Shown piece after piece: positions 1 to 64,000 of a DNA stretch of 64,000 bases. The DNA is from Pontibacter fetidus. GTDB taxonomy: Bacteria; Bacteroidota; Bacteroidia; Cytophagales; Hymenobacteraceae. The notes under the pieces are model-generated. The model saw nothing but the letters and a program-made list of their open reading frames with translations. It was not told the DNA's origin and did not search any database. Numbering within the stretch: the first letter of the stretch is position 1; every line of letters starts with the position of its first letter. Made by a program: the position numbers and the translations under genes. The stretch covers positions 62,001 through 126,000 of the forward strand of contig NZ_JAAEAA010000010.1 of assembly GCF_010119545.1 (NCBI RefSeq), in the 5' to 3' direction.

Positions 1-36
1 ACAAAAGCACGGTAGCCTGAGTTACCGTGCTTTTGT
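1..36. terminator. Bidirectional intrinsic terminator
   Basis: A perfect 14-bp stem (positions 1-14 with 23-36) has A-rich and T-rich arms, so it can work on both strands. It lies just downstream of the minus-strand PAP2 gene and probably also ends a plus-strand gene left of the window. Confidence 0.75.
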
Positions 37-58
37 ATTTTATAGTTTACAGCTATAG

Positions 59-880
59 TTAGAACGTATAGCTAAGGTTTGCGCCTTGTGCTGCTAAGCC
101 ATTAAAAGTAGGTAACACAGCCGGTGAAAGTGCAACGCCGCTATAGTTGTTCTTCTTATGCAACTGCGGAACAAGTATACCAGATAATGCACCAACTGTA
201 TAGCCGATCAGGTTATCACTCAGGAAGTGCTTTCCAGCTTTTAGGCGCAGGTAACCGACTGTAGCAGGTACAGCCGCAGCGGCTGCCCACACATAAGGTC
301 TGGCTGGTGAGTCCGGGTTGAAATCATGGAATACCTTGGCAGCAAAGAACGTAGCTGAAGCGGTAGCTGCTGTGTGTCCTGCAAAAAACGAGTTTTGTGC
401 GTTTGCTTCTGTTCTGTCGCTTATGTCTACTTCATCACTATACACCATAGGGCGTGCACGAGTGGTATTTCCGTTTGCCAGTGTAAATAGTGTACCGGTC
501 ACGGCCATCGTTTCTACATACAATACCAGTACCTGGCCGGCTTTGCTTCTTACATTTTGGTTCAGCATCATGGCCAGTGGCATTGCAAACGAACCGTAAA
601 ACGGGTAATCGCTTGCCTTTTTTGCTTTATCAGAGTGGTAGCCTGCGCTAAACCTGTCAAACGCATTTACATCTGATTTATCCATAGTGCTAACCTCAAA
701 CGGTGTAAAGCCATCTTTATCCTGTATCAGCGATAAACCATAAGCACTTAGCCCCATACCGGCAAGTATAACCGGGCCATCTACTGCAAGTTTGGTTTTA
801 TAAGGCGAGTCATTATCCTGCGCCGATACGGGGCCGGTAATGATTGTGAATATTATCAATAATGATAGAATCGGTTTCAT
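59..880 (-). CDS. PAP2-superfamily phosphatase, exported
   Basis: This 273-aa protein has an N-terminal signal peptide ending near SAQ at residue 21. The three PAP2 signature blocks are visible: an ARP block near residue 142, FFAGHTA (the PSGH block with Ala for Ser) near residue 166, and R-x5-H-x3-D in LRLKAGKHFLSD. The family removes phosphate from lipid phosphates such as phosphatidic acid or undecaprenyl pyrophosphate using a histidine nucleophile. Hydrophobic segments alternate with the motifs, as expected for a membrane-associated member. It is transcribed alone, convergent with whatever lies to the left. The substrate cannot be told from sequence. Confidence 0.85.
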   Translation of the reverse strand: MKPILSLLIIFTIITGPVSAQDNDSPYKTKLAVDGPVILAGMGLSAYGLSLIQDKDGFTPFEVSTMDKSDVNAFDRFSAGYHSDKAKKASDYPFYGSFAMPLAMMLNQNVRSKAGQVLVLYVETMAVTGTLFTLANGNTTRARPMVYSDEVDISDRTEANAQNSFFAGHTAATASATFFAAKVFHDFNPDSPARPYVWAAAAAVPATVGYLRLKAGKHFLSDNLIGYTVGALSGILVPQLHKKNNYSGVALSPAVLPTFNGLAAQGANLSYTF

Positions 881-1087
881 ACGTGTATTCTTAGTTTTCT
901 GTCTTCAATGAATGCTTTTGAAACGCGGGCTTAGGTAAAAAGTTTTGTACTATACTTGGATTGCGATATAGCACTATAGGTGAATGCTAACTTTTTATAA
1001 ATTTATATATCTATATAGTGCTGCTTCCCGTATCAGAACCGGACTGCGCCCGTAGCCTTTTTGCAGAGCCAAGGTATAAATCCTGAT

Positions 1088-1120
1088 TTTTTTAAGTATG
1101 CCGGAATTGTCTTAGCTTTG
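1088..1120 (+). promoter_or_regulatory. Likely Bacteroidota promoter of metK
   Basis: TAGCTTTG at 1113-1120 fits the -7 element TAnnTTTG. A T-rich tract about 20 bp upstream is a weak -33 element. It leaves a leader of about 45-50 nt before the metK ATG. I saw no SAM riboswitch fold in this leader. Confidence 0.5.
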
Positions 1121-1174
1121 TAGCCACAGGCCCATAAGAGCCATAGTTTTCAATTGTCATATAAAATTTAAGCA

Positions 1175-2479
1175 ATGCCATATTTATTCACTTCTGAGTC
1201 AGTGTCAGAAGGACACCCTGATAAAGTAGCGGATCAGATATCCGACGCCCTTCTTGATGAATTCTTAAAGCAGGACCCGCAGTCTAAAGTTGCCTGCGAA
1301 ACCCTTGTTACAACCGGCCTTGTGGTACTGAGCGGCGAGGTTAAGTCTGAAGCCTATGTGGATGTACAGAAAGTAGCCCGCGACGTGATCAAGCGTATCG
1401 GTTATACCAAGTCTGAATACATGTTTGATGCCGATGCCTGCGGTGTGATCTCAGCTATACATGAGCAGTCTGCGGATATAAACCAGGGTGTAGAGCGTGC
1501 TAACCCGGAAGATCAGGGAGCAGGTGACCAGGGTATGATGTTTGGGTATGCTACCAACGAAACCGACAACTACATGCCATTGGCGCTAAGCATTTCGCAC
1601 CTGTTACTGGAAGAGCTTGCAGCCATCCGTAAAGAAGGTAAAGAAATGACATACCTGCGCCCGGATGCAAAATCGCAGGTTACGATTCGTTACAGCGACA
1701 ACCACGTGCCAGAGAAAATTGACACGATCGTTATCTCTACACAGCACGACGAGTTTATACTTCCGGAAAGCAACACCCCTGAAGCCAAGGACAAAGCGGA
1801 GCAGGAAATGGTAGCCAAGATCAGTGAAGATGTAGCAGCTATACTTATCCCGCGTGTGCTGAAGCAGCTGCCGGAACGTATCCAGAACCTGTTTAACAAA
1901 GACATTACTTATCACATTAACCCAACGGGAAAATTCGTGATCGGTGGTCCGCATGGCGATACTGGTTTGACTGGCCGTAAAATTATAGTTGATACCTACG
2001 GTGGTAAAGGTGCACACGGTGGTGGCGCTTTTTCTGGTAAGGACTCTTCTAAAGTAGACCGTTCGGCAGCGTATGCAGCCCGCCACATTGCTAAAAACCT
2101 GGTAGCTGCCGGTGTAGCAGATCAGGCACTGGTGCAGGTAGCGTATGCTATTGGTGTTGCCAAACCGGTTGGTTTATATGTTACAACCTATGGCTCTACG
2201 AAAGTAAAGGATGCGAACGGTAACATTATGAGCGATGGCGAGATTGCAGAGAAAGTGAACAAACTGTTTGATATGCGTCCTTATGCTATCGTACAGCGCT
2301 TTGGTTTACAGAACCCGATCTTCTCTGAAACAGCAGCTTACGGCCACATGGGCCGCACGCCAGGCAAAAAGAAAGTAGAGTTCTCGGTTAACGGCCACAA
2401 AGAAAGCAAAGAGTTTGAGACCTTTACCTGGGAGAAACTTGATTATGTGGACAAGATCAAACAAGAGTTCGGTCTATAG
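1175..2479 (+). CDS. metK: S-adenosylmethionine synthetase
   Basis: MetK makes S-adenosylmethionine from methionine and ATP, releasing phosphate and pyrophosphate. The 434-aa product starts with the typical [19 protein letters not shown] block and carries [12 protein letters not shown] (the ATP-binding GxGDQG block) and [13 protein letters not shown] followed by GGGAFSGKD (P-loop-like and active-site region). It is somewhat longer than the E. coli enzyme. ATG at 1175 is the first start after a good -7 element. The stop lies inside a CTATAG repeat, so the last codons read CTA-TAG. A strong terminator follows at 2497. The SAM-cycle partner ahcY lies about 30 kb away in this window. Confidence 0.98.
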
Positions 2480-2496
2480 TCTGAACTATAGTTATA

Positions 2497-2537
2497 AAAC
2501 AGAAAGGCCCGCTAACTATAGCGGGCCTTTCTGTTTT
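2497..2537. terminator. Strong intrinsic terminator between metK and hpf
   Basis: A perfect 17-bp stem (2497-2513 with 2521-2537) has A and T tails on both sides, so it serves convergent metK and the hpf operon. The loop is TAACTATA, a copy of the dispersed AACTATAG repeat. Confidence 0.9.
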
Positions 2538-2608
2538 ATAGTTTGTCTCACTTCAGGAGACATTCATAATTCGTTGTTTCTAATTCATCATTGAAATGCT
2601 CAGCTTTC

Positions 2609-2908
2609 CTAGTAAGCAGTTTGCTTGTCTTTGTACTTTTTAAGTTGGCGGCGCATGGCTTCTACGGCTGCGTCAGCGGCTGCCTCAAAAGATGCAGCGT
2701 TTTCCTCTGAGTAAAGTGTAGCTCCCGGTACGTATAGTTTTATCTCTACGGTCTTGGTATTAATGCCGTCGCTGTTGTTATGTTTTATAAACACTTCACC
2801 TTCCACAATGCGGTCGTAAAATGTCTCCAGTTTATCTACTTTCTGCTGAATAAAATCGGACAGCTGTTGGTCAGCCTCGAAGTGGATGGAATGCATCTGT
2901 AACTTCAT
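2609..2908 (-). CDS. hpf: Short ribosome hibernation-promoting factor (HPF/RaiA family)
   Basis: The 99-aa product has the sigma-54 modulation/S30EA fold pattern: a beta strand MKLQMHSIHFEAD, a helix with SDFIQQKVDKLETFYDRI, strands around VEIKLYVPGATLYSEE, and a C-terminal amphipathic helix with AADAAVEAMRRQLKKYKDK. The short form binds the decoding region of the small subunit and helps store ribosomes as 100S or inactive 70S particles. It is the last gene of rpsU-xerC-hpf and starts 24 bp after xerC ends, so it is probably cotranscribed. The link with a ribosomal protein gene is common in Bacteroidota. Confidence 0.93.
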   Translation of the reverse strand: MKLQMHSIHFEADQQLSDFIQQKVDKLETFYDRIVEGEVFIKHNNSDGINTKTVEIKLYVPGATLYSEENAASFEAAADAAVEAMRRQLKKYKDKQTAY

Positions 2909-2932
2909 AGTCGTAAAATTTATTGGTTTAAC

Positions 2933-3811
2933 TTATGCTTTCGGATGAGCTTTCTCGAAGATCGATTTAAGCTTCTCTATTGAGTTATGGGTGTATACTT
3001 GTGTAGCTGCCAGGCTGGCGTGGCCCAGCAGATCCTTAATAGCATTCAGGTCAGCGCCTTTGTTAAGCAGGTGCGTAGCAAAGGAATGGCGCAGCACGTG
3101 CGGGCTGTTATGTTCTGAAGTTGTTATCAAGCTAATGTATTTTTTGACCACGCGGTATATAAACTTTGGATACAGTGGGCGTGCTTTAGTTGTAACGAGC
3201 AGCTTTTCAGAATTGTTATCGCCAAACTCCCTTTTCTTGTGCGCCAGGTAGGTGTTTATACTTTGCCATAAAGAGTCGTTGATAGGGATAATGCGCTCTT
3301 TATTGCCTTTGCCCAGCACGCGTACCGTTTTCTGGTACCGGTCTATATCCTGTTCGCTGATACCGATGAGTTCAGCAAGTCGCATACCGGTACCATACAG
3401 AAACTCAAGTATAACGCGGTCGCGCTGGCCTTCAAAACTGTCTTCAAACTCAAAGCCATCGAGCAAATTATTAAAAGGTTCTTCTGGCACAAAACCCGGC
3501 AACTTTTTAGTTACTTTGGGCGCTTTAATGCGCAGCATCGGGTTAGCCTTTATTCTTTCCTGTGATAAAAGGAATTTATAGTAGGAGCGTAAGCAGGCAA
3601 TTTTACGGTTGATAGACCGTGGCTGTATGTTTTGTTGTACCAGTGAAAGGATCCAGGAACGGATAATGGTATGGTCGGCCTCAGCCGGATCGGTGATCTC
3701 GTAAATCTGGAGTAAGTAATCAGAGAACTGCCCCAGATCGGTGTGGTAGGAGGTAAGGGTGTGCGGGCTGTACCGCTTTTCGTACTGTAGGTACTTAAAA
3801 AATAGATCCAT
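2933..3811 (-). CDS. xerC: Tyrosine recombinase XerC/XerD type
   Basis: The 292-aa protein has an N-terminal SAM-like core-binding domain (about residues 1-90) and a C-terminal catalytic domain. The catalytic residues are present: Arg in GTGMRLAEL, Lys in VLGKGNKERIIP, HxxR in HVLRHSFATHLL, His in LLGHASLA and the nucleophile in TQVYTH. Xer recombinases resolve chromosome dimers at dif. The location between rpsU and hpf is the usual one in Bacteroidota. Xer-like enzymes also act in mobile elements, but nothing mobile is nearby. XerC versus XerD cannot be settled without phylogeny. Confidence 0.9.
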   Translation of the reverse strand: MDLFFKYLQYEKRYSPHTLTSYHTDLGQFSDYLLQIYEITDPAEADHTIIRSWILSLVQQNIQPRSINRKIACLRSYYKFLLSQERIKANPMLRIKAPKVTKKLPGFVPEEPFNNLLDGFEFEDSFEGQRDRVILEFLYGTGMRLAELIGISEQDIDRYQKTVRVLGKGNKERIIPINDSLWQSINTYLAHKKREFGDNNSEKLLVTTKARPLYPKFIYRVVKKYISLITTSEHNSPHVLRHSFATHLLNKGADLNAIKDLLGHASLAATQVYTHNSIEKLKSIFEKAHPKA

Positions 3812-3817
3812 AAACTA

Positions 3818-3845
3818 GTATAGCCGCTTGGTTAAGCAGCTATAC
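3818..3845 (-). other. RNA hairpin just before xerC start
   Basis: On the minus strand GTATAGC and GCTATAC arms (3818-3824, 3839-3845) extend to a 10-bp stem with one mismatch and end 6 nt before the xerC ATG. There is no U-tract, so it is not a classic terminator. It could limit xerC translation or mark mRNA processing after rpsU. Confidence 0.45.
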
Positions 3846-3880
3846 CAATTTATGGAAAAATATATTAATTCGGAAATGAA

Positions 3881-4075
3881 TTAGTAGTTATCCTTAGCGA
3901 AAAGCGTTTGCTTATACTTAGCTCTTTCCTTCTGCTTTCTTTTAGAAACAGATGGTTTTTCGAAGAATGTTCTGGCTCTCAGCTCTTTCAACACACCAGT
4001 TCTTTCGAACTTCTTCTTAAATCTCTTTAATGCACGGTCTACAGACTCGTTATCTTTTACGTTTACAATAATCAT
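3881..4075 (-). CDS. rpsU: 30S ribosomal protein S21
   Basis: The 64-aa product matches bS21: MIIVNVKDNESVDRALKRFKKK at the start, then the basic helices with FFEKPSVSKRKQKERAKYKQ. S21 sits on the 30S platform near the anti-Shine-Dalgarno end of 16S rRNA. In Bacteroidota it helps hide the anti-SD, which fits the weak SD sites in this window. It is the first gene of rpsU-xerC-hpf, with a promoter about 35 nt upstream. Confidence 0.97.
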   Translation of the reverse strand: MIIVNVKDNESVDRALKRFKKKFERTGVLKELRARTFFEKPSVSKRKQKERAKYKQTLFAKDNY

Positions 4076-4108
4076 GTTTTTGTTTCGCTTCTCTTGGAAT
4101 TAGGGTTG

Positions 4109-4140
4109 CAAATTTAATAAACCTTATAGTTAAAAATCAA
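4109..4140 (-). promoter_or_regulatory. Likely promoter of rpsU operon
   Basis: On the minus strand TAAATTTG (4109-4116 as its complement) matches TAnnTTTG, with a TTG 21 bp upstream as a partial -33 element. It lies about 35 nt before the rpsU ATG. Confidence 0.5.
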
Positions 4141-4224
4141 CTATTTAAGCGATTTTTATCTGTTAATATCTAAAATATTCTGAATCAATGGTTTCAGGCT
4201 GCAAATATAGCAAAATTTAGCTAC

Positions 4225-5364
4225 CTATTTCAGTACAGCTCTGGAAATTACCAGTTTCTGTATTTCGCTGGTGCCTTCGCCTATTGTGCAAAGCTTAGCA
4301 TCGCGGTAATACTTCTCGGCAGGGTAGTCTTTGGTAAAGCCATAGCCGCCAAAAATCTGCACGCCTTCATTAGCCACACGCACCGATACTTCAGACGCGT
4401 ATAGTTTCGCCATCGCCGATTCTTTGTTCACGTTCAGTCCGCGGTTTTTCATGTCGGCTGCCTGATAGGTAAGCAGAGCTGCTGCTTCAATTTCGGTAGC
4501 CATATCTGCCAGCTTAAAGGCAATACCCTGGAACGATGAAATTGGCTTGTTGAACTGGCTACGCTCTTTGGAATACTGAAGAGCTGCTTCAAAAGCACCC
4601 TGCGCAATACCCAGTGATAGGGCAGCAATAGAAATACGACCACCATCAAGCACTTTCATAGCTTGTATAAAGCCTTCGCCTACGTTGCCTAATATCTGGC
4701 TTTTGTGTACGCGGCAATCCTGGAAGATGAGCTCTGTGGTTTCAGAGGCACGCATGCCCAGTTTGTCTTCTTTGCGTCCAGCGCTAAAGCCCGGTGTGCC
4801 TTTCTCAATCACAAAAGCCGTCATGCCATGCGAGTCGCCTACTTCGCCGGTACGAACTATAACCACCGCTACATTACCGATTTTACCATGCGTAATAAAG
4901 TTTTTAGCACCATTTATCACATAGTAATCACCATCTTCTACGGCTACTGTACGCATGTTGCCTGCATCCGAACCTGTGTTTGGCTCGGTTAAGCCCCATG
5001 CACCGATCCATTCGGCAGTTGCCAGTTTAGGCAGGTATTTCTGCTTCTGCTCTTCGTTGCCGAACGCCAGTATATGACCAGTGCAAAGTGAGTTGTGTGC
5101 CGCCATCGAAAGACCGATAGAACCATCTATCTTAGAAAGCTCAGTTATAGCAGTAACATACTCCAGGTAACCAAAGCCTGAACCACCATACTCTGTTGGC
5201 ACTAAAACGCCCATTAGCCCTAGTTCGCCCAACTTCTTGAAAACTTCCACCGGAAATTCCTGGCTTTCGTCCCACTGCATCATGTTAGGTTTAATGTGCT
5301 TGGCACCAAAGTCACGAACCATGTCCGCTATCATGCGCTGGTTCTCTGTATATTTTAATTCCAT
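4225..5364 (-). CDS. Acyl-CoA dehydrogenase
   Basis: This 379-aa flavoprotein has the normal length of short/medium-chain acyl-CoA dehydrogenases. The family blocks are present: GAWGLTEPNTGSDAGNM (FAD/substrate loop), the YSKERSQFNKPISSFQ region and the C-terminal CTIGEGTSEIQKLVISR, whose Glu aligns with the catalytic base of the short-chain group. The enzyme makes the trans-2 double bond in acyl-CoA during fatty acid or branched-chain amino acid breakdown and passes electrons to ETF. It is transcribed alone, divergent from the PHP gene. Chain-length specificity is not visible. Confidence 0.95.
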   Translation of the reverse strand: MELKYTENQRMIADMVRDFGAKHIKPNMMQWDESQEFPVEVFKKLGELGLMGVLVPTEYGGSGFGYLEYVTAITELSKIDGSIGLSMAAHNSLCTGHILAFGNEEQKQKYLPKLATAEWIGAWGLTEPNTGSDAGNMRTVAVEDGDYYVINGAKNFITHGKIGNVAVVIVRTGEVGDSHGMTAFVIEKGTPGFSAGRKEDKLGMRASETTELIFQDCRVHKSQILGNVGEGFIQAMKVLDGGRISIAALSLGIAQGAFEAALQYSKERSQFNKPISSFQGIAFKLADMATEIEAAALLTYQAADMKNRGLNVNKESAMAKLYASEVSVRVANEGVQIFGGYGFTKDYPAEKYYRDAKLCTIGEGTSEIQKLVISRAVLK

Positions 5365-5521
5365 TTATAGTTTGATTGTAGGGTTTTGAGTCGCGTATAT
5401 AACGGTTTAAAGATCCGCATGTTCACAAAACTATATATTTAAAGGCAAAACGACAATCCGGCTACCTGAAATGGAGTATAATATATTAGGCAAAGTATAG
5501 CGTTTTAGGTAGGGCGTTCAT

Positions 5522-5552
5522 TTTGAAAGCGTATTTTAATTGCGTTATTTTG
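5522..5552 (+). promoter_or_regulatory. Possible promoter of PHP phosphatase gene
   Basis: TTTG (5522-5525), 19 bp, then TTATTTTG (5545-5552). The spacing is ideal but the second base of the -7 element deviates from TAnnTTTG. Confidence 0.35.
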
Positions 5553-5620
5553 AAGATGCTAAGAACCCAGTTATCTGAACTTTGGGATGGCAATAAAGGT
5601 AATTAGCTAAATAGCAGTAA

Positions 5621-6367
5621 ATGAAGCAGTTTTTCAAAAACTTATTTGGGGGAGATACCGCTACGCTGGAATCATTGGGTGCCATTGGGGTAGATATGCA
5701 CTCGCATATTTTGCCTGGCCTGGATGATGGAGCGGAAACACTGGAGCATTCGCTGGAGCTGGTGCGGGCCATGCAGCAGTTGGGCTACCGAAAACTGATC
5801 ATGACGCCCCACGTGATGAGCGACTTTTACCGCAACACACCCGAAGGTATACGCGAACGCCTGCACTACCTGAAAGATGCCATTGCCGAAGCCGGTATAG
5901 AAATGGAGCTGGGTTGCGCTGCCGAATATTACCTGGATGAAGTGTTTCTGCAGAAGCTAGAGAATAACGAGGAACTGTTAACTTTCGGAGATAAACACCT
6001 GCTTTTCGAGACCTCCTTCCTGAACGAGCCGCTTAACCTGCGCGAAGCCATTTTTATGATGCGCTCTAAAGGCTATAAACCGGTAATGGCACACCCAGAA
6101 CGCTACACCTATTTTTATGGCAAGTTTAACGACCTGGTAGAACTACGTGAGCAAGGCGTATTGCTACAACCAAACCTAAACTCGCTTACAGGATACTATT
6201 CGCCGGCGGCAAAAAACGTAGCCGAAAAGTTAATAGACAATGGCCTGGTTGACCTGGTAGGTTCTGATGTGCATAGTTTAAAACACATCGCCGCCCTTAA
6301 CAGGGTACTAAGTACCAAGTATATCAATAAATTGCTGTCGTTGCCCTTGCTTAACCCGCAACTATAG
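5621..6367 (+). CDS. CpsB/CapC-like PHP-domain tyrosine phosphatase
   Basis: The 248-aa protein has the PHP metal site at its start (DMHSHILPGLDDGAET, then MTPHVM) and later metal ligands in MAHPERY and GSDVHS. Members of the CpsB/CapC/YwqE family remove phosphate from the tyrosine kinases that control capsule and exopolysaccharide export. No kinase or export genes are adjacent here, so the partner must lie elsewhere. The final codons CTA-TAG fall inside an AACTATAGTT repeat copy at 6359-6370. A sugar-type SDR epimerase follows after about 28 bp and may be cotranscribed. Confidence 0.85.
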   Translation: MKQFFKNLFGGDTATLESLGAIGVDMHSHILPGLDDGAETLEHSLELVRAMQQLGYRKLIMTPHVMSDFYRNTPEGIRERLHYLKDAIAEAGIEMELGCAAEYYLDEVFLQKLENNEELLTFGDKHLLFETSFLNEPLNLREAIFMMRSKGYKPVMAHPERYTYFYGKFNDLVELREQGVLLQPNLNSLTGYYSPAAKNVAEKLIDNGLVDLVGSDVHSLKHIAALNRVLSTKYINKLLSLPLLNPQL

Positions 6368-6395
6368 TTCCTGTCTCCGTTAGCTATACTTCAGA

Positions 6396-7370
6396 ATGAT
6401 ATTTGTAACAGGCGGTAGTGGCCTTATCGGCAGTTTCCTGATACCTGCGCTTCTAGGACAAGGGCATAGCGTGCGTGCGCTTTACCGCGGGCAGGTACCA
6501 GCTATACCTATGGCCGAACGTGTAGAGTGGGTAGAAGGAGATATACAGGATCCCGTACTTTTGAGGCAGGCGTTGCAGGATGTACACTACGTTTTCCATA
6601 GTGCCGGTTTGGTGTCTTACGACCCGCAGGACAAAGAATTACTGAAGCAGATAAATATAGAAGGCACTGCCAATATAGTAGATGCCTGCCTGGAGGCCGG
6701 AAGTATAAAACTGTGCCATGTAAGTTCCATAGCTGCCATTGGCCGCCCCGCTGATGCTGATGTGCTGACTGAAAACAGCAAATGGAACCCGGCAGAAGAA
6801 CACTCGGCCTATGCCAGCTCAAAACACCTCGGCGAACTGGAAGTATGGCGTGGTATTTCGGAGGGTTTGGATGCAGTTATAGTTAACCCGTCTGTAGTGC
6901 TTGGCCCTGCCGACTGGAACCGTAGCAGCACACGTCTCTTTAAATATGTATATAACAAGAACACCTTTTATACAGGCGGTAAAGCTAATTTTGTAGATGT
7001 TCGCGATGTAGTGGATGCTATGTTGCAGCTCACGTTCTCGGAAATATCCGGCGAAAGATTTATATTGAATGCGGGGCAGCTGGCTTATAAAGATTTTTTT
7101 GAACAGGTGGCAGGCTGTATGCATCGTAAAGCGCCCTCGCGCAGAGTAAACCCGGTGCTGGCAGAACTTGTATGGCGCGCCGAACGGCTCCGCTCATGGC
7201 TTACAGGTGCGCGTCCGCTTATCACAAAAGATACGGCCAGAGTGTCCGCAAAAAATCATTTTTTCAGCAATGCAAAGGTGCAGAAGGCCATCGGGTTGGA
7301 GTTCAGGGCGTTACCTGAAACTATAGCCTGGACCTGCTCCGAATTACTGCAACAGCAGGCTGTAAAGTAG
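6396..7370 (+). CDS. NAD-dependent epimerase/dehydratase (extended SDR)
   Basis: The 324-aa protein starts with a Rossmann motif, FVTGGSGLIGSFL (TGxxGxxG), and has the catalytic Y-x3-K in AYASSKHLGE plus a Ser-rich strand HVSSIAAIG before it. This is the extended SDR layout seen in sugar-nucleotide epimerases, dihydroflavonol-reductase-like and 3-beta-HSD-like enzymes. Its position downstream of a CpsB-like phosphatase hints at glycan work, but the substrate-binding half is not diagnostic. The substrate is unknown. Confidence 0.85.
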   Translation: MIFVTGGSGLIGSFLIPALLGQGHSVRALYRGQVPAIPMAERVEWVEGDIQDPVLLRQALQDVHYVFHSAGLVSYDPQDKELLKQINIEGTANIVDACLEAGSIKLCHVSSIAAIGRPADADVLTENSKWNPAEEHSAYASSKHLGELEVWRGISEGLDAVIVNPSVVLGPADWNRSSTRLFKYVYNKNTFYTGGKANFVDVRDVVDAMLQLTFSEISGERFILNAGQLAYKDFFEQVAGCMHRKAPSRRVNPVLAELVWRAERLRSWLTGARPLITKDTARVSAKNHFFSNAKVQKAIGLEFRALPETIAWTCSELLQQQAVK

Positions 7371-7434
7371 CTTTTTAGCGCAGCCAACTATAAACTATTT
7401 GCCTGTATAAAATGTAATGTAACAAAGGCTGCAA

Positions 7435-8856
7435 ATGCGCAGCCGGATGGGATTTGAGATGAAAGATAATTTTGAAGATAACAGCGAAGAGCTGGATTTG
7501 ATACAACGTTTCGAGCAGACACTCGAAAACAACGACACTGCTTTCTTTGATATTAACGACTTCGAAGTGATCATAGACCATTACACGGCTAACTTCGAAT
7601 ACAAGAAAGCGCTGACTGCCTGCGATGCAGCCATCGCCCAATACCCTTTTTCTTCGGAACTACAGATAGATAAAGCACAGCTATTGGCCATGTCCGGTAG
7701 TTTGGATGACGCGCTTGCGCTTATAAATGAGGTAGCCGAAGTAGAATCAGGTAACCCGGATATACACCTGACGCGTGGCATTATTTTTTCGCAGCGCGGC
7801 GAGTACCGTGATGCCATCGATTACTTTAAGAAAGCCCTGGCTTTTGCCGAAGACCGCGACGATATTTACTTTAACATCGGGTTGGCTTACCAGAGCTGGG
7901 GTAAATTTGGGTCGGCTATAAAGTACTATAAAAAGTGCATCGAGCTGAACGTAGAGAACGAAGCCGCCATGCAGGAAATAGTATACTGTATGGAAGTGAC
8001 CGGAACGTTGCGCGAGCACCTGCCATTTTTCCAGAAGTTTGTAGACGATGACCCTTACTCGTATGTGGCGTGGTTTAACTTGGGCAATGTGCTGAATAAA
8101 ACAGGTGCTTACGACAAAGCTATTGCGGCTTACGATTACTCCACTATCATCAAACCTGATTTTATTACAGCCTATAACAACATGGCCAATGCCTATGTGT
8201 TTATTGGTGAATATGTAAAGGCTATCGAAGCGTTTAACGCCATGCTGGAGCACGGAGAGCCGTCGGCAGAAGTATACTGCAACATTGGCGAGTGCTACGA
8301 AAAGCTGGAGCAATGGGACCTGTCGCGCCGCTACTACCAGAAATCAGTGGACCTGGACCCGGAAATGGATGAAGCCTGGTTTGGCATTGGGGTGATATTG
8401 GATGCGCAGGGCAAGTGGTATGAGGCTGTACATTTCTTTAAGAAAGCAGTTGAACTATACGACGACAGCTCTGATTACTGGGTAGCCCTTGCTGCTGCCG
8501 AGTATCATGTAGGCCATGTAGTATCGGCGCTGGAAAGTTATGCACGTGCCGCAGAGATACAGCCAAATGATAAGGACATATACCTGAATTGGTCCATCAT
8601 TTTGTACGAACAGGGCAATTATGATGAGGCCACTGACATTATTTTAAATGCCATAGAACTGCAGCCAGACGAAGCAGAGCTATATTACAGGGCCTGCGCC
8701 TACTTACTTTCTGCAGGAAAATACCGCGAAGCTTACAATTATCTTGAAAATGCCTTAATTTTGGACTTCGAAAAACATAAGCTGTTGTTTGAGTTCTTCC
8801 CGGAACTGGAGTCGCAGCGGGCATTAGCCAGATTAATTGATCAGTATCGCAAATAA
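7435..8856 (+). CDS. Tetratricopeptide repeat protein
   Basis: The 473-aa protein consists almost wholly of TPR units, for example around FNIGLAYQSWGKFGSAIKYY, NNMANAYVFIGEYVKAIEAF and WFGIGVILDAQGKWYEAVHF. It has no signal peptide or membrane helix, so it is probably a cytoplasmic scaffold. ATG at 7435 is used here. ATG at 7459 (MKDNFEDN) is equally possible, because a GGATGGGA stretch lies about 8 nt before it. The next gene starts 6 bp after the stop, which suggests translational coupling with the phosphosulfolactate synthase-like gene. Confidence 0.85.
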   Translation: MRSRMGFEMKDNFEDNSEELDLIQRFEQTLENNDTAFFDINDFEVIIDHYTANFEYKKALTACDAAIAQYPFSSELQIDKAQLLAMSGSLDDALALINEVAEVESGNPDIHLTRGIIFSQRGEYRDAIDYFKKALAFAEDRDDIYFNIGLAYQSWGKFGSAIKYYKKCIELNVENEAAMQEIVYCMEVTGTLREHLPFFQKFVDDDPYSYVAWFNLGNVLNKTGAYDKAIAAYDYSTIIKPDFITAYNNMANAYVFIGEYVKAIEAFNAMLEHGEPSAEVYCNIGECYEKLEQWDLSRRYYQKSVDLDPEMDEAWFGIGVILDAQGKWYEAVHFFKKAVELYDDSSDYWVALAAAEYHVGHVVSALESYARAAEIQPNDKDIYLNWSIILYEQGNYDEATDIILNAIELQPDEAELYYRACAYLLSAGKYREAYNYLENALILDFEKHKLLFEFFPELESQRALARLIDQYRK

Positions 8857-8862
8857 TATCAG

Positions 8863-9645
8863 ATGAACTATACGCTGAATAACCTGCCGGAGCGCGAGCT
8901 TAAGCCACGCGAGCGGGGTTTTACCATGGCTATGGACAAAGGCCTGAGTGTACGGGAAGTGGAAGACTTTCTGGATGTAGCCGGAGAATATGTTGACATT
9001 GTGAAGCTGGGCTGGGCTACCTCGTATGTGGTGCCTAACCTGCAAAAAAAGCTGGATGCTTACAGAGCTGCCGGTATACCGGTATACTTTGGAGGTACCT
9101 TATTCGAGGCTTTTATTGCCCGTAACCAGTTCGAGGACTACCGCCGTATCCTGGACAAGTATCAAATGACTTTTGCAGAAGTATCGGATGGTTCGCTGGA
9201 GATGAACCATGAAGAGAAACTGCAGTATATTCAGACATTGGCCGAGCAGGTAACCGTGTTATCAGAAGTAGGTTCTAAAGATGCGGAGAAGATCATTCCG
9301 CCTTATAAGTGGATACAGCTGATGCAATCGGAACTGGATGCCGGTGCCTGGAAAGTGATTGGTGAAGCACGCGAAGGTGGTAACGTTGGTTTGTTCCGTT
9401 CAACGGGCGAGGTACGTAGCGGTCTGGTTGAAGAGATCCTGACGAAGATCCCGTTTGAGAAGATATTGTGGGAAGCGCCGCAGAAAGCACAGCAGGTATG
9501 GTTTATAAAACTACTGGGTGCTAACGTAAACCTTGGTAACATTGCGCCAAGCGAAGTGATACCTTTAGAAACTATCCGATTAGGTCTGCGTGGCGATACC
9601 TTCCACCACTTCCTTAACATGGATGATGCCGGCCTGAAAAGTTAA
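8863..9645 (+). CDS. Phosphosulfolactate synthase (ComA) family protein
   Basis: The 260-aa TIM-barrel protein matches the ComA family in blocks such as VDIVKLGWATSYVVP, PVYFGGTLFEAF, EVSDGSLEM and VFxLEAR-like VIGEAREGGNVGLF. ComA adds sulfite to phosphoenolpyruvate to make phosphosulfolactate, in coenzyme M synthesis in methanogens and in sulfolactate production in some bacteria. Bacteroidota make sulfonolipids (capnine types) from cysteate, so a role in making a C3 sulfonate is an attractive guess. The context (TPR gene 6 bp upstream, aroE downstream) gives no direct support. Family assignment is firm, substrate is inferred. Confidence 0.8.
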   Translation: MNYTLNNLPERELKPRERGFTMAMDKGLSVREVEDFLDVAGEYVDIVKLGWATSYVVPNLQKKLDAYRAAGIPVYFGGTLFEAFIARNQFEDYRRILDKYQMTFAEVSDGSLEMNHEEKLQYIQTLAEQVTVLSEVGSKDAEKIIPPYKWIQLMQSELDAGAWKVIGEAREGGNVGLFRSTGEVRSGLVEEILTKIPFEKILWEAPQKAQQVWFIKLLGANVNLGNIAPSEVIPLETIRLGLRGDTFHHFLNMDDAGLKS

Positions 9646-9666
9646 TTCAATTCGGATATAAAGTAT

Positions 9667-9704
9667 AAATTGCCCGTTAGTTAAGTCTGGCGGGCAATTT
9701 TGTT
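9667..9704 (+). terminator. Intrinsic terminator after ComA-like gene
   Basis: A 10-bp stem (9667-9676 with 9691-9700) is followed by a T-rich run. It separates the TPR/ComA-like pair from aroE. Confidence 0.75.
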
Positions 9705-9724
9705 TTAAGTACAACTATAGCTAT

Positions 9725-10462
9725 ATGCATAAGTTTGGTCTGATTGGTAAAAAGCTGGGGCACTCGTTCTCAAAGCGCTACTTTACACAAAAGTTTGAAC
9801 AGGAAGGTATAACCGATGCGGTTTACGAACTATACGAACTGCCAACTATAGCCGAACTGCCGCAACTGCTGCAAGCAAACCCGGAACTGGTTGGCTTAAA
9901 TGTAACCGTACCCTACAAAGAAGAAGTTATCCCTTACTTGGATGAGTTGGACGAAACGGCCGCAAGGATAGGCGCCGTAAATACCATTAAAATAACCAAC
10001 GGTAAAACAAAAGGCTACAACACGGATTATATTGGTTTCAGGGATTCTCTGGAGCGGTTTTACCCCGCAACGAAACACAGCAGGGCTTTAGTATTAGGCA
10101 CAGGCGGCGCAGCAAAAGCTGTATGCGCGGCACTCCAAAACCTGGATATAAACTATACAATTTTATCACGCACCGCCAAGCCGGGACACTTAACTTATAG
10201 TACGCTCACGCCTGAGCGCATGCCACAGTATCAGCTCATAATTAATACCACGCCGCTTGGTATGTATCCTGCTGTAGAAACCTTCCCCGATTTGCCTTAT
10301 CAGGCTTTAACGCCCCTACATTACCTTTATGACCTGGTGTATAACCCTGAGGAAACACTTTTTTTACAGAAGGGCAAAGCAGTCGGGGCTCAAACTATAA
10401 ACGGCCTTGCCATGCTACATGGGCAGGCAGAAGCGGCCTGGATGATCTGGCAAAAGGCCTAA
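9725..10462 (+). CDS. aroE: Shikimate dehydrogenase
   Basis: AroE reduces 3-dehydroshikimate to shikimate with NADPH in the aromatic amino acid pathway. The 245-aa product has the shikimate site GHSFSK near residue 15, the catalytic Lys in NVTVPYKEEV, Asp in GYNTDYIGF, and the nucleotide motif LGTGGAAKAV. It is short for the family (usually about 270 aa) but shows all the key blocks. An AACTATAG repeat copy lies within 10 bp of the start codon. It is flanked by a terminator upstream and about 110 bp of spacer downstream. Confidence 0.95.
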   Translation: MHKFGLIGKKLGHSFSKRYFTQKFEQEGITDAVYELYELPTIAELPQLLQANPELVGLNVTVPYKEEVIPYLDELDETAARIGAVNTIKITNGKTKGYNTDYIGFRDSLERFYPATKHSRALVLGTGGAAKAVCAALQNLDINYTILSRTAKPGHLTYSTLTPERMPQYQLIINTTPLGMYPAVETFPDLPYQALTPLHYLYDLVYNPEETLFLQKGKAVGAQTINGLAMLHGQAEAAWMIWQKA

Positions 10463-10571
10463 AACGAAATGCAATTTATTTTTAGCAAAATAGTTGGCAA
10501 TTGTTGTAACATAAGGCGTGCAGGTGCTCGTAAAAGCCTGATAAACAGAGCCACCCTAACCACCCTTTACC

Positions 10572-10973
10572 ATGACGCAGCTAACCACCCTTAAGCAGAA
10601 AACACACACCTTAAATGCCGAAATTTACGCTTTATACCTATCGTACCGCGATGTGCGTGTAAAGTGGTATGTGCGCCTGCTTTTAGCTGTTGCCATTGGC
10701 TATGCCATTAGCCCGATAGACCTGGTGCCTGATCTGGTGCCGGTTTTCGGGTTTCTGGATGATGTGGTAGTCGTTACGCTGGGGCTGGGTTTTTCGTACC
10801 AGTTAATTTCGAAGCTGGTGCTGGACCAGGCCCGCATACAAGCTTATGAAACATTGGGCGGTGTAGCAGGCAGCGGCATTACAGCTTACAAAATTATTGG
10901 GTACGTGTGGATGCTGGTAGCTACTGTGGTGGCCGTACTGGTATATAAAATGTTTTTCCTGGGAATAGCCTGA
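10572..10973 (+). CDS. YkvA/DUF1232 family membrane protein
   Basis: The 133-aa protein contains the DUF1232 signature, AIGYAISPIDLVPDLVPVFG followed by FLDDVVVV. It has membrane-seeking segments around residues 35-60 and a clear C-terminal helix (VWMLVATVVAVLVYKMFFL). The family is widespread and its function is unknown; members are small membrane proteins. It is a single gene ended by a hairpin terminator. Confidence 0.85.
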   Translation: MTQLTTLKQKTHTLNAEIYALYLSYRDVRVKWYVRLLLAVAIGYAISPIDLVPDLVPVFGFLDDVVVVTLGLGFSYQLISKLVLDQARIQAYETLGGVAGSGITAYKIIGYVWMLVATVVAVLVYKMFFLGIA

Positions 10974-10996
10974 CAGTTTTAGATAAATTTGCTTTT

Positions 10997-11027
10997 AAAG
11001 GCGCAGCTGTAACAGGCTGCGCTTTTT
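10997..11027. terminator. Intrinsic terminator after YkvA-like gene
   Basis: An AAAGGCGCAGC/GCTGCGCTTT stem (10997-11007 with 11016-11025) is followed by T's. It can also read on the minus strand, where it would follow the short reading-frame remnant at 11026-11097. Confidence 0.8.
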
Positions 11028-11097
11028 ATTTTATGGGTTTAGCTACCACTTTTGCCGCTTCGTCGATAATCTTGATTTTCAGTTTCTTGGTATAGCA
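11026..11097 (-). pseudogene. Possible C-terminal gene remnant
   Basis: On the minus strand 23 codons read as protein-like sequence (CYTKKLKIKIIDEAAKVVAKPIK) and end in TAA right at the terminator hairpin. An in-frame TAG lies immediately upstream and there is no start codon. It looks like the tail of a decayed gene, but a chance open stretch is possible at this length. Confidence 0.25.
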
Positions 11098-11109
11098 CTA
11101 CAATCGCTG

Positions 11110-11185
11110 ATATTTCTTACATTTACTTGTCGTAAGTATACTGACCACTTTATACTTAGGCTACATTATACCCTGTAAGAAATAT
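11110..11185. repeat. Nested inverted repeats upstream of ECF sigma gene
   Basis: A perfect 12-bp inverted repeat, ATATTTCTTACA at 11110-11121 and its complement at 11174-11185, encloses an inner 8-bp repeat TAAGTATA (11133-11140) with TATACTTA (11151-11158). It ends about 68 bp before the sigma gene start and could be an operator pair or a structured leader. Confidence 0.45.
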
Positions 11186-11253
11186 TTACCCGGCCTTGCA
11201 ACCTTTGCCCGGAAATTGGGCTCATGTGAGTAAGAGCTGTAAACAGTCAGCAG

Positions 11254-11832
11254 TTGAAACTTTTTACCAGTAACAAGTCAGAAGAGGAAAAGCTTATTGA
11301 TGGGTGCATTGCCGGCAAACGGGATATGCAGCGTCTCCTCTACGACCTGTATGCTAAAAAGATGATGATGGTCTGTATGCGTTACGCTCCTACAACTTTT
11401 GAGGCAGAAGATATTGTGCAGGAGGGTTTTGTGAAAGTGTTTGCCAACATCCAGAACTTTAAAAAGGATTGCCCGCTGGAGTTCTGGGTCAGGAAAATTA
11501 TCGTAAACACGGCCCTGAAATACCTGCGGCAAAAATCGCTGCTTACCGTATCGCATGAAACAGAGGAAGTGGAGAACATAAGCTCCGGCAACTATAACCT
11601 GAACGATTATAGTATGGATGAATTACTAAGCATGATCCAGAGCCTGGCGCCGCGTTACCGCATGGTGTTTAACCTCTATGCCATCGAAGGGTACAACCAT
11701 AAAGAGATCGGGGAGATGCTCGAGATCTCGGAAGGTACATCAAAATCTCAGTATTCAAGAGCACGGGCTATACTTCAGAATATGCTCTTAAGCCAGGATA
11801 AACCATATCAAGAGAATGTCATCACCAGATAA
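11254..11832 (+). CDS. ECF-type RNA polymerase sigma factor
   Basis: The 192-aa protein has sigma region 2 (CMRYAPTTFEAEDIVQEGFVKVF, residues about 43-66) and region 4 (residues about 125-180, with YRMVFNLYAIEGYNHKEIGEMLEISEGTSKSQ). The start must be TTG at 11254, because the upstream in-frame ATG (11224) is followed at once by TGA. The next gene overlaps its end by 17 bp, which is typical of a sigma/anti-sigma pair. It probably directs RNA polymerase to its own operon and to envelope genes. Targets are unknown. Confidence 0.92.
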   Translation: MKLFTSNKSEEEKLIDGCIAGKRDMQRLLYDLYAKKMMMVCMRYAPTTFEAEDIVQEGFVKVFANIQNFKKDCPLEFWVRKIIVNTALKYLRQKSLLTVSHETEEVENISSGNYNLNDYSMDELLSMIQSLAPRYRMVFNLYAIEGYNHKEIGEMLEISEGTSKSQYSRARAILQNMLLSQDKPYQENVITR

Positions 11833-13492
11833 TAAAGATTACGGAGATCTGGAGCAGGCCATGTGGCGCCGCTTTCAGGATGCGGAAGCTATGCCGGATC
11901 CGGAGGTCTGGTCGCGCATAGACCATGCGCTTGCCATGCAGGACAATGAGAAGTATAAAAAACGCGCATTGTTTTACAGGCAACTGGCGGCTGCATGTTT
12001 TATACTTTTTGTGCTTTCCGGGTCGGCGTTGGTACTACATTTTAAGCAGGACCAGGAACAGGAGCTACTTGCCTCAGCAGAACAACCGCAGCCACAAACT
12101 AAGGCACCCATTGCTGGCAACGCAACTATAAATTCAACTCCAACTACCGAAGCAGCCCAGCCATCCGGAAATTATACTTTGCCCAAAGCTGAAGAAGGAA
12201 CTATAGCTGCCAATGCACAGGTACCATCAACAAACTATAGTTATGCTGAACCTGAGGAAGAGGCTACTCTGTTCAGTAGGAATTCTAAAGCAAGCAACAA
12301 ATCAGTTCAAAATAACGCCGGACAAAACTATACTACTGTAGCAGCTACTACTGCAACTATGGCTACGCAACCAGGCGTTTATAGTGCTGGGCAATTGGCA
12401 GCTACCACTGCAAATAATGCGGTTCCTTCAGTTACCGGCTCACAAGTGCAAGGCTATATGCCAGCAAGCCAGGCTATAGCTGTTGTGCCGGATACCTATA
12501 CAAGCCCTACTGTTTTAAATCCGCTTTTGCGCCGTAATGCAACACTTGGCTCCATAGCAGCAGGCGGGAATGTGCCGGAAAGTGCAGTGCAGCAAAAGCA
12601 GGATGAGCTCTTACTTGCCTTAAATAAGCCGACAGAAAGTGAAACAGCTGAGAAAGCTACCAAAAACAGCCGTTGGAATGTAGGAATGGGTGTGGCATCG
12701 TCTTATTTTACACAGAATGTTGATATACCGGAACAGTATCTGGCCGCTTCTGATGGAAGACCGGGTATAATGCGCCATACAGGCCCGATTGTTTCGGTAG
12801 AGACAGCAGAAAACCTGGTGAATGCCTATAAAGAGTTTGAAGATAATACACAGGCCGCCAATGCGATAAATGTAGATGCCAAAGCCGGCTTCAGGCTGAA
12901 CAAGCGTTTTAAGGTATTAGCTGGACTTGGATATAGTAAAAACACCTCTAAAACCAGAACGAGCTATATTGTAGAGCAATTTTTGTTTAATCCCCGAAAC
13001 AATGAGCGGTCCAAGCTTAAGCCAACTACGGTTTTCCTGCCATCGCTGCACACGTTTACTACCGACTCGGTGAGTGTAATAAAAACCAAAGAGCCGTTTA
13101 ATGTAGACTATAGTTACCAGATGTTGTCTGTGCCACTGGAAGTGCAGGTAGAGGGTGCTATAGGGCAGAAATGGTTTTGGTACGCACATGGCGGTGGCGC
13201 TGCAAACGTTATCATGCAATCAACTATAAAAGCGGATAACCCCGAAATAGCTGATGTAAGCTACGGCCCTGGTGATGATTCGCCGTTCCGGAAAGTACAG
13301 TTCTCGGGCAATGCAGGGTTGGGCCTGGGCAAGCGGCTGACTGATGCCGTCAGCATTTCGTTCGGTCCGGAATACCGTCATTTCTTTTCGTCGCTGCTAG
13401 CCAGCGAGTACGCCAACGCCAAACAAGGCAAACCCTACACTATAGGTGTAAACATGGGTATAAATTATATGCTGGGCCAGGCAGGCAAATAA
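11816..13492 (+). CDS. Dual-membrane anti-sigma-like protein with outer-membrane barrel domain
   Basis: The 558-aa protein starts inside the sigma gene. Residues 1-50 are cytoplasmic-like and charged (with EVWSRIDHAL), residues 56-75 form one transmembrane helix, residues 80-280 are a low-complexity Ala/Gln/Thr/Pro/Ser-rich stretch, and residues 285-558 look like an outer-membrane beta-barrel (alternating strands such as NVGMGVASSYFTQNV, FKVLAGLGYSK, YTIGVNMGINYML). A helix in the inner membrane joined by a long linker to an outer-membrane domain would span the whole envelope. The same layout is described for dual membrane-spanning anti-sigma factors (Dma) of Bacteroides thetaiotaomicron. It most likely holds the upstream sigma factor until an outer-membrane signal arrives. 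Confidence 0.75.
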   Translation: MSSPDNKDYGDLEQAMWRRFQDAEAMPDPEVWSRIDHALAMQDNEKYKKRALFYRQLAAACFILFVLSGSALVLHFKQDQEQELLASAEQPQPQTKAPIAGNATINSTPTTEAAQPSGNYTLPKAEEGTIAANAQVPSTNYSYAEPEEEATLFSRNSKASNKSVQNNAGQNYTTVAATTATMATQPGVYSAGQLAATTANNAVPSVTGSQVQGYMPASQAIAVVPDTYTSPTVLNPLLRRNATLGSIAAGGNVPESAVQQKQDELLLALNKPTESETAEKATKNSRWNVGMGVASSYFTQNVDIPEQYLAASDGRPGIMRHTGPIVSVETAENLVNAYKEFEDNTQAANAINVDAKAGFRLNKRFKVLAGLGYSKNTSKTRTSYIVEQFLFNPRNNERSKLKPTTVFLPSLHTFTTDSVSVIKTKEPFNVDYSYQMLSVPLEVQVEGAIGQKWFWYAHGGGAANVIMQSTIKADNPEIADVSYGPGDDSPFRKVQFSGNAGLGLGKRLTDAVSISFGPEYRHFFSSLLASEYANAKQGKPYTIGVNMGINYMLGQAGK

Positions 13493-13611
13493 TACATAAA
13501 TTTTTTAGAGCTGGTGCAACCATCAGCCGCGTTACCGACTCTTGATAGTAGAAGAAGGGCAACAGCACTTTTAACCGTCTGTTCTAACCAAACCCCTGTA
13601 CTACTAAAACT

Positions 13612-14064
13612 ATGAAGAAAATGCGCCCGGTACCTGTAGCATTCTCTGATGTTACAGCTATAGTGAAAGCAAATTTGTCCGGTTGGTATATGCTGTTGGC
13701 CCTTCTCCTTTTTTCGTTGTTTATGTCGGGTTGCGATATAATGCAGCAGGAAGAAGAAGAAAAACTGGATGGCTGTTTCCCGACTACTGATTGTGTGCTG
13801 CAGGGCACTGCCGTAACTATAGCCTGTGGATATGGCGCATTTCAGAACACCTGGCTGCAACTAAACGATACCACTTACCTGCAACCCTGGGTAAATGCTA
13901 CGGCAGTGCAAACCCTTAAGCCTGGGCAAAAATATAGTTTTGGTTACATAGAGGTAGAACGCGATAACAGGTACGATAACATCTATACCTGCATGGCTGC
14001 CCTACCCAAAGCTAAAATTATAAAGCTTACCTGTCTGCAACCTGTTGCGGGCACAGCAAACTAA
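13612..14064 (+). CDS. Cys-rich lipoprotein, unknown function
   Basis: The 150-aa product has a hydrophobic signal and lipobox LFMSGC at about residue 43, followed by DIMQQEEEE, the acidic pattern linked to surface export of Bacteroidota lipoproteins. The long pre-signal N-terminus suggests that an inner start may be used, but no inner ATG gives a better signal except those near WYMLLALLL. The mature part has five more Cys and a C-terminal pattern (C, then P-x-AKIIKLTC) shared with the lipoprotein at 14577. It follows the sigma/anti-sigma pair on the same strand. Function is not recognised. Confidence 0.7.
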   Translation: MKKMRPVPVAFSDVTAIVKANLSGWYMLLALLLFSLFMSGCDIMQQEEEEKLDGCFPTTDCVLQGTAVTIACGYGAFQNTWLQLNDTTYLQPWVNATAVQTLKPGQKYSFGYIEVERDNRYDNIYTCMAALPKAKIIKLTCLQPVAGTAN

Positions 14065-14083
14065 ACGCACCTAACCTATAGCT

Positions 14084-14530
14084 ATGAAAAAAAGCAGTTG
14101 CGGGACTACATTAGTCCTTCTGTTGGTTGTGCTTTGTTTAAGCTGCCAGACCGATGACCAGATATATCCGAATGCAATTGCCCCGTCTAATAAATTAGCA
14201 ATGCTGGGCAGATGGAGCATAGCAAAGATAGCTTACAAGGTGTGCCGCAAAAACAGTTGTAACACCACAAACTATAGCGGTGCTGCCAAAGATTATTTCG
14301 AGTTCAGGGCTGACAGTGCCTTTTTAAACTATACCACTGACAGTAACCGGCAGTTCGATGCTTTTAAAGCAGACTATAGCTCACCGGAAGCAATTGTGTT
14401 AACCCGTGGGTTTTGGTCGGCAAAGTATATAGTTAAGGAAAACCAGCCTGGCAAGTTGGTGCTGGAATGCGTTTACATGGGCAAAGACCCTTATGCCACT
14501 TTTACAGATACTTATTATTTATATCAATAG
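14084..14530 (+). CDS. Small lipoprotein, lipocalin-like fold suspected
   Basis: The 148-aa product has lipobox LCLSC near residue 21 with QTDDQ after the Cys. The mature part begins with LGRWSIAKIAYKV and continues with short strands (YFEFRADSAFLNY, LVLECVYMG, TFTDTYYLY). This resembles the small lipocalin-like lipoproteins common in Bacteroidota, which open with a LxGxW motif. It starts 19 bp after the previous lipoprotein, so it is probably in the same operon. The ligand is unknown. Confidence 0.7.
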   Translation: MKKSSCGTTLVLLLVVLCLSCQTDDQIYPNAIAPSNKLAMLGRWSIAKIAYKVCRKNSCNTTNYSGAAKDYFEFRADSAFLNYTTDSNRQFDAFKADYSSPEAIVLTRGFWSAKYIVKENQPGKLVLECVYMGKDPYATFTDTYYLYQ

Positions 14531-14576
14531 CTTACCAGTTTATACTTCTGCGCAATCCGTTAGTACACTATAAAAC

Positions 14577-14951
14577 ATGAAAAATTCTTTTAAAATACTT
14601 TTTCTGTACCTAACACTGGCACTGCTTACAGTTAGCTGCCAGAAAGAAGAAGACCCGACCCCAGCCTGCCTGCAAGTAGAAGTGATCGGGGCGGATTGCG
14701 ACTCGAGCTGGTACATTCTTAAAATAGAAGGTGCTGATGCAAATGGCCAGCAGGGTAATTACCTGGGGCAGTTGCAGAACGGGTACGTGACTACTGATAA
14801 CCTGCCGGAAGCATACAGGCAACCGGGCACAAAACTGGAGGCAGCCCTGGAACTGAACGGGGAATATGGCCCACGCTGTGTAACGGTAACCGTAATGTAC
14901 CCGGCCGTAAAAGTAACCCGCGTGTGCCAGCCGGCACGGTCGCAGGGCTAA
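14577..14951 (+). CDS. Cys-rich lipoprotein related to the one at 13612
   Basis: The 124-aa product has lipobox LTVSC (Cys21) followed by QKEED. The C-terminal half contains QPGTKLEAALELNG, then YGPRC and YPAVKVTRVCQ, which echoes the LKPGQKY...YTC...PKAKIIKLTC pattern of the first lipoprotein. The two are probably diverged copies flanking the lipocalin-like gene. All three sit directly downstream of the sigma/anti-sigma pair, so they are candidate outputs or ligands of that system. Function is unknown. Confidence 0.7.
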   Translation: MKNSFKILFLYLTLALLTVSCQKEEDPTPACLQVEVIGADCDSSWYILKIEGADANGQQGNYLGQLQNGYVTTDNLPEAYRQPGTKLEAALELNGEYGPRCVTVTVMYPAVKVTRVCQPARSQG

Positions 14952-15020
14952 CTATAAACTATAGTTTAACGCCAGGTTACGTATTGATTTTGAATTATTA
15001 AAACTGACTGACTTGGAAAT

Positions 15021-15048
15021 GCCTGTTGCTTTGCGGCAGGCTTTTTTT
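15021..15048 (+). terminator. Intrinsic terminator after the lipoprotein operon
   Basis: A GCCTGTTGC/GCGGCAGGC stem with two G-T pairs (15021-15029 with 15033-15041) is followed by seven T's. It marks the end of the sigma-anti-sigma-lipoprotein run. Confidence 0.8.
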
Positions 15049-15154
15049 GTGCGTTCAAATTTATACTTATAGTTACCAGATTATGTTTGTAAAAGCTAAA
15101 CTTACGTACAGTTTCAGATGTTATACTTTATCGTTAATTTCGTAAAACCGACGA

Positions 15155-17182
15155 ATGGATTTTAAGCTAACATCAGAGTTTCAGCCGACCGGCGACCAGC
15201 CCAAAGCTATTGCAAAACTCACAGAAGGAGTAAATAATGGAGAGCCTGCTCAGGTTTTACTGGGTGCCACCGGTACCGGTAAAACCTTTACCATGGCTAA
15301 CGTTATCAAAAATACGGGCAAGCCAACACTGGTACTTTGCCATAACAAAACACTGGCCGCGCAGCTATACGGCGAGTTCAAACAGTTCTTCCCCGATAAT
15401 GCGGTAGAGTATTTTATTTCTTACTACGACTACTACCAGCCCGAAGCCTACATTGCCTCATCCGATGTATTTATCGAGAAAGATCTTGCTATAAATGAGG
15501 AGATCGAGAAGCTGCGTCTGCATACTACTTCGGCACTGCTTTCGGGGCGCCGTGATGTGATTGTGGTGGCATCGGTGTCGTGTATCTATGGTATCGGTAA
15601 CCCCGAAGAGTTTGGGAAGAACGTTTTGCACCTGGCCCCTGGGCAACGCTATAGTCGCAATAACCTGCTTTATACGTTTGTGCAGATACTTTACAGCCGC
15701 ACCGAAGCCGAGTTTACACGTGGAACATTCCGGGTGAAAGGCGATACGGTTGATATTTTCCCGGCTTATGCAGACTTCGCTTACCGTTTTTATTTCTTTG
15801 GAGATGAACTGGAGCAGATACACCGCATTGACCCGGCTACTGGTAAGAAACTAGCCGACGAAAAAGCCATCACCTTATATCCTGCTAACCTCTTTGTTAC
15901 CGGAAAAGACACGCTGCAGCAAGCCATTTCGGAGATACAGTACGACATGGTAGCGCAGCACGATTATTTTTTACGTGAAGACAGGCCTGTTGAAGCCAAG
16001 CGCATAAAGGAACGCACCGAGTTCGACCTGGAAATGATACGTGAACTAGGCTACTGTTCCGGTATCGAGAACTATTCCCGTTACTTCGACCGTCGTTCGC
16101 CGGGTGCACGCCCGTTCTGTTTGCTTGATTATTTTCCGGATGATTACCTGATGGTGATTGACGAGAGCCACGTAACGGTGCCACAGGTGCGCGCTATGTG
16201 GGGCGGCGACAGATCCAGGAAAGTAGCTTTGGTGGAGTATGGTTTCCGGTTACCGGCTGCTATGGACAACCGCCCGCTTACCTTTAACGAGTTCGAAAGT
16301 ATGATGAAGCAGGTGGTGTTTGTAAGTGCAACGCCCGGCGACTACGAAATACAGAAATCGGAAGGTGTTATAGTTGAGCAAATCATCCGCCCAACCGGTT
16401 TACTTGACCCTGTGATTGAAGTGCGCCCAAGTACCAATCAGGTGGATGACCTGCTGGATGAGATTGATGAGCGCGTGAAAGAAGGTGCCCGTGTGCTGGT
16501 AACAACACTTACCAAACGCATGTCGGAGGAGCTGGCCAAGTACCTGGAGAGGCTGAACATAAAAGTAAAATACCTGCACTCCGAAGTAAAAACCCTGGAC
16601 CGTGTAGAGATTTTGCGGGAGCTGCGCTTAGGTGTAATTGATGTACTGATAGGCGTTAACCTACTGCGCGAAGGTCTGGATTTACCGGAAGTAAGTCTGG
16701 TTGCTATATTGGATGCAGATAAAGAAGGCTTTTTGCGTGACCAGCGCTCGCTGATACAGACTATGGGCCGTGCCGCACGTAACGAGAAAGGCAAAGTTAT
16801 TATGTACGCCGACCGCATGACGGGCTCTATGCAGCGTGCCATAGATGAGACCAATCGCCGTCGTGCTACCCAGATGGCCTATAATGAGAAACACGGCATT
16901 ACGCCACGCACTATACTTAAGACAAGCGACGAGATTCTGGAGCAGACATCGGTTGCTGATAACATTAAGAAAGAAGTGAAAATGTATGCCGGTCCGGAGG
17001 AAGTGTCTATAGCGGCTGAACCTGTGATACAGATGATGAAGAAAGATGAGTTGGAGAAGCTCATCAAAAAAACAGAGAAGCAAATGGAAGCTGCTGCCAA
17101 AGACCTCGACTTTTTGCAGGCTGCCAAGTACAGAGACGAACTAACAGAACTCCGCAACCTGCTTAAGACAAAAAGAGACTAG
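15155..17182 (+). CDS. uvrB: Excinuclease ABC subunit B
   Basis: UvrB is the damage-checking helicase-like subunit of nucleotide excision repair and works with UvrA and UvrC. The 675-aa product is full length. It has the Q-motif and Walker A GATGTGKTFTMANV near residue 40, the beta-hairpin region YYDYYQPEAYI, the DEAD-like VIDESH, helicase motif VI QTMGRAARN, and the C-terminal UVR coiled coil (residues about 630-670, ending AAKYRDELTELRNLL) that contacts UvrC. It is transcribed alone between two terminators. Confidence 0.98.
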   Translation: MDFKLTSEFQPTGDQPKAIAKLTEGVNNGEPAQVLLGATGTGKTFTMANVIKNTGKPTLVLCHNKTLAAQLYGEFKQFFPDNAVEYFISYYDYYQPEAYIASSDVFIEKDLAINEEIEKLRLHTTSALLSGRRDVIVVASVSCIYGIGNPEEFGKNVLHLAPGQRYSRNNLLYTFVQILYSRTEAEFTRGTFRVKGDTVDIFPAYADFAYRFYFFGDELEQIHRIDPATGKKLADEKAITLYPANLFVTGKDTLQQAISEIQYDMVAQHDYFLREDRPVEAKRIKERTEFDLEMIRELGYCSGIENYSRYFDRRSPGARPFCLLDYFPDDYLMVIDESHVTVPQVRAMWGGDRSRKVALVEYGFRLPAAMDNRPLTFNEFESMMKQVVFVSATPGDYEIQKSEGVIVEQIIRPTGLLDPVIEVRPSTNQVDDLLDEIDERVKEGARVLVTTLTKRMSEELAKYLERLNIKVKYLHSEVKTLDRVEILRELRLGVIDVLIGVNLLREGLDLPEVSLVAILDADKEGFLRDQRSLIQTMGRAARNEKGKVIMYADRMTGSMQRAIDETNRRRATQMAYNEKHGITPRTILKTSDEILEQTSVADNIKKEVKMYAGPEEVSIAAEPVIQMMKKDELEKLIKKTEKQMEAAAKDLDFLQAAKYRDELTELRNLLKTKRD

Positions 17183-17187
17183 GCTAT

Positions 17188-17232
17188 AGTTAGAAAGTTT
17201 AGAAGTTAAAAAGTTAGAAAGTTAGAAAGTTG
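17188..17232. repeat. Short GTTAGAAA-type tandem repeat
   Basis: Several imperfect tandem copies of an AGTTAGAA(A) unit lie just after uvrB. Such runs are common spacers in Bacteroidota. No coding function is seen. Confidence 0.6.
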
Positions 17233-17282
17233 TGTTTATAGAGATGCTGTAGTTTGCGTCTTACTAACGAGGGTTCTAAAAT

Positions 17283-17318
17283 CAAAAGCACCTATAGTTT
17301 GGCTATAGGTGCTTTTTG
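17283..17318 (+). terminator. Intrinsic terminator after uvrB
   Basis: A 15-bp stem (17283-17297 with 17303-17317) contains CTATAG in both arms and is followed by T's. The dispersed repeat core forms part of the stem. Confidence 0.85.
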
Positions 17319-17406
17319 TTGTAGGCTAGTCATCCCTGTCATCTTCAAAGTAGGACTTTATTTGCTCACGTAAAACAATACTTTTGAACCACGCATTGCT
17401 GAGTGT

Positions 17407-17430
17407 CCCCCTTTGAAGGGGGTAGGGGGA
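17407..17430. repeat. Intergenic C/G-block repeat
   Basis: CCCCCTTTGAAGGGGG followed by a second G block. Related copies occur at 22595, 22691 and 22755, which makes this a dispersed intergenic element of the genome. Confidence 0.55.
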
Positions 17431-17454
17431 TGATGTACTTTATTGTATCAACAA

Positions 17455-18021
17455 TTATTGCGGTAAAAGCACTTTGTCGATTACGTGGATGACGCCGTTT
17501 GATGTTGGGATGGAAGCAACGATGTTAGCACCATTTACAGTAACTTTGCCATCTTTTACGCCCATCGTAACACGGCCACCGTTTACCTGGCCCAGGCTCT
17601 GGCCATCTTCAAAGCTGTCTGCATTCAGGATACCAACATACACATGGTATTGCAGAATATTGCGTAGGTCGCTTCGTTTTTCAGGTTTTAATAAACCCTC
17701 TACAGTGCCCGCAGGCAGTTGCTCGAAAGCAGCGTTTGTAGGTGCAAATACTGTAAACGGCCCTGCATTTGTAAGCACATCTACCAACTCGGCTGTTTTT
17801 ACGGCAGTTACCAGCGTGGTGTGGTCCGGAGACGAGGCTGCTACCTGCACTACGTTTTTCTGAGACTCGTCGTCCTGCACTGCTGATTGTCCGCCTGCAG
17901 CTGCTTCGGTTTCTGTCGCTTCCTGTTGTGGTTCAGTAGTTGCGGTTTGTTGTTCTGATGAATTGCAAGATGCCAGCATAGCGCCCATGGCTATTACTAC
18001 GGCAAGAGTTACCTTTTTCAT
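17455..18021 (-). CDS. Fasciclin-domain lipoprotein
   Basis: Starting at the inner ATG (18021) gives a 188-aa protein with a clean signal and lipobox MLASC (Cys20). An upstream start would add nine residues before the signal and is unlikely. After a Glu/Thr/Gln-rich linker, residues about 65-188 form one FAS1 domain: TLVTAVKTAEL, TVFAPTNAAFEQLP (H1 box), ILQYHVYVG and GVIHVIDKVLLPQ (H2 box). FAS1 proteins act in adhesion or surface attachment. It is a single gene. Confidence 0.9.
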   Translation of the reverse strand: MKKVTLAVVIAMGAMLASCNSSEQQTATTEPQQEATETEAAAGGQSAVQDDESQKNVVQVAASSPDHTTLVTAVKTAELVDVLTNAGPFTVFAPTNAAFEQLPAGTVEGLLKPEKRSDLRNILQYHVYVGILNADSFEDGQSLGQVNGGRVTMGVKDGKVTVNGANIVASIPTSNGVIHVIDKVLLPQ

Positions 18022-18213
18022 ACTGTAAGTTTTAATAGTTAAAGACAATACAATATTGGCTCTTAAAATGGTCTTATAGTATGACGTAGGTTACTATCAA
18101 AAATGACTTTTGTTATAATTTTTGGAAAAAATGAAGAAAGGGTGTTTGAGACTAACGTCATTTGAATATATTGCTCTCTCTATCTATTATGAATAAGTCT
18201 TAATTATATATTA

Positions 18214-18681
18214 ATGATTATGCAACGTAGGATTATACATTTTTTCCTGATTACAACAGCTTTAGCCACTGTCATTCTTTTCTATTATATGGATAAGCGT
18301 GTTATCTATAAGGCTTATGAGAATAGAAGCGCATTGGGCGAAATAACGATGTACTTGTTGGGGTTAAGTATTTTGCTTCAGGCATTGACACATTTGGTGC
18401 TGGCAGTTATTAATACCATAAAACTTATACAAAAGAAAGATGCCAGATATAAGCATAGGTTATACTGTCTTGGCCTTGGGCTAGGATTTGCAGGGACTTG
18501 GTTTGTAGTTATGCGCAAACTAGCTAACAATGGCACCGAAGATTTTTTCTGGGGTCCGCTTGATACCGGATTGGTGTTTATAGGTATTTGCGCCTGTATC
18601 GTTAACTTCCTTTATCTTAAAACTACTCATACCAATAAAACAAAAGCGGCAATTACAAAACAGGAAAGCGTAATAGCTTAA
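18214..18681 (+). CDS. Hypothetical membrane protein
   Basis: The 155-aa protein has four predicted membrane segments, around residues 8-26, 43-67, 83-102 and 115-135, with basic loops between them and a charged C-terminal tail. No family motif is recognised. It stands alone between the fasciclin gene (divergent) and the radical SAM gene (convergent). The codon use and A+T content are similar to flanking spacers. The reading frame is well supported by its hydrophobic pattern. Confidence 0.6.
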   Translation: MIMQRRIIHFFLITTALATVILFYYMDKRVIYKAYENRSALGEITMYLLGLSILLQALTHLVLAVINTIKLIQKKDARYKHRLYCLGLGLGFAGTWFVVMRKLANNGTEDFFWGPLDTGLVFIGICACIVNFLYLKTTHTNKTKAAITKQESVIA

Positions 18682-18696
18682 CTATACCGGAAAGGA

Positions 18697-20904
18697 CTAC
18701 AGCAACAGTAGTCCTTTTTCGCGCAGTTCAAACCAGGTAGGTGATGCCAGGAACTCATCAAAAGTAAGATGTGCTTCTGCCGGGTAACTCTCCTGCAGCT
18801 GCTTCAAACTATAGGCTTCGGCGCTTTCCAACGAAACTTTTTCTATAGTATCCACAAGCCACTGGCCTATAGTTGCGGTTGTTTTTACCTGGAAGTCTTC
18901 GCCTTTTTCGTAGAAGGTAAGTTCGCAGCGCTCTATGGTCTGGCCTTTTCGGGCTACCATGGTAAAGTCTATTTCCGGGATGCTTCCCAGCCATAGTACG
19001 CGGGCGTTCATGCGGGTACTGTCGGGGCGGTGCGGCTGTGCGATGGCACTGCTTATGAGATCCGGTTTTATAGTTGTACCAGGAATCTTAAAATCGAACC
19101 AGAACGAGAGCGGCTCTTCCAGTCCTACACTATGCATGTAGTTGTAAAGTGATTTATTTAAGCCAGCGCTGAACAAACTATGGTCGGTACCTTTCGGGTC
19201 GTTGTGCCACAGGTCGTTGTAAGCAAAGCCGCCTTCTTCGGGGCCCACTTTCACCACGCCATACTTTTCGGGGTTCTTGCCGATCGGGCTATGGGCTGTC
19301 ATGCTGAAACGGTGCCAGTAACCGGATTGAATTACGTTATTCTCGAACAACTGCCGCACTACTTCCAAGGAGTCAACTGTTTCCTGGGTAGTTTCGGTCG
19401 GGAAGCCATACATCAGATAGGCGTGCACCATAATGCCGGCTTGCGTAAAGCTGTCGGTTACGCGGGCTACCTGCGCTATCGTTACGCCTTTTTCCATCAA
19501 AGCCAGTAATCGGTCCGAAGCTACTTCCAATCCCCCCGAAACGGCAATACAACCCGACTCAGCCAATAAACGGCACAGGTCGGGCGTAAAAGTCTTTTCG
19601 AAACGGATATTTCCCCACCAGCTTATTTTTACACCACGGCGCAACAGTTCAATGGCCATGTCGCGGAGCGGAGCAGGCGGTGCTGCCTCATCCACAAAAT
19701 GGAATCCGGTCTGGCCAGTCTGGGCAATGATCTCTTCAATTCTATCTACCAGTAAGGTTGCCGGTGCCACATCGTAACGGCGGATATAATCGAGGGTAAT
19801 GTCGCAGAAGGAGCAGCGTTTCCAGTAGCAGCCGTGCGCTACGGTCAGTTTGTTCCAGCGGCCGTCGCTCCACAGGCGGTGCATTGGGTTCACCACATCT
19901 ATCACCGACAGGTAATCTTTTATCGGCAGGCCGTTATAGTCGGGCGTGCCTACTTCGGTGTGTGGTATATCCGGGTCGGTGCAGTTGTTGATGTAGGTAA
20001 CCTCGCCATTTTGCAGCATAAACGTGCGTTGCAGGTTTTCTGCTTCGCGTTTGCCCTGCAGGTATTCAATCAGTTTCAGCCACGGACCTTCACCATCATC
20101 CAGCGTTACAAAATCGATGTACTTGAACAGGCGCGGTTCTTTTAGCCCACGGAGCTCAGTGTTCGGGTAGCCGCCGCCCATGGCCGTTTTTATAGTTGGG
20201 TAGTTCGTTTTGATATGCTGCGCCAGCCGTAAACCGCCATACAAGTTACCCGGAAAAGGAATAGAGAAACCAACTATAGTTGGCTGTACCTGCTGCAAGT
20301 GCTCTTCCAGAATCTCTAATAAAAACTGGTCTACCAGGTTCGGTTCCTGCTGCAGTTCTTCTTCCAAAGGGTCGAACGACGTGGCCGACAAAGCCAGTTT
20401 TTCGGCGTAGCGGCTGAAAGCAAAGTAAGGGCAGACAGTTTCTTTGATCAGGTCACCGAGATCTTCTAAGTACAGCGTAGCCAGGTAACGTGCCCTGTCT
20501 GTAATGCCCATGCTGCCAAACGCATATTCCAGGTCTTCCACCTGGTCAAATCGAGATCCTTCAGGTAAATAACGGCTGTAGCTGATCTGCTGGGCTATCG
20601 TTAAATCTTTGTTCTGCAGAAAACGGATGACCGGCTCCACCGTGTTCAGGTACTCGCGTTTCAGCTTCAAAATCCGGAAACTGTTATCCGATAACTCATA
20701 GTCGCCCGCTTCAATAGCTCCAAATATTTTTGACAGACCTGCTTTGGAGAACATGCGCAATACCAACTCAATGCCCAGATCAGCCTGCGCCACGTTGAAG
20801 CCCTGTCCGCGCAAAAAGCCGGTTAAGTAGGCCGTAGCCGGGTAAGGTGTATTCAGCTGGGTAAGTGGTGGCGTTATGAGCAGTATGGTGGGCGTAGTTT
20901 CCAA
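18697..20904 (-). CDS. B12-binding-domain radical SAM protein
   Basis: The 735-aa protein has an N-terminal cobalamin-binding-like Rossmann region (ILLITPPLTQLNTPYPATAYLTGFL) and a second conserved stretch VGFSIPFPGNLYGGLRLAQHIK with GGGYPNTEL, then a radical SAM core from about residue 350. The Fe-S cysteines are in HGCYWKRCSFCD, spaced C-x4-C-x2-C instead of the usual C-x3-C-x2-C. The SAM-contacting GGLEVAS follows. Members do methyl transfers or rearrangements; the substrate is unknown. It depends on B12, and a B12 uptake unit lies 2 kb downstream. No clear partner gene is adjacent. Confidence 0.85.
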   Translation of the reverse strand: METTPTILLITPPLTQLNTPYPATAYLTGFLRGQGFNVAQADLGIELVLRMFSKAGLSKIFGAIEAGDYELSDNSFRILKLKREYLNTVEPVIRFLQNKDLTIAQQISYSRYLPEGSRFDQVEDLEYAFGSMGITDRARYLATLYLEDLGDLIKETVCPYFAFSRYAEKLALSATSFDPLEEELQQEPNLVDQFLLEILEEHLQQVQPTIVGFSIPFPGNLYGGLRLAQHIKTNYPTIKTAMGGGYPNTELRGLKEPRLFKYIDFVTLDDGEGPWLKLIEYLQGKREAENLQRTFMLQNGEVTYINNCTDPDIPHTEVGTPDYNGLPIKDYLSVIDVVNPMHRLWSDGRWNKLTVAHGCYWKRCSFCDITLDYIRRYDVAPATLLVDRIEEIIAQTGQTGFHFVDEAAPPAPLRDMAIELLRRGVKISWWGNIRFEKTFTPDLCRLLAESGCIAVSGGLEVASDRLLALMEKGVTIAQVARVTDSFTQAGIMVHAYLMYGFPTETTQETVDSLEVVRQLFENNVIQSGYWHRFSMTAHSPIGKNPEKYGVVKVGPEEGGFAYNDLWHNDPKGTDHSLFSAGLNKSLYNYMHSVGLEEPLSFWFDFKIPGTTIKPDLISSAIAQPHRPDSTRMNARVLWLGSIPEIDFTMVARKGQTIERCELTFYEKGEDFQVKTTATIGQWLVDTIEKVSLESAEAYSLKQLQESYPAEAHLTFDEFLASPTWFELREKGLLLL

Positions 20905-21074
20905 AGTATAAAAATTAAAGTATAAGCCTGTCCTGCAAAAGTACAGATTTTATGGCATAGTGTTTTGAAACAGCTGAAAGGTAGCCGCGGGTTCAGTTCT
21001 ATAGGTAAGATGTAGGCTATAGTTGAGGCAAGCTTCTTCGCTTGTAGCAAACTATAGTTTGGGCATCCCGGCTT

Positions 21075-21095
21075 AGTCGAATCTGAGATTCGACT
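21075..21095. repeat. Intergenic hairpin
   Basis: AGTCGAATC/GATTCGACT (9 bp, 3-nt loop) sits in the 270-bp spacer upstream of the radical SAM gene. The rest of the spacer holds several TATAGTT copies and a GGAAATAATTTCC palindrome at 21110-21122. No gene is seen there. Confidence 0.5.
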
Positions 21096-21174
21096 TTATA
21101 GTTCGTCACGGAAATAATTTCCGAGCCAGGAATGAGAGGCGACCCGGGTGTCGGAAATAATCTGAAACTATAGG

Positions 21175-21402
21175 TTAGCGGCCTGCTGCTTTGTTTACGG
21201 CGTAGTTTACAGCAGGCACAATACCCAGCACAGTTATCGAGATCATGAAGAAGATAACGAAAAAGGAATTAAACCAGCGAACTATAAAATCAGATGGAAT
21301 GCCGAAGGTATAGAGCTCCAGGGCAGACGCAAGCAAAATACTGATGATCAGGATGACCAGCAGTTTGGTTTTAAGTTGTGCAGAGATAAGCGCCTTCTTC
21401 AT
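21175..21402 (-). CDS. DUF2798 family small membrane protein
   Basis: The 75-aa protein has two membrane helices (residues about 12-32 and 44-66) joined by a short loop, with FNSFFVIFFMIS in the second helix. This is the normal build and length of DUF2798 proteins, small two-helix proteins of unknown function. A 57-aa hydrophilic gene ends about 53 bp upstream on the same strand. Confidence 0.75.
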   Translation of the reverse strand: MKKALISAQLKTKLLVILIISILLASALELYTFGIPSDFIVRWFNSFFVIFFMISITVLGIVPAVNYAVNKAAGR

Positions 21403-21455
21403 GGGTGGTTAAACTATAGCTGCAAAGGTACAACCGGCAACTATAGTTGGGCAAC

Positions 21456-21629
21456 TTATGAGTGGCCTTTTTGTGCTTCCTCCTCCTCGCGCTGCTGGCT
21501 GCTTTTGTTAGTTGTAGTTGCTTTCGCCTGCGGTGGCGCAGACGGTGTTTGCTGTTTTACTCTATTGATGTCAGAAGAATCGTCTTTGCTGGTTTCTTTA
21601 CGTGGGTCTACGGGTTTGTTCTGTTTCAT
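21456..21629 (-). CDS. Small hydrophilic protein (57 aa)
   Basis: This reading frame begins with MKQNKPVDPRKETSKDDSSD and ends QREEEEAQKGHS. It is highly charged, lacks hydrophobic segments and looks intrinsically disordered, like the 63-aa protein at 28871. The opposite-strand frames are poor. It is divergent from the small lipoprotein gene at 21744. Function is unknown, and a stress-linked role is only a guess from composition. Confidence 0.5.
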   Translation of the reverse strand: MKQNKPVDPRKETSKDDSSDINRVKQQTPSAPPQAKATTTNKSSQQREEEEAQKGHS

Positions 21630-21743
21630 AGCTATTGGTTATAGAGGTTTATACTGCTCATACGGTTTTGGGGAGCACGGGGATAACTAACTATAAATTG
21701 AATGCGGTCGTAGAAAAGGTATGTTAAACAGAACAATACAACT

Positions 21744-22022
21744 ATGAATAGCAAACCATTAAAAACGATACTGTTAGCTGCCTTTTTTGCCGGTGGCTTA
21801 TCTATAACTGCCTGCGATACCGGCCAGCGCCCCGGCGAGGCAAATACCGAAGACAGCGACCACGTAGAAGAAGGCTCGATGAACGAAGGGTATAACTCAG
21901 ACGAAAGCAATACAGATACCACTGACATGGCTGCACCTTACAACGATGCCGAAGGAGCTGTACACGCCGGTGATGGTAAAAGTGATGGTGTTGACAGAGA
22001 GGATGTTGATGAAAAGCAATAA
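21744..22022 (+). CDS. Small acidic lipoprotein
   Basis: The 92-aa product has a signal with lipobox LSITAC (Cys24), then a very acidic, disordered mature part with many Asp, Glu, Asn and Ser (for example TEDSDHVEEGSMNEGYNSDESN). No family is recognised. A hairpin terminator follows 24 bp after the stop, which supports a real gene. It is divergent from the 57-aa hydrophilic gene. Confidence 0.6.
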   Translation: MNSKPLKTILLAAFFAGGLSITACDTGQRPGEANTEDSDHVEEGSMNEGYNSDESNTDTTDMAAPYNDAEGAVHAGDGKSDGVDREDVDEKQ

Positions 22023-22045
22023 AGCAATATATTTTTGTCTTTATT

Positions 22046-22083
22046 AAAAGGAAGTGTAATGTAAGTTATACTTCCTTTTTTTG
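22046..22083 (+). terminator. Intrinsic terminator
   Basis: AAAAGGAAGTGTAA pairs with TTATACTTCCTTTT (one mismatch), followed by more T's. It ends the small acidic lipoprotein gene. Confidence 0.75.
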
Positions 22084-22084
22084 T

Positions 22085-22850
22085 AGGGCTTTGGTAAAGA
22101 CCTGGCGCTTGCGCAGGTCATGCTATAGTTGATCTTTTTTCATGTCGAGCGTCAGCCGAGGGATCTATCTCAGCTTATAGTTGAAGTTTATAGTTCGTCA
22201 TTTCGAACAGCGTGAGAAATCTGAATCCTATAGTTGCAATCTATACTTACTCATACCAAACATTTTCTTTCATAGCTACTTCCAATCCTGGGAGCTCTAC
22301 TTGCCTATCGTTTCAATTACACTTTGGTGCCCTCACGGCCGGGAGGCCTCGTCTTCGGGCATCGCGCTGTGTACATTTCTTTTTCTCGTGCCTCTAAATG
22401 GCTGCGCCACCAGAAATCTACAAGGCGCTCAACCCAAAGACTGATATCAATTCGATAGTTACCTGTATCTATAGTTTGAACTGGTAAGCTTCGAGATTGA
22501 TCGTGGCTATAGTTCCGTAGGGACAGGTCGAGACCTGTCCGATCTTGGACTGCAACTATAGAACTATAGTTTAAAAATTGGTAAGGCAGAAATTCCCCTC
22601 TTGAGAGGGGCAGGGGTGTGTTATAGTAAAGTCTTAACGTATCTTCTCACAAGATCCTTCCAGGATGACAAAAGAAAAGTAGCAGAAACTCCCTCTCCTG
22701 TTTTGGGGGTAGGGGCCCTCTTTAAAAGGAGAGGGCTGGGGTGAGGTAAAAACTCCCCCCTTGACTACCGAGAACGAGAGTTGGAAAGTAGTGGGCATTG
22801 CTCTGAGGGGTTAGGGGTGGCTGGACCACGGCAACTATAAAATTATAAAC
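22085..22850. repeat. Repeat-rich non-coding spacer
   Basis: About 770 bp without a convincing gene. It holds a GTCATTTCGAACAGCGTGAG-type motif near 22197 (a widespread Bacteroidota intergenic repeat), a 9-bp inverted repeat GGACAGGTC/GACCTGTCC at 22521-22540, C/G-block repeats at 22595-22616, 22691-22746 and 22755-22820, and many CTATAG/TATAGTT copies. The last C/G-block copy appears split by about 40 bp of foreign-looking sequence. The open frame at 22181-22444 lies inside this mosaic and is not protein-like. Confidence 0.6.
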
Positions 22851-22856
22851 CCGAAA

Positions 22857-22890
22857 CAAAAAAAGCTGCTCCCATTACAGAAGCAGCTTT
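22857..22890 (-). terminator. Intrinsic terminator of the B12 uptake operon
   Basis: On the minus strand AAAGCTGCT and AGCAGCTTT form a 9-bp stem (22882-22890 with 22862-22870) followed by a T run. It lies about 20 bp after the stop of the propeller lipoprotein. Confidence 0.8.
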
Positions 22891-22910
22891 CACTAAACAA
22901 CCAACTTTAC

Positions 22911-23999
22911 TTAATTAAAAACAAAGCCATTAGGTCCGATTCCGGCTTTAAACTCTTGTAGTTTCGTGCCGGTTGGGCTATAGATAAACACAGTTCCATC
23001 GCTGCTGAAGTTATTGTTGTCGGAGCCATAGATGTTTCCTGTTTCAGGGTCTACTTCCATGCCGTAAAAGCTGCGGCCAAGCACAACGGTAGAGGTCAGT
23101 TGGGTTGCCGTTACTGCCTGCGAGTACGTTTTGCCCAGGTAAGTATAGTACAGCTTATCGCCGGCGCCGTTTACAGACAGGTTTTTAGGAATGCTCTGAT
23201 TGCTTGGGAAAGTATAGGTAGTTTCGATGGCATTGGCTGTTGTGTTGAGCTTCGCTAGCGCGCCTGGTGTCGTTTTCGTGTAATCTATCGCAGACCAGTC
23301 GTCGGTATACACAACTTTGCCCGAACACAGTACCCAGATGTGGTTGTTTTTGTCCTGCACAAATTCTGATGGGCTGTCAGGAGTTTCGAACGTATTTTCG
23401 ACCACGTCGGTAGCCGTGTTTATGACCGAAACAGTATTGCCGCCGCTGTTGGCTACATAAAGTTTGCCATTTGCCAGTATCAGTTGCTCTGGCATAGCAC
23501 CAACAGGAATTGTTTTAATAACAGTATTGGTTTCAAGATTGATGACAGATACACGGCCGTTTCCACCAAAAGCTACCCATTCTGTTACATAGCCTTTGTT
23601 ATGATTTAAGGCAGCAAAATAGCGCGGCGATTTCAGGCCCTGTATAGTTCCTACAGATTTGAAGGTCTGCTTTTCTACTACCTCTATTTTATTGCTATTA
23701 TTGGCAACTATGTAGGCATGGTCTTCAAACAGCGTCATCGATTGAACCACATCGCCAAGCAGCTGGTCATCGTTGTTTTTACTGAAAATGTCGTTCTCAA
23801 AATGGCTGCTGGCTTTGTGGTAAAAAGATACAGAACCATTGGGTGTACCAAAATTGCCTTCGTTTACTATAAAAACGCCTTTCCCGGATAACGAGAAGGG
23901 TTCTTCAGTGTCGGAGCTGTCGCAACTGGTAAATACAAAAGTGCTTGTAAAGAGCAGAACAGCCAGGTAAAAGCTGCGGAACAAGGGAGTATTTTTCAT
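22911..23999 (-). CDS. BtuG-like beta-propeller surface lipoprotein (DUF5074/YncE type)
   Basis: The 362-aa product has lipobox FTSC at Cys26 followed by DSSDTEEP, an acidic surface-export pattern. The mature part has repeated propeller blades, such as GKGVFIVNEGNFG near the start, RVSVINLETNTVIKTIPVG and TVSVINTATDVVENTFETP. It lies 24 bp downstream of a BtuB-like receptor, behind a cobalamin riboswitch. Bacteroides BtuG is a surface propeller lipoprotein that binds B12 very tightly and hands it to BtuB, so this is most likely the same role. Function is inferred from context plus fold. Confidence 0.8.
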   Translation of the reverse strand: MKNTPLFRSFYLAVLLFTSTFVFTSCDSSDTEEPFSLSGKGVFIVNEGNFGTPNGSVSFYHKASSHFENDIFSKNNDDQLLGDVVQSMTLFEDHAYIVANNSNKIEVVEKQTFKSVGTIQGLKSPRYFAALNHNKGYVTEWVAFGGNGRVSVINLETNTVIKTIPVGAMPEQLILANGKLYVANSGGNTVSVINTATDVVENTFETPDSPSEFVQDKNNHIWVLCSGKVVYTDDWSAIDYTKTTPGALAKLNTTANAIETTYTFPSNQSIPKNLSVNGAGDKLYYTYLGKTYSQAVTATQLTSTVVLGRSFYGMEVDPETGNIYGSDNNNFSSDGTVFIYSPTGTKLQEFKAGIGPNGFVFN

Positions 24000-24023
24000 T
24001 TTTATAGTTTTAGATAATTATAG

Positions 24024-25994
24024 TTAAGGAATGATGAATCGTAAACTGAAAGTATAGCCACGGGGCGGCATAGCACGGTAAGCCATGGTCTGGTAAACCG
24101 TGTTGGTAATGTTCTCTGTCCGAAGCGAAAGGATAAGCTTACATTGGTTCAGGTGTAATTGCTTGCTAAGAGCAGCATTTATCAGTATAAAACTTTCGAG
24201 GGGCCTGGTTTCGGAGTTGGTAGTATAGCGCAGGCCAGTATAGTTCAAATCGGTGTGCAGTTGCCAGTTTTTATAGGTAAGGCCGGTTGCTACCACGGCC
24301 TTGTGGCGTGGCACATACATCAGTTGCCTGCCTTTGTCGCCCTGGCCCTCGTACACTGCCACCTGCTCCGACGAAGTATAAGTATAGCCCGCCGAGCCGG
24401 TAAGTTTCAGGGTTCCTATAGTTGCTGTCAGTTGCTGGCTTAGTTCCAGGCCCATTGCCCGTACTTTTTGCAGATTTATAGGTCGCCAGCGTCCGGTTTC
24501 ATCCTCCGTCCATTGTATCCAGTCGTCAACCAGCATGTGGTAGGTGGTGGCTTCGGTTTCCAAGAGCAGCGTGTTGCCAACTATAAACAGGTGGCGCAAG
24601 CCGGCTTCTTTGCTCCAGCCTTGTTCTGGTTTAAGGGTAGGGTTGCCGGCGCCGACCCAAAAGCGGTCGTTTAAGGTAGGCACGCGGTAGCTGCCCGATA
24701 CATTTCCTTTTAAAAACAACTGGTGTTGGGCCTGTTGGTAAAATTTCCAGTTAAAGCCCAGGGCTGGCGTAGGAGCGGGGTTATAGTCTGTTACAAAAGC
24801 CTGGCGCAGGTTCAGGCTCAGGTCTATAGTTTGGGTAGGGTCGTAACGGAAAAGCGCGAATAAAGCTGCCCTGTTCTCCTGTTCTGTTTGGGCATAACCA
24901 TCATTTTCAGCTACAAAGTGTTGCAGGTTTACGCCACCGCGCAGGCTCCAGTTTTTGCCTTTGGTATAGGTCTGTTCAGCCTGCAATTGGTAGGTCTGCA
25001 CATCGGCTACAGAGTTTGTTGCGTCATCCGTATAGTTCAGGAAATCTTTAAAGTAAGCCAGCTTTACATCCGTAGTTCCCCAGTTGCCATCGTGTTGCAA
25101 TTGCGTTAGCAGGCGCAGGTTTTTGTCGAGCTGTTCTGCGCCGCTTGCCGAGCCCATGGCCGGCTGTAGTTCCCGGTCGGTAAAGGTGTACCAGGCATGC
25201 AGGCCTATTTTAGTACCTGGTGTTAATTGCCAGGTAAGGTCCTGGGTAAAACCGTATTGTTGCTGGGCAGCATGGTCCTGGGTGCGCTCCGGCTTACCTG
25301 CCCGCGAGAGATCTTTGTACATGAAATCATTCTCAGCAGATTTGTGGTAAGCGCCTATGCCCACCTGTAGTTTATCGTTGCCATAGCTGATGCGGCCATT
25401 ACTGAAGTAGCTGCTGATATCGCTGCATGAAAGTCCGGATTTTGTAAAGTTGCCTTCAAAAGCACCAAACTGCTGTTGCAGGTCTAGCCCGAACCCTTTG
25501 GTAGTATAGGTTGGAGAGTTCAGCAAAACAGCTCCCCCAATAGCCCCGCTGCCATATGTGGCGCCCGCCGACCCGCTTTGTACCGAAACATCTCCAAATC
25601 CGCTCAGCGGCAGCGTCGAAAAATCAGATTGCCCCAGGGTAGGTAAGCCAATGTTCAGCCCGTTCCAGAGCACGGCCGTTTGCGAAGCGTTGGTTCCCCT
25701 AAACGATACACTCGAAAGTCCGCTTACGCCATAGCTTTTGAAATAAACGGGTGTGCGTGCCTGCAGGGCATCGGCCAGTGAACTACTGGTGTAGGTTTGC
25801 AGGTAGGCGCTGTCTATAGTTGTAACGCGGCTGCCGGCGGAATATACTTCGGCAGGTTTGCCAAAAACATGAACGCTTTGCAGCTGGTAATGCGAGGTAT
25901 CCTGTTGCGCCAAAGCGGGGCAGGCAACTATAGCCAGAACTATAAAAAGTAAAATGCGGTTTGCCACAACTATAATGCTTTCATCCCGAAGCAT
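24024..25994 (-). CDS. btuB: TonB-dependent cobalamin receptor (BtuB-like)
   Basis: The 656-aa product has a signal peptide ending at ALAQ (residue 29), a short TonB-box-like stretch, the plug domain (SLADALQARTPVYFKSYG, FRGTNASQTAVLWNGLNI, SGSAGATYGSGAIGGAVLLNS) and a 22-strand-type barrel that ends in YTFSLRFIIP. It is shorter than SusC-type receptors and lacks their extra N-terminal domain. A cobalamin riboswitch lies directly upstream, so the substrate is very likely B12 or a related corrinoid. The start could also be the GTG about ten codons downstream. Confidence 0.88.
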   Translation of the reverse strand: MLRDESIIVVANRILLFIVLAIVACPALAQQDTSHYQLQSVHVFGKPAEVYSAGSRVTTIDSAYLQTYTSSSLADALQARTPVYFKSYGVSGLSSVSFRGTNASQTAVLWNGLNIGLPTLGQSDFSTLPLSGFGDVSVQSGSAGATYGSGAIGGAVLLNSPTYTTKGFGLDLQQQFGAFEGNFTKSGLSCSDISSYFSNGRISYGNDKLQVGIGAYHKSAENDFMYKDLSRAGKPERTQDHAAQQQYGFTQDLTWQLTPGTKIGLHAWYTFTDRELQPAMGSASGAEQLDKNLRLLTQLQHDGNWGTTDVKLAYFKDFLNYTDDATNSVADVQTYQLQAEQTYTKGKNWSLRGGVNLQHFVAENDGYAQTEQENRAALFALFRYDPTQTIDLSLNLRQAFVTDYNPAPTPALGFNWKFYQQAQHQLFLKGNVSGSYRVPTLNDRFWVGAGNPTLKPEQGWSKEAGLRHLFIVGNTLLLETEATTYHMLVDDWIQWTEDETGRWRPINLQKVRAMGLELSQQLTATIGTLKLTGSAGYTYTSSEQVAVYEGQGDKGRQLMYVPRHKAVVATGLTYKNWQLHTDLNYTGLRYTTNSETRPLESFILINAALSKQLHLNQCKLILSLRTENITNTVYQTMAYRAMPPRGYTFSLRFIIP

Positions 25995-26074
25995 ACTTAT
26001 GGGCCAGAAACGTGTGCAGCAAAAGCCAGGCTTGGCATAAACTGTGCAGCTCTTTACCCGAAAGCATACGACAA

Positions 26075-26262
26075 ATAGTGTCCGGACTGGCAGGTCTCCT
26101 GGCTCTCTTCAGTTAGCCCGCCTTCCCATACGGTTTGTTGTACAGTGGCTTTGGTGTTGAGCTAACCCCTTTTATGAAGAATACAGTTGCGGGAACAGCA
26201 CAGGTATTGCACCTGTTTCCCTTTTAAGGCCGGAACTACAGACTATAGTTACAGCCACCAAT
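26075..26262 (-). promoter_or_regulatory. Cobalamin (adenosylcobalamin) riboswitch
   Basis: Read on the minus strand this leader has the class hallmarks in order: GGTGCAATACC arm, GCTGTTCCCGCAACTGTA, the B12 box AGCCACTG (complement within 26141-26150), GGGAAGGCG, and the 3' GAGCCAGGAGACCTGCC arm near 26086-26107. It precedes the BtuB-like gene by about 80 nt and should lower expression when B12 is plentiful. A CTATAG copy lies in the 5' arm at 26241-26248. Confidence 0.95.
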
Positions 26263-26414
26263 CGGGAGCAAATGTAATGAATAATTATTAATGAAGAATG
26301 AATTATCACGAGTGAATAATGAATAATAAAGCAAAAGACGAATGTTTACTTTGGAAGGATTAATGCGTACCAAGGTTCAATAGCAATTAGTCATTACTAA
26401 TTAATCATTAAAAA

Positions 26415-27011
26415 TTGAAGCTTACAAAAGACTTTTACACCCGCCCCGATGTGGTGCACGTAGCGCAGGAACTGCTGGGCAAATACCTGTATACCGCTAT
26501 AGATGGCATGCTGACCGGCGGTATGATTGTGGAGACAGAAGCATATTCGGGGGAGAATGACCGTGCCTGCCATGCGCATTTAAACCGCCGCACCGCCCGC
26601 ACCGAAATTATGTACCACGAAGGTGGTGTGGCTTATGTGTACCTGGTGTATGGCATCTATAACCTGTTCAACATCATTACAAACGTAGAGGGCAAAGCCG
26701 ATGCAGTTTTGATAAGAGCCATAGCGCCGGAAATTGGCACAGAAGAAATGCTGCTGCGCCGGAATATGCCAACTATAAAACCTAACCTTACGGCTGGGCC
26801 GGGCGTGCTAAGTATAGCCCTGGGCATTAAACGCAAACATTATGGCGAAGACCTGACCGGCAACACCATCTGGCTTGAAGATAAAGGCATCACCATTCCC
26901 GAAGAAGAAATAATGGCTGTTCCACGTGTGGGCATAGACTACGCCGGCGACGATGCCCTGCTTCCGTGGCGATTTTATGTGAAAGGCAGCAAATGGGTAA
27001 GCAAAAAATAA
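26415..27011 (+). CDS. mpg: 3-methyladenine DNA glycosylase (AAG/MPG type)
   Basis: The 198-aa product belongs to the alkyladenine glycosylase family, which removes alkylated and deaminated purines from DNA. The core is visible: IVETEAYSGENDRACHA with the catalytic Glu, the YVYLVYGIYNLFNI DNA-probing region, VLIRAIAP and LTAGPGVLS. It must start with TTG at 26415 (KLTKDFYTRPDVVHVAQELLG follows). The upstream 100 bp is A+T-rich with ATGAATAAT-like repeats. It ends 1 bp before the convergent GT39 gene. Confidence 0.93.
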   Translation: MKLTKDFYTRPDVVHVAQELLGKYLYTAIDGMLTGGMIVETEAYSGENDRACHAHLNRRTARTEIMYHEGGVAYVYLVYGIYNLFNIITNVEGKADAVLIRAIAPEIGTEEMLLRRNMPTIKPNLTAGPGVLSIALGIKRKHYGEDLTGNTIWLEDKGITIPEEEIMAVPRVGIDYAGDDALLPWRFYVKGSKWVSKK

Positions 27012-27012
27012 G

Positions 27013-28578
27013 TTAATCTGAAACCGGGAAGGGTTTGCGCTGCATAACGGCTAGCCTTTGGTAAAGTGCTTTCTTCACAACGGGGTTTAAACCGCTTAGC
27101 AAATACACAGCGGTGCCTACCTCGCGGGCGTAAGGGTTAGCAATGCGCCCCACCTTTTTTATACTCCCGATGTACTTCTTCTCCGCTTCCTGCAAAGGAG
27201 CTTCGTTGGCCTCTTTTATAAGTATAATGTACTCTATAGTCTGTAAATCCGGGAACCAGTAAATGTAATCGGCATTGTAGGACACGGCGCGTGGCAGGGT
27301 TTTATTGCCGTAGAAATTAATGGCGCCTGCCTGGCCATAGTTGTCGCAAAGTATAAGGGTGTGCTGCTTGCTGGTTTCGGGTATAGTTTGGTAAGCTGCG
27401 TTGGCGATGTTTGTCAGTTCTTTCCAGCCTTGCATGTCGGCAAAATCCTGGGGCAGGAGGTGGTCTTTGCCGTCTTCCCACTTCAGCAGGTTCAGGTCCT
27501 TAAACTTTTCCGCTTTGGCATGTATCTGGTCGGGACTTAGCACCGGAAACGCCACTGTAATGATCGGGATAAAAATTGCTATACTTGCCAACACCCAGAA
27601 AGGCATGGTGTAGCGCCGCCACCCGCTGCTGAAAAGCTGCTCCCAGTACACGCTGCCAAAAGCCAGCAACACCGGGTACAGGCCAATGGCATAATAGCTT
27701 TTAGCTTTAAGCAGCAAAAACAACAATAGCACCAGCACATAACACCAACCCACAAACCGGTACGGCCTGAAAGGTTTATACACTACAAAAGCCACCAGCG
27801 CTGCAATAAGCAAAAATACCGACCCGATGAAGAAGATAAACTGGTCTTTTAAAAAATCGGAGGGCTTTACGTTTACCAGTTGGGTCGCTTTCAGTTCCTG
27901 CATGTGCCAGATAACAGGAAAGTTGTGCTGCACCTGCCAGATGATGTTGGGCGAAGCAATAACCAAGGCAATAAGGGCCGCTACATACAGTTTAGGTTGG
28001 GTCAGTAATTTGCGGTACGGCGAAAGCAACACGGCCACGGCCAGTCCTGCCACCAGAAACAGAATGGTATACTTGTTCAGGAAACCCAAGCCGATAACCG
28101 CACCCAGCCAGTACAGCCATTTGTTTTGCTGCGAGTTTGCAAACCGGATAAAAAGGTAGAAAGTCAGCGTCCAGCAAAGTACATCGAAGGAGTTGGGCTG
28201 AAACAGCATATTGATCCGCAGCATCGCCGACAGTAGTATAGCTGTAGCTCCCAATATTTTCGCATAAAGCCCGCCTTTCAGTTCATCAACTATAAGCCAA
28301 ACGGTAGCTATAGTTAACGCTCCGAACAACGCCGGAAAGAAACGCACCCAAAAGTAATTGTTGCCCAACGCCTGTATAACCCACGCCACAAAAGCCGTAA
28401 AGGGCGGCACCGATACATACCCTGCTGCCAGATGGTTGGCCTGGTCTAAGTGCAGAAATTCGTCGCGGTGCAGGTCATAGCTTGCATCAACCAAAACATA
28501 TTGCAACACAAACTTCAGGAGTATAAAACAGGCAAGTACAAGTGAGTTAAGTAAAAGGGAATTGCGTTGGCTGAGCAT
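27013..28578 (-). CDS. GT39-family membrane glycosyltransferase
   Basis: The 521-aa protein has the PMT/ArnT layout: an N-terminal loop with DLHRDEFLHLDQANHLAAGY (acidic catalytic-type residues between the first two helices), about ten to twelve membrane helices to residue 360, and a soluble C-terminal part. Such enzymes move a sugar from a polyprenyl phosphate to a lipid or protein on the outer side of the inner membrane. A small membrane protein gene lies 9 bp upstream and is likely cotranscribed. Donor and acceptor are unknown. Confidence 0.85.
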   Translation of the reverse strand: MLSQRNSLLLNSLVLACFILLKFVLQYVLVDASYDLHRDEFLHLDQANHLAAGYVSVPPFTAFVAWVIQALGNNYFWVRFFPALFGALTIATVWLIVDELKGGLYAKILGATAILLSAMLRINMLFQPNSFDVLCWTLTFYLFIRFANSQQNKWLYWLGAVIGLGFLNKYTILFLVAGLAVAVLLSPYRKLLTQPKLYVAALIALVIASPNIIWQVQHNFPVIWHMQELKATQLVNVKPSDFLKDQFIFFIGSVFLLIAALVAFVVYKPFRPYRFVGWCYVLVLLLFLLLKAKSYYAIGLYPVLLAFGSVYWEQLFSSGWRRYTMPFWVLASIAIFIPIITVAFPVLSPDQIHAKAEKFKDLNLLKWEDGKDHLLPQDFADMQGWKELTNIANAAYQTIPETSKQHTLILCDNYGQAGAINFYGNKTLPRAVSYNADYIYWFPDLQTIEYIILIKEANEAPLQEAEKKYIGSIKKVGRIANPYAREVGTAVYLLSGLNPVVKKALYQRLAVMQRKPFPVSD

Positions 28579-28587
28579 AGGTTAGTC

Positions 28588-28761
28588 TTATTTACCCTGT
28601 TTTATAGTTTCTGAAAAATGGGCGCCGTAATGCTGATTCCAATACATGATTCTTTGGTCTATCTCTTGTAAAGTAGGTCGTGTGAGAATACCATAAGTGC
28701 AGACAGCTAACAGAACCGCACAGATTAAAAGTAACCCTGTATTTAAGTTTTCTCTTTTCAT
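28588..28761 (-). CDS. Small single-helix membrane protein (57 aa)
   Basis: The minus-strand frame MKRENLNTGLLLICAVLLAVCTY... gives one membrane helix (residues 8-24) and a soluble tail with PTLQEIDQRIMYWNQHYGAHF. This frame is far more protein-like than the longer overlapping frame (28592-28852), whose product is a shadow. It ends 9 bp before the GT39 start, so the two are likely in one operon. Family not recognised. Confidence 0.65.
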   Translation of the reverse strand: MKRENLNTGLLLICAVLLAVCTYGILTRPTLQEIDQRIMYWNQHYGAHFSETIKQGK

Positions 28762-28812
28762 ATCTTAATATTAATAAAAGTAAATATAAACTATAAATCA
28801 GAACTATAGGCA

Positions 28813-28846
28813 TAAAAAAAGCAGCTATAGTTTGGCTATAACTGCT
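28813..28846 (-). terminator. Intrinsic terminator
   Basis: On the minus strand an 11-bp stem with one mismatch (28836-28846 with 28820-28830) is followed by a run of T's. It ends the 63-aa hydrophilic gene. The stem contains the TATAG core of the dispersed repeat. Confidence 0.7.
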
Positions 28847-28870
28847 CTCCATATGTTGCTTTTTATTTGC

Positions 28871-29062
28871 TTAACGGTTGTTTCTGCGCTTTTCAGTACC
28901 TAGTTCGTTATCGGTCTGGTTCATGGGCGTGTAGTTGTTTGCGCCGCGGTTACCAATTGCATCCTTCTCCAGGCTGTTTGAGATATCTTTTTCGTTGCTT
29001 TGGTTAGCAGGTCCCGGTTTGCTTTTACCGTCCTGCATCGTACGGTTCTGTTTGTTTTTCAT
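28871..29062 (-). CDS. Small hydrophilic disordered protein (63 aa)
   Basis: The product is rich in Asn, Lys, Gln, Glu and Arg (for example KNKQNRTMQDGKSKPGPANQ and NELGTEKRRNNR), with no hydrophobic segment. It lies between two terminators, next to the KGG-type stress protein gene on the same strand. The composition recalls small stress-induced hydrophilic proteins. No family is recognised, so a stress role is only a guess. Confidence 0.55.
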   Translation of the reverse strand: MKNKQNRTMQDGKSKPGPANQSNEKDISNSLEKDAIGNRGANNYTPMNQTDNELGTEKRRNNR

Positions 29063-29096
29063 GGCGTTCAGGTTTACGTTGTTGCTTATAAACTAT

Positions 29097-29140
29097 AAAT
29101 GGCCCCGGTGCATTCCGGAGCCATTTACCTGTTTTTAGCT
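29097..29140 (-). terminator. Intrinsic terminator after KGG-type gene
   Basis: AAATGGC/GCCATTT with an inner CCGG/CCGG pairing (29097-29126) forms a stem next to the stop of the KGG-type gene. It separates that gene from the 63-aa gene. Confidence 0.6.
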
Positions 29141-29148
29141 ATAGTCTG

Positions 29149-29547
29149 TTAGCGGTTGCCAGATCTGTCTGATGATCCGGATGAAGAAGATACACTGTTA
29201 TTTCTACCACCCTGGCTACCTGCTTTTGAATGCCCTTGTGGGTCTCCATGCCAGCCTTTGCCCTCACCCTGGTTGCTGCTTCTGCCCTGAGACTGTGAAC
29301 TGCCTCCGCGTGATGCATTCAGGTTGCTGGTAGAAGATGACGAAGAGTTTTTATGGCTTTGGCTTCCTGCTTTGGCATGTCCCTGCGAGTCGCCGTGCCA
29401 GCCGCGTCCTTGTCCGGAGCTGGATGAGCCGCCCTGTGATGACATGCTGCTACCGGATGATGAGGAAGCACTCATATTACGCGAGTTATTATTATTATTT
29501 GAACCTGATTTGTTTTGAGACTGATTGCTCGAATTATTGCGTTTCAT
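29149..29547 (-). CDS. KGG-repeat stress-type protein, Ser/Gly-rich
   Basis: The start at 29547 (MKRNNSSNQ) gives 132 aa; the longer upstream start adds an unlike stretch and is not used. The protein is very rich in Ser, Asn, Gln and Gly and has two matching motifs, GRGWHGDSQGHAKAGSQ and GKGWHGDPQGHSKAGSQGG, which resemble the stress-induced KGG repeat (YciG/GsiB-type). Such proteins are hydrophilic and accumulate in stress or stationary phase. Disorder is expected over the whole length. Confidence 0.7.
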   Translation of the reverse strand: MKRNNSSNQSQNKSGSNNNNNSRNMSASSSSGSSMSSQGGSSSSGQGRGWHGDSQGHAKAGSQSHKNSSSSSTSNLNASRGGSSQSQGRSSNQGEGKGWHGDPQGHSKAGSQGGRNNSVSSSSGSSDRSGNR

Positions 29548-29847
29548 AGCTTTTAAATTTAGGTAAAACATACTCCCGTTTCCGGGTTGCATCTTGTTTT
29601 ACGAGGCAAATTCCAGGCAGTTAAGCTTTTATACAGATTGGCCGGGAGATCGAGGTTGTACTTAACCGCTATAGTTTATCAGATGTGTATATAGGGGTAT
29701 AAAACTATAACAAAAGATGTATGTAATTGAAATGTAACTACTTCGGGGGTAAAATAGCACTGTTATCTGGCTAAACTATAGCTGCACAAATTAAGGAAGA
29801 GCAGCTTTTATTACCCTGGAACTGGTAGCAAAATAAGTGTAAAAAAA

Positions 29848-31032
29848 CTAGGTTAGCTTTTCGCAGTATACCACAAGCGGCTTCTGATGCATGTCTGTTG
29901 TAAAGAACAGGTATAAATTTCCGCCTTCGCGGATACCGGTCTTCTTGCGGATGCTGGCCACCGTATCGGGGAAGTTGCGCACCGTGATATTGGCCTGCTT
30001 ATGAGGTAACCTGGCCAGCAGCTCTTTTTTGTTGTAACGGCTTGTGCCCACACACCTGAATATCCTCCCCGGAAAGTCAGACACAACTATAGCTGAAGTA
30101 TACAGGTGGCTGTTAGGGTGCAGTTTGCTTACATTATAGTGTTGTGTTAAACTTTTGTAAGCACCGGCTTTTAATATAGCGGCGTTTGGCTCATACACAA
30201 AATCCAGCGGATCGGAGTAAGGCGGGTTTATAGTTTGCTCGTGCTCGCTTGTAAAAGTAAAAGTGCTTATACTTCCATCGGCTTTTATATTAATAGCCTC
30301 GCGGACTATCTGGGCCGGCGGGTTTTGCTGCAACAGGTACAAAACCTCTTTACACTCGTTCTGCACGGCTACTACCCACACCTTAGCCACTTTCCCCAAC
30401 TGCGCTATAGCCAGGTCAATGTCCAGCATCGGTGAAGCTTTCAGCAACACTTTATCAGCTTTTTGCAGCAATATCGGCAGTAAGTTTAAAATGTCGGGTT
30501 CGCAGTCCTGTAACAGGTGCAGTTTTTCGGAGCGGTCACCACGGCGGGCGGGGTCAAGGTAAAACACATCGGCGTGGCCGGTAAAGCTGTCTAAAAATTG
30601 CGCAGCCGTGGTAGCTATAGCTTGTATGTTTGCCGCACCCAATACCCCAAAGTTATAGTTTGCGATCTCAGACAATTCCTGGTTTTGTTCCACGTGTACC
30701 ACCTTCTCAAAGCTTTTCGAAAAGTAGTAGCTGTCGGCACCAAAACCGCCTGTCAGGTCTGCCAATAAGTTACCGCTAACTAAAGTTGCTTTAAAAGCTG
30801 CCGTAGCCTCCGACGAGCTCTGCTCTACCGAAATATTTGCCGGAAAACGTAACTCCGGGTTTGCAGCCCAACGCGGGAGTTTAGTCATAGCTTTCTGGCG
30901 CGCCTGTATTTGTTGCACCAGTTCGGCAACTGGCAGCTGGGGATAACGGCGGGCTTGCAGCATAAGTGCAGCAGGCTGCTCGTGCAGGTGCTCAACTATA
31001 AACTGTTTTTCGGTTTCTGTATAAATACGCAT
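29848..31032 (-). CDS. THUMP-like domain class I methyltransferase
   Basis: The 394-aa protein has a helical N-terminal part (residues 1-90), a class I SAM-binding core (LLADLTGGFGADSYYFSK near residue 92, VVHVEQN, and the motif IV-like VFYLDPARRG near 158) and a C-terminal THUMP-like region with IRKKTGIREGGNLYLFF. The family is found across Bacteroidota, and the DPAR motif suggests an RNA or nucleic-acid amino-group target, but the substrate is not established. It is a single gene. GC-rich codons are used normally. Confidence 0.8.
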   Translation of the reverse strand: MRIYTETEKQFIVEHLHEQPAALMLQARRYPQLPVAELVQQIQARQKAMTKLPRWAANPELRFPANISVEQSSSEATAAFKATLVSGNLLADLTGGFGADSYYFSKSFEKVVHVEQNQELSEIANYNFGVLGAANIQAIATTAAQFLDSFTGHADVFYLDPARRGDRSEKLHLLQDCEPDILNLLPILLQKADKVLLKASPMLDIDLAIAQLGKVAKVWVVAVQNECKEVLYLLQQNPPAQIVREAINIKADGSISTFTFTSEHEQTINPPYSDPLDFVYEPNAAILKAGAYKSLTQHYNVSKLHPNSHLYTSAIVVSDFPGRIFRCVGTSRYNKKELLARLPHKQANITVRNFPDTVASIRKKTGIREGGNLYLFFTTDMHQKPLVVYCEKLT

Positions 31033-31206
31033 ACTGCAGCCAGGTTTTCGGGCGTTATCTTCAGACTGTGCAGCAAAAATAGTGTATTAATCTGTGCGGT
31101 GCCTGTTTATAATTTGTTAAACTTTTTTTAAAAAAGATTAAACAAAATTTTCGCAATCAAGTTATATGGTTGTGGATATTAAATTATTACTTAAACGAAT
31201 TACGCT

Positions 31207-31938
31207 ATGAAGAAGAATTGGATGAAATTAATGTTGCTGGCCATACTGCCAGCGGCAATGCTAGTAAGCTGCGACGAAGACGGAGACGATGACCTGCCAC
31301 CAAGCTCGATGGGCGAAGCAAAAGTAATGGTTGTGCACGCATCGCCTGATGCACCGGGCGTAGACCTGCTGGTTGATGACAAAAAAGTAAACACATCGGC
31401 TCTCAATTACCCGTCTAATACAGGTTACCTGGCAGTGGAGGCCGGCGAGCGAAACATAAAAGTAAACGCAGCCGGTACACAGACTTCCGTTATAAACGGC
31501 ATGTTAACCTTTACCAAAGATATGAACTATAGCATTTTTGCTACAGGGTCATTGGCAGATGATGATATTGAGCCACTGGTAGTAGAAGATGACCTGGCAG
31601 CCCCGGCTAATGGTACTGCAAAAGTGCGTTTCATACACCTGTCTCCGGATGCGCCCATGGTAGACATTGCAGCAACTGCTGCTACCTCTACAGACGAGGC
31701 CATTTTGTTTGATGATGTGATGTTCCGGGAAGCTACGGAGTTTAAGGAAGTGCCAACTGGCGTGTATAACCTGCGTGTGCTGGTTTCTGATGGTGGTGCT
31801 GAGGCTCTTAAAGTAGCTAACGTGTCGCTGGTGAGTGGTGGTATTTATACTATTTATGCGAAAGGTTTTGCTACACCGCGCGAAGGCAATGCCAATACAC
31901 TTGGTGCTGAGATCATTACTAACGTTTCGCCAAAATAG
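31207..31938 (+). CDS. DUF4397-domain lipoprotein
   Basis: The 243-aa product has lipobox MLVSC (Cys22) followed by the strongly acidic DEDGDDD, suggesting surface export. Two DUF4397 halves are visible, each opening with the VHASPDAPGVDLLVD or IHLSPDAPMVDIAAT type of motif. The family has an Ig-like fold and is common in secreted bacterial proteins; its role is not established. A terminator follows directly and ahcY lies downstream with its own promoter. Confidence 0.88.
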   Translation: MKKNWMKLMLLAILPAAMLVSCDEDGDDDLPPSSMGEAKVMVVHASPDAPGVDLLVDDKKVNTSALNYPSNTGYLAVEAGERNIKVNAAGTQTSVINGMLTFTKDMNYSIFATGSLADDDIEPLVVEDDLAAPANGTAKVRFIHLSPDAPMVDIAATAATSTDEAILFDDVMFREATEFKEVPTGVYNLRVLVSDGGAEALKVANVSLVSGGIYTIYAKGFATPREGNANTLGAEIITNVSPK

Positions 31939-31961
31939 CACGATATTGGTTTGTTAACTTT

Positions 31962-31992
31962 AAAACGCCTGCCCCACAGCAGGCGTTTTTTA
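31962..31992 (+). terminator. Intrinsic terminator after DUF4397 gene
   Basis: AAAACGCCTGC/GCAGGCGTTTT (31962-31972 with 31979-31989), loop of 6 nt, followed by T's. Confidence 0.9.
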
Positions 31993-32032
31993 TGCAGTTA
32001 TAGTTGGCTGTACCTGTTATAGTTAACAAATT

Positions 32033-32064
32033 ATTGATGTTGCGTAACAAAATCCGTATTTTTG
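32033..32064 (+). promoter_or_regulatory. Promoter of ahcY
   Basis: ATTG (32033-32036), 20 bp, then TATTTTTG (32057-32064), an exact TAnnTTTG match. It lies 26 bp before the ahcY ATG and shows that the longer reading frame from 32004 is not the real start. Confidence 0.65.
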
Positions 32065-32090
32065 AGTTTTCATCTGAAAAAATAGATAAA

Positions 32091-33398
32091 ATGGTTGATA
32101 CATTCCTGAAGTACAAAGTAAAAGACATTTCGCTGGCTGAGTGGGGCCGCAAAGAGATAAAACTGGCTGAAGCTGAGATGCCAGGCCTGATGGCCATCCG
32201 TGAGGAGTATGGCCCAAGCAAGCCACTTGCCGGAGCCCGCATTGCCGGTTGTTTGCACATGACGATCCAGACAGCTGTGCTGATCGAAACGCTTGTTGAA
32301 CTGGGTGCTGAAGTTACCTGGTCATCATGCAATATTTTCTCTACCCAGGACCACGCCGCTGCTGCTATTGCTGCTGCCGGTATCTCGGTTTACGCCTGGA
32401 AAGGTATGACTGCCGAAGAATTTGACTGGTGTATTGAGCAGACCCTTTTCTTCGGTGAAGACCGCAAGCCACTGAACATGATCCTGGACGATGGTGGTGA
32501 CCTGACCAACATGGTGCTGGATGTTTATCCGCAGTTGGCTCCGGGCATCAAAGGCCTTTCAGAAGAAACTACTACCGGTGTGCACCGCCTGTATGAGCGC
32601 ATGAAGAACGGAACACTTACTATGCCTGCCATTAACGTAAACGACTCGGTTACAAAATCTAAGTTCGATAACAAGTATGGCTGTAAAGAGTCGTTGGTAG
32701 ACGCGATCCGTCGTGCTACAGATGTGATGATGGCTGGTAAAGTTGCTGTAGTTGCTGGTTACGGTGACGTTGGTAAAGGTTCTGCTGCTTCGCTTCGTGG
32801 TGCGGGTGCCCGTGTTATAGTTACCGAGATCGACCCGATCTGTGCGCTGCAGGCTGCTATGGATGGCTTTGCTGTTAAAAGAATGGCTGATGCTATTAAA
32901 GAAGCTGACATTGTAGTTACGGCAACCGGTAACAAAGACATTATCACAGAAGAGCATTTCCGTTCATTAAAAGATAAGGCTATCGTTTGTAACATCGGCC
33001 ACTTCGACAACGAGATCGACATGGCGTGGTTAAACGGTGCTTACGGTCACACAAAAGACGAAATAAAGCCGCAGGTAGATATCTACAACATCGAAGGTAA
33101 GGATGTGATTATATTGGCTGAAGGCCGCCTTGTAAACCTTGGTTGTGCTACAGGTCACCCGTCGTTTGTAATGTCTAACTCTTTCTCCAACCAGACACTG
33201 GCGCAGCTGGAGCTTTGGACAAACGCAGAGGCGTATGAAAATAAAGTATATACGTTGCCTAAGCACCTGGATGAGAAAGTAGCCCGTCTGCACCTAGGTA
33301 AAATTGGTGTGGAGCTGGATGAACTTACGCCTGACCAGGCTGCCTACATTGGTGTGGAAGTAGAAGGTCCGTTTAAGCCGGAATACTATAGATACTAA
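32091..33398 (+). CDS. ahcY: Adenosylhomocysteinase
   Basis: AhcY splits S-adenosylhomocysteine into adenosine and homocysteine and keeps methylation going. ATG at 32091 gives a 435-aa protein starting [21 protein letters not shown], the normal length. The NAD-binding loop [20 protein letters not shown], the motif [11 protein letters not shown], and the C-terminal tail ending KPEYYRY that closes the NAD site of the neighbouring subunit are present. A promoter lies directly upstream and a strong terminator follows, so it is expressed as a single gene. Confidence 0.98.
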
Positions 33399-33424
33399 GT
33401 ATAGGCTTTGCCCTTGAAACTATA

Positions 33425-33460
33425 AAAGGCCGGTGCAGCAATGCACCGGCCTTTGTTTTT
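33425..33460 (+). terminator. Intrinsic terminator after ahcY
   Basis: A 13-bp stem (33425-33437 with 33442-33454), GCAA loop, followed by T's. Confidence 0.9.
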
Positions 33461-33466
33461 AGCAGC

Positions 33467-33493
33467 AACTATAGTTAGTAACTATAGCTATAG
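33467..33493. repeat. Cluster of AACTATAG repeats
   Basis: The full palindrome AACTATAGTT (33467-33476), AACTATAG (33480-33487) and a further CTATAG (33488-33493) lie within 27 bp at the junction of ahcY and the response regulator. The regulator's stop codon (minus strand CTA-TAG) lies inside the last copy. Confidence 0.85.
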
Positions 33494-34249
33494 TATGTTA
33501 AACCGCGACATCAGCGTTTTTTTGTAAGACTTGCCGATTGGTATTTCGCCTTTACTGAACAAAACAGCATTTTCTTCCAGGGCTTCTACCTTATCCAGGT
33601 TGGCGATGTAGGAGCGGTGCACACGCACAAAATTATGCGATGGCAGCTTGTGTTCCATATCCTTTAACGTAGAGCTTACCAGGTATTTCTGATCAGAAGT
33701 TACAATAAAAGAATAATTGTCATAGGCTTCTACCCAAAGTATGTCGCTGTACATTACTTTAATAATGCGGTGCTTTACTTTAACAAAGATGTAATCCTGC
33801 GAAGTCTCCGGTTCTTTTTGCACAGCATCGTCCGGGGTGGCTTTGCTATGCCCGTTTCCGTTGCCATTCAGCTTCAGGTGGTCGTGCTTGTATAAAGCTA
33901 TTTCGATGGTAGAGCGCAGGCTTTTTTCGTCGAAAGGCTTTACCAGGAACCCGTCTGGTTCGGTTTTCTTAGCGCGGTCTATCGTAGATTTGTCGGCATA
34001 GGCTGTCAAGTAAATAAAAGGTATGTTAAACTCTTCTTTGATGCGGGAGCCAATATCCACGCCATCCGAATTGCCTTTTAAGTTAATGTCCAGCAATACA
34101 AGGTCGGGTTGGGTTTCCCGAATCATATCAATCGTATCTTCTCCTGTATCTATGGCACACGTCTCGTACCCCATGTCCTCCAGGCATGCAGCAATATCCT
34201 CTGCAATTATTACTTCGTCTTCTGATATGAGAATTTTAGGTTTAGTCAT
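33488..34249 (-). CDS. LytTR response regulator
   Basis: The 253-aa protein has a receiver domain (residues 1-120) with the phospho-acceptor in LVLLDINLKG, the T/S switch in YLTAYA and the Lys in FLVKPF. After a linker rich in Asn/Gly/His and Pro, a LytTR DNA-binding domain runs from about 150 to 250 (VHRSYIANLDKVEALEE). LytTR regulators bind direct repeats upstream of target genes. It is 29 bp downstream of the large propeller kinase, so the two very likely form a pair. The final codons read CTA-TAG within the dispersed repeat. Confidence 0.92.
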   Translation of the reverse strand: MTKPKILISEDEVIIAEDIAACLEDMGYETCAIDTGEDTIDMIRETQPDLVLLDINLKGNSDGVDIGSRIKEEFNIPFIYLTAYADKSTIDRAKKTEPDGFLVKPFDEKSLRSTIEIALYKHDHLKLNGNGNGHSKATPDDAVQKEPETSQDYIFVKVKHRIIKVMYSDILWVEAYDNYSFIVTSDQKYLVSSTLKDMEHKLPSHNFVRVHRSYIANLDKVEALEENAVLFSKGEIPIGKSYKKTLMSRFNIL

Positions 34250-34278
34250 AGCATTAGGTACATACGTGATTTTTTAAT

Positions 34279-37251
34279 TTATGATGGCAAAACAAAATAT
34301 AATATAAATTTAGTGCCATTGTTATTTTCATATTTAATCTCCCCGCCAAGCTTTTTAGTTAACGAGGCCACAAGTTGTAAACCGAAAGATTTTTGTTGGT
34401 TAAGCCCTTCAGCAGCGCCAATGCCATTATCCCATACCATCAGCTGGTAATGGTCATTTTCCAGTTGGTGGAGTTCTATCCCTAGCTTGCCGGTGGCAGC
34501 ATCCTGAAATGCATATTTTAACGAGTTAGAGATAAGTTCGTTCACAATTAACCCAAGTGTTATTGCCGAATCCAGGTCTATAGTTACATCAGGAATTTTG
34601 AGGTATAGGGTTACGTTTTCTTCTGACACGCCATAGGCGGCATACAGGCTTTCGCATATCTCCCTGAAATATTCTTCCAGGTTAATGTGCTCAAGGTTGT
34701 TATGGCGGTAAAGGCGCTCGTGCAGCAACGCCATAGACCGTACCCGGCTGCGTATGGCCTGCATAACTTCTTTGGTGGCCGGGTCTTGTATATGGCGGGC
34801 CTGCAGGTTAAGCAAACTGATCACGATCTGGAGGTTATTTTTTACGCGGTGGTGTACTTCCTGCAGCAGCAGTTCTTTTTCGCGGTGTTTGCGCTCCAGC
34901 ATCCGGGTCCGGTGATTTACACGCATCTCCAGCAGGGCATTCATTTTAACAAGGCTCTTTTCACGCAGCCGTACAACACTTATAACTATACCTGTAGCCA
35001 GCAAAAGCAAAATGCCTATAAACCACTCGCGCCGCCATACCGGCGGTATAACCGAGAACTTATAAGCCAGCGGTTTCTGGGTCCAGTAGCCATCGCTGTT
35101 CTGTGCTTTCAATTTAAACGTATAAGTGCCCGGCTCTAAATTGGCGTATGTAGCAAAAGACTGGTCGGTAGTTTCGGACCATTGCTGGTCGTGGCCGGTT
35201 AGCTTGTATTTGTACTTCACCCCGGCAGGTGCAGCCATGCTAATCCCCTGAAAATCGAAGGTAATGTGATTCTTTCTGAAAGGGAGGCGCAGGTTAACGG
35301 GTAACCCGGTTGCCGGATCAGTTTTAAAACCTTGTTTTTTCCAGTTGGTGGGGCGCATAAACAGGCTAATATCCGTGAGCATCAGCTCCGGCGAGGCTGT
35401 ATTGATGCGGTCCATTTCGGGGTTATACTGGGTTAGCCCTCGGGTAGTACCAAACCATACTTTCCCATCAGGCGTCTGGGTAATACCGTTGTTCGATACC
35501 TCAAATCCACTGAAACCATTTTCGCCGCCATAGGATCTGAACCTCAACTTTTGGGTCTGATGAAAGTAAGGCAGGTCTATTTTAAGCACATTGTTGTTGG
35601 TGCCCACCCATAGGTTGTTGCTTCGGTCGGTGTAAAGGGTTTTTATACCTTCGTTGGGCAGGCCGTTAGCAGAGGTAAACAATTTTGCTTTGCCGGTTTT
35701 TTCGTGGTAAGCCAGCAGGCCATAGTTGTAGCCGCCAAAGTATAGCCACCCGTTATTATCTGCAGCAACAGACATAACTCCGGCGAAAGGTTGTTTTAGC
35801 AGCTTAACTTTTTCTAACCGATTATTTTTAACCCGGTAAATGCCGTTATCGGTACCCACCCAAATTCTGTTCTGCCCATCCCGGAAAAGATGGTAAGCCT
35901 TGGTAAAACTATAGTTGCCCGCTACCGGTACCGCATGAAACGTATTGCCCTGCAGGTATGCTACGCCTGTAGAGGTGGCAGCCCATAACCTGCCCTGTGT
36001 ATCAGTAATTATAGTATATACTTCATCAGAGGGCAACCCTTGTGCGGTAGTATAATGATTGGCTTTGCCGGGCACTAAGTTCCAAATTCCCTGGCTTGTA
36101 CTTACCCAGACATCCTTCTCTGACTTTACCCACATACCATACAGGTTGGTGCCCGGCGGCCATACTTTAGCTTCCAGCATGGTCAGGTTACCATTCTGCA
36201 TGTAAGCGGCATCTCCGTTATCGGTGCCAAACCACAGGCGTCCTTTGGTATCCTGGGCCAGGGCCGTAATTTTTGGGTCTTTTATATCTCCCAGTTCAAA
36301 AAAGTGCAGAAACCATTGCGCTTTGCATTGCTGCAAACCATAGCCTTCATTTCCTATCCAGATGTTATTCTCCTTATCTACATACAGCGATGTAATATGC
36401 AAAGAGGTTAGGCCATTTGCTTTGGTCAGGTGCTTTATTTCATCGCCGTCGATCTTTAAAATACCACTCTGCTGTAGGCCTATAAGCATTTTGCCATACC
36501 CATCTTTTACAAAATCTGAAACAGCCGCATCGGTAACGGAAGGTGGTAACGGGAGTGTAGTTACCTTGTCGTCAGTAACTACAGCAGGCCCTTCTGTGGT
36601 GCCCACCCATACGTTATCGGTGCCAGGCTCGGCGTAGATAACTGTAACATTGTTGGATGGTAAACTATAGCTTTCGCTGGTGAAGTGCTGGAGCTTATCT
36701 TGCTGTAATCTATAAAGCCCTTTGTTTTTGCTACCGGCCCACATAGCACCACCTGCACCGGGTAAGATAACCTGGTAGGGCTGTGCCGGAAAGTGAGGCG
36801 ACCTGTTAAATTTTTTGCCACTCCAGACGTAAATTCCCGAATCAGTTGCTACCCATAGTTTACCTAGCTTATCTTCGGTTATACTTGTTATAGCTGCAGC
36901 CGGAAGACCGTGGTTTGTGTTTAGTACAGTAAAGCTGACGCCGTTAAATCGGGTTAGTCCTTTGTCGGCACTTCCTATCCAGATGCGGTTGCGGCTATCC
37001 TGGAAAAGGCAGGTGGTGGTATTGCTGGCCAGGCCCTGTTGCTTGTTGTACGTATGGAAGGTGTTACCATCGAAGCGACTGACGCCCCCGAGTGTGGCCA
37101 CCCATAGTTGCATGCGCTGGTCCTGTATAATATCTACAACATTAGATTGCGGCAACCCGTCTGCTATAGTCCAGTTACGGAAATTATACTGCTGCGCGAG
37201 TACAGCATTTCCGGTAACCACCCAGAAGCACAAAAAACAAATAAGGCGCAT
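34279..37251 (-). CDS. Beta-propeller sensor histidine kinase (Y_Y_Y, HisKA_2 type)
   Basis: The start at 37251 (MRLICFLCFWVVTGNAVLAQ) gives a 990-aa protein with a signal peptide; the longer upstream start adds 11 unlike residues. Periplasmic blades of the two-component regulator propeller fill residues about 25-640 (repeated units such as LWVATLGGVSRFDGN and IWIGSADKGLTRF), followed by a Y_Y_Y domain and one helix near residue 744. The cytoplasmic part carries the EVHHRVKNNLQ phosphorylation motif of the HisKA_2 group near 800 and a HATPase with NELISNSLKYAF and DNGIG. The ligand is unknown. The next gene is a LytTR regulator. Confidence 0.9.
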   Translation of the reverse strand: MRLICFLCFWVVTGNAVLAQQYNFRNWTIADGLPQSNVVDIIQDQRMQLWVATLGGVSRFDGNTFHTYNKQQGLASNTTTCLFQDSRNRIWIGSADKGLTRFNGVSFTVLNTNHGLPAAAITSITEDKLGKLWVATDSGIYVWSGKKFNRSPHFPAQPYQVILPGAGGAMWAGSKNKGLYRLQQDKLQHFTSESYSLPSNNVTVIYAEPGTDNVWVGTTEGPAVVTDDKVTTLPLPPSVTDAAVSDFVKDGYGKMLIGLQQSGILKIDGDEIKHLTKANGLTSLHITSLYVDKENNIWIGNEGYGLQQCKAQWFLHFFELGDIKDPKITALAQDTKGRLWFGTDNGDAAYMQNGNLTMLEAKVWPPGTNLYGMWVKSEKDVWVSTSQGIWNLVPGKANHYTTAQGLPSDEVYTIITDTQGRLWAATSTGVAYLQGNTFHAVPVAGNYSFTKAYHLFRDGQNRIWVGTDNGIYRVKNNRLEKVKLLKQPFAGVMSVAADNNGWLYFGGYNYGLLAYHEKTGKAKLFTSANGLPNEGIKTLYTDRSNNLWVGTNNNVLKIDLPYFHQTQKLRFRSYGGENGFSGFEVSNNGITQTPDGKVWFGTTRGLTQYNPEMDRINTASPELMLTDISLFMRPTNWKKQGFKTDPATGLPVNLRLPFRKNHITFDFQGISMAAPAGVKYKYKLTGHDQQWSETTDQSFATYANLEPGTYTFKLKAQNSDGYWTQKPLAYKFSVIPPVWRREWFIGILLLLATGIVISVVRLREKSLVKMNALLEMRVNHRTRMLERKHREKELLLQEVHHRVKNNLQIVISLLNLQARHIQDPATKEVMQAIRSRVRSMALLHERLYRHNNLEHINLEEYFREICESLYAAYGVSEENVTLYLKIPDVTIDLDSAITLGLIVNELISNSLKYAFQDAATGKLGIELHQLENDHYQLMVWDNGIGAAEGLNQQKSFGLQLVASLTKKLGGEIKYENNNGTKFILYFVLPS

Positions 37252-37387
37252 ACAACAAATCCGGCAAAGCTGGAGAAGTACCAAAGGGCAACTATAACCA
37301 GGTTAGATTAATTAAACTTTTGCAAGTGTTTATTGTACTACGGAGATGTTCTGAAAAAGTAGGTGTTTAAGAAAAGGTTTCCGGAAA

Positions 37388-38488
37388 TTAGTGAACAGAT
37401 AGTATATCCTTGTAAATGGCAAGTGTATGCAGGGCTGTTTCTTCTTTTGCAAATTTGCGTACCCGCTGGCTTGCATTTGCAACTATAGCATTTCTTAAGT
37501 CAGGGTTGTTTATAAGCTGTAACGCCTTTTCTGCAAAAATTGCTGGTTGCTTAACAGGGGCAAGCATACCGGTTACGCCGTCTTCTACCATTTCGGGTAT
37601 GCCGCCCGTAGCAGAGGCCACAACAGGCACGCGGCTAGCGAATGCATCCAGCACGGTTGTTCCCAGGCCCTCTTTTATAGTTGTAAAAACAAACATATCC
37701 AGTTCCGGCATAACCTGGTGTACATTCTTCAGGAACCCAGTAAACACCACATTCTCCCACAGGCCAAGGTCAGTGGCATATTTTTTTACTTCCTGCTCTA
37801 GTTTACCAGTGCCAATAGCAAAATAGGTAGCCTTTACGCCTTTTTCTTTCAGGAGCTTTGCTGTTTCCAGAAAGGTAAAGTAATCTTTGTGTACATCTAT
37901 CGCTGAGATATTGCCAATGAGCAGGTTGTTGGCCGGGATATTATAAGTACGGCGCAGATAATCTGTTTTTATAGTTGGCAGGTCTTTAAAACGATCGAGG
38001 TTAATGCCACTGTACACAGTAACACATTTGCTGCTGTCTTTTATACTTTTTGCCAGTACGTCGCGCACTCTTTCCGAGATACAAATGATCCGTTTTATGC
38101 CATGGTAATTGTATTTATACTTCGATAGAAAGCTACTCCCAATCGGGAACTCGACACGCCTGCTAAGTACCAGTTTGCAGTTGGCTCCTAGTTTGTGCGC
38201 TAATACACCAATTGTATGCGCATGGCTGGCCTGCATGTGCACAAGTTCTATATGGTGCTTGTTAATGTAATCTTTTAACTGCAGCGCCGTAGGTATCGGG
38301 AAGATTTTATTGAAAGAGAGGGCGATATACGGAAAGCCATTTTGCCTGCAATACTCCTCGAAAGCAGAGCCTTTGCGGCAGCACACATGGCAGGTTATGC
38401 CCAGGCGGCGCAATTCTTCCAGCAGGTAAGCTACCTGTTGTTCGCCACCGCGCCACGACTTTTCCGAAACCAACTGAAGTATACGCAT
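37388..38488 (-). CDS. GT4-family glycosyltransferase
   Basis: The 366-aa protein has the GT-B fold of family 4: an N-terminal half starting MRILQLVSEKSWRGGEQQVAYLL and a C-terminal half with GTGKLEQEVKKYATDLGL, the EX7E-like region KEGLGTTVLDAFASRVPVVA and GGIPEMVEDGVTG. Such enzymes move a sugar from a nucleotide sugar to lipid or glycan acceptors in the cytoplasm. It lies upstream of the kinase gene on the same strand but 100 bp away, so cotranscription is uncertain. Donor unknown. Confidence 0.9.
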   Translation of the reverse strand: MRILQLVSEKSWRGGEQQVAYLLEELRRLGITCHVCCRKGSAFEEYCRQNGFPYIALSFNKIFPIPTALQLKDYINKHHIELVHMQASHAHTIGVLAHKLGANCKLVLSRRVEFPIGSSFLSKYKYNYHGIKRIICISERVRDVLAKSIKDSSKCVTVYSGINLDRFKDLPTIKTDYLRRTYNIPANNLLIGNISAIDVHKDYFTFLETAKLLKEKGVKATYFAIGTGKLEQEVKKYATDLGLWENVVFTGFLKNVHQVMPELDMFVFTTIKEGLGTTVLDAFASRVPVVASATGGIPEMVEDGVTGMLAPVKQPAIFAEKALQLINNPDLRNAIVANASQRVRKFAKEETALHTLAIYKDILSVH

Positions 38489-38739
38489 GCCTGTTTACAG
38501 TTTACTGCCAGGTATAATTTTAGGAGCAGTTTGGCAAAAGTACAAGAAACAACTATAGCTTTTAACATCAGGCTGCAGCAGAAGTAAAGATTATAAAGTG
38601 CTATAGTATAAAAGTATGGCCAAAATATGAGCAATGTGCACGTTAAATGCGTATATGGCAGTTAAATACCTGCCTGCTGATAGTATGGCTTAGATAGTGC
38701 AACCCTGAAGTGGCAAGAGAGGTATGTAATTTAAATTCC

Positions 38740-38747
38740 TATATTTG
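38740..38747 (+). promoter_or_regulatory. Possible -7 element of the ECF sigma gene
   Basis: TATATTTG fits TAnnTTTG and lies 50 bp before the sigma ATG. No clear -33 element is seen. The rest of the 309-bp spacer (38489-38797) holds no gene that I can support. Confidence 0.3.
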
Positions 38748-38797
38748 CGTATAATACGCCATTGAGGGATTTTACTGATAGTATAAACCATACGTAG

Positions 38798-39391
38798 ATG
38801 AGCGAGCAAACAGGTAAACAATTGAGTAAAGAGGAAAAAGATGCCAGGTTCGAGGCCGAGTTACTGCCCGTGCTGGATCCTCTGTACAACTTTGCCTACA
38901 GACTCACCTTAGACGAGGACGACGCGAACGACCTGGTGCAGGAGACCTACTTAAAGGCATACCGCTTCTTTGACTACTTTGAACAAGGAACTAATGCCAA
39001 AGCATGGCTGTTCCGAATCCTGAAGAACTCATTTATTAACGAGTTCCGGAAAAAGAGCAAGCAACCCGCTAAGGTAGACTATAGCGAAGTAGAAGGGTAC
39101 TATAACACCGAAGACGTAGAAGGGGATAATGGCGTGGCCACAACAACCGACATGCGCTCCGAAAGTGTGCAGGACCTGATAGGAGATGAAGTGGCCAGTG
39201 CTTTAAATACCCTGCCCGTAGACTTCAGAACTGTGATTATACTTTGTGACCTGGAAGGGTTTACCTACGAGGAAATGGCCAAGATCCTGGACATCCCGAT
39301 TGGTACTGTACGATCCAGGTTGCACCGCGCGCGAAACTCCTTGAAAGAGAAACTAGAAAAATACGCTAAAACTATGGGTTATAACAGTTAG
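38798..39391 (+). CDS. ECF-type RNA polymerase sigma factor
   Basis: The 197-aa protein has region 2 (LYNFAYRLTLDEDDANDLVQETYLKAYRFFDYF, residues about 30-65), an acidic linker, and region 4 with FRTVIILCDLEGFTYEEMAKILDIPIGTVRSRLHRAR (residues about 145-185). This form is well conserved in Bacteroidota. A zinc-type anti-sigma gene starts 25 bp downstream. The order sigma, anti-sigma, gmk, nadD on one strand suggests read-through into housekeeping genes. Confidence 0.95.
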   Translation: MSEQTGKQLSKEEKDARFEAELLPVLDPLYNFAYRLTLDEDDANDLVQETYLKAYRFFDYFEQGTNAKAWLFRILKNSFINEFRKKSKQPAKVDYSEVEGYYNTEDVEGDNGVATTTDMRSESVQDLIGDEVASALNTLPVDFRTVIILCDLEGFTYEEMAKILDIPIGTVRSRLHRARNSLKEKLEKYAKTMGYNS

Positions 39392-39416
39392 TAAAATACT
39401 TAAGAGTTGAGTTAAG

Positions 39417-39698
39417 ATGGAATCGAAATTTACGGAAATGTATCAGAAAGAACCTGCCGATGAGAAGGATGGAGCGTGTGGGCAAGTGGCAGACCTGCTG
39501 GACTCAGTTGTAGACGGGGAAGCGTCTGCAGAAGAGCAAAGCTTCTTTAATAGCCATCTTGAAGAATGCGTGAGCTGCTTCGAGAACCATCAGAAGCAAA
39601 AACTCCTTAAAAGCCTTATTAGTGGTCACCTCAAGCGTGTTATAGTGCCCGAGAGCCTGGCACTGACCATTAAAGCCAAAATACAGGAAACAATTTAA
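39417..39698 (+). CDS. Zinc-binding anti-sigma factor (ZAS type)
   Basis: The 93-aa protein carries the H-x3-C-x2-C motif in SHLEECVSC near residues 47-54, with an upstream Cys (KDGACGQV) that can complete the metal site. There is no membrane helix, so it is a soluble anti-sigma factor of the RsrA-like build. It probably binds the sigma factor encoded just upstream and may sense redox state or metals. It ends 8 bp before gmk, so it is likely in the same transcript. Confidence 0.8.
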   Translation: MESKFTEMYQKEPADEKDGACGQVADLLDSVVDGEASAEEQSFFNSHLEECVSCFENHQKQKLLKSLISGHLKRVIVPESLALTIKAKIQETI

Positions 39699-39706
39699 AC
39701 ACCCTG

Positions 39707-40291
39707 ATGCAAGGAAAGATCATTATCTTCTCGGCGCCCTCCGGTGCCGGTAAAACCACCATTGTAAAGCACCTGCTTAGCGTAAACCCAAATCTAGGCT
39801 TCTCCATATCTGCCTGCACCCGCGACAAGCGTGGCCGCACCGAAGTAAACGGAAAAGACTATTATTTTATCACCCCGGAAGATTTTAAGAAACGGATTGG
39901 TAATGATGAATTTGTGGAGTGGGAAGAAGTATACGAAGGCGCCTTTTATGGCACACTTAAATCAGAAATAGAGCGCATCTGGCAAAGTGGCAAACACGCC
40001 ATACTGGATGTAGACGTTAAAGGAGGATTAAGTATAAAGCATTTTTACAAAGAAAGAGCACTTGCCGTTTTCGTAAAGCCACCTTCTATTGAGGAACTGG
40101 CCAACCGTTTACAAGCCCGCAACACCGATTCGGCATCAAGTATCAGCAGTCGCGTTTTTAAAGCTAAATTTGAGATGGGCTTTGAAGATCAGTTTGACGA
40201 GGTGGTAGTGAATGACAACCTGGAAGCTGCCTGCGCCAAAGCCGAAAAACTGGTAAACGATTTCCTGAAGTCAGAGCCGGCCATAGTATGA
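39707..40291 (+). CDS. gmk: Guanylate kinase
   Basis: Gmk phosphorylates GMP to GDP with ATP. The 194-aa product has the P-loop IIFSAPSGAGKTTIVKH, the GMP-binding segment with STRDKRGRTEVNGKDYYF and EWEEVYEGAFYGT, and the lid region IEELANRLQARNTDS. Length is normal. It lies in a tight run with the anti-sigma gene upstream and overlaps nadD by 4 bp (ATGA), so nadD translation is coupled. Confidence 0.97.
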   Translation: MQGKIIIFSAPSGAGKTTIVKHLLSVNPNLGFSISACTRDKRGRTEVNGKDYYFITPEDFKKRIGNDEFVEWEEVYEGAFYGTLKSEIERIWQSGKHAILDVDVKGGLSIKHFYKERALAVFVKPPSIEELANRLQARNTDSASSISSRVFKAKFEMGFEDQFDEVVVNDNLEAACAKAEKLVNDFLKSEPAIV

Positions 40292-40860
40292 AGGTAGGGC
40301 TACTGTTTGGTTCTTTTAACCCGATCCATACCGGCCACCTGATTCTTGCCAACTACATGGCCACCAACACCGACTTGGATACGGTTTGGTTGGTAGTGTC
40401 GCCGCAAAACCCGTTTAAGCCTAGCAATACGCTGCTGCACGAGTTCGACAGGCTACACATGGTAACACTGGCTATTGCAGATAATCCGAATCTGGGTGTA
40501 TCGAACATCGAGTTCAGTATGCCCAAGCCAAGCTATACGATAGATACGCTTACCTATTTGCAGGAGAAGTATCCGAGTTATGAGTTTGTGCTGATCATGG
40601 GGGAGGATAACCTGGCCTTGTTTCCGAAGTGGAAGAACTACGAGCGCATCCTGGAATATCATCAGGTATATGTGTACCCGCGCTCCGGTTCTGTGCTGGA
40701 AGAAATAGCTACTTATCCGAACATGAAGTTTGTGAAAGCACCTATTCTGGATATTTCAGCTACGTTTATCAGGCAGTGTATCCGGGAAGAGAAAAGCATA
40801 AAGTACATGGTGCCCGACGAGGTGATTGCATACATCAAGGTCCATAAGCTGTACCAGTAA
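40288..40860 (+). CDS. nadD: Nicotinate-nucleotide adenylyltransferase
   Basis: NadD joins nicotinate mononucleotide to AMP in NAD synthesis. The 190-aa product has the nucleotidyl transferase motif GSFNPIHTGH near residue 7 and the ISATFIR motif near the C-terminus (residues about 160-166). Length is normal. Its start overlaps the gmk stop. A strong terminator follows the stop codon within 10 bp. Confidence 0.97.
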   Translation: MKVGLLFGSFNPIHTGHLILANYMATNTDLDTVWLVVSPQNPFKPSNTLLHEFDRLHMVTLAIADNPNLGVSNIEFSMPKPSYTIDTLTYLQEKYPSYEFVLIMGEDNLALFPKWKNYERILEYHQVYVYPRSGSVLEEIATYPNMKFVKAPILDISATFIRQCIREEKSIKYMVPDEVIAYIKVHKLYQ

Positions 40861-40866
40861 GTAAAC

Positions 40867-40913
40867 TATAGTTAAAAAGCCTGTTACGTAAAGTGACAGG
40901 CTTTTTAACTATA
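40867..40913. terminator. Terminator after nadD with repeat-extended stem
   Basis: An 18-bp perfect stem (40867-40884 with 40896-40913) includes TATAGTTAAAAAGCCTGT. The outer bases of both arms are copies of the AACTATAG repeat, so the repeat lengthens the hairpin. It has A and T runs on both sides. Confidence 0.9.
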
Positions 40914-40999
40914 CTAGCTTTCTCTACTTCGATGCTTGCTTTCGTTTTCTAAAAGCAAAAACTATAGTTGTCTTTAGCAATTCAAAACACAGTGTCGCT

Positions 41000-41269
41000 T
41001 TAATTGGCATCCAACTGCGATTTCATGGCTTTTAGTTCGTGCTCAGCAGCTTTTAACCTGGCCTTGGCCGCTTTCTCCCGCTGAATGGCCTCATCTGCTA
41101 AACGCTTCAGGTCTTTGTGCTCTGATTCAAGGCGTTCTATTTCTTCCTGTTGCTTGCGTATGTTGGGGTCGCTGGAGTAGCTATTGCCACCAATAATGGA
41201 ACAGCCAACTATAAACGGGAACACAAGTATCAGTAAACCTGCAAGTGCTTTTGTATAAAATCTTTCCAT
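41000..41269 (-). CDS. Coiled-coil lipoprotein
   Basis: The 89-aa product has a signal and lipobox IVGC (Cys23), then a long heptad-rich helix (KQQEEIERLESEHKDLKRLA and onward to MKSQLDAN) that looks like a coiled coil. It resembles small Lpp-like or Braun-type helical lipoproteins in build only. Family is not recognised. It stands alone between two terminators, downstream of frr on the same strand. Confidence 0.75.
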   Translation of the reverse strand: MERFYTKALAGLLILVFPFIVGCSIIGGNSYSSDPNIRKQQEEIERLESEHKDLKRLADEAIQREKAAKARLKAAEHELKAMKSQLDAN

Positions 41270-41360
41270 AGTTATAAGAGTTATAGTTTACACCTGTTTA
41301 CGGGTTTAGGATGCAGTAGTTGAAATTGCAGTTTAACAGCAGTTGTACGCATAAGTAGGC

Positions 41361-41399
41361 AAAACAAAAGGCCCCGCTGTTTGACACAGCGGGGCCTTT
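41361..41399. terminator. Terminator after frr/pyrH
   Basis: A 14-bp GC-rich stem (AAAGGCCCCGCTGT with its complement, 41367-41380 and 41386-41399) with A-rich flank, so T-rich on the minus strand. It lies 21 bp after the frr stop. Confidence 0.9.
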
Positions 41400-41420
41400 A
41401 AAATTATAGTTGAGCTATAC

Positions 41421-41984
41421 TTAGATCGTCATAATCTCTGCTTCTTTTTTGGTAAGCAGTTCATCAATTTTCACGATATAAGCATCCGTCATTTTCTGTA
41501 CTCTGGTTTCTGCGTCACGCACAGCATCTTCTGAAGTGCCTTCTTTCTGCAGTTTGCGCAGCGAGTCGTTCACGTCTTTACGGATGTTGCGGATAGCTAC
41601 TTTACCAGACTCTGTATCGTTTTTAACCTGTTTTACCAGTTCGCGACGGCGTTCTTCTGTAAGTGCCGGAATGTTAAGGCGAATAGCATCGGCTTCCTGC
41701 TGCGGGTTAAGGCCAAGGTCGCTGTTCTTAATAGATTTGTTGATCTCGCCCAGCATGTTCTTTTCCCAAGGCTTGATAAGAATGGTACGTGCATCCGGAG
41801 TGGCAACATTTGCAACCTGCGTAAGTGGAGTTGGCGTTCCATAATAATCAACTTTCAGGTGTTCTACCATAGCAGGAGATGCTTTGCCGGCTCTGATCTT
41901 TGTTAATTCTGCGCCAGTGTGCTGTACTGCTTTCTGCATAGACTCCTCTGCTTCGCTGAGGTAAAACTGAATTTCTTCCGTCAT
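41421..41984 (-). CDS. frr: Ribosome recycling factor
   Basis: Frr splits post-termination ribosomes together with EF-G. The 187-aa product shows the family pattern: AELTKIRAGKASPAMVEHLKVDYYGTPTPLTQVA, then ARTILIKPWEKNML, INIPALTEERRRELVK-like LNIPALTEERRRELVKQ, and a Lys/Glu-rich long helix. Length is normal. It is downstream of pyrH with a 91-bp gap and shares its strand, the usual pyrH-frr order. Confidence 0.97.
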   Translation of the reverse strand: MTEEIQFYLSEAEESMQKAVQHTGAELTKIRAGKASPAMVEHLKVDYYGTPTPLTQVANVATPDARTILIKPWEKNMLGEINKSIKNSDLGLNPQQEADAIRLNIPALTEERRRELVKQVKNDTESGKVAIRNIRKDVNDSLRKLQKEGTSEDAVRDAETRVQKMTDAYIVKIDELLTKKEAEIMTI

Positions 41985-42075
41985 ATCAATTGTAGCTTAA
42001 GATTCTTGTTAAACTATAGTTAATCGTTGTGGTTGCAAAAATACTAAATTTTATCACTTTATACTTTTGGCCTGG

Positions 42076-42795
42076 TTACACCGCCTCGTCCATCGAAACC
42101 AGAGTACCAATTTTATCGCCCTGCACAATGCGCTTCAGGTTACCTGCCGTGTTCATATCAAATACAATAATAGGCAGGTCGTTTTCCTTGCAAAGCGTGA
42201 AAGCCGTCATGTCCATTACGTTCAGGCCTTTCTCAAACACATCTTTAAACGAAATGTCAGAGTAGAAAATAGCATTCGGGTCTTTCTCCGGATCGGCAGA
42301 ATAAATGCCGTCTACGCGTGTTCCTTTTAAAACTACCTCAGCCTCTACTTCAATAGCGCGTAAGCTAGCCGCAGAGTCGGTTGTGAAGTATGGGTTACCG
42401 GTACCGGCACCGAAAATTACCACGCGGCCTTTCTCTAAGTGGCGCACTGCACGGCGGCGTATGTAAGGTTCGCACACCTGCTGTATGTTAAGCCCGGAAA
42501 GCAAACGTGTATAAACACCTAATTTTTCTAAAGCACTTTGTAAAGCCATGCTGTTAATAACAGTAGCCAGCATACCCATGTAGTCGCCTTGTACGCGGTC
42601 CAGCCCAACTTCTTCGGCTTGCACGCCCCTGAAAATGTTACCACCCCCGATAACTACTGCCACTTCTACACCCAGCGCTGCTACCTCTTTAATTTCCTGC
42701 GCATACTGCATCAACCGCTCAGAGTCGATACCGTATTGCTGCTCACCCATTAGCGCCTCACCGCTTAGCTTTAACAAAATTCTCTTATACTTCAC
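42076..42795 (-). CDS. pyrH: UMP kinase
   Basis: PyrH converts UMP to UDP and is allosterically regulated by GTP and UTP. The 239-aa product starts with [24 protein letters not shown] and has [13 protein letters not shown], the [22 protein letters not shown] block and [12 protein letters not shown]. These are the amino acid kinase fold motifs. Length is normal. It precedes frr, and the biotin carrier gene ends 83 bp upstream. Confidence 0.97.
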
Positions 42796-42878
42796 GATCT
42801 ATAGTTTGTATAGTTTATGGATACTTTCTACTGTGTTTCGGGCGGCAGACGTGCTGCCCGGTTGGCAACACAAAAAAA

Positions 42879-43376
42879 TTAAAATAAGATCAGAACCTGG
42901 TTCTTTTCTACGTTCTGCTTTACGGCTACCTTTATCTCTTTTACCACACCATCACCCGGCGACTTCAGGATGTTCTCCATTTTCATCGCCTCCAGTATCA
43001 TGATCGGGTCACCTTTTTTTACTTCCTGGCCTGGTTGTACTTTAATCTCAAGTATAAGTCCGGGCATCGGCGCCTTTACATCATTCACTTTCTGGGCATT
43101 GGCATTACTCATACCCAGCTTATCCAGCAACAGGTCGAACTGGTCCTTAACGCTTACCGTATGGGTAGTTCCGTTTATCTTAAACGTGAAAGCTTTAGCC
43201 TGATAATCGGCCTGTACCAGCTCTGCAGTATAAGATTTATAGTTGTGAATAATGTGGTAGGTGTTGGCGCCTATTGGTGTGATATCCCAGTTGAAAGGAG
43301 TTTCGTTGAGAAGAATAGCATCTTTTTGTATGTCAACCTGCCATGTTTTGTCGTTAGCGGTTTTTACCTGCAGCAT
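42879..43376 (-). CDS. Biotin/lipoyl carrier protein of a carboxylase
   Basis: The 165-aa product carries the biotin attachment site in ILEAMKMENILKSPGDG (Lys in AMKM), preceded by MPGLILEIKVQPGQEVKKGDP, within a C-terminal biotinyl domain (residues about 95-165). Residues 1-90 form a separate beta-rich N-terminal part. It fits the biotin subunit of an acyl-CoA (propionyl- or methylcrotonyl-type) or oxaloacetate-type carboxylase, not accB. The carboxylase partners are not in the window. Confidence 0.88.
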   Translation of the reverse strand: MLQVKTANDKTWQVDIQKDAILLNETPFNWDITPIGANTYHIIHNYKSYTAELVQADYQAKAFTFKINGTTHTVSVKDQFDLLLDKLGMSNANAQKVNDVKAPMPGLILEIKVQPGQEVKKGDPIMILEAMKMENILKSPGDGVVKEIKVAVKQNVEKNQVLILF

Positions 43377-43461
43377 CTCTTATTTCTGGTTTTGGAGCCT
43401 AAAGATAGTTGAATTCTCAGAGTAATTTTAGAAATTGAAGTCAAAAATAAAACATCCCATC

Positions 43462-46005
43462 ATGAATCATCGCTTTCTGAGCATAGTTGGCCTGGCAACG
43501 GCAATGGCATTTGCAGGCGGCTGCGCTACCCATAAAGAAGCAACCAACGCCTCAAAAAATAACAAAAGCACTAATCAGGCTGCTACGGCAAAAGGCGATG
43601 TGCCTGTCTGGGCACCCAAGCAACATGCCTTCAATCCATCCCGGACCAAAGAACATGACCTGCTGCACACTACCCTGCGCGTCAGCTTCGACTGGCAGAA
43701 ACAGCAGCTAAATGGAATAGCCGAGCTTACCTTAAAGCCATACTTTTACCCGCAGAAAACATTAGTGCTGGACGCGAAAGGCTTTGATATCCATAGTATA
43801 AACCTGATGAAAGGGTATGACGGCACACCGCTGAAGTATACTTATGATGGACAAAAGTTAACGATAGATTTAGGAAAGACTTATACCCGCGACGACAAGT
43901 ATACCATTGAGATAGACTATACCGCGAAGCCTAACGAACTGACCTCCGAAGGAAGCGATGCCATCACAGAAAACAAAGGCATATACTTTATAAACCCACT
44001 CCGCCAGGATCCCAATAAGCCAACCCAAATATGGACACAAGGGGAGACCGAAGCAAGCTCTGCCTGGTTTCCAACTATAGATGCACCTAACGAGCGCATG
44101 ACGCAGGACATCTACATCAACGTCGATAAGAAATACACCACGCTCTCTAACGGTACATTTATGTCTTCGCGCCAGAACGCAGATGGCACCAAAACCGAGC
44201 ATTGGAAACAGGAGCTGCCGCATGCCCCATATCTGGCTATGATGGCCATAGGGGAGTTTGCCGTGATAAAAGACAAATGGCGTAATCTGGAGGTTAACTA
44301 TTATGTAGAGCCAGCTTATAAAGGTACAGCCAAAAAGATCTTCGGTAATACTCCGGAAATGATGGAGTTTTTCTCTAAAAAGTTAGGTGTAAACTACCCG
44401 TGGGCAAAGTACTCGCAGGTGGTAGTGCGCGATTTTGTGTCCGGTGCAATGGAAAATACATCCGCCTCCACTTTTATGGAAGACCTGCAACTGAATGAGC
44501 GCGAACTGCTGGATAAGAACTGGGACAACATCATCGCACACGAGCTCTTTCATCAGTGGTTCGGCGATTATGTAACCACAGAGTCGTGGGCCAACCTGCC
44601 GTTAAACGAGTCTTTTGCAAACTATAGCGAGTACCTGTGGGCAGAACATAAGTTTGGCGCCGACGAAGCAGCTTACGCGCAAATGAATGAAATGAGCCAG
44701 TACCTGGAGGAAGCACAAACCAAACGGGAGCCGCTTATCCGTTATCGTTATGGTGATAGGGAAGATATGTTTGACAGTCACTCGTATGCCAAGGGTGGCC
44801 GCGTACTGCATATGCTCCGCAAGTATATCGGCGACGAAGCTTTCTTCACTTCCCTTAACCGTTACCTGACGCAGAATAAATTTACAGATGTAGAAGTAGC
44901 GGAACTGCGAATGGCTTTTGAAGAAGTGACCGGCGAGGACCTGATGTGGTTCTTTGACCAATGGTTTATGAAGCCTGGTCATCCGGAACTTAAAGTAGCA
45001 CATACCTACCAGAATGGCCAACTCAGCATACAGGTACAACAGTTGCAGGACACGACCTATATGCCTGTTTACCGCTTACCACTTAAAGTAGCAGTCTGGA
45101 CTGGTGGTAAAAGAACAGAACACCCAATCGAGATCACAAAAGCTTCGCAGACGTTTTCCATTCCGGTAGCAGCACAGCCACAACTGGTTCTATTTGATGG
45201 TGATCAGCAACTGTTGGGCGTAATAGAGCATGAAAAATCAGCAGAAGAACTACGCTATCAGTTTTACAACAGCAAGCAGATGCTGGCAAAGTATGAGGCG
45301 CTAAGCAAACTAGGCGAGAACCCGACAGCAGAACTAAAGGTGATACAGGATGCGCTGAAAGATGATTTCTGGTTTATCCGGAGTATAGCTTTGAATGCGC
45401 TGGCAGATGTAAAGCCCGATGCCAACCCGGCTATAGTTGCGCAGGTCGAGCAAATGGCCAGACAAGATAAGAAAGGCTCGGTAAAAGCGGATGCTATACT
45501 TACACTGGCAGGCTGGGGAACGGATAAGTATAAAAGCATATATGATGTAGCCCTGAAAGACAGCTCTTACCAGGTAGTGGCTGCAGGTATAATTGCGTAT
45601 GCTGGCACCGGAGCTGAAGATGCCAAGCAGAAGTTAAGTAAGTTTGAGAAAGAGGATAACGAAGAAGTAACTATAGCATTATCTTCTTTCTATGCCTTGC
45701 AGGGCGGACCCGAAAAGTATAACTGGTTTGTTGATAAGATAAAGACAAGCAAAAGCAGCGGCAAGTATTACATATTGCAAAGCTTCGGGGCATACCTGGC
45801 AAGCAATAACAGCACAAACACCCCTGAAACTATAGACTTGTTAACTGATATAGCACAAAATAATAACCTGTATTATGTGCGCATGGCAGCCTTCCAGGCC
45901 TTAATGGTGATGTCGGACAAGCCGGAGGTGAAAGAAAGATTAGAAAAAATTAAAGCTGCTGAAAAAGATAAACGCCTGATAGAGATGTATAAACAGGCAT
46001 TGTAA
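43462..46005 (+). CDS. M1-family aminopeptidase, lipoprotein
   Basis: Start ATG at 43462 gives 847 aa; the frame extends upstream only by a TTG codon that would add nine residues before the signal. The signal has a lipobox ending AGGC. The M1 domain contains GAMENTSAS (the GAMEN exopeptidase motif) near residue 330, and the zinc site HELFHQWFGD (HExxH) near 359 with the third ligand in NESFANY 19 residues later. The C-terminal part (residues about 590-847) consists of helical HEAT-like repeats. It trims amino acids from peptide N-termini at the cell envelope. It is a single gene. Confidence 0.92.
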   Translation: MNHRFLSIVGLATAMAFAGGCATHKEATNASKNNKSTNQAATAKGDVPVWAPKQHAFNPSRTKEHDLLHTTLRVSFDWQKQQLNGIAELTLKPYFYPQKTLVLDAKGFDIHSINLMKGYDGTPLKYTYDGQKLTIDLGKTYTRDDKYTIEIDYTAKPNELTSEGSDAITENKGIYFINPLRQDPNKPTQIWTQGETEASSAWFPTIDAPNERMTQDIYINVDKKYTTLSNGTFMSSRQNADGTKTEHWKQELPHAPYLAMMAIGEFAVIKDKWRNLEVNYYVEPAYKGTAKKIFGNTPEMMEFFSKKLGVNYPWAKYSQVVVRDFVSGAMENTSASTFMEDLQLNERELLDKNWDNIIAHELFHQWFGDYVTTESWANLPLNESFANYSEYLWAEHKFGADEAAYAQMNEMSQYLEEAQTKREPLIRYRYGDREDMFDSHSYAKGGRVLHMLRKYIGDEAFFTSLNRYLTQNKFTDVEVAELRMAFEEVTGEDLMWFFDQWFMKPGHPELKVAHTYQNGQLSIQVQQLQDTTYMPVYRLPLKVAVWTGGKRTEHPIEITKASQTFSIPVAAQPQLVLFDGDQQLLGVIEHEKSAEELRYQFYNSKQMLAKYEALSKLGENPTAELKVIQDALKDDFWFIRSIALNALADVKPDANPAIVAQVEQMARQDKKGSVKADAILTLAGWGTDKYKSIYDVALKDSSYQVVAAGIIAYAGTGAEDAKQKLSKFEKEDNEEVTIALSSFYALQGGPEKYNWFVDKIKTSKSSGKYYILQSFGAYLASNNSTNTPETIDLLTDIAQNNNLYYVRMAAFQALMVMSDKPEVKERLEKIKAAEKDKRLIEMYKQAL

Positions 46006-46046
46006 AATAGAAGCATCAAATTTTTTGAATTATTTTTGAATGATTA

Positions 46047-46077
46047 TTTGACTGTAATAAAAAAGCGCTTAATTTTG
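46047..46077 (+). promoter_or_regulatory. Promoter of the tRNA-Tyr/tuf cluster
   Basis: TTTG (46047-46050), 19 bp, TAATTTTG (46070-46077): a near-perfect match to the Bacteroidota consensus. The tRNA-Tyr gene starts 72 bp later. Confidence 0.75.
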
Positions 46078-46148
46078 CATCTCCTTAGAACGAACAGCGC
46101 ATCTGGCGCAAAAGTTTTAAGGAGAAAAGCTGATTAATTTTAGCGTTT

Positions 46149-46232
46149 GGGGAGATTCCAGAGCGGCCAAATGGGACGGACTGTAACTCCGTTGTTGTAA
46201 TGACTTCGCAGGTTCGAATCCTGCTCTCCCCA
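46149..46232 (+). tRNA. tRNA-Tyr (GTA)
   Basis: GGGGAGA pairs with TCTCCCC at 46225-46231. The anticodon loop reads CTGTAAC with GTA, and the long variable arm expected for tRNA-Tyr is present. Discriminator A at 46232. The 3' CCA is not encoded. Confidence 0.97.
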
Positions 46233-46239
46233 CAAACTG

Positions 46240-46298
46240 AATGATTGAGTAAATGAATGGAACGTAATTTTGTTTGCTCCTTCACTTATTCAATCATT
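46240..46298. repeat. Long inverted repeat between tRNA-Tyr and tRNA-Gly
   Basis: An 18-bp near-perfect inverted repeat (46240-46257 with 46281-46298, two mismatches) fills the 78-bp spacer. It could be an RNA processing or cleavage site for the polycistronic precursor. Confidence 0.65.
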
Positions 46299-46310
46299 TA
46301 AAGTTTTAAA

Positions 46311-46383
46311 GCGGGAGTAGCTCAGTTGGTAGAGCGATAGCCTTCCAAGCTATAGGCCGCGAGTTCGACCCTCGTCTCCCGCT
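46311..46383 (+). tRNA. tRNA-Gly (TCC)
   Basis: GCGGGAG pairs with CTCCCGC at 46376-46382. The anticodon loop CTTCCAA shows TCC. D-loop GTTGGTAGAGC and T-loop GTTCGA are standard. Discriminator T. Confidence 0.97.
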
Positions 46384-46483
46384 CAATAGAACAGATTTTA
46401 AATCTTACGGGTTTTTGCAGGAAGGAATTTCATGTATATGGATTTCCTTTTTAGTATAACTTAAGATTTAGGAAAGTGTAAAA

Positions 46484-46555
46484 GCCGACGTAGCTCAGGG
46501 GTAGAGTACTTCCTTGGTAAGGAAGGGGTCGTGGGTTCAATTCCCATCGTTGGCT
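46484..46555 (+). tRNA. tRNA-Thr (GGT)
   Basis: GCCGACG pairs with CGTTGGC at 46548-46554 with one G-T pair. The anticodon loop CTTGGTAA shows GGT, and the T-arm is GTGGGTTCAATTCCCAT. It lies directly upstream of tuf, the usual order in Bacteroidota. Confidence 0.97.
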
Positions 46556-46623
46556 CTAAGTCTGTTCGTGTTAAAGAGCACAACTTAAACTTAAACGTTT
46601 TAACCTTAATTTTATATCATACA

Positions 46624-47811
<1,188 letters not shown>

Positions 47812-47825
47812 TTATACTTAAGCAG

Positions 47826-47865
47826 CCCGTTCCTGATAATAAAATTGGGAACGGGTTTGTTTTTA
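47826..47865 (+). terminator. Terminator after tuf
   Basis: CCCGTTCC/GGAACGGG stem (47826-47833 with 47848-47855), followed by a T run. It separates tuf from the tRNA-Trp promoter, which overlaps its 3' end. Confidence 0.8.
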
Positions 47866-47886
47866 AAAAACAATTGAATAAATTTG
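47856..47886 (+). promoter_or_regulatory. Promoter of tRNA-Trp/secE/nusG
   Basis: TTTG (47856-47859), 19 bp, TAAATTTG (47879-47886). The -33 element sits in the T run of the tuf terminator. The tRNA starts 32 bp later. Confidence 0.65.
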
Positions 47887-47918
47887 CACTCCATTTCAAT
47901 AATGAAGTGCATTTTTTT

Positions 47919-47991
47919 ACGGGTGTAGCTCAATTGGTAGAGTAGTGGTCTCCAAAACCATTGGCTGGGAGTTCGAGTCTCTCCACCCGTG
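47919..47991 (+). tRNA. tRNA-Trp (CCA)
   Basis: ACGGGTG pairs with CACCCGT at 47984-47990. The anticodon loop CTCCAAA shows CCA. Discriminator G. It lies 29 bp before secE in the usual tRNA-Trp-secE-nusG order. Confidence 0.97.
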
Positions 47992-48020
47992 CAAGTTTAA
48001 TAACTCAGGCATTTAATACG

Positions 48021-48212
48021 ATGAGCAACGTTAAAGACTACATAAACGGAACGGTAGAAGAAATGAGAGACAAAGTCTCTTGGCCTACCTTTAAAGAGTT
48101 ACAGAATAGCTCTGTGCTGGTATTGATAGGTTCTTTAGTTTTTGCTCTAGTAGTAGGTGCAATGGACTTTGTTTTTGATTCATCGCTAACATGGTTCTAC
48201 AACCAGTTTTAA
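48021..48212 (+). CDS. secE: Preprotein translocase subunit SecE
   Basis: SecE clamps the SecYEG channel in the inner membrane. ATG at 48021 gives 63 aa, a single-helix short form typical of most bacteria. An amphipathic region with RDKVSWPTFKELQ is followed by one transmembrane helix (SVLVLIGSLVFALVVGAMDF). The longer frame reaching upstream overlaps tRNA-Trp. nusG follows after 9 bp. Confidence 0.96.
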   Translation: MSNVKDYINGTVEEMRDKVSWPTFKELQNSSVLVLIGSLVFALVVGAMDFVFDSSLTWFYNQF

Positions 48213-48221
48213 TAAGAAGCA

Positions 48222-48779
48222 ATGGCTGATTTAAAATGGTATGTAGTACGCGCCGTTAGTGGGCAGGAGAAAAAAGCAAAAGCATATCTCGAAAACGAGA
48301 TATTACGCCACAACCTGGGTGAGTATGTGCCGCAAGTTTTGATACCTGCTGAGAAGGTGTATGAAATGCGTGGTGGTAAAAAAAGAATCAGAGAAAGAAA
48401 TTTCTTTCCTGGTTATGTACTTGTAAATGCTGACCTAAGCCACGGCGAGGCGGAACACCTGATTATCAGTACGCCAGGTGTTATTGGTTTCCTTGGTTCG
48501 GGTACAGGAGATGCAAGCAAAAAGCCAGTTCCACTTCGTCCGGGAGAAGTAAACAGAATACTGGGTACTGTAGACGAAGCCGAAGAGCAAGCTGAAATAC
48601 TGGATACACCATTTATAGTTGGAGAAACTGTAAAAGTAATGGATGGTCCGTTCAGCGGCTTCTCAGGTACTGTGGAAGAGGTGTTTGAAGAGCGTAAGAA
48701 GCTTAATGTTATGGTGAAAATATTCGGAAGAAATACACCAGTTGAGCTGAATTACATGCAAGTAGAAAAAGAATCGTAG
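48222..48779 (+). CDS. nusG: Transcription elongation/antitermination factor NusG
   Basis: The 185-aa protein has the NGN domain (LKWYVVRAVSGQEKKAKAYLE at the start, RNFFPGYVLVNADL, TPGVIGFLG) and a C-terminal KOW domain (GETVKVMDGPFSGFSGTVEEV). NusG binds RNA polymerase and links it with Rho or ribosomes. It lies between secE and rplK, 9-10 bp from both, in one transcript. Confidence 0.98.
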   Translation: MADLKWYVVRAVSGQEKKAKAYLENEILRHNLGEYVPQVLIPAEKVYEMRGGKKRIRERNFFPGYVLVNADLSHGEAEHLIISTPGVIGFLGSGTGDASKKPVPLRPGEVNRILGTVDEAEEQAEILDTPFIVGETVKVMDGPFSGFSGTVEEVFEERKKLNVMVKIFGRNTPVELNYMQVEKES

Positions 48780-48789
48780 TAAATAAATA

Positions 48790-49233
48790 ATGGCAAAGGA
48801 AATTAAAGGTTATCTGAAACTTCAGATAAAGGGAGGTGCCGCGAATCCATCGCCACCGGTTGGACCTGCACTTGGTTCTAAAGGTCTAAACATCATGGAA
48901 TTCTGTAAGCAGTTTAATGCCAGAACCCAGGATAAACCAGGCCAGGTGTTACCAGTATTGATTACAATGTACGCAGATAAGTCCTTCGACTTCGTTGTTA
49001 AGACGCCACCTGCTCCTGTATTGTTAATGGATGCTGCTAAAATTAAGGGAGGTTCAAAAGAGCCAAACCGTAACAAAGTAGGTTCAGTTACTTGGGACCA
49101 GGTAAAGGAGATCGCAGAATTGAAAATGCCTGATCTGAATGCATTCAAACTGGAGTCTGCCATGAGAATGGTAGCAGGTACAGCGAGAAGCATGGGTATT
49201 ACAGTTTCTGGTACTGCTCCGTGGAAAGAATAA
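48790..49233 (+). CDS. rplK: 50S ribosomal protein L11
   Basis: The 147-aa protein binds the GTPase centre of 23S rRNA. It starts with [28 protein letters not shown] and has the [12 protein letters not shown] and [11 protein letters not shown] blocks of L11. Full length. It lies 10 bp after nusG and 16 bp before rplA. Confidence 0.98.
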
Positions 49234-49249
49234 TAACAGTTAGAGGATA

Positions 49250-49942
49250 ATGGCGAAGATATCAAAAAATAGGAAAGCGGCCTTAGCTAAGGCTGACCTA
49301 ACAAAAGAGTATTCTTTGACAGATGCAGCCTCAGTTGTAAAAGATATCACTTTTACAAAGTTTGATGCTTCTGTTGATATAGATGTACGCTTAGGAGTTG
49401 ACCCTCGCAAGGCAGACCAGATGGTACGTGGTATAGTTACCCTTCCGCATGGTACTGGTAAAGAGGTTAGAGTGCTGGCACTAGTAACACCTGACAAAGA
49501 GCAGGAAGCGAAAGATGCAGGTGCTGATTTTGTAGGTCTTGATGACTATATTCAGAAGATCGAAAAAGGCTGGACAGATGTGGATGTGATTATCACTATG
49601 CCTGCTGTAATGGCTAAAGTTGGTCGTTTAGGTAGAGTATTAGGTCCTCGTAACCTGATGCCAAACCCTAAGTCTGGCACAGTTACTCAGGATGTAGCGA
49701 AAGCTGTAAAAGAAGTAAAAGCAGGTAAGATCGACTTCAAAGTTGACAAGACTGGTATCATTCACACAAGTGTTGGTAAAGTGTCTTTCACACCAGAGCA
49801 GATCGCTGCAAACGCTGCAGAAGTAATTGCTACACTCAACCGTCTGAAGCCATCTTCAGCGAAAGGAACTTACATAAAGAGCATAACATTGTCTAGCACA
49901 ATGAGCCCGGCCGTAATTGTTGATAAGAACGCAACTATCTAA
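49250..49942 (+). CDS. rplA: 50S ribosomal protein L1
   Basis: The 230-aa protein forms the L1 stalk and in many bacteria represses its own operon. Family blocks include [36 protein letters not shown] and [19 protein letters not shown]. Full length. No obvious L1 binding mimic was seen in the leader. It is followed after 4 bp by rplJ. Confidence 0.98.
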
Positions 49943-49946
49943 GAAA

Positions 49947-50471
49947 ATGACCAGGGAAGAAAAAGAGATAATTGTACAAGACCTGAGCGAAAAGTTAGCA
50001 AACACTAGCTATTTCTATATCACTGATGCTTCTACTATGACAGTTGCAAGTATCAACCAATTCAGGAGAATGGCTTTCGATAGAGGCCTGGAATACAAAG
50101 TTTACAAGAACACATTAATTAAGAAAGCTTTAGATACTTTGGACGCTGATACATCTGCACTTGCAGAAGTATTAAAAGGTTCTTCAGGTATCCTGTTTTC
50201 TACTGAGTCAGGCAATGCTCCGGCAAAGCTTATCAAAGACTTTAGGAAAAAAGGTCACACGCTTCCACTTTTAAAGGGTGCCTTTATTGATAGCGGTATT
50301 TATGTTGGCGAAAACCAGCTAGATACATTATCAACAATCAAGTCTAAGTTTGAGCTGATCGCTGATGTAATTGCATTACTTCAGTCTCCTGCTAAGAATG
50401 TTATTTCTGGCCTTCAGGGTGGTGGTAACAAACTTGCCGGAATTCTTAAAACTCTATCTGAAAAAGAATAA
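49947..50471 (+). CDS. rplJ: 50S ribosomal protein L10
   Basis: ATG at 49947 gives 174 aa; the open frame upstream (49917) overlaps rplA and is not used. L10 holds the L7/L12 stalk. Family blocks: REEKEIIVQDLSEKLANTSYF at the N-terminus, RRMAFDRGLEYKVYKNTLIKKA, and the C-terminal LPLLKGAF...LQGGGNKLAGILKTL region. The spacer before it is too short (4 bp) for a separate L10 leader. rplL follows after 45 bp. Confidence 0.98.
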   Translation: MTREEKEIIVQDLSEKLANTSYFYITDASTMTVASINQFRRMAFDRGLEYKVYKNTLIKKALDTLDADTSALAEVLKGSSGILFSTESGNAPAKLIKDFRKKGHTLPLLKGAFIDSGIYVGENQLDTLSTIKSKFELIADVIALLQSPAKNVISGLQGGGNKLAGILKTLSEKE

Positions 50472-50516
50472 TTTTTTAAAAACGTAATCAATAAGTAACT
50501 TTTAATTTCAATAAAA

Positions 50517-50897
50517 ATGGCAGATTTAAAAGCATTCGCTGAGCAGTTAGTAAACTTAACTGTGAAAGAAGTTAACGAACTAGCTACAATCCTTAAGGAC
50601 GAATACGGTATCGAGCCAGCTGCTGCTGCTCCAGTAATGGTTGCTGGTGGTGGTGCTGCTGAAGGTGGAGCTGCTGCAGAAGAAAAAACTTCTTTTGACG
50701 TAATCCTTAAATCAGCAGGTGCATCTAAACTAGCAGTTGTTAAACTTGTTAAAGAACTTACAGGTCTTGGCCTGAAAGAAGCTAAAGAAGTAGTTGATGC
50801 TGCTCCGAAGCCTCTTAAAGAAGGTGTAGCTAAAGACGAAGCAGAATCACTGAAGAAAGCTTTAGAAGAAGCTGGTGCTGAAGTGGAGATCAAATAA
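50517..50897 (+). CDS. rplL: 50S ribosomal protein L7/L12
   Basis: The 126-aa protein has the N-terminal dimer domain ([23 protein letters not shown]), an Ala/Gly-rich hinge (residues about 38-55) and the C-terminal factor-binding domain ([36 protein letters not shown]). It forms the flexible stalk that recruits EF-Tu and EF-G. It is followed by attenuator-like hairpins before rpoB. Confidence 0.99.
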
Positions 50898-50920
50898 TCT
50901 CACTTTATCAACATATCGAG

Positions 50921-50992
50921 AACAGGTAGACCTGGCGGATTAGTCAGGTCTTTTCCTGTTTGTATACGGATTCAAATATGAATCCTTTTTTT
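50921..50992 (+). terminator. Attenuator-like hairpins between rplL and rpoB
   Basis: A nested hairpin (AACAGG/CCTGTT at 50921-50960 enclosing GACCTG/CAGGTC) is followed by GGATTCA/TGAATCC (50968-50985) with a T7 run at 50986-50992. The second has the shape of an intrinsic terminator, so it should cut the number of RNA polymerases entering rpoB, as the E. coli rplL-rpoB attenuator does. It is probably only partly efficient. Confidence 0.75.
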
Positions 50993-51007
50993 GCCAATAG
51001 CTAAGCG

Positions 51008-51015
51008 TAGCTTTG
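51008..51015 (+). promoter_or_regulatory. Possible -7 element upstream of rpoB
   Basis: TAGCTTTG fits TAnnTTTG, 34 bp before the rpoB ATG. A TTTG at 50990-50993 is only 14 bp away instead of about 19, so this may be a weak internal promoter or chance. Confidence 0.3.
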
Positions 51016-51049
51016 GTAGCTCGGAACTTATTGTAAACGTTAAATTTCC

Positions 51050-54000
51050 ATGGCCTTGGCTAAGAATAAAACGACAGAGCGTATAAATTTTGCCTCTATC
51101 ACTCCGGTAATAGACTATCCTGACTTCTTAGATGTTCAGTTACAGTCGTTCCGTGACTTCTTTCAGTTGGAAACAGCAGCTGAAAATAGAGCACAGGAAG
51201 GTTTGTTCAAAGTATTTGCTGAGAACTTCCCGATCTCCGATTCGCGTGAGAACTTCGTTCTGGAGTTCATTGACTATCACGTTGATCCCCCTAAATATTC
51301 TGTAGATGAAAGTATTGACAGAGGATTAACTTATTCTGTTCCACTTAAAGCTAAACTTCGTCTTATCTGTAATGATGAGGATAACGAGGACTTTGAGACG
51401 ATCGAGCAGGAAGTTTTCCTGGGTAATATACCATACATGACTGAGAAAGGCTCCTTTGTTATCAATGGGGCTGAACGTGTTATAGTATCTCAGTTGCACA
51501 GATCTCCAGGTGTATTCTTTGCTCAGAGCAAGCATACTAACGGTACTAAACTATATTCTGCCAGAATTATTCCTTTTAAAGGTTCTTGGGTTGAATTCGC
51601 AACAGACGTTAATAACGTAATGTATGCATATATCGACCGTAAGAAGAAGTTCCCGGTAACAACACTTCTACGTGCCATAGGCTACGGAACAGACAAGGAT
51701 ATACTTGACCTGTTCGGTTTATCGGAAGAAGTGCCTGCGAACAAAACAAACCTTAAAAATGCGGTTGGTAGAAAGTTAGCTGCCCGTGTATTAAAGACAT
51801 GGACAGAAGACTTTGTAGATGAAGATACTGGTGAAGTAGTTTCTATTGACCGTAACGAGGTATTACTGGAGCGTGATTCTGAGATAACGGCAGATGATAT
51901 CAATGTTATAGTTGACTCAGGTGTTAAGTCAGTTGTGTTACACCGTGAGAATGTAAACATTGCTGATTACGCCATCATCTATAATACACTCCAGAAAGAT
52001 AACTCAAACTCAGAGCAGGAAGCAGTAGAGCAGATCTACCGTCAGTTGCGTAACACTGAAGCGCCAGACGTAGAGACAGCCCGTGATATTATCCAGAAGC
52101 TATTCTTCTCTGATAAGCGTTATGACCTAGGCGAAGTTGGACGTTACAGAATCAACAAAAAGCTAGGTAAAGATACTAACTGGGAAGCGAAGGTATTAAC
52201 GAATGACGATATCGTTCTGATCGTTAAGTATCTGATCGGCTTGATCAACTCGAGAGCGGTAGTGGATGATATTGACCACTTGAGTAACCGTCGTGTAAGA
52301 ACAGTAGGTGAGCAGTTATATGCACAATTTGGTGTAGGTCTGGCACGTATGGCCAGAACCATCAAAGAGCGTATGAACGTTCGAGATAACGAAGACTTCA
52401 AGCCGGTTGATCTGATCAACGCGCGTACACTTTCTTCTGTGATCAACTCGTTCTTCGGTACAAACCAGCTTTCTCAGTTCATGGACCAGACGAACCCGCT
52501 GGCAGAGGTGACGCATAAGCGTCGAGTATCTGCACTGGGGCCAGGTGGTCTTTCTAGAGAGCGTGCCGGTTTCGAGGTACGTGACGTTCACTATACACAC
52601 TACGGTCGCCTTTGTACTATCGAGACTCCTGAAGGTCCGAACATTGGTCTGATCTCTTCACTATGCGTTCATGCCCGAGTAAACCACATGGGCTTTATCG
52701 AAACACCTTATCGTAAGGTAGTTGACGGTATAGTTAACGTGGCCGGTGAAGTAGAATACCTGACTGCTGAGGAAGAAGATACGCACCACATTGCTCAGGC
52801 TAACGCTGTGATCGATGAGAAAGGTAACTTCATCAACGATAGAGTAAAAGGTAGATTCGAAGGTGACTTCCCAGTAGAGGAACCATCTACTTATACATAC
52901 ATGGACATCGCGCCAAACCAGATTGTTTCTGTAGCGGCTTCAATGATTCCATTCCTTGAGCACGATGATGCTAACCGTGCCCTGATGGGTTCGAATATGC
53001 AGCGCCAGGCAGTTCCACTTCTGAAGCCACAGGCTCCTATAGTTGGTACAGGTCTGGAAGGAAGAGCAGCCATTGACTCAAGAGCGCTGGTTATAGCTGA
53101 AGGCGACGGTGTAATTGATTTCGTAGACTCAACTAAGATCGTTGTTAAATACGACCTTACCGATGAAGAGAAACTGGTTTCATTCGATGCTGAATATGTA
53201 ACTTATAAACTGATCAAATTCCGCAGAACTAACCAGGACACATGCATCAACCTGACTCCTCTTGTGAGAACAGGCCAGCGTGTAACTAAAGGTCAGCCAT
53301 TGTGCGAAGGTTATGCAACTAACGATGGTGAACTAGCACTAGGCCGTAACTTACAGGTTGCGTTCATGCCTTGGCAAGGTTATAACTTTGAGGATGCGAT
53401 CGTTATTTCTGAAAAAGTAGTACGCGATGACGTATTTACTTCTATTCACATTGAGGAGTTTGAACTGGAAGTTCGTGAAACGAAACGTGGTGAAGAAGAA
53501 TTAACTTCTGAGATACCGAACGTTAGCGAAGAGGCAGTTCGTAACCTGGATGAGAATGGTATCATCAGAATAGGTGCTGAAGTTAAAGAAGGAGACATTC
53601 TGATTGGTAAGATCACTCCTAAAGGGGAAACTGATCCGACTCCAGAAGAAAAACTTCTTCGTGCCATCTTCGGTGATAAAGCCGGTGATGTGAAAGATGC
53701 TTCGCTTAAGGCGCCTCCATCACTGAATGGTGTTGTTATTGAAACTAAGTTGTTCTCTCGTCCTAAGAAGGATAAAAACCTTAGAGCAAAATCTAAGAAA
53801 GAGGTTGAAGAACTTAAGGTTAAATATTCAAGAGACCTAATCGCTATTAAAAATGTAATGGTTGATAAACTAGTTGACTTACTGGAAGGTAAGACGACAC
53901 AGGGTATCAAGCACAAGTTTGGCGATGAGATCTTAACAAAAGGTTCTAAGTTCAGCAGAAAGAACATCGTAGAAGCTTTATTCCCTGAGAAGAATCCTTA

Positions 54001-54928
54001 CAAGGATGAAAGCAACTATGCCGTTCCGGAAGAAGTGAATATGTTCAAGGATCTGATCCTTGAGAACTGGACAAGCGACGAAAAAACCAACAACATGCTA
54101 TTGGAGTTGGTGAAGAACTATACCAAGCGTCGTAATATCATTTCAGCACACTTTAAGCGTGAACGTTTCACACTGGAAGTAGGAGATGAGTTACCGGCAG
54201 GTATCGTGCAACTGGCTAAAGTTTACATCGCGAAGAAGCGCAAGCTGAAAGTAGGTGATAAGATGGCTGGTCGTCACGGTAACAAAGGTATAGTTGCCCG
54301 TATCGTTCGCGACGAAGATATGCCATTCCTGGAAGATGGAACTCCGATGGACATTGTGCTTAACCCGCTTGGTGTACCTTCGAGGATGAACATCGGTCAG
54401 ATCTATGAAACTGTACTTGGATGGGCTGGTTTAAGATTAGGTCGTAAATACGCGACTCCAATCTTCGACGGTGCTTCAGAAGAGCAGGTTTCTGCCGAGT
54501 TGACAGAAGCAGGGCTGCCAAGATTTGGTAGAACTTATCTATTCGATGGTTTGTCTGGTGATAGATTCGACCAGCCGGTAACAGTGGGTGTAATCTACAT
54601 GCTGAAACTAGGTCACTTAGTTGATGATAAGATGCACGCTCGTTCTATCGGACCATACTCATTGATTACGCAGCAGCCATTGGGTGGTAAAGCCCAGTTT
54701 GGTGGTCAGCGTTTCGGTGAGATGGAGGTGTGGGCACTGGAAGCCTTCGGTGCTTCTAACGTGCTGCAGGAAATACTTACAGTTAAATCGGATGACGTTA
54801 TCGGCCGTGCGAAAGCTTATGAAGCGATTGTAAAAGGCGATGTGTTGCCAAAACCAAATATCCCGGAATCATTCAACGTATTGATTCACGAATTAAGAGG
54901 TCTGGCATTAGAGATAACGTTGGAGTAA
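51050..54928 (+). CDS. rpoB: RNA polymerase beta subunit
   Basis: The 1292-aa protein is full length for Bacteroidota. The rifampicin region reads [18 protein letters not shown] and then [16 protein letters not shown], with the residues that keep the enzyme sensitive (Q/D/H/S positions unchanged). Catalytic-site blocks include [17 protein letters not shown] near the C-terminus and [12 protein letters not shown]. It has several Ile-Val pairs coded ATA-GTT. It is followed by rpoC after 100 bp. Confidence 0.99.
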
Positions 54929-55028
54929 TAAAGTACAGGCGCTCTGGAGAAATCCGGAGCGCTTAACTTACTTTATAAAAACGCATAGCTGTAAAGCAAA
55001 TAAGTTGTATCGATATTATTAGAATAAT

Positions 55029-58000
55029 ATGGCATTTGCAAAAACCAAAAAGCTAACTCAGGACTTCTCAAAAGTAACGATAAGCTTGGCTTCTCCAGAG
55101 TCAATTCTGGAGCGTTCCAACGGAGAGGTAGTTAAGCCTGAGACCATAAATTATAGAACCTATAAGCCTGAAATGGGTGGTTTATTCTGCGAAAGAATAT
55201 TCGGACCTGTAAAGGACTGGGAATGCCACTGCGGAAAGTATAAAAGAATCAGATACAAAGGTATCATCTGCGACCGTTGCGGTGTAGAGGTAACTGAAAA
55301 GAAAGTGCGTCGTGAGCGTATGGGCCATATTGAGCTTGTTGTTCCTGTAGCACATATCTGGTACTTCAAATCTCTTCCAAACAAAATTGGTTATCTGTTA
55401 GGCTTACCAACTAAGAAGCTTGACCAGATCATCTATTACGAAAGATATGTAGTTATCCAGCCGGGTATTCTGGCAGAAGACGGTGTAAATACACTGGACT
55501 TCCTGACAGAAGATGAATACCTGGATATGGTTGACAAGCTACCACGTGAGAACCAGATGTTGGATAACAATGATCCAAATAAGTTCATCGCGAAAATGGG
55601 TGCTGAAGCATTACAGATGTTACTGGAGCGCACGAACCTTGATGACCTGTCATACGAGCTTCGTCATGCCGCCGCTCACGAAACTTCGCAGCAGCGTAAA
55701 GCTGAGGCGTTGAAGCGTCTTCGTGTAGTAGAAGCATTCCGTGATGCTGCAACAAGAATTGAGAACAGACCTGAATGGATGATCATCCGCATGGTGCCTG
55801 TTATCCCGCCAGAACTTCGTCCGCTTGTTCCGTTAGATGGTGGCCGTTTTGCTACGTCTGACTTGAACGACCTTTACCGTCGTGTTATCATCCGTAACAA
55901 CCGTCTGAAGCGTCTGATCGAGATCAAAGCTCCTGAAGTAATTCTTCGTAACGAGAAGCGTATGCTGCAAGAAGCGGTAGACTCCCTGTTCGACAACTCA
56001 CGTAAAGTGAACGCTGTTCGTGCTGAAGGTAACCGTGCGCTGAAATCACTATCAGATATGCTGAAAGGTAAGCAGGGACGTTTCCGTCAGAACTTACTTG
56101 GTAAGCGTGTTGACTACTCTGGCCGTTCGGTAATTGTGGTTGGGCCTGAACTGAAGCTTCATGAGTGCGGTCTGCCTAAGAACATGGCAGCTGAGCTTTT
56201 CAAGCCGTTCATCATCCGCAAGCTGATCGAAAGAGGTATAGTTAAGACTGTAAAGTCAGCTAAGAAAATTGTAGACCGTAAGGACCCTGTAGTTTGGGAT
56301 ATCCTGGAGAATGTGCTGAAAGGCCATCCGGTACTCCTTAACCGTGCTCCTACACTACACAGACTTGGTATACAAGCATTCCAGCCAAAACTGATCGAAG
56401 GTAAGGCAATCCAGTTACACCCACTTGTGTGTACGGCATTCAACGCCGACTTTGACGGTGACCAGATGGCGGTGCACGTTCCACTTGGACCTGCTGCAAT
56501 CTTGGAAGCCTCTATGCTGATGCTTGCTTCGCACAACATCCTTAACCCTGCTAACGGTGCTCCAATTGCAGTACCTTCTCAGGACATGGTTCTAGGTTTA
56601 TACTATGTAACCAAAGGAAAGCGTAGCACAGAGAACGAAACTATCAAAGGAGAAGGTATGAGCTTCTATTCTCCTGAAGAAGTTATTATTGCTATCAACG
56701 AAGGTCGCCTTTCAAAGCATGCACACATTAGAGTGCGTGTTAACGTGAAAAACGAGAAAGGGGAAATTGAGAATAAATTAACAGAAACAGTAGCTGGTCG
56801 TGTATTATTCAACCAATTCGTTCCTGCAGAAGTTGGATACATTGATGAATTACTGACGAAGAAAAAACTTCAGCAGGTAATTTCCCGCGTGTTCAAAGAG
56901 ACAGGTATGGCTCGTACCGCTCACTTCCTGGATGATATCAAAACACTAGGCTTCCAGTCTGCTTACAAAGGCGGTCTGTCAATGGGCCTTGGTGATATCA
57001 ATATCCCGGCAGAGAAAGAAGTATTGGTTGAGCAGGCTAAGAAAGATGTAGATGCTGTATGGCAAAACTACTCGATGGGTCTGATCACAGATAACGAGCG
57101 TTACAACCAGGTTATCGATATCTGGACACGTATCAACAACCAAATTACTGAAACGTTAATGCGTCGTCTGGAAAATGAAGATCAGGGCTTTAACTCTATC
57201 TTCATGATGATGCACTCAGGAGCCCGTGGTTCAAGAGAGCAGATCCGTCAGCTGGGTGGTATGCGTGGTCTGATGGCGAAGCCTCAGAAATCATTACAGG
57301 GTTCAGTAGGTGAAATTATAGAAAACCCGATCCTTTCTAACTTTAAGGAAGGTCTGGATGTAATCGAGTACTTCATCTCTACACACGGTGCTCGTAAAGG
57401 TCTTGCCGATACGGCTCTTAAAACGGCGGATGCTGGTTACCTGACTCGTCGTCTGGTAGACGTGTCGCAGGACGTGATTGTGAACGAGGAAGACTGCGGT
57501 ACATTGCGTGGTCTGGAAGTTAGTGCACTTAAGGATAACGAAGATATAGTTGAGTCTCTGTCTGAGCGTATCCTTGGTCGTGTAACTGTACACGATGTTT
57601 ATGATCCAATTACGAATGAACTTATAGTTGAGTCTGGTTCAGAGATCACAGAAGAAGTAGCACGTGATATTGAAAACACAGCTATTGAGTTTGTAGAGAT
57701 CCGTTCGGTACTTACTTGTGAGTCTAAGCGTGGTATCTGTGCTAAATGCTACGGCCGTAACCTGGCAACAGGCTTTATGGTGCAGAAAGGTGAAGCAGTA
57801 GGTGTAATTGCAGCTCAGTCAATTGGTGAGCCAGGTACACAGCTGACACTACGTACATTCCACGTGGGTGGTACGGCATCTAACATTGCGGTAGAAGCAA
57901 CTATAAAAGCTAAATTCTCTGGTAAGATCGAGTATGAAGACGTGCGTACAATCGACACGATCAACAACGAAGGTGAACCAGTGAAAGTAGTTATGGGACG

Positions 58001-59345
58001 TTCCGGTGAAGTGAAAATAGTCGACCCAAATACTGGCAAACTATATATCTCTAACCACGTGCCTTATGGTTCATTCCTGACTGTAACAGATGGTCAAACT
58101 ATAGAAAAAGGGGATAATATCTGTAGCTGGGATCCATATAACGCAGTTATACTTTCAGAGTTTGATGGTACAGTTGCATATGAGTCGATCATTGAAGGTA
58201 TCACTTACCGTGAGGAGTCAGATGAGCAGACAGGTTACCGTGAAAAAGTTATTATCGATACAAAAGATAAGACACAGAACCCGGCTATACTTGTAAATCC
58301 TAAGAATGGTGAATCAAAAGGATATAACATTCCGGTTGGTGCACATATCGTGGTGGAAGATGGCGAGAAAATCAAAGCGGGACATATCCTGGTGAAGATA
58401 CCTCGTGCAATTGGTAAAACACGTGACATTACGGGTGGTCTGCCACGAGTTACCGAATTATTCGAAGCGCGTAACCCTTCTAACCCGGCCGTTGTGTCTG
58501 AAATTGATGGTGTTGTAACATATGGTAGCGTGAAGCGTGGTAACCGTGAAATCTTCATTGAGTCGAAAGATGGCGTGAAGAAGAAATACATGGTTCCACT
58601 TTCGAAGCACATCCTCGTTCAGGACAATGACTTCGTTCGTGCAGGTATGCCATTATCAGATGGTGCTATAACGCCTACAGATATTCTGAATATCCAAGGA
58701 CCGGGTGCAGTACAGGAGTACCTGGTAAATGAGATACAGGAAGTATATCGTCTGCAGGGTGTGAAGATCAATGACAAGCACATTGAAGTCGTGGTTCGCC
58801 AGATGATGCAGAAAGTAGTGATACTTGATCCGGGTGATACTAGCTTCCTGGAACATCAGGTGGTGGATAAGATTATGTTCATGGAAGAGAACGACCGCAT
58901 CATCGATATGAAAGTTGTTGAAGAAGCAGGTGATTCAGCTACGATGAAGCCAGGCCAGATAGTTACAGCACGTCGTTTACGTGATGAAAACTCAAGTCTG
59001 AAGCGTCGTGACCTGAGACTGGTAACGGTTAGAGATGCGTCACCGGCAGTATCTCGCCCAACCTTGCAAGGTATAACGCAGGCATCATTAGGTACGCAAA
59101 GCTTTATCTCAGCAGCATCGTTCCAGGAAACTACAAAAGTACTGAGCGAAGCAGCTATTAAGGGTAAAGCAGATGAGCTGTTAGGTCTGAAAGAGAACGT
59201 AATTGTTGGTCACCTGATCCCGGCTGGTACTGGATTGAAAGAGTATCAGAAACTGATCGTGGGTAGCCAGGAAGAGTACGATTCGTTGACAGAGTCTAAA
59301 AGAACATCAGCTAAAACTAAACAGCAGGCACTGCAAAATAAATAA
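55029..59345 (+). CDS. rpoC: RNA polymerase beta' subunit
   Basis: The 1438-aa protein has the N-terminal zinc site ([20 protein letters not shown]), the Mg-binding [15 protein letters not shown], the bridge-helix/trigger-loop area and the second zinc region with [13 protein letters not shown]. Full length. Several rare ATA codons occur in TATAGTT or TATACTT strings (57545, 57623, 58143). It is followed 8 bp later by the DUF3467 gene. Confidence 0.99.
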
Positions 59346-59353
59346 GGTATAAC

Positions 59354-59671
59354 ATGGCAGAAGAACAGCAAAACCAGAATCAAATAAACATTGAGTTAAC
59401 GGAAGAGGTAGCAGAAGGGCAGTATGCCAACTTAGCTATGATTGCTCATTCCAGCAGCGAATTTGTTATTGATTTTATTCGTCTGATGCCAGGTTTGCCT
59501 AAAGCAAAAGTAAAATCAAGAGTTGTTATCACACCAGAGCATGCTAAGAGATTATTAGCAGCTCTGGCTGATAACATCAAAAAATACGAAAGTAGCTTTG
59601 GTGATATCAAGCAGGCAAATGAAACACCGTCTTTCCCGATGAACTTCGGAGGAACAGTTGGTGAAGCATAA
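59354..59671 (+). CDS. DUF3467 family protein
   Basis: The 105-aa acidic protein contains the conserved region ANLAMIAHSSSEFVIDFIRLMPGLPKAKVKSRVVITPEHAKRLL. It starts 8 bp after rpoC, a link conserved in Bacteroidota. The family has no set function; a role around transcription is only suggested by position. It is followed by the rpsL promoter, so it ends the rpoBC unit. Confidence 0.88.
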   Translation: MAEEQQNQNQINIELTEEVAEGQYANLAMIAHSSSEFVIDFIRLMPGLPKAKVKSRVVITPEHAKRLLAALADNIKKYESSFGDIKQANETPSFPMNFGGTVGEA

Positions 59672-59697
59672 GATGCTAATAATTAAATAATTAAAAT

Positions 59698-59729
59698 TTT
59701 GAAATTGCAAAGTGATTTTTATACCTTTG
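59698..59729 (+). promoter_or_regulatory. Promoter of the str operon (rpsL)
   Basis: TTTG (59698-59701), 20 bp, TACCTTTG (59722-59729): an almost perfect Bacteroidota promoter, 46 bp before the rpsL ATG. Confidence 0.8.
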
Positions 59730-59775
59730 CAGTCCAAAAATTAAAGTGGAAAAATCTATAATTAACAGATTGTAA

Positions 59776-60189
59776 ATGCCTACTATACAGCAATTAGTAA
59801 GAAAAGGCAGAGAGAAACTGACTTCAAAGTCAAAGTCTCCAGCCTTGGATTCATGCCCGCAGCGTCGTGGAGTATGTACAAGAGTATATACTACAACGCC
59901 AAAGAAACCAAACTCTGCAATGCGTAAAGTTGCAAGGGTAAGATTAACAAATGGTAAAGAGGTGAACGCCTACATACCAGGTGAAGGACATAACCTACAG
60001 GAACACTCAATTGTTCTGATCAGAGGTGGTAGAGTAAAAGACCTTCCAGGTGTTCGTTACCACATCGTACGTGGTGCACTGGATACAGCAGGTGTAAACG
60101 GCCGTCTTCAGTCACGTTCTAAGTACGGTGCTAAGAGACCTAAACCAGGACAAGCGCCAGCAGCTGCCGGAAAAGGTAAAAAGAAATAA
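59776..60189 (+). CDS. rpsL: 30S ribosomal protein S12
   Basis: The 137-aa protein sits at the decoding centre. Family blocks: [29 protein letters not shown] and [16 protein letters not shown], where the Lys residues tied to streptomycin sensitivity (TTPKKP and RVKDLP) are the normal ones. The C-terminal tail is Ala/Gly/Lys-rich. It is the first gene of rpsL-rpsG-fusA-rpsJ. Confidence 0.99.
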
Positions 60190-60207
60190 TAAATAGCATT
60201 TAATACA

Positions 60208-60675
60208 ATGAGAAAAGCAAAGCCGAAGAGTAGAATTCTCCTTCCAGATCCAAAATATAAAGAAACATTAGTAACACGTTTTGTAAACTACCTAATGGTA
60301 GATGGCAAGAAAAGTGTTGCTTATGGTATCTTCTATGATGCTGTAGATCTAGTAGAGCAAAGAACAAAAGAAAACGGTCTTGAAACTTGGAAGAAGGCAT
60401 TGAATAACATCATGCCTAGTGTAGAAGTTAAAAGCCGTCGTGTAGGAGGAGCTACTTTCCAAGTGCCGACTGAGGTTCGTCCGGACCGCAGAGTATCTCT
60501 GGGAATCAAATGGATGATTTCCTACTCACGCAAGAGAGGTGAGAAGACAATGAAAGATAAATTAGCAGGTGAAATTATTGCAGCTGCTAAGGGTGAAGGT
60601 GCTGCCGTTAAGAAAAAAGACGATACGCACAGAATGGCAGAAGCGAACAAAGCATTCTCACACTTTAGATTCTAG
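60208..60675 (+). CDS. rpsG: 30S ribosomal protein S7
   Basis: The 155-aa protein starts assembly of the 30S head. Blocks: [38 protein letters not shown], and [20 protein letters not shown]. Normal length. It is 18 bp after rpsL and 2 bp before fusA, so fusA is likely translated by coupling. Confidence 0.99.
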
Positions 60676-60677
60676 TA

Positions 60678-62780
60678 ATGGCAAGAGACTTAAAATATAC
60701 CAGAAATATTGGTATTGCTGCGCACATCGATGCTGGTAAAACCACTACAACTGAGCGTATTCTTTATTATACAGGTAAATCTCACAAGTTAGGTGAAGTA
60801 CACGAAGGTGGAGCTACAACTGACTGGATGGAACAGGAGCAGGAGCGTGGTATTACAATCACATCTGCGGCTGTAACTGTAAACTGGCCATATAGAGGCA
60901 ACGATTACCATATCAACATCATTGATACGCCAGGTCACGTAGACTTTACTGTAGAAGTGAACCGCTCACTTCGTGTTCTTGATGGTCTTGTGTTCCTTTT
61001 CAGTGCTGTTGATGGCGTAGAGCCTCAGTCAGAAACGAACTGGAGACTTGCTGACAACTATAAAGTTGCTCGTCTTGGTTTCGTTAACAAAATGGACCGT
61101 TCGGGTGCTGACTTCCTTGCTGTTTGTAAGCAGGTGAAAGAAATGCTTGGCAGCAATGCTGTAGCTTTACAGTTACCTATTGGTTCAGAAGATAACTTTA
61201 AAGGAGTTGTTGACTTAGTAAACTTCCGTGGTATCGTTTGGAATGAATCAGATAAAGGTATGACCTTCACTGAGGTTCCTATTCCGGATGATATGTTGGA
61301 GGAAGCTGAAGAGTACAGAGAGAAACTTCTTGAAGCAGTAGCTGAGTACGACGAATCTTTGATGGAGAAATACTTCGAAGATCCTAACTCAATTACAGAA
61401 GCTGAAATCTTAGCTGCACTTCGTGCTGCAACTATAGATATGGCAATTGTTCCGATGCTTTGTGGTTCTTCTTTCAAGAACAAAGGTGTTCAGACAATGC
61501 TTGACTATGTAATGGCCCTTTTACCATCGCCGATGGACAAAGAAAGCATCATAGGTACAAACCCTGATACGGATGCTGAAGTAGCAAGAAAACCATCAGC
61601 AAGCGATCCATTTGCTGGTTTAGCATTTAAAATTGCTACTGACCCTTATGTAGGTCGTCTTTGCTTTGTTCGTGCATACTCAGGTGTTCTTGAGTCAGGT
61701 TCTTATGTGTTCAATACGCGTTCAAATAACAAGGAGCGTATCTCGCGTATTTTCCAGATGCATGCCAACAAGCAAAACCAGATCGAAAGATTGGAAGCTG
61801 GTGATATTGCAGCGGTAGTAGGTTTCAAGGATATCAAAACTGGTGACACGCTTTGCGATCAGAACCATAAGATCGTTCTTGAATCTATGGAGTTCCCAGA
61901 GCCGGTTATCGGATATGCAATTGAGCCTAAAACTCAGGCTGACTCTGATAAAATGGGTATGGCAATCGCTAAGCTTGTGGAAGAAGATCCAACGCTACAG
62001 GTAAATACTGATGAGGAAACTGGTCAGACTATCCTGAGAGGTATGGGTGAACTACACCTGGAGATCATCATTGACCGTATGAAGCGTGAGTTCAAAGTTG
62101 AATTGAACCAGGGTGCTCCACAGGTTGCTTACAAAGAAACTATCACTAAGAAGGTTGAGCACCGCGAAGTGTTCAAGAAGCAGTCAGGTGGTCGTGGTAA
62201 GTTTGCCGACATCGTATTTGAGATGGGGCCACGTGAAGATGGTAAGCAGGGTCTTGAATTCGAAAACGCTATTGTAGGTGGTGTTATCCCAAGAGAATTC
62301 ATTCCAGCTGTACAGAAAGGTTTCGAAGAAGCGATGAAGAACGGTATTCTTGCCGGTTTCCCTATCGATTCAATGAAAGTACGTCTGTTCCATGGTTCAT
62401 TCCACGATGTTGACTCTGACTCATTATCATTTGAATTAGCAGCGCGTCAAGGTTTCAAAGAAGCAGGTAAGCAGTGTGCTCCTAAACTTCTAGAGCCGAT
62501 CATGGCGGTTGATGTTGTTACTCCAGATGAGTACACAGGTCCTGTAACAGGTGACCTGAACAGAAGAAGAGGTATCATGAAAGGTATGGATACAAAAGGT
62601 ACATCAACTGTAGTAAAAGCAGATGTTCCGTTATCAGAACTTTTCGGTTATGTTACTGACCTTCGTACAATAACATCAGGTAGAGCTACAGCTTCTTTAA
62701 CTTTCTCACATTATGAGCAAGTACCACAGAACTTAGCAGATGGCATCATTGCCAAAATTAAAGGAACATCAGCTAAATAG
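60678..62780 (+). CDS. fusA: Elongation factor G
   Basis: EF-G drives translocation and, with Frr, ribosome recycling. The 700-aa protein has GTPase motifs [35 protein letters not shown] and NKMDRSG, followed by domains II-V with [12 protein letters not shown] and [19 protein letters not shown]. Normal length. Its start is 2 bp after rpsG. rpsJ follows after 11 bp. Confidence 0.99.
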
Positions 62781-62791
62781 TTGTTACAAAA

Positions 62792-63097
62792 ATGAATCAG
62801 AAAATAAGAATTAAATTAAAGTCTTACGATCACAATTTAGTTGATAAGTCATCTGAGAAGATCGTTAAAGCAGTAAAAGCAACAGGAGCTATAGTTAGTG
62901 GTCCGATTCCACTTCCAACTGAGAAAGATAAATTTACTGTGTTGAGATCACCACACGTAAATAAAAAGTCTCGTGAGCAGTTCCAGTTATGTACTTACAA
63001 GAGATTAGTAGATATTTATTCAACTAGCTCTAAAACAGTAGATGCACTAATGAAGCTAGAGTTACCAAGCGGTGTTGATGTAGAGATCAAAGTTTGA
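62792..63097 (+). CDS. rpsJ: 30S ribosomal protein S10
   Basis: The 101-aa protein binds the 30S head and also NusB in antitermination. Blocks: [50 protein letters not shown] and GVDVEIKV. Normal length. A strong terminator directly follows, so S10 is cut off from the rest of the S10 operon. Confidence 0.99.
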
Positions 63098-63114
63098 TAA
63101 ACTCACAATCCAAT

Positions 63115-63152
63115 AAAAAAAGAGAACCATAGCAATATGGTTCTCTTTTTTT
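63115..63152 (+). terminator. Strong terminator between rpsJ and rplC
   Basis: A 17-bp perfect stem (63115-63131 with 63136-63152) of A-run, GAGAACCATA and its complement, followed by T's. With the promoter at 63183 it splits the S10 operon after rpsJ. Confidence 0.9.
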
Positions 63153-63182
63153 ATGACCTGATTAAGAATATTTTACAGAAGA

Positions 63183-63215
63183 GTTGTTAAGAAATATTTA
63201 TTTTTCTTAACTTTG
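63183..63215 (+). promoter_or_regulatory. Promoter of rplC and the rest of the S10 operon
   Basis: GTTG (63183-63186), 21 bp, TAACTTTG (63208-63215). It lies about 60 bp before the rplC ATG and after the terminator that follows rpsJ. Confidence 0.65.
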
Positions 63216-63276
63216 CACTCCCTTAGCTAAAGCTATGGGGTGATAATATTGTATCCATCTATAAAAAACAAGTTGA

Positions 63277-63894
63277 ATGCCTGGAATTATCGGTAAAAAA
63301 ATCGGAATGACAAGCCTCTTCACACCAGATGGTAAAAACATACCAGTAACGCTTATTCAAGCAGGACCGTGTGTTGTTACTCAGGTGAAGACGGTAGAGA
63401 ACGATGGCTATGCTGCAGTACAGCTTGGCTTCGGTGACAAGAAGCTGAAAAGAGTAACAAAAGCAGAAGCTGGTCATTACAAGAAAACTAATACGGCTCC
63501 TAAGAAAAAGGTTGCAGAATTTGATGCAGAAGGTGTGTCATTAAATGCAGGAGATGTGGTTGACGCCAGCCTTTTCATTGAAGGTGAGTTTGTTGATGTG
63601 GTAGGAACATCAAAAGGTAAAGGCTTTCAGGGTGTTGTAAAACGCCATGGCTTTGCTGGTGTTGGTGGTCAGACGCACGGTCAGCACAACAGGGCAAGAC
63701 ACCCAGGTTCAATTGGTGCATGTTCTTGGCCATCAAGAGTATTCAAGGGAATGCGAATGGCAGGTAGAACAGGCGGTAACAGAGTTACTATCCAAAACCT
63801 GACAATCATGCGAGTTATCGCTGATAAAAATCTTTTAGTAGTTAGCGGCTCTGTACCAGGTGCCAAAAACTCTTACGTTTTAATCGAGAAATAA
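63277..63894 (+). CDS. rplC: 50S ribosomal protein L3
   Basis: The 205-aa protein is an early assembly protein of the 50S subunit. It starts [20 protein letters not shown] and contains [17 protein letters not shown] and the [16 protein letters not shown] loop near the peptidyl transferase centre. Normal length. rplD starts 1 bp after its stop. Confidence 0.99.
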
Positions 63895-63895
63895 A

Positions 63896-64000
63896 ATGGA
63901 GCTTTCTGTATTGAATATTAAAGGTGAAGATACAGGTAGAAAGATCGCTCTTTCTGATGCTGTATTTGGCGCTGAGCCAAATGAGCATGCAATGTATCTT
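63896..64000 (+). CDS. rplD: 50S ribosomal protein L4, partial (5' end)
   Basis: The first 35 codons read [21 protein letters not shown] and onward, ending at the window edge. This is the N-terminal strand-helix start of L4. The gene continues beyond the window. It starts 1 bp after rplC. Confidence 0.9.

Follow-up and report, generated by a model that had tools for sequence, protein, structure and literature searches.

An asymmetric seven-base word with lineage-specific dialects recurs in thousands of copies in most Pontibacter genomes

Most Pontibacter genomes carry thousands of copies of a short DNA word that consists of one of several 5′ triplets (AAC, AAG, AGG, NGG or, probably, NTA) followed by TATA and then by any base but T. 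The triplet varies by lineage and the 3′ half is nearly constant, such that the genus can be described as using several dialects of one word. In the genome comparisons made, a site tends to persist when the two lineages have its dialect in common; otherwise sites are mostly lost, and are often switched in place.

The window analysed here is a stretch of 64,000 nucleotides from Pontibacter fetidus. The iteration of CTATAG described in the original prediction is real: 87 copies are present, whereas 100 dinucleotide-preserving shuffles average 15.9 and never exceed 25. Hand counts of 12 copies for 11.8-15.0 kb and of 4 for 46.6-64 kb proved exact, and the string TATACTT/AAGTATA, also reported as abundant, occurs 73 times (11 expected from an order-1 and 18 from an order-2 model). 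The pattern extends far outside the window. Specifically, the 4.07-Mb genome of the organism contains 1087 copies of AACTATAGTT, 13 of them in the window, versus only 5 of the reversed string. The Markov comparison proposed as a check gives a divided answer, in that an order-3 model expects 30.5 copies of CTATAG in the window (61.1 if both strands are counted), whereas an order-4 model expects 66.9 and accounts for much of the excess. The order-4 model absorbs this signal because the longer word itself inflates CTATA and TATAG.

What did not hold up is the palindrome as such. The signal is sharpest for an asymmetric 7-mer, AACTATA/TATAGTT, which has 155 copies in the window; the word as a whole is AACTATA and then any base but T. 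Shuffled windows hold a mean of 11.4 and a maximum of 24, and Markov models of orders 1 to 5 expect 11.2, 11.9, 30.5, 84 and 136 copies, respectively. In 464 kb of the same genome, AACTATA occurs 1384 times versus 82 expected (order-1), and the chromosome carries about one copy of the word per 330 letters. Although 62 of the 87 CTATAG copies in the window have AA before and/or TT after them (39 + 36 - 13), the 10-bp palindrome is a minority form that holds 19% of AACTATA matches; the palindromic share is 3% for the AAG dialect and 0% for AGG. The relevant features of the window are as follows.

1 to 46530, unstranded: dense part, with 138 AACTATA (both strands) and 83 CTATAG
46531 to 64000, plus strand: sparse part, with 17 AACTATA and 4 CTATAG; genes for EF-Tu, NusG, L1, L10, rpoB, rpoC, S7, EF-G and L3 (Pfam)
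2484 to 2493, unstranded: full AACTATAGTT, two inverted words overlapping
2514 to 2521, plus strand: AACTATAG centred in a GC-rich inverted repeat, directly past a SAM synthetase gene (Pfam)
6360 to 6369, unstranded: full AACTATAGTT
12233 to 12242, unstranded: full AACTATAGTT
14957 to 14966, unstranded: full AACTATAGTT, with a direct AACTATA copy at 14950
20272 to 20281, unstranded: full AACTATAGTT
21050 to 21059, unstranded: full AACTATAGTT
21439 to 21448, unstranded: full AACTATAGTT
22554 to 22571, unstranded: direct copies with a spacing of 8 (22554 and 22562), of which the latter forms a full AACTATAGTT (22562-22571)
33467 to 33493, unstranded: cluster of a full AACTATAGTT (33467-33476), AACTATAG (33480) and CTATAG (33488)
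35907 to 35916, unstranded: full AACTATAGTT
40864 to 40873, unstranded: full AACTATAGTT
40960 to 40969, unstranded: full AACTATAGTT
42012 to 42021, unstranded: full AACTATAGTT
43435 to 46005, plus strand: M1-family peptidase gene (Pfam)

Even the sparse part lies above chance, with 17 copies of AACTATA versus about 3 (the shuffle mean for 17.5 kb). As originally described, the repeat recurs in both spacers and genes, and it is enriched in both; its density is 1.9 per kb in coding sequence and 5.75 per kb in the remainder. Among spacers of 20-800 bp, density is highest in convergent ones (13.2 per kb), followed by divergent (7.4) and tandem (6.8) arrangements. The commonest short direct spacing is 8 (22 cases), and no regular spacing is seen (standard deviation of the gaps 1.32 times their mean). 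AT-rich 5-kb bins are poor in the word, as are three probable second replicons, for each of which one 20-kb stretch of the second contig was sampled. The word is over-represented, asymmetric and, on these 20-kb samples of second contigs, enriched in resident DNA, features that it shares with DNA uptake sequences.

The M1-family peptidase gene served as an anchor for retrieving 80 related loci from named genomes, and 50 Pontibacter genomes were surveyed. The word family is detected in 42 of them. Genome-wide counts with a reversed-string control establish the AAC dialect, and assign the AAG dialect to 23 and the AGG dialect to 12 of the 50. Three genomes initially classed as dialect-free were later shown to carry other words. 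G043 has a probable TA-TATA dialect, with 283 copies of ATATATA (7.3 expected at order-1, 70 at order-2) and 188 of CTATATA (8.5 and 31) in a 200-kb sample; 40-kb samples yield NGGTATA in G037 and AGGTAGA in G028, the latter a single species in which the 3′ half is altered. Eight of the 50 show none or a weak dialect as judged on 40 kb per genome, a class that includes G046, with 17 AACTATA versus 3.5 expected, and G002, with 19 AGGTATA versus 2.8. When the non-dialect named loci were pooled, no such word was top-ranked. Runs of N were kept in the counts of the G022 sample.

Dialects mostly track clades around the near-constant core. The M1 tree was built from 39 of the 81 loci, window included (L027, whose frame is broken, was excluded; the alignment omits 16 of the 81). 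The exception to the clade pattern is G033, which is AAG-dominant and adjoins two AAC genomes, G031 and G038. Three species, G000, G027 and G033, can be regarded as bilingual intermediates. Of the 11 genomes counted, be they AAC, mixed or AAG, 8 have AAC and AAG words at a combined 3.6-4.3 per kb and the other three at 2.3-2.7. Comparison with a related genus, which the original prediction had proposed, indicates that the word is lineage-specific, with other words present at Hymenobacter loci.

Conservation of individual sites depends on the dialect of the partner genome. AAC sites of G000 are kept in G031 in 75 of 147 cases (control 0.25, p = 2e-11), and AAG sites of G000 are kept in G033 in 47 of 75 (control 0.25, p = 9e-12), both controls being composition-matched 7-mers. 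In contrast, only 9 of 109 AAG sites of G033 are kept in the AAC genome G031 (control 0.21). When the other six bases are equal, the G of the G033 triplet is matched by C in G031 at 14 of 27 sites (control 2.7%, p = 1.4e-15), and the reciprocal switch from C in G031 to G in G033 is found at 14 of 67 (control 2.7%, p = 2.2e-9). Generally conserved in place among relatives, often rewritten there where a relative uses another dialect, and scarce in foreign-looking DNA, the word looks like a self-recognition mark.

Of the origins first suggested for the repeat (DNA modification, a mutational or repair bias, or a binding protein), a sequence-specific binding or recognition protein fits the data best. 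Tentatively, at somewhat less than an even chance, we propose that the word is a self-identity mark of a new class in Hymenobacteraceae, composed of a near-fixed half and a fast-switching triplet, such that a shift in the specificity of its reader (for example, from AAG to AAC or from AAG to AGG) would cause thousands of sites to be lost, gained or rewritten. The word may be read by an evolving core protein whose reading would favour DNA that carries it. The leading, though tentative, candidate for this reader, by analogy with known systems, is the DNA-uptake apparatus of natural transformation, acting without a pilus. With biased uptake and homologous recombination, copies of the word in recombining parts of the chromosome would become more numerous, stay conserved and be rewritten, for which the uptake-sequence dialects of Neisseriaceae offer a model.

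The DNA uptake sequences of Neisseriaceae occur in thousands of copies, have a core that is required for transformation, and form species dialects that track phylogeny, according to the available text of one study (PMC3630211). To that extent they resemble the Pontibacter word, which is likewise present in thousands of copies with mostly tree-following dialects, G033 being off the pattern. A further difference is that no convincing pilus or type II secretion ATPase (PF00437) was found in the 50 Pontibacter genomes, where matches are P-loop segments of about 60 residues and 3 of 50 barely exceed the cut-off; a reader of the known receptor kind is therefore unlikely. Known uptake sequences occur at about 1 per kb and span 9-12 bp, whereas the Pontibacter word, for which an uptake role is putative, is denser (about 3 per kb) and shorter (7-8 bp). 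Riemerella, which belongs to the same phylum, provides a precedent in that it transforms through an outer-membrane system without type IV pili and favours its own DNA for a cause left unexplained in the available text of two papers, where pilus homologs are not reported (PMC8459023, PMC7965970). Over-represented candidates of putative function are given in that text, namely a repeat of 9 bp that occurs 0.5-0.6 times per kb where 0.1 is expected, together with A-rich 10-mers, AAAAATAAAA among them; no dialect family comparable to that of Pontibacter is described there.

Matches to ComEC occur in 50 of 50 genomes, as do AddB-type matches, and presence therefore does not discriminate. Counting against an uptake role, genomes with no detected dialect retain ComEC, and G022 and G009 still carry a dialect despite lesions in comEC. 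A relation between comEC lesions and dialect strength was sought and rejected, since the AAGTATAA count of G020, in which the ComEC match is unbroken, falls below that of G022. Inspection of open reading frames in seven comEC neighbourhoods revealed no shared outer-membrane gene.

Other readers must be weighed against the uptake apparatus. A nucleoid or chromosome-organising protein bound to the word at intervals of a few hundred bases, with sites co-evolving with its DNA-recognition surface, would suit the spread of the word across the sampled chromosome, its neutral orientation relative to replication (515:508 in 20 stretches of G031, with strand assigned from GC skew), the conserved sites that switch in place, and the lower density within AT-rich stretches and on second contigs. 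We nonetheless consider it unlikely, as spacing is irregular and density peaks in convergent spacers, where drive is least resisted; no protein of this kind that switches dialects is known to us. Less likely again is a Chi site at which the AddAB helicase-nuclease would spare self DNA and promote recombination. Chi words differ among species and are asymmetric 5-8-mers, an AddB-type gene is matched in all 50 genomes, and the shortage of copies within AT-rich stretches and on second contigs is compatible with this role. However, known Chi sites are polarised and far less dense than this word, which lacks leading-strand polarity both in G031 and in G022 (75:70 in 10 stretches, strand from GC skew). 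Furthermore, in a comparison of AddAB from 48 of the 50 genomes (without G002 and G026; AddA is incomplete in several and missing in G028), five AAC genomes are divided from AAG-dominant G033 by 30 residues in AddA and 12 in AddB, and all 12 lie past residue 400. The Chi reader presumably lies in the N-terminal half of AddB, where residues 1-400 show no such change, though the C-terminal part could still be involved.

The resemblance to HIP1 noted in the original prediction holds in part. HIP1 (GCGATCGC) of cyanobacteria is a high-frequency short word that gives way to alternate ones in certain lineages, as far as the available text of Elhai 2015 (PMC4390886) describes, and the Pontibacter word is similarly short, dispersed genome-wide, very frequent and replaced by lineage. 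It differs in being asymmetric, with dialects built on a near-constant 3′ half, and in lacking a common methyltransferase among the four families tested. HIP1 likewise occurs in genes and spacers. That the word is a HIP1-type sequence linked to an orphan DNA methyltransferase is improbable, given that the AAG and AGG dialects are non-palindromic and that none of these families follows the dialects across the 50 genomes. N6_N4_Mtase (PF01555, 31 of 50), MethyltransfD12 (PF02086, 13 of 50) and C5 methylase (PF00145, 23 of 50) are all patchy and give no support to the suggested DNA-modification system. N6_Mtase (PF02384) has matches in all 50, but its strong matches are patchy, the weak short ones being judged generic by length and score despite passing the family cut-off. 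Indeed, G049 carries the AAG dialect without PF01555, PF02086 or PF00145, and its PF02384 matches are weak (best E 7e-5, just past the cut-off; the matching frames span about 290-390 aa). A mutational or repair bias that generates the word would require no function and could enrich genes and spacers alike. This origin is very improbable: one-step differences from the word affect all seven positions and are of many substitution types, which argues against any single bias, copies are fewer in AT-rich DNA, and conservation follows the dialect of the partner, with C-to-G and G-to-C switches both seen.

Iterated words such as HIP1 have been hard to explain, in our view partly because change within a lineage is seldom caught. 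Within the one genus Pontibacter, several dialects occur alongside apparent losses and bilingual intermediates, which opens the choice among selection, drive and mutation to direct testing. Should the word be an uptake signal, pilus-free natural transformation in Bacteroidota would gain a specificity element, and close species would be separated by a genetic barrier. If it is not, the word points to a protein that reads DNA at thousands of sites in each genome.

The word under study is strongly over-represented both in the window (64 kb, GC 0.45) and throughout its source genome (G000; 4.07 Mb in 49 contigs). CTATAG occurs 87 times in the window, compared with a shuffle mean of 15.9 and maximum of 25, and AACTATA occurs 155 times on both strands (shuffle mean 11.4, maximum 24). 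Genome-wide, AACTATAGTT is present in 1087 copies versus 5 for its letters reversed. In 464 kb of own sequence, comprising the window and 20 further stretches (L005-L024), counts exceed order-1 expectations for AACTATA (1384 versus 82), AACTATAG (736 versus 19), AACTATAGTT (132 versus 0.7) and AAGTATA (585 versus 82). These data bear out the original prediction of genome-wide enrichment and of abundant TATACTT/AAGTATA, and its two local CTATAG counts are exact on recount. An excess over a fourth-order Markov model stands only in part: CTATAG exceeds the order-4 expectation in the window (66.9; that for AACTATA is 84), but high-order models absorb part of the excess because most of the over-represented word is already built into them.

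Other oligonucleotides also depart from expectation. CTAG is strongly under-represented in the window (1-64000; 53 versus 146 expected), with low counts for GTAC and ATAT as well. CAGGTC/GACCTG is strongly enriched in the 464-kb sample, where 326 of 389 coding hits fall in one coding frame, so that a codon-pair effect is the probable cause of its excess. The 10-mers AGGTCGCGAC (25 versus 0.3) and CGACCTGTCC (23 versus 0.3) in the same sample look like a dispersed repeat separate from the word.

The repeat was originally described as an iterated palindrome, a description that does not hold for the unit itself. The 10-bp palindrome accounts for only 19% of AACTATA hits, both in G000 and in its congener G031, and the palindromic share falls to 3% for AAGTATACTT in 13 loci with the AAGTATA (AAG) version and to 0% for AGGTATACCT in 10 loci with the AGGTATA (AGG) version. 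The palindromic form thus makes most sense as an asymmetric word overlapping a second, inverted copy of itself. Aligned contexts of 1383 AACTATA copies have sharp edges and only slight upstream consensus, and position 8 is G in 0.53, A in 0.31, C in 0.13 and T in 0.03 of cases. T is also avoided there in AAGTATA (14 of 398) and AGGTATA (12 of 209).

Copies concentrate outside genes. With genes assigned by a simple caller (322 in all, covering 74% of the sample, some being missed), AACTATA density is 1.92/kb in called coding DNA and 5.75/kb outside, while the reversed string remains at 0.20/kb in both. Among spacers of 20-800 bp, convergent ones carry 13.2 copies per kb, divergent ones 7.4 and tandem ones 6.8. 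The sparse right part of the window encodes EF-Tu, NusG, L1, L10, RpoB, RpoC, S7, EF-G and L3, which are strongly constrained genes. Copies are on average 327 bp apart, and the gaps vary more than random placement would give (sd/mean 1.32); at short range, direct copies are most often spaced by 8 (22 cases). By GC-skew strand, orientation is balanced in G031, a one-contig genome sampled in twenty stretches (515:508), and likewise for AAGTATA in ten stretches of G022 (75:70). By sequence context, some copies form part of inverted repeats that resemble terminators, lying in an arm or in the loop:

Window 17284-17320, terminator-like inverted repeat with word copies in arms or loop
Window 2506-2530, terminator-like inverted repeat with word copies in arms or loop

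In one such repeat each arm holds CTATAG, 11 bp apart, and T-rich sequence follows the repeat.

The letters of the word shift by one or two between species. When AACTATAGTT was searched in 99 relatives (among them 49 of the same genus, 11 from other genera of the family and 38 from other families of the order), the genus relatives yielded 1124-1477 copies in 4, 104-330 in 3 and 0-28 in 42, and the 11 and 38 outside the genus yielded 0-18. Eighty related loci, taken from named genomes and mostly of 22.5 kb, place the window in Pontibacter, with P. populi the nearest named relative (89% DNA identity over an aligned 18 kb). Unbiased 7-mer ranking of each locus gives a top word different from AACTATA in most other Pontibacter: AAGTATA or a one-base shift of it in 13 loci, and AGGTATA/CTATACC in the 10 loci of the P. 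roseus clade. AACTATA (AAC), alone or mixed with AAGTATA, appears in six (the own locus, L025, L026, L027, L035 and, weakly, L071). Across 50 whole genomes, AAGTATAA numbers 2125-7030 on both strands in 23 and never exceeds 1201 in the others, and AGGTATAG numbers at least 2823 in 12, with a maximum of 833 elsewhere. At least 39 copies of AGGTATAG in G020 (C1:1944098-1946633), spaced steadily at 64-69 bp, resemble a CRISPR array or a tandem repeat with the word inside.

Genomes with none of these words gave further versions. G043 (GC 0.55) probably uses TA-TATA, given ATATATA at 283 (7.3 expected at order 1, 70 at order 2) and CTATATA at 188 (8.5 and 31). From 40 kb each, the dialect of G037 is (G/C/A)GGTATA and that of G028 AGGTAGA. 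A dialect was detected in 42 of the 50 genomes (the 23 and 12, 4 pure AAC, and G043, G037 and G028); it is absent or weak, again in 40 kb each, in G002, G007, G024, G025, G026, G034, G042 and G046. Genome size is 4.9-6.5 Mb in these eight and 4.1-4.5 Mb in the five AAC genomes; AAG genomes (3.8-5.5 Mb) are intermediate, with overlap. Dialect loss may go with genome growth. Hymenobacter loci carry other lineage-specific words (CCTACCCC, CCCTAGG, ACCTAGG, GGGCCCC, GCCCCCCA and TAGGCCA), and many show none by per-locus 7-mer ranking. Of 204 family genomes, 14 have more than 1000 copies of CCTACCCC on both strands, all of them among the 120 of genus code g5, which we infer to be Hymenobacter; the remaining 190 have no more than 536.

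Site-by-site comparison reveals how dialects diverge. Sixteen loci were aligned over 18 kb. There L025 has 21 of the window's 26 AACTATA sites in identical form, and L029 has 16 of the 20 AAGTATA sites of L028, of which only 1 of 20 and 3 of 20 are identical in L034 and L032, from species lacking a dialect. Over 60-138 kb of contiguous sequence with composition-matched controls, the AAC genome G031 matches 75 of 147 G000 AAC sites exactly (control 0.25) and AAG-dominant G033 matches 47 of 75 G000 AAG sites (control 0.25), but G031 matches only 9 of 109 G033 AAG sites (control 0.21). With the other six bases equal, the third base is C in G031 at 14 of 27 G033 AAG sites (p 1.4e-15) and G in G033 at 14 of 67 G031 AAC sites (p 2.2e-9), against a control rate of 2.7% and among 16 comparisons made. 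No extra retention was seen for G031 AAC centres in G033 (49 of 67, control 0.78) or G033 AAG centres in G000 (47 of 52, control 0.84), and several small retention sets are non-significant. The AAC and AAG densities sum to 3.6-4.3/kb in G000, G031, G033, G027, G045, G018, G038 and G044, and to 2.3-2.7/kb in G006, G008 and G040. In an AddAB tree of 48 genomes G033 adjoins the AAC pair G031/G038, so AAC was either gained twice or partly reversed.

One-step differences hit all seven positions through many substitution types, making a single mutational bias, one of the original suggestions, an unlikely source. The word is held genome-wide by an agent acting on sequence rather than by one type of mutation, and we infer that a protein reads it. 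Of known systems, the pattern most resembles uptake-sequence dialects (PMC3630211). PMC8459023 and PMC7965970 describe pilus-free competence through an outer-membrane system in Riemerella, of the same phylum, with two species preferring their own DNA. By analogy, the word could tentatively be an uptake sequence of this kind, a reading we place somewhat below even chances. ComEC matches occur in all 50 genomes, and a search of these for ATPases of pili or type II secretion gave no convincing match. The comEC genes of G022 (L274) and G009 (L275) are split over two reading frames, with a stop inside the family match, and are broken or misassembled; both genomes still carry their dialect.

Among other possible readers, a chromosome-binding protein ranks first. 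A Chi site, the next possibility, has a candidate reader in AddAB, and AddB matches are likewise present in 50 of 50 genomes, although no column in its first 400 residues separates the five AAC genomes from G033. Methylation-linked HIP is the third. The original suggestion of a modification system finds no common methyltransferase partner among the four families searched: these are patchy over the genus, and G049, with the AAG dialect, has no PF01555, PF02086 or PF00145 match and only weak PF02384 matches. Short N6_N4_Mtase pieces in G000 (C33:25018-26551), one with internal stops, suggest a decayed methyltransferase gene. Because a defining feature tested for each of HIP, uptake sequences and Chi was not found, the word is assigned to none of them. 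The whole words AACTATAGTT, AACTATAG and CTATAGTT were not found in the literature searched, and search listings on Pontibacter oligonucleotide over-representation, methylomes, uptake sequences and palindromes showed nothing on the word.

Whatever reads it, the word is held mainly in resident chromosomal DNA. Although itself AT-rich, it thins out in 5-kb bins of high AT content: G031 averages 5.8 copies per bin at GC <0.38 and 2.6 at GC 0.38-0.41 (12 bins), compared with 16.2 at GC 0.45-0.47 (47 bins), and the only 4 such AT-rich bins of G000 hold 3.0-5.0. In three two-contig AAG genomes, AAGTATA falls from 0.93-1.87/kb on the chromosome (one 15-kb stretch each) to 0.15-0.30/kb on the second contig (one 20-kb stretch each), which is likely a plasmid or second replicon. 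Four 20-kb stretches of G031 (L132, L134, L135 and L137) are word-poor, three of them with GC 0.40-0.42, and the low-GC ones are possibly recent islands. The density of the word could serve as a candidate detector of foreign DNA.
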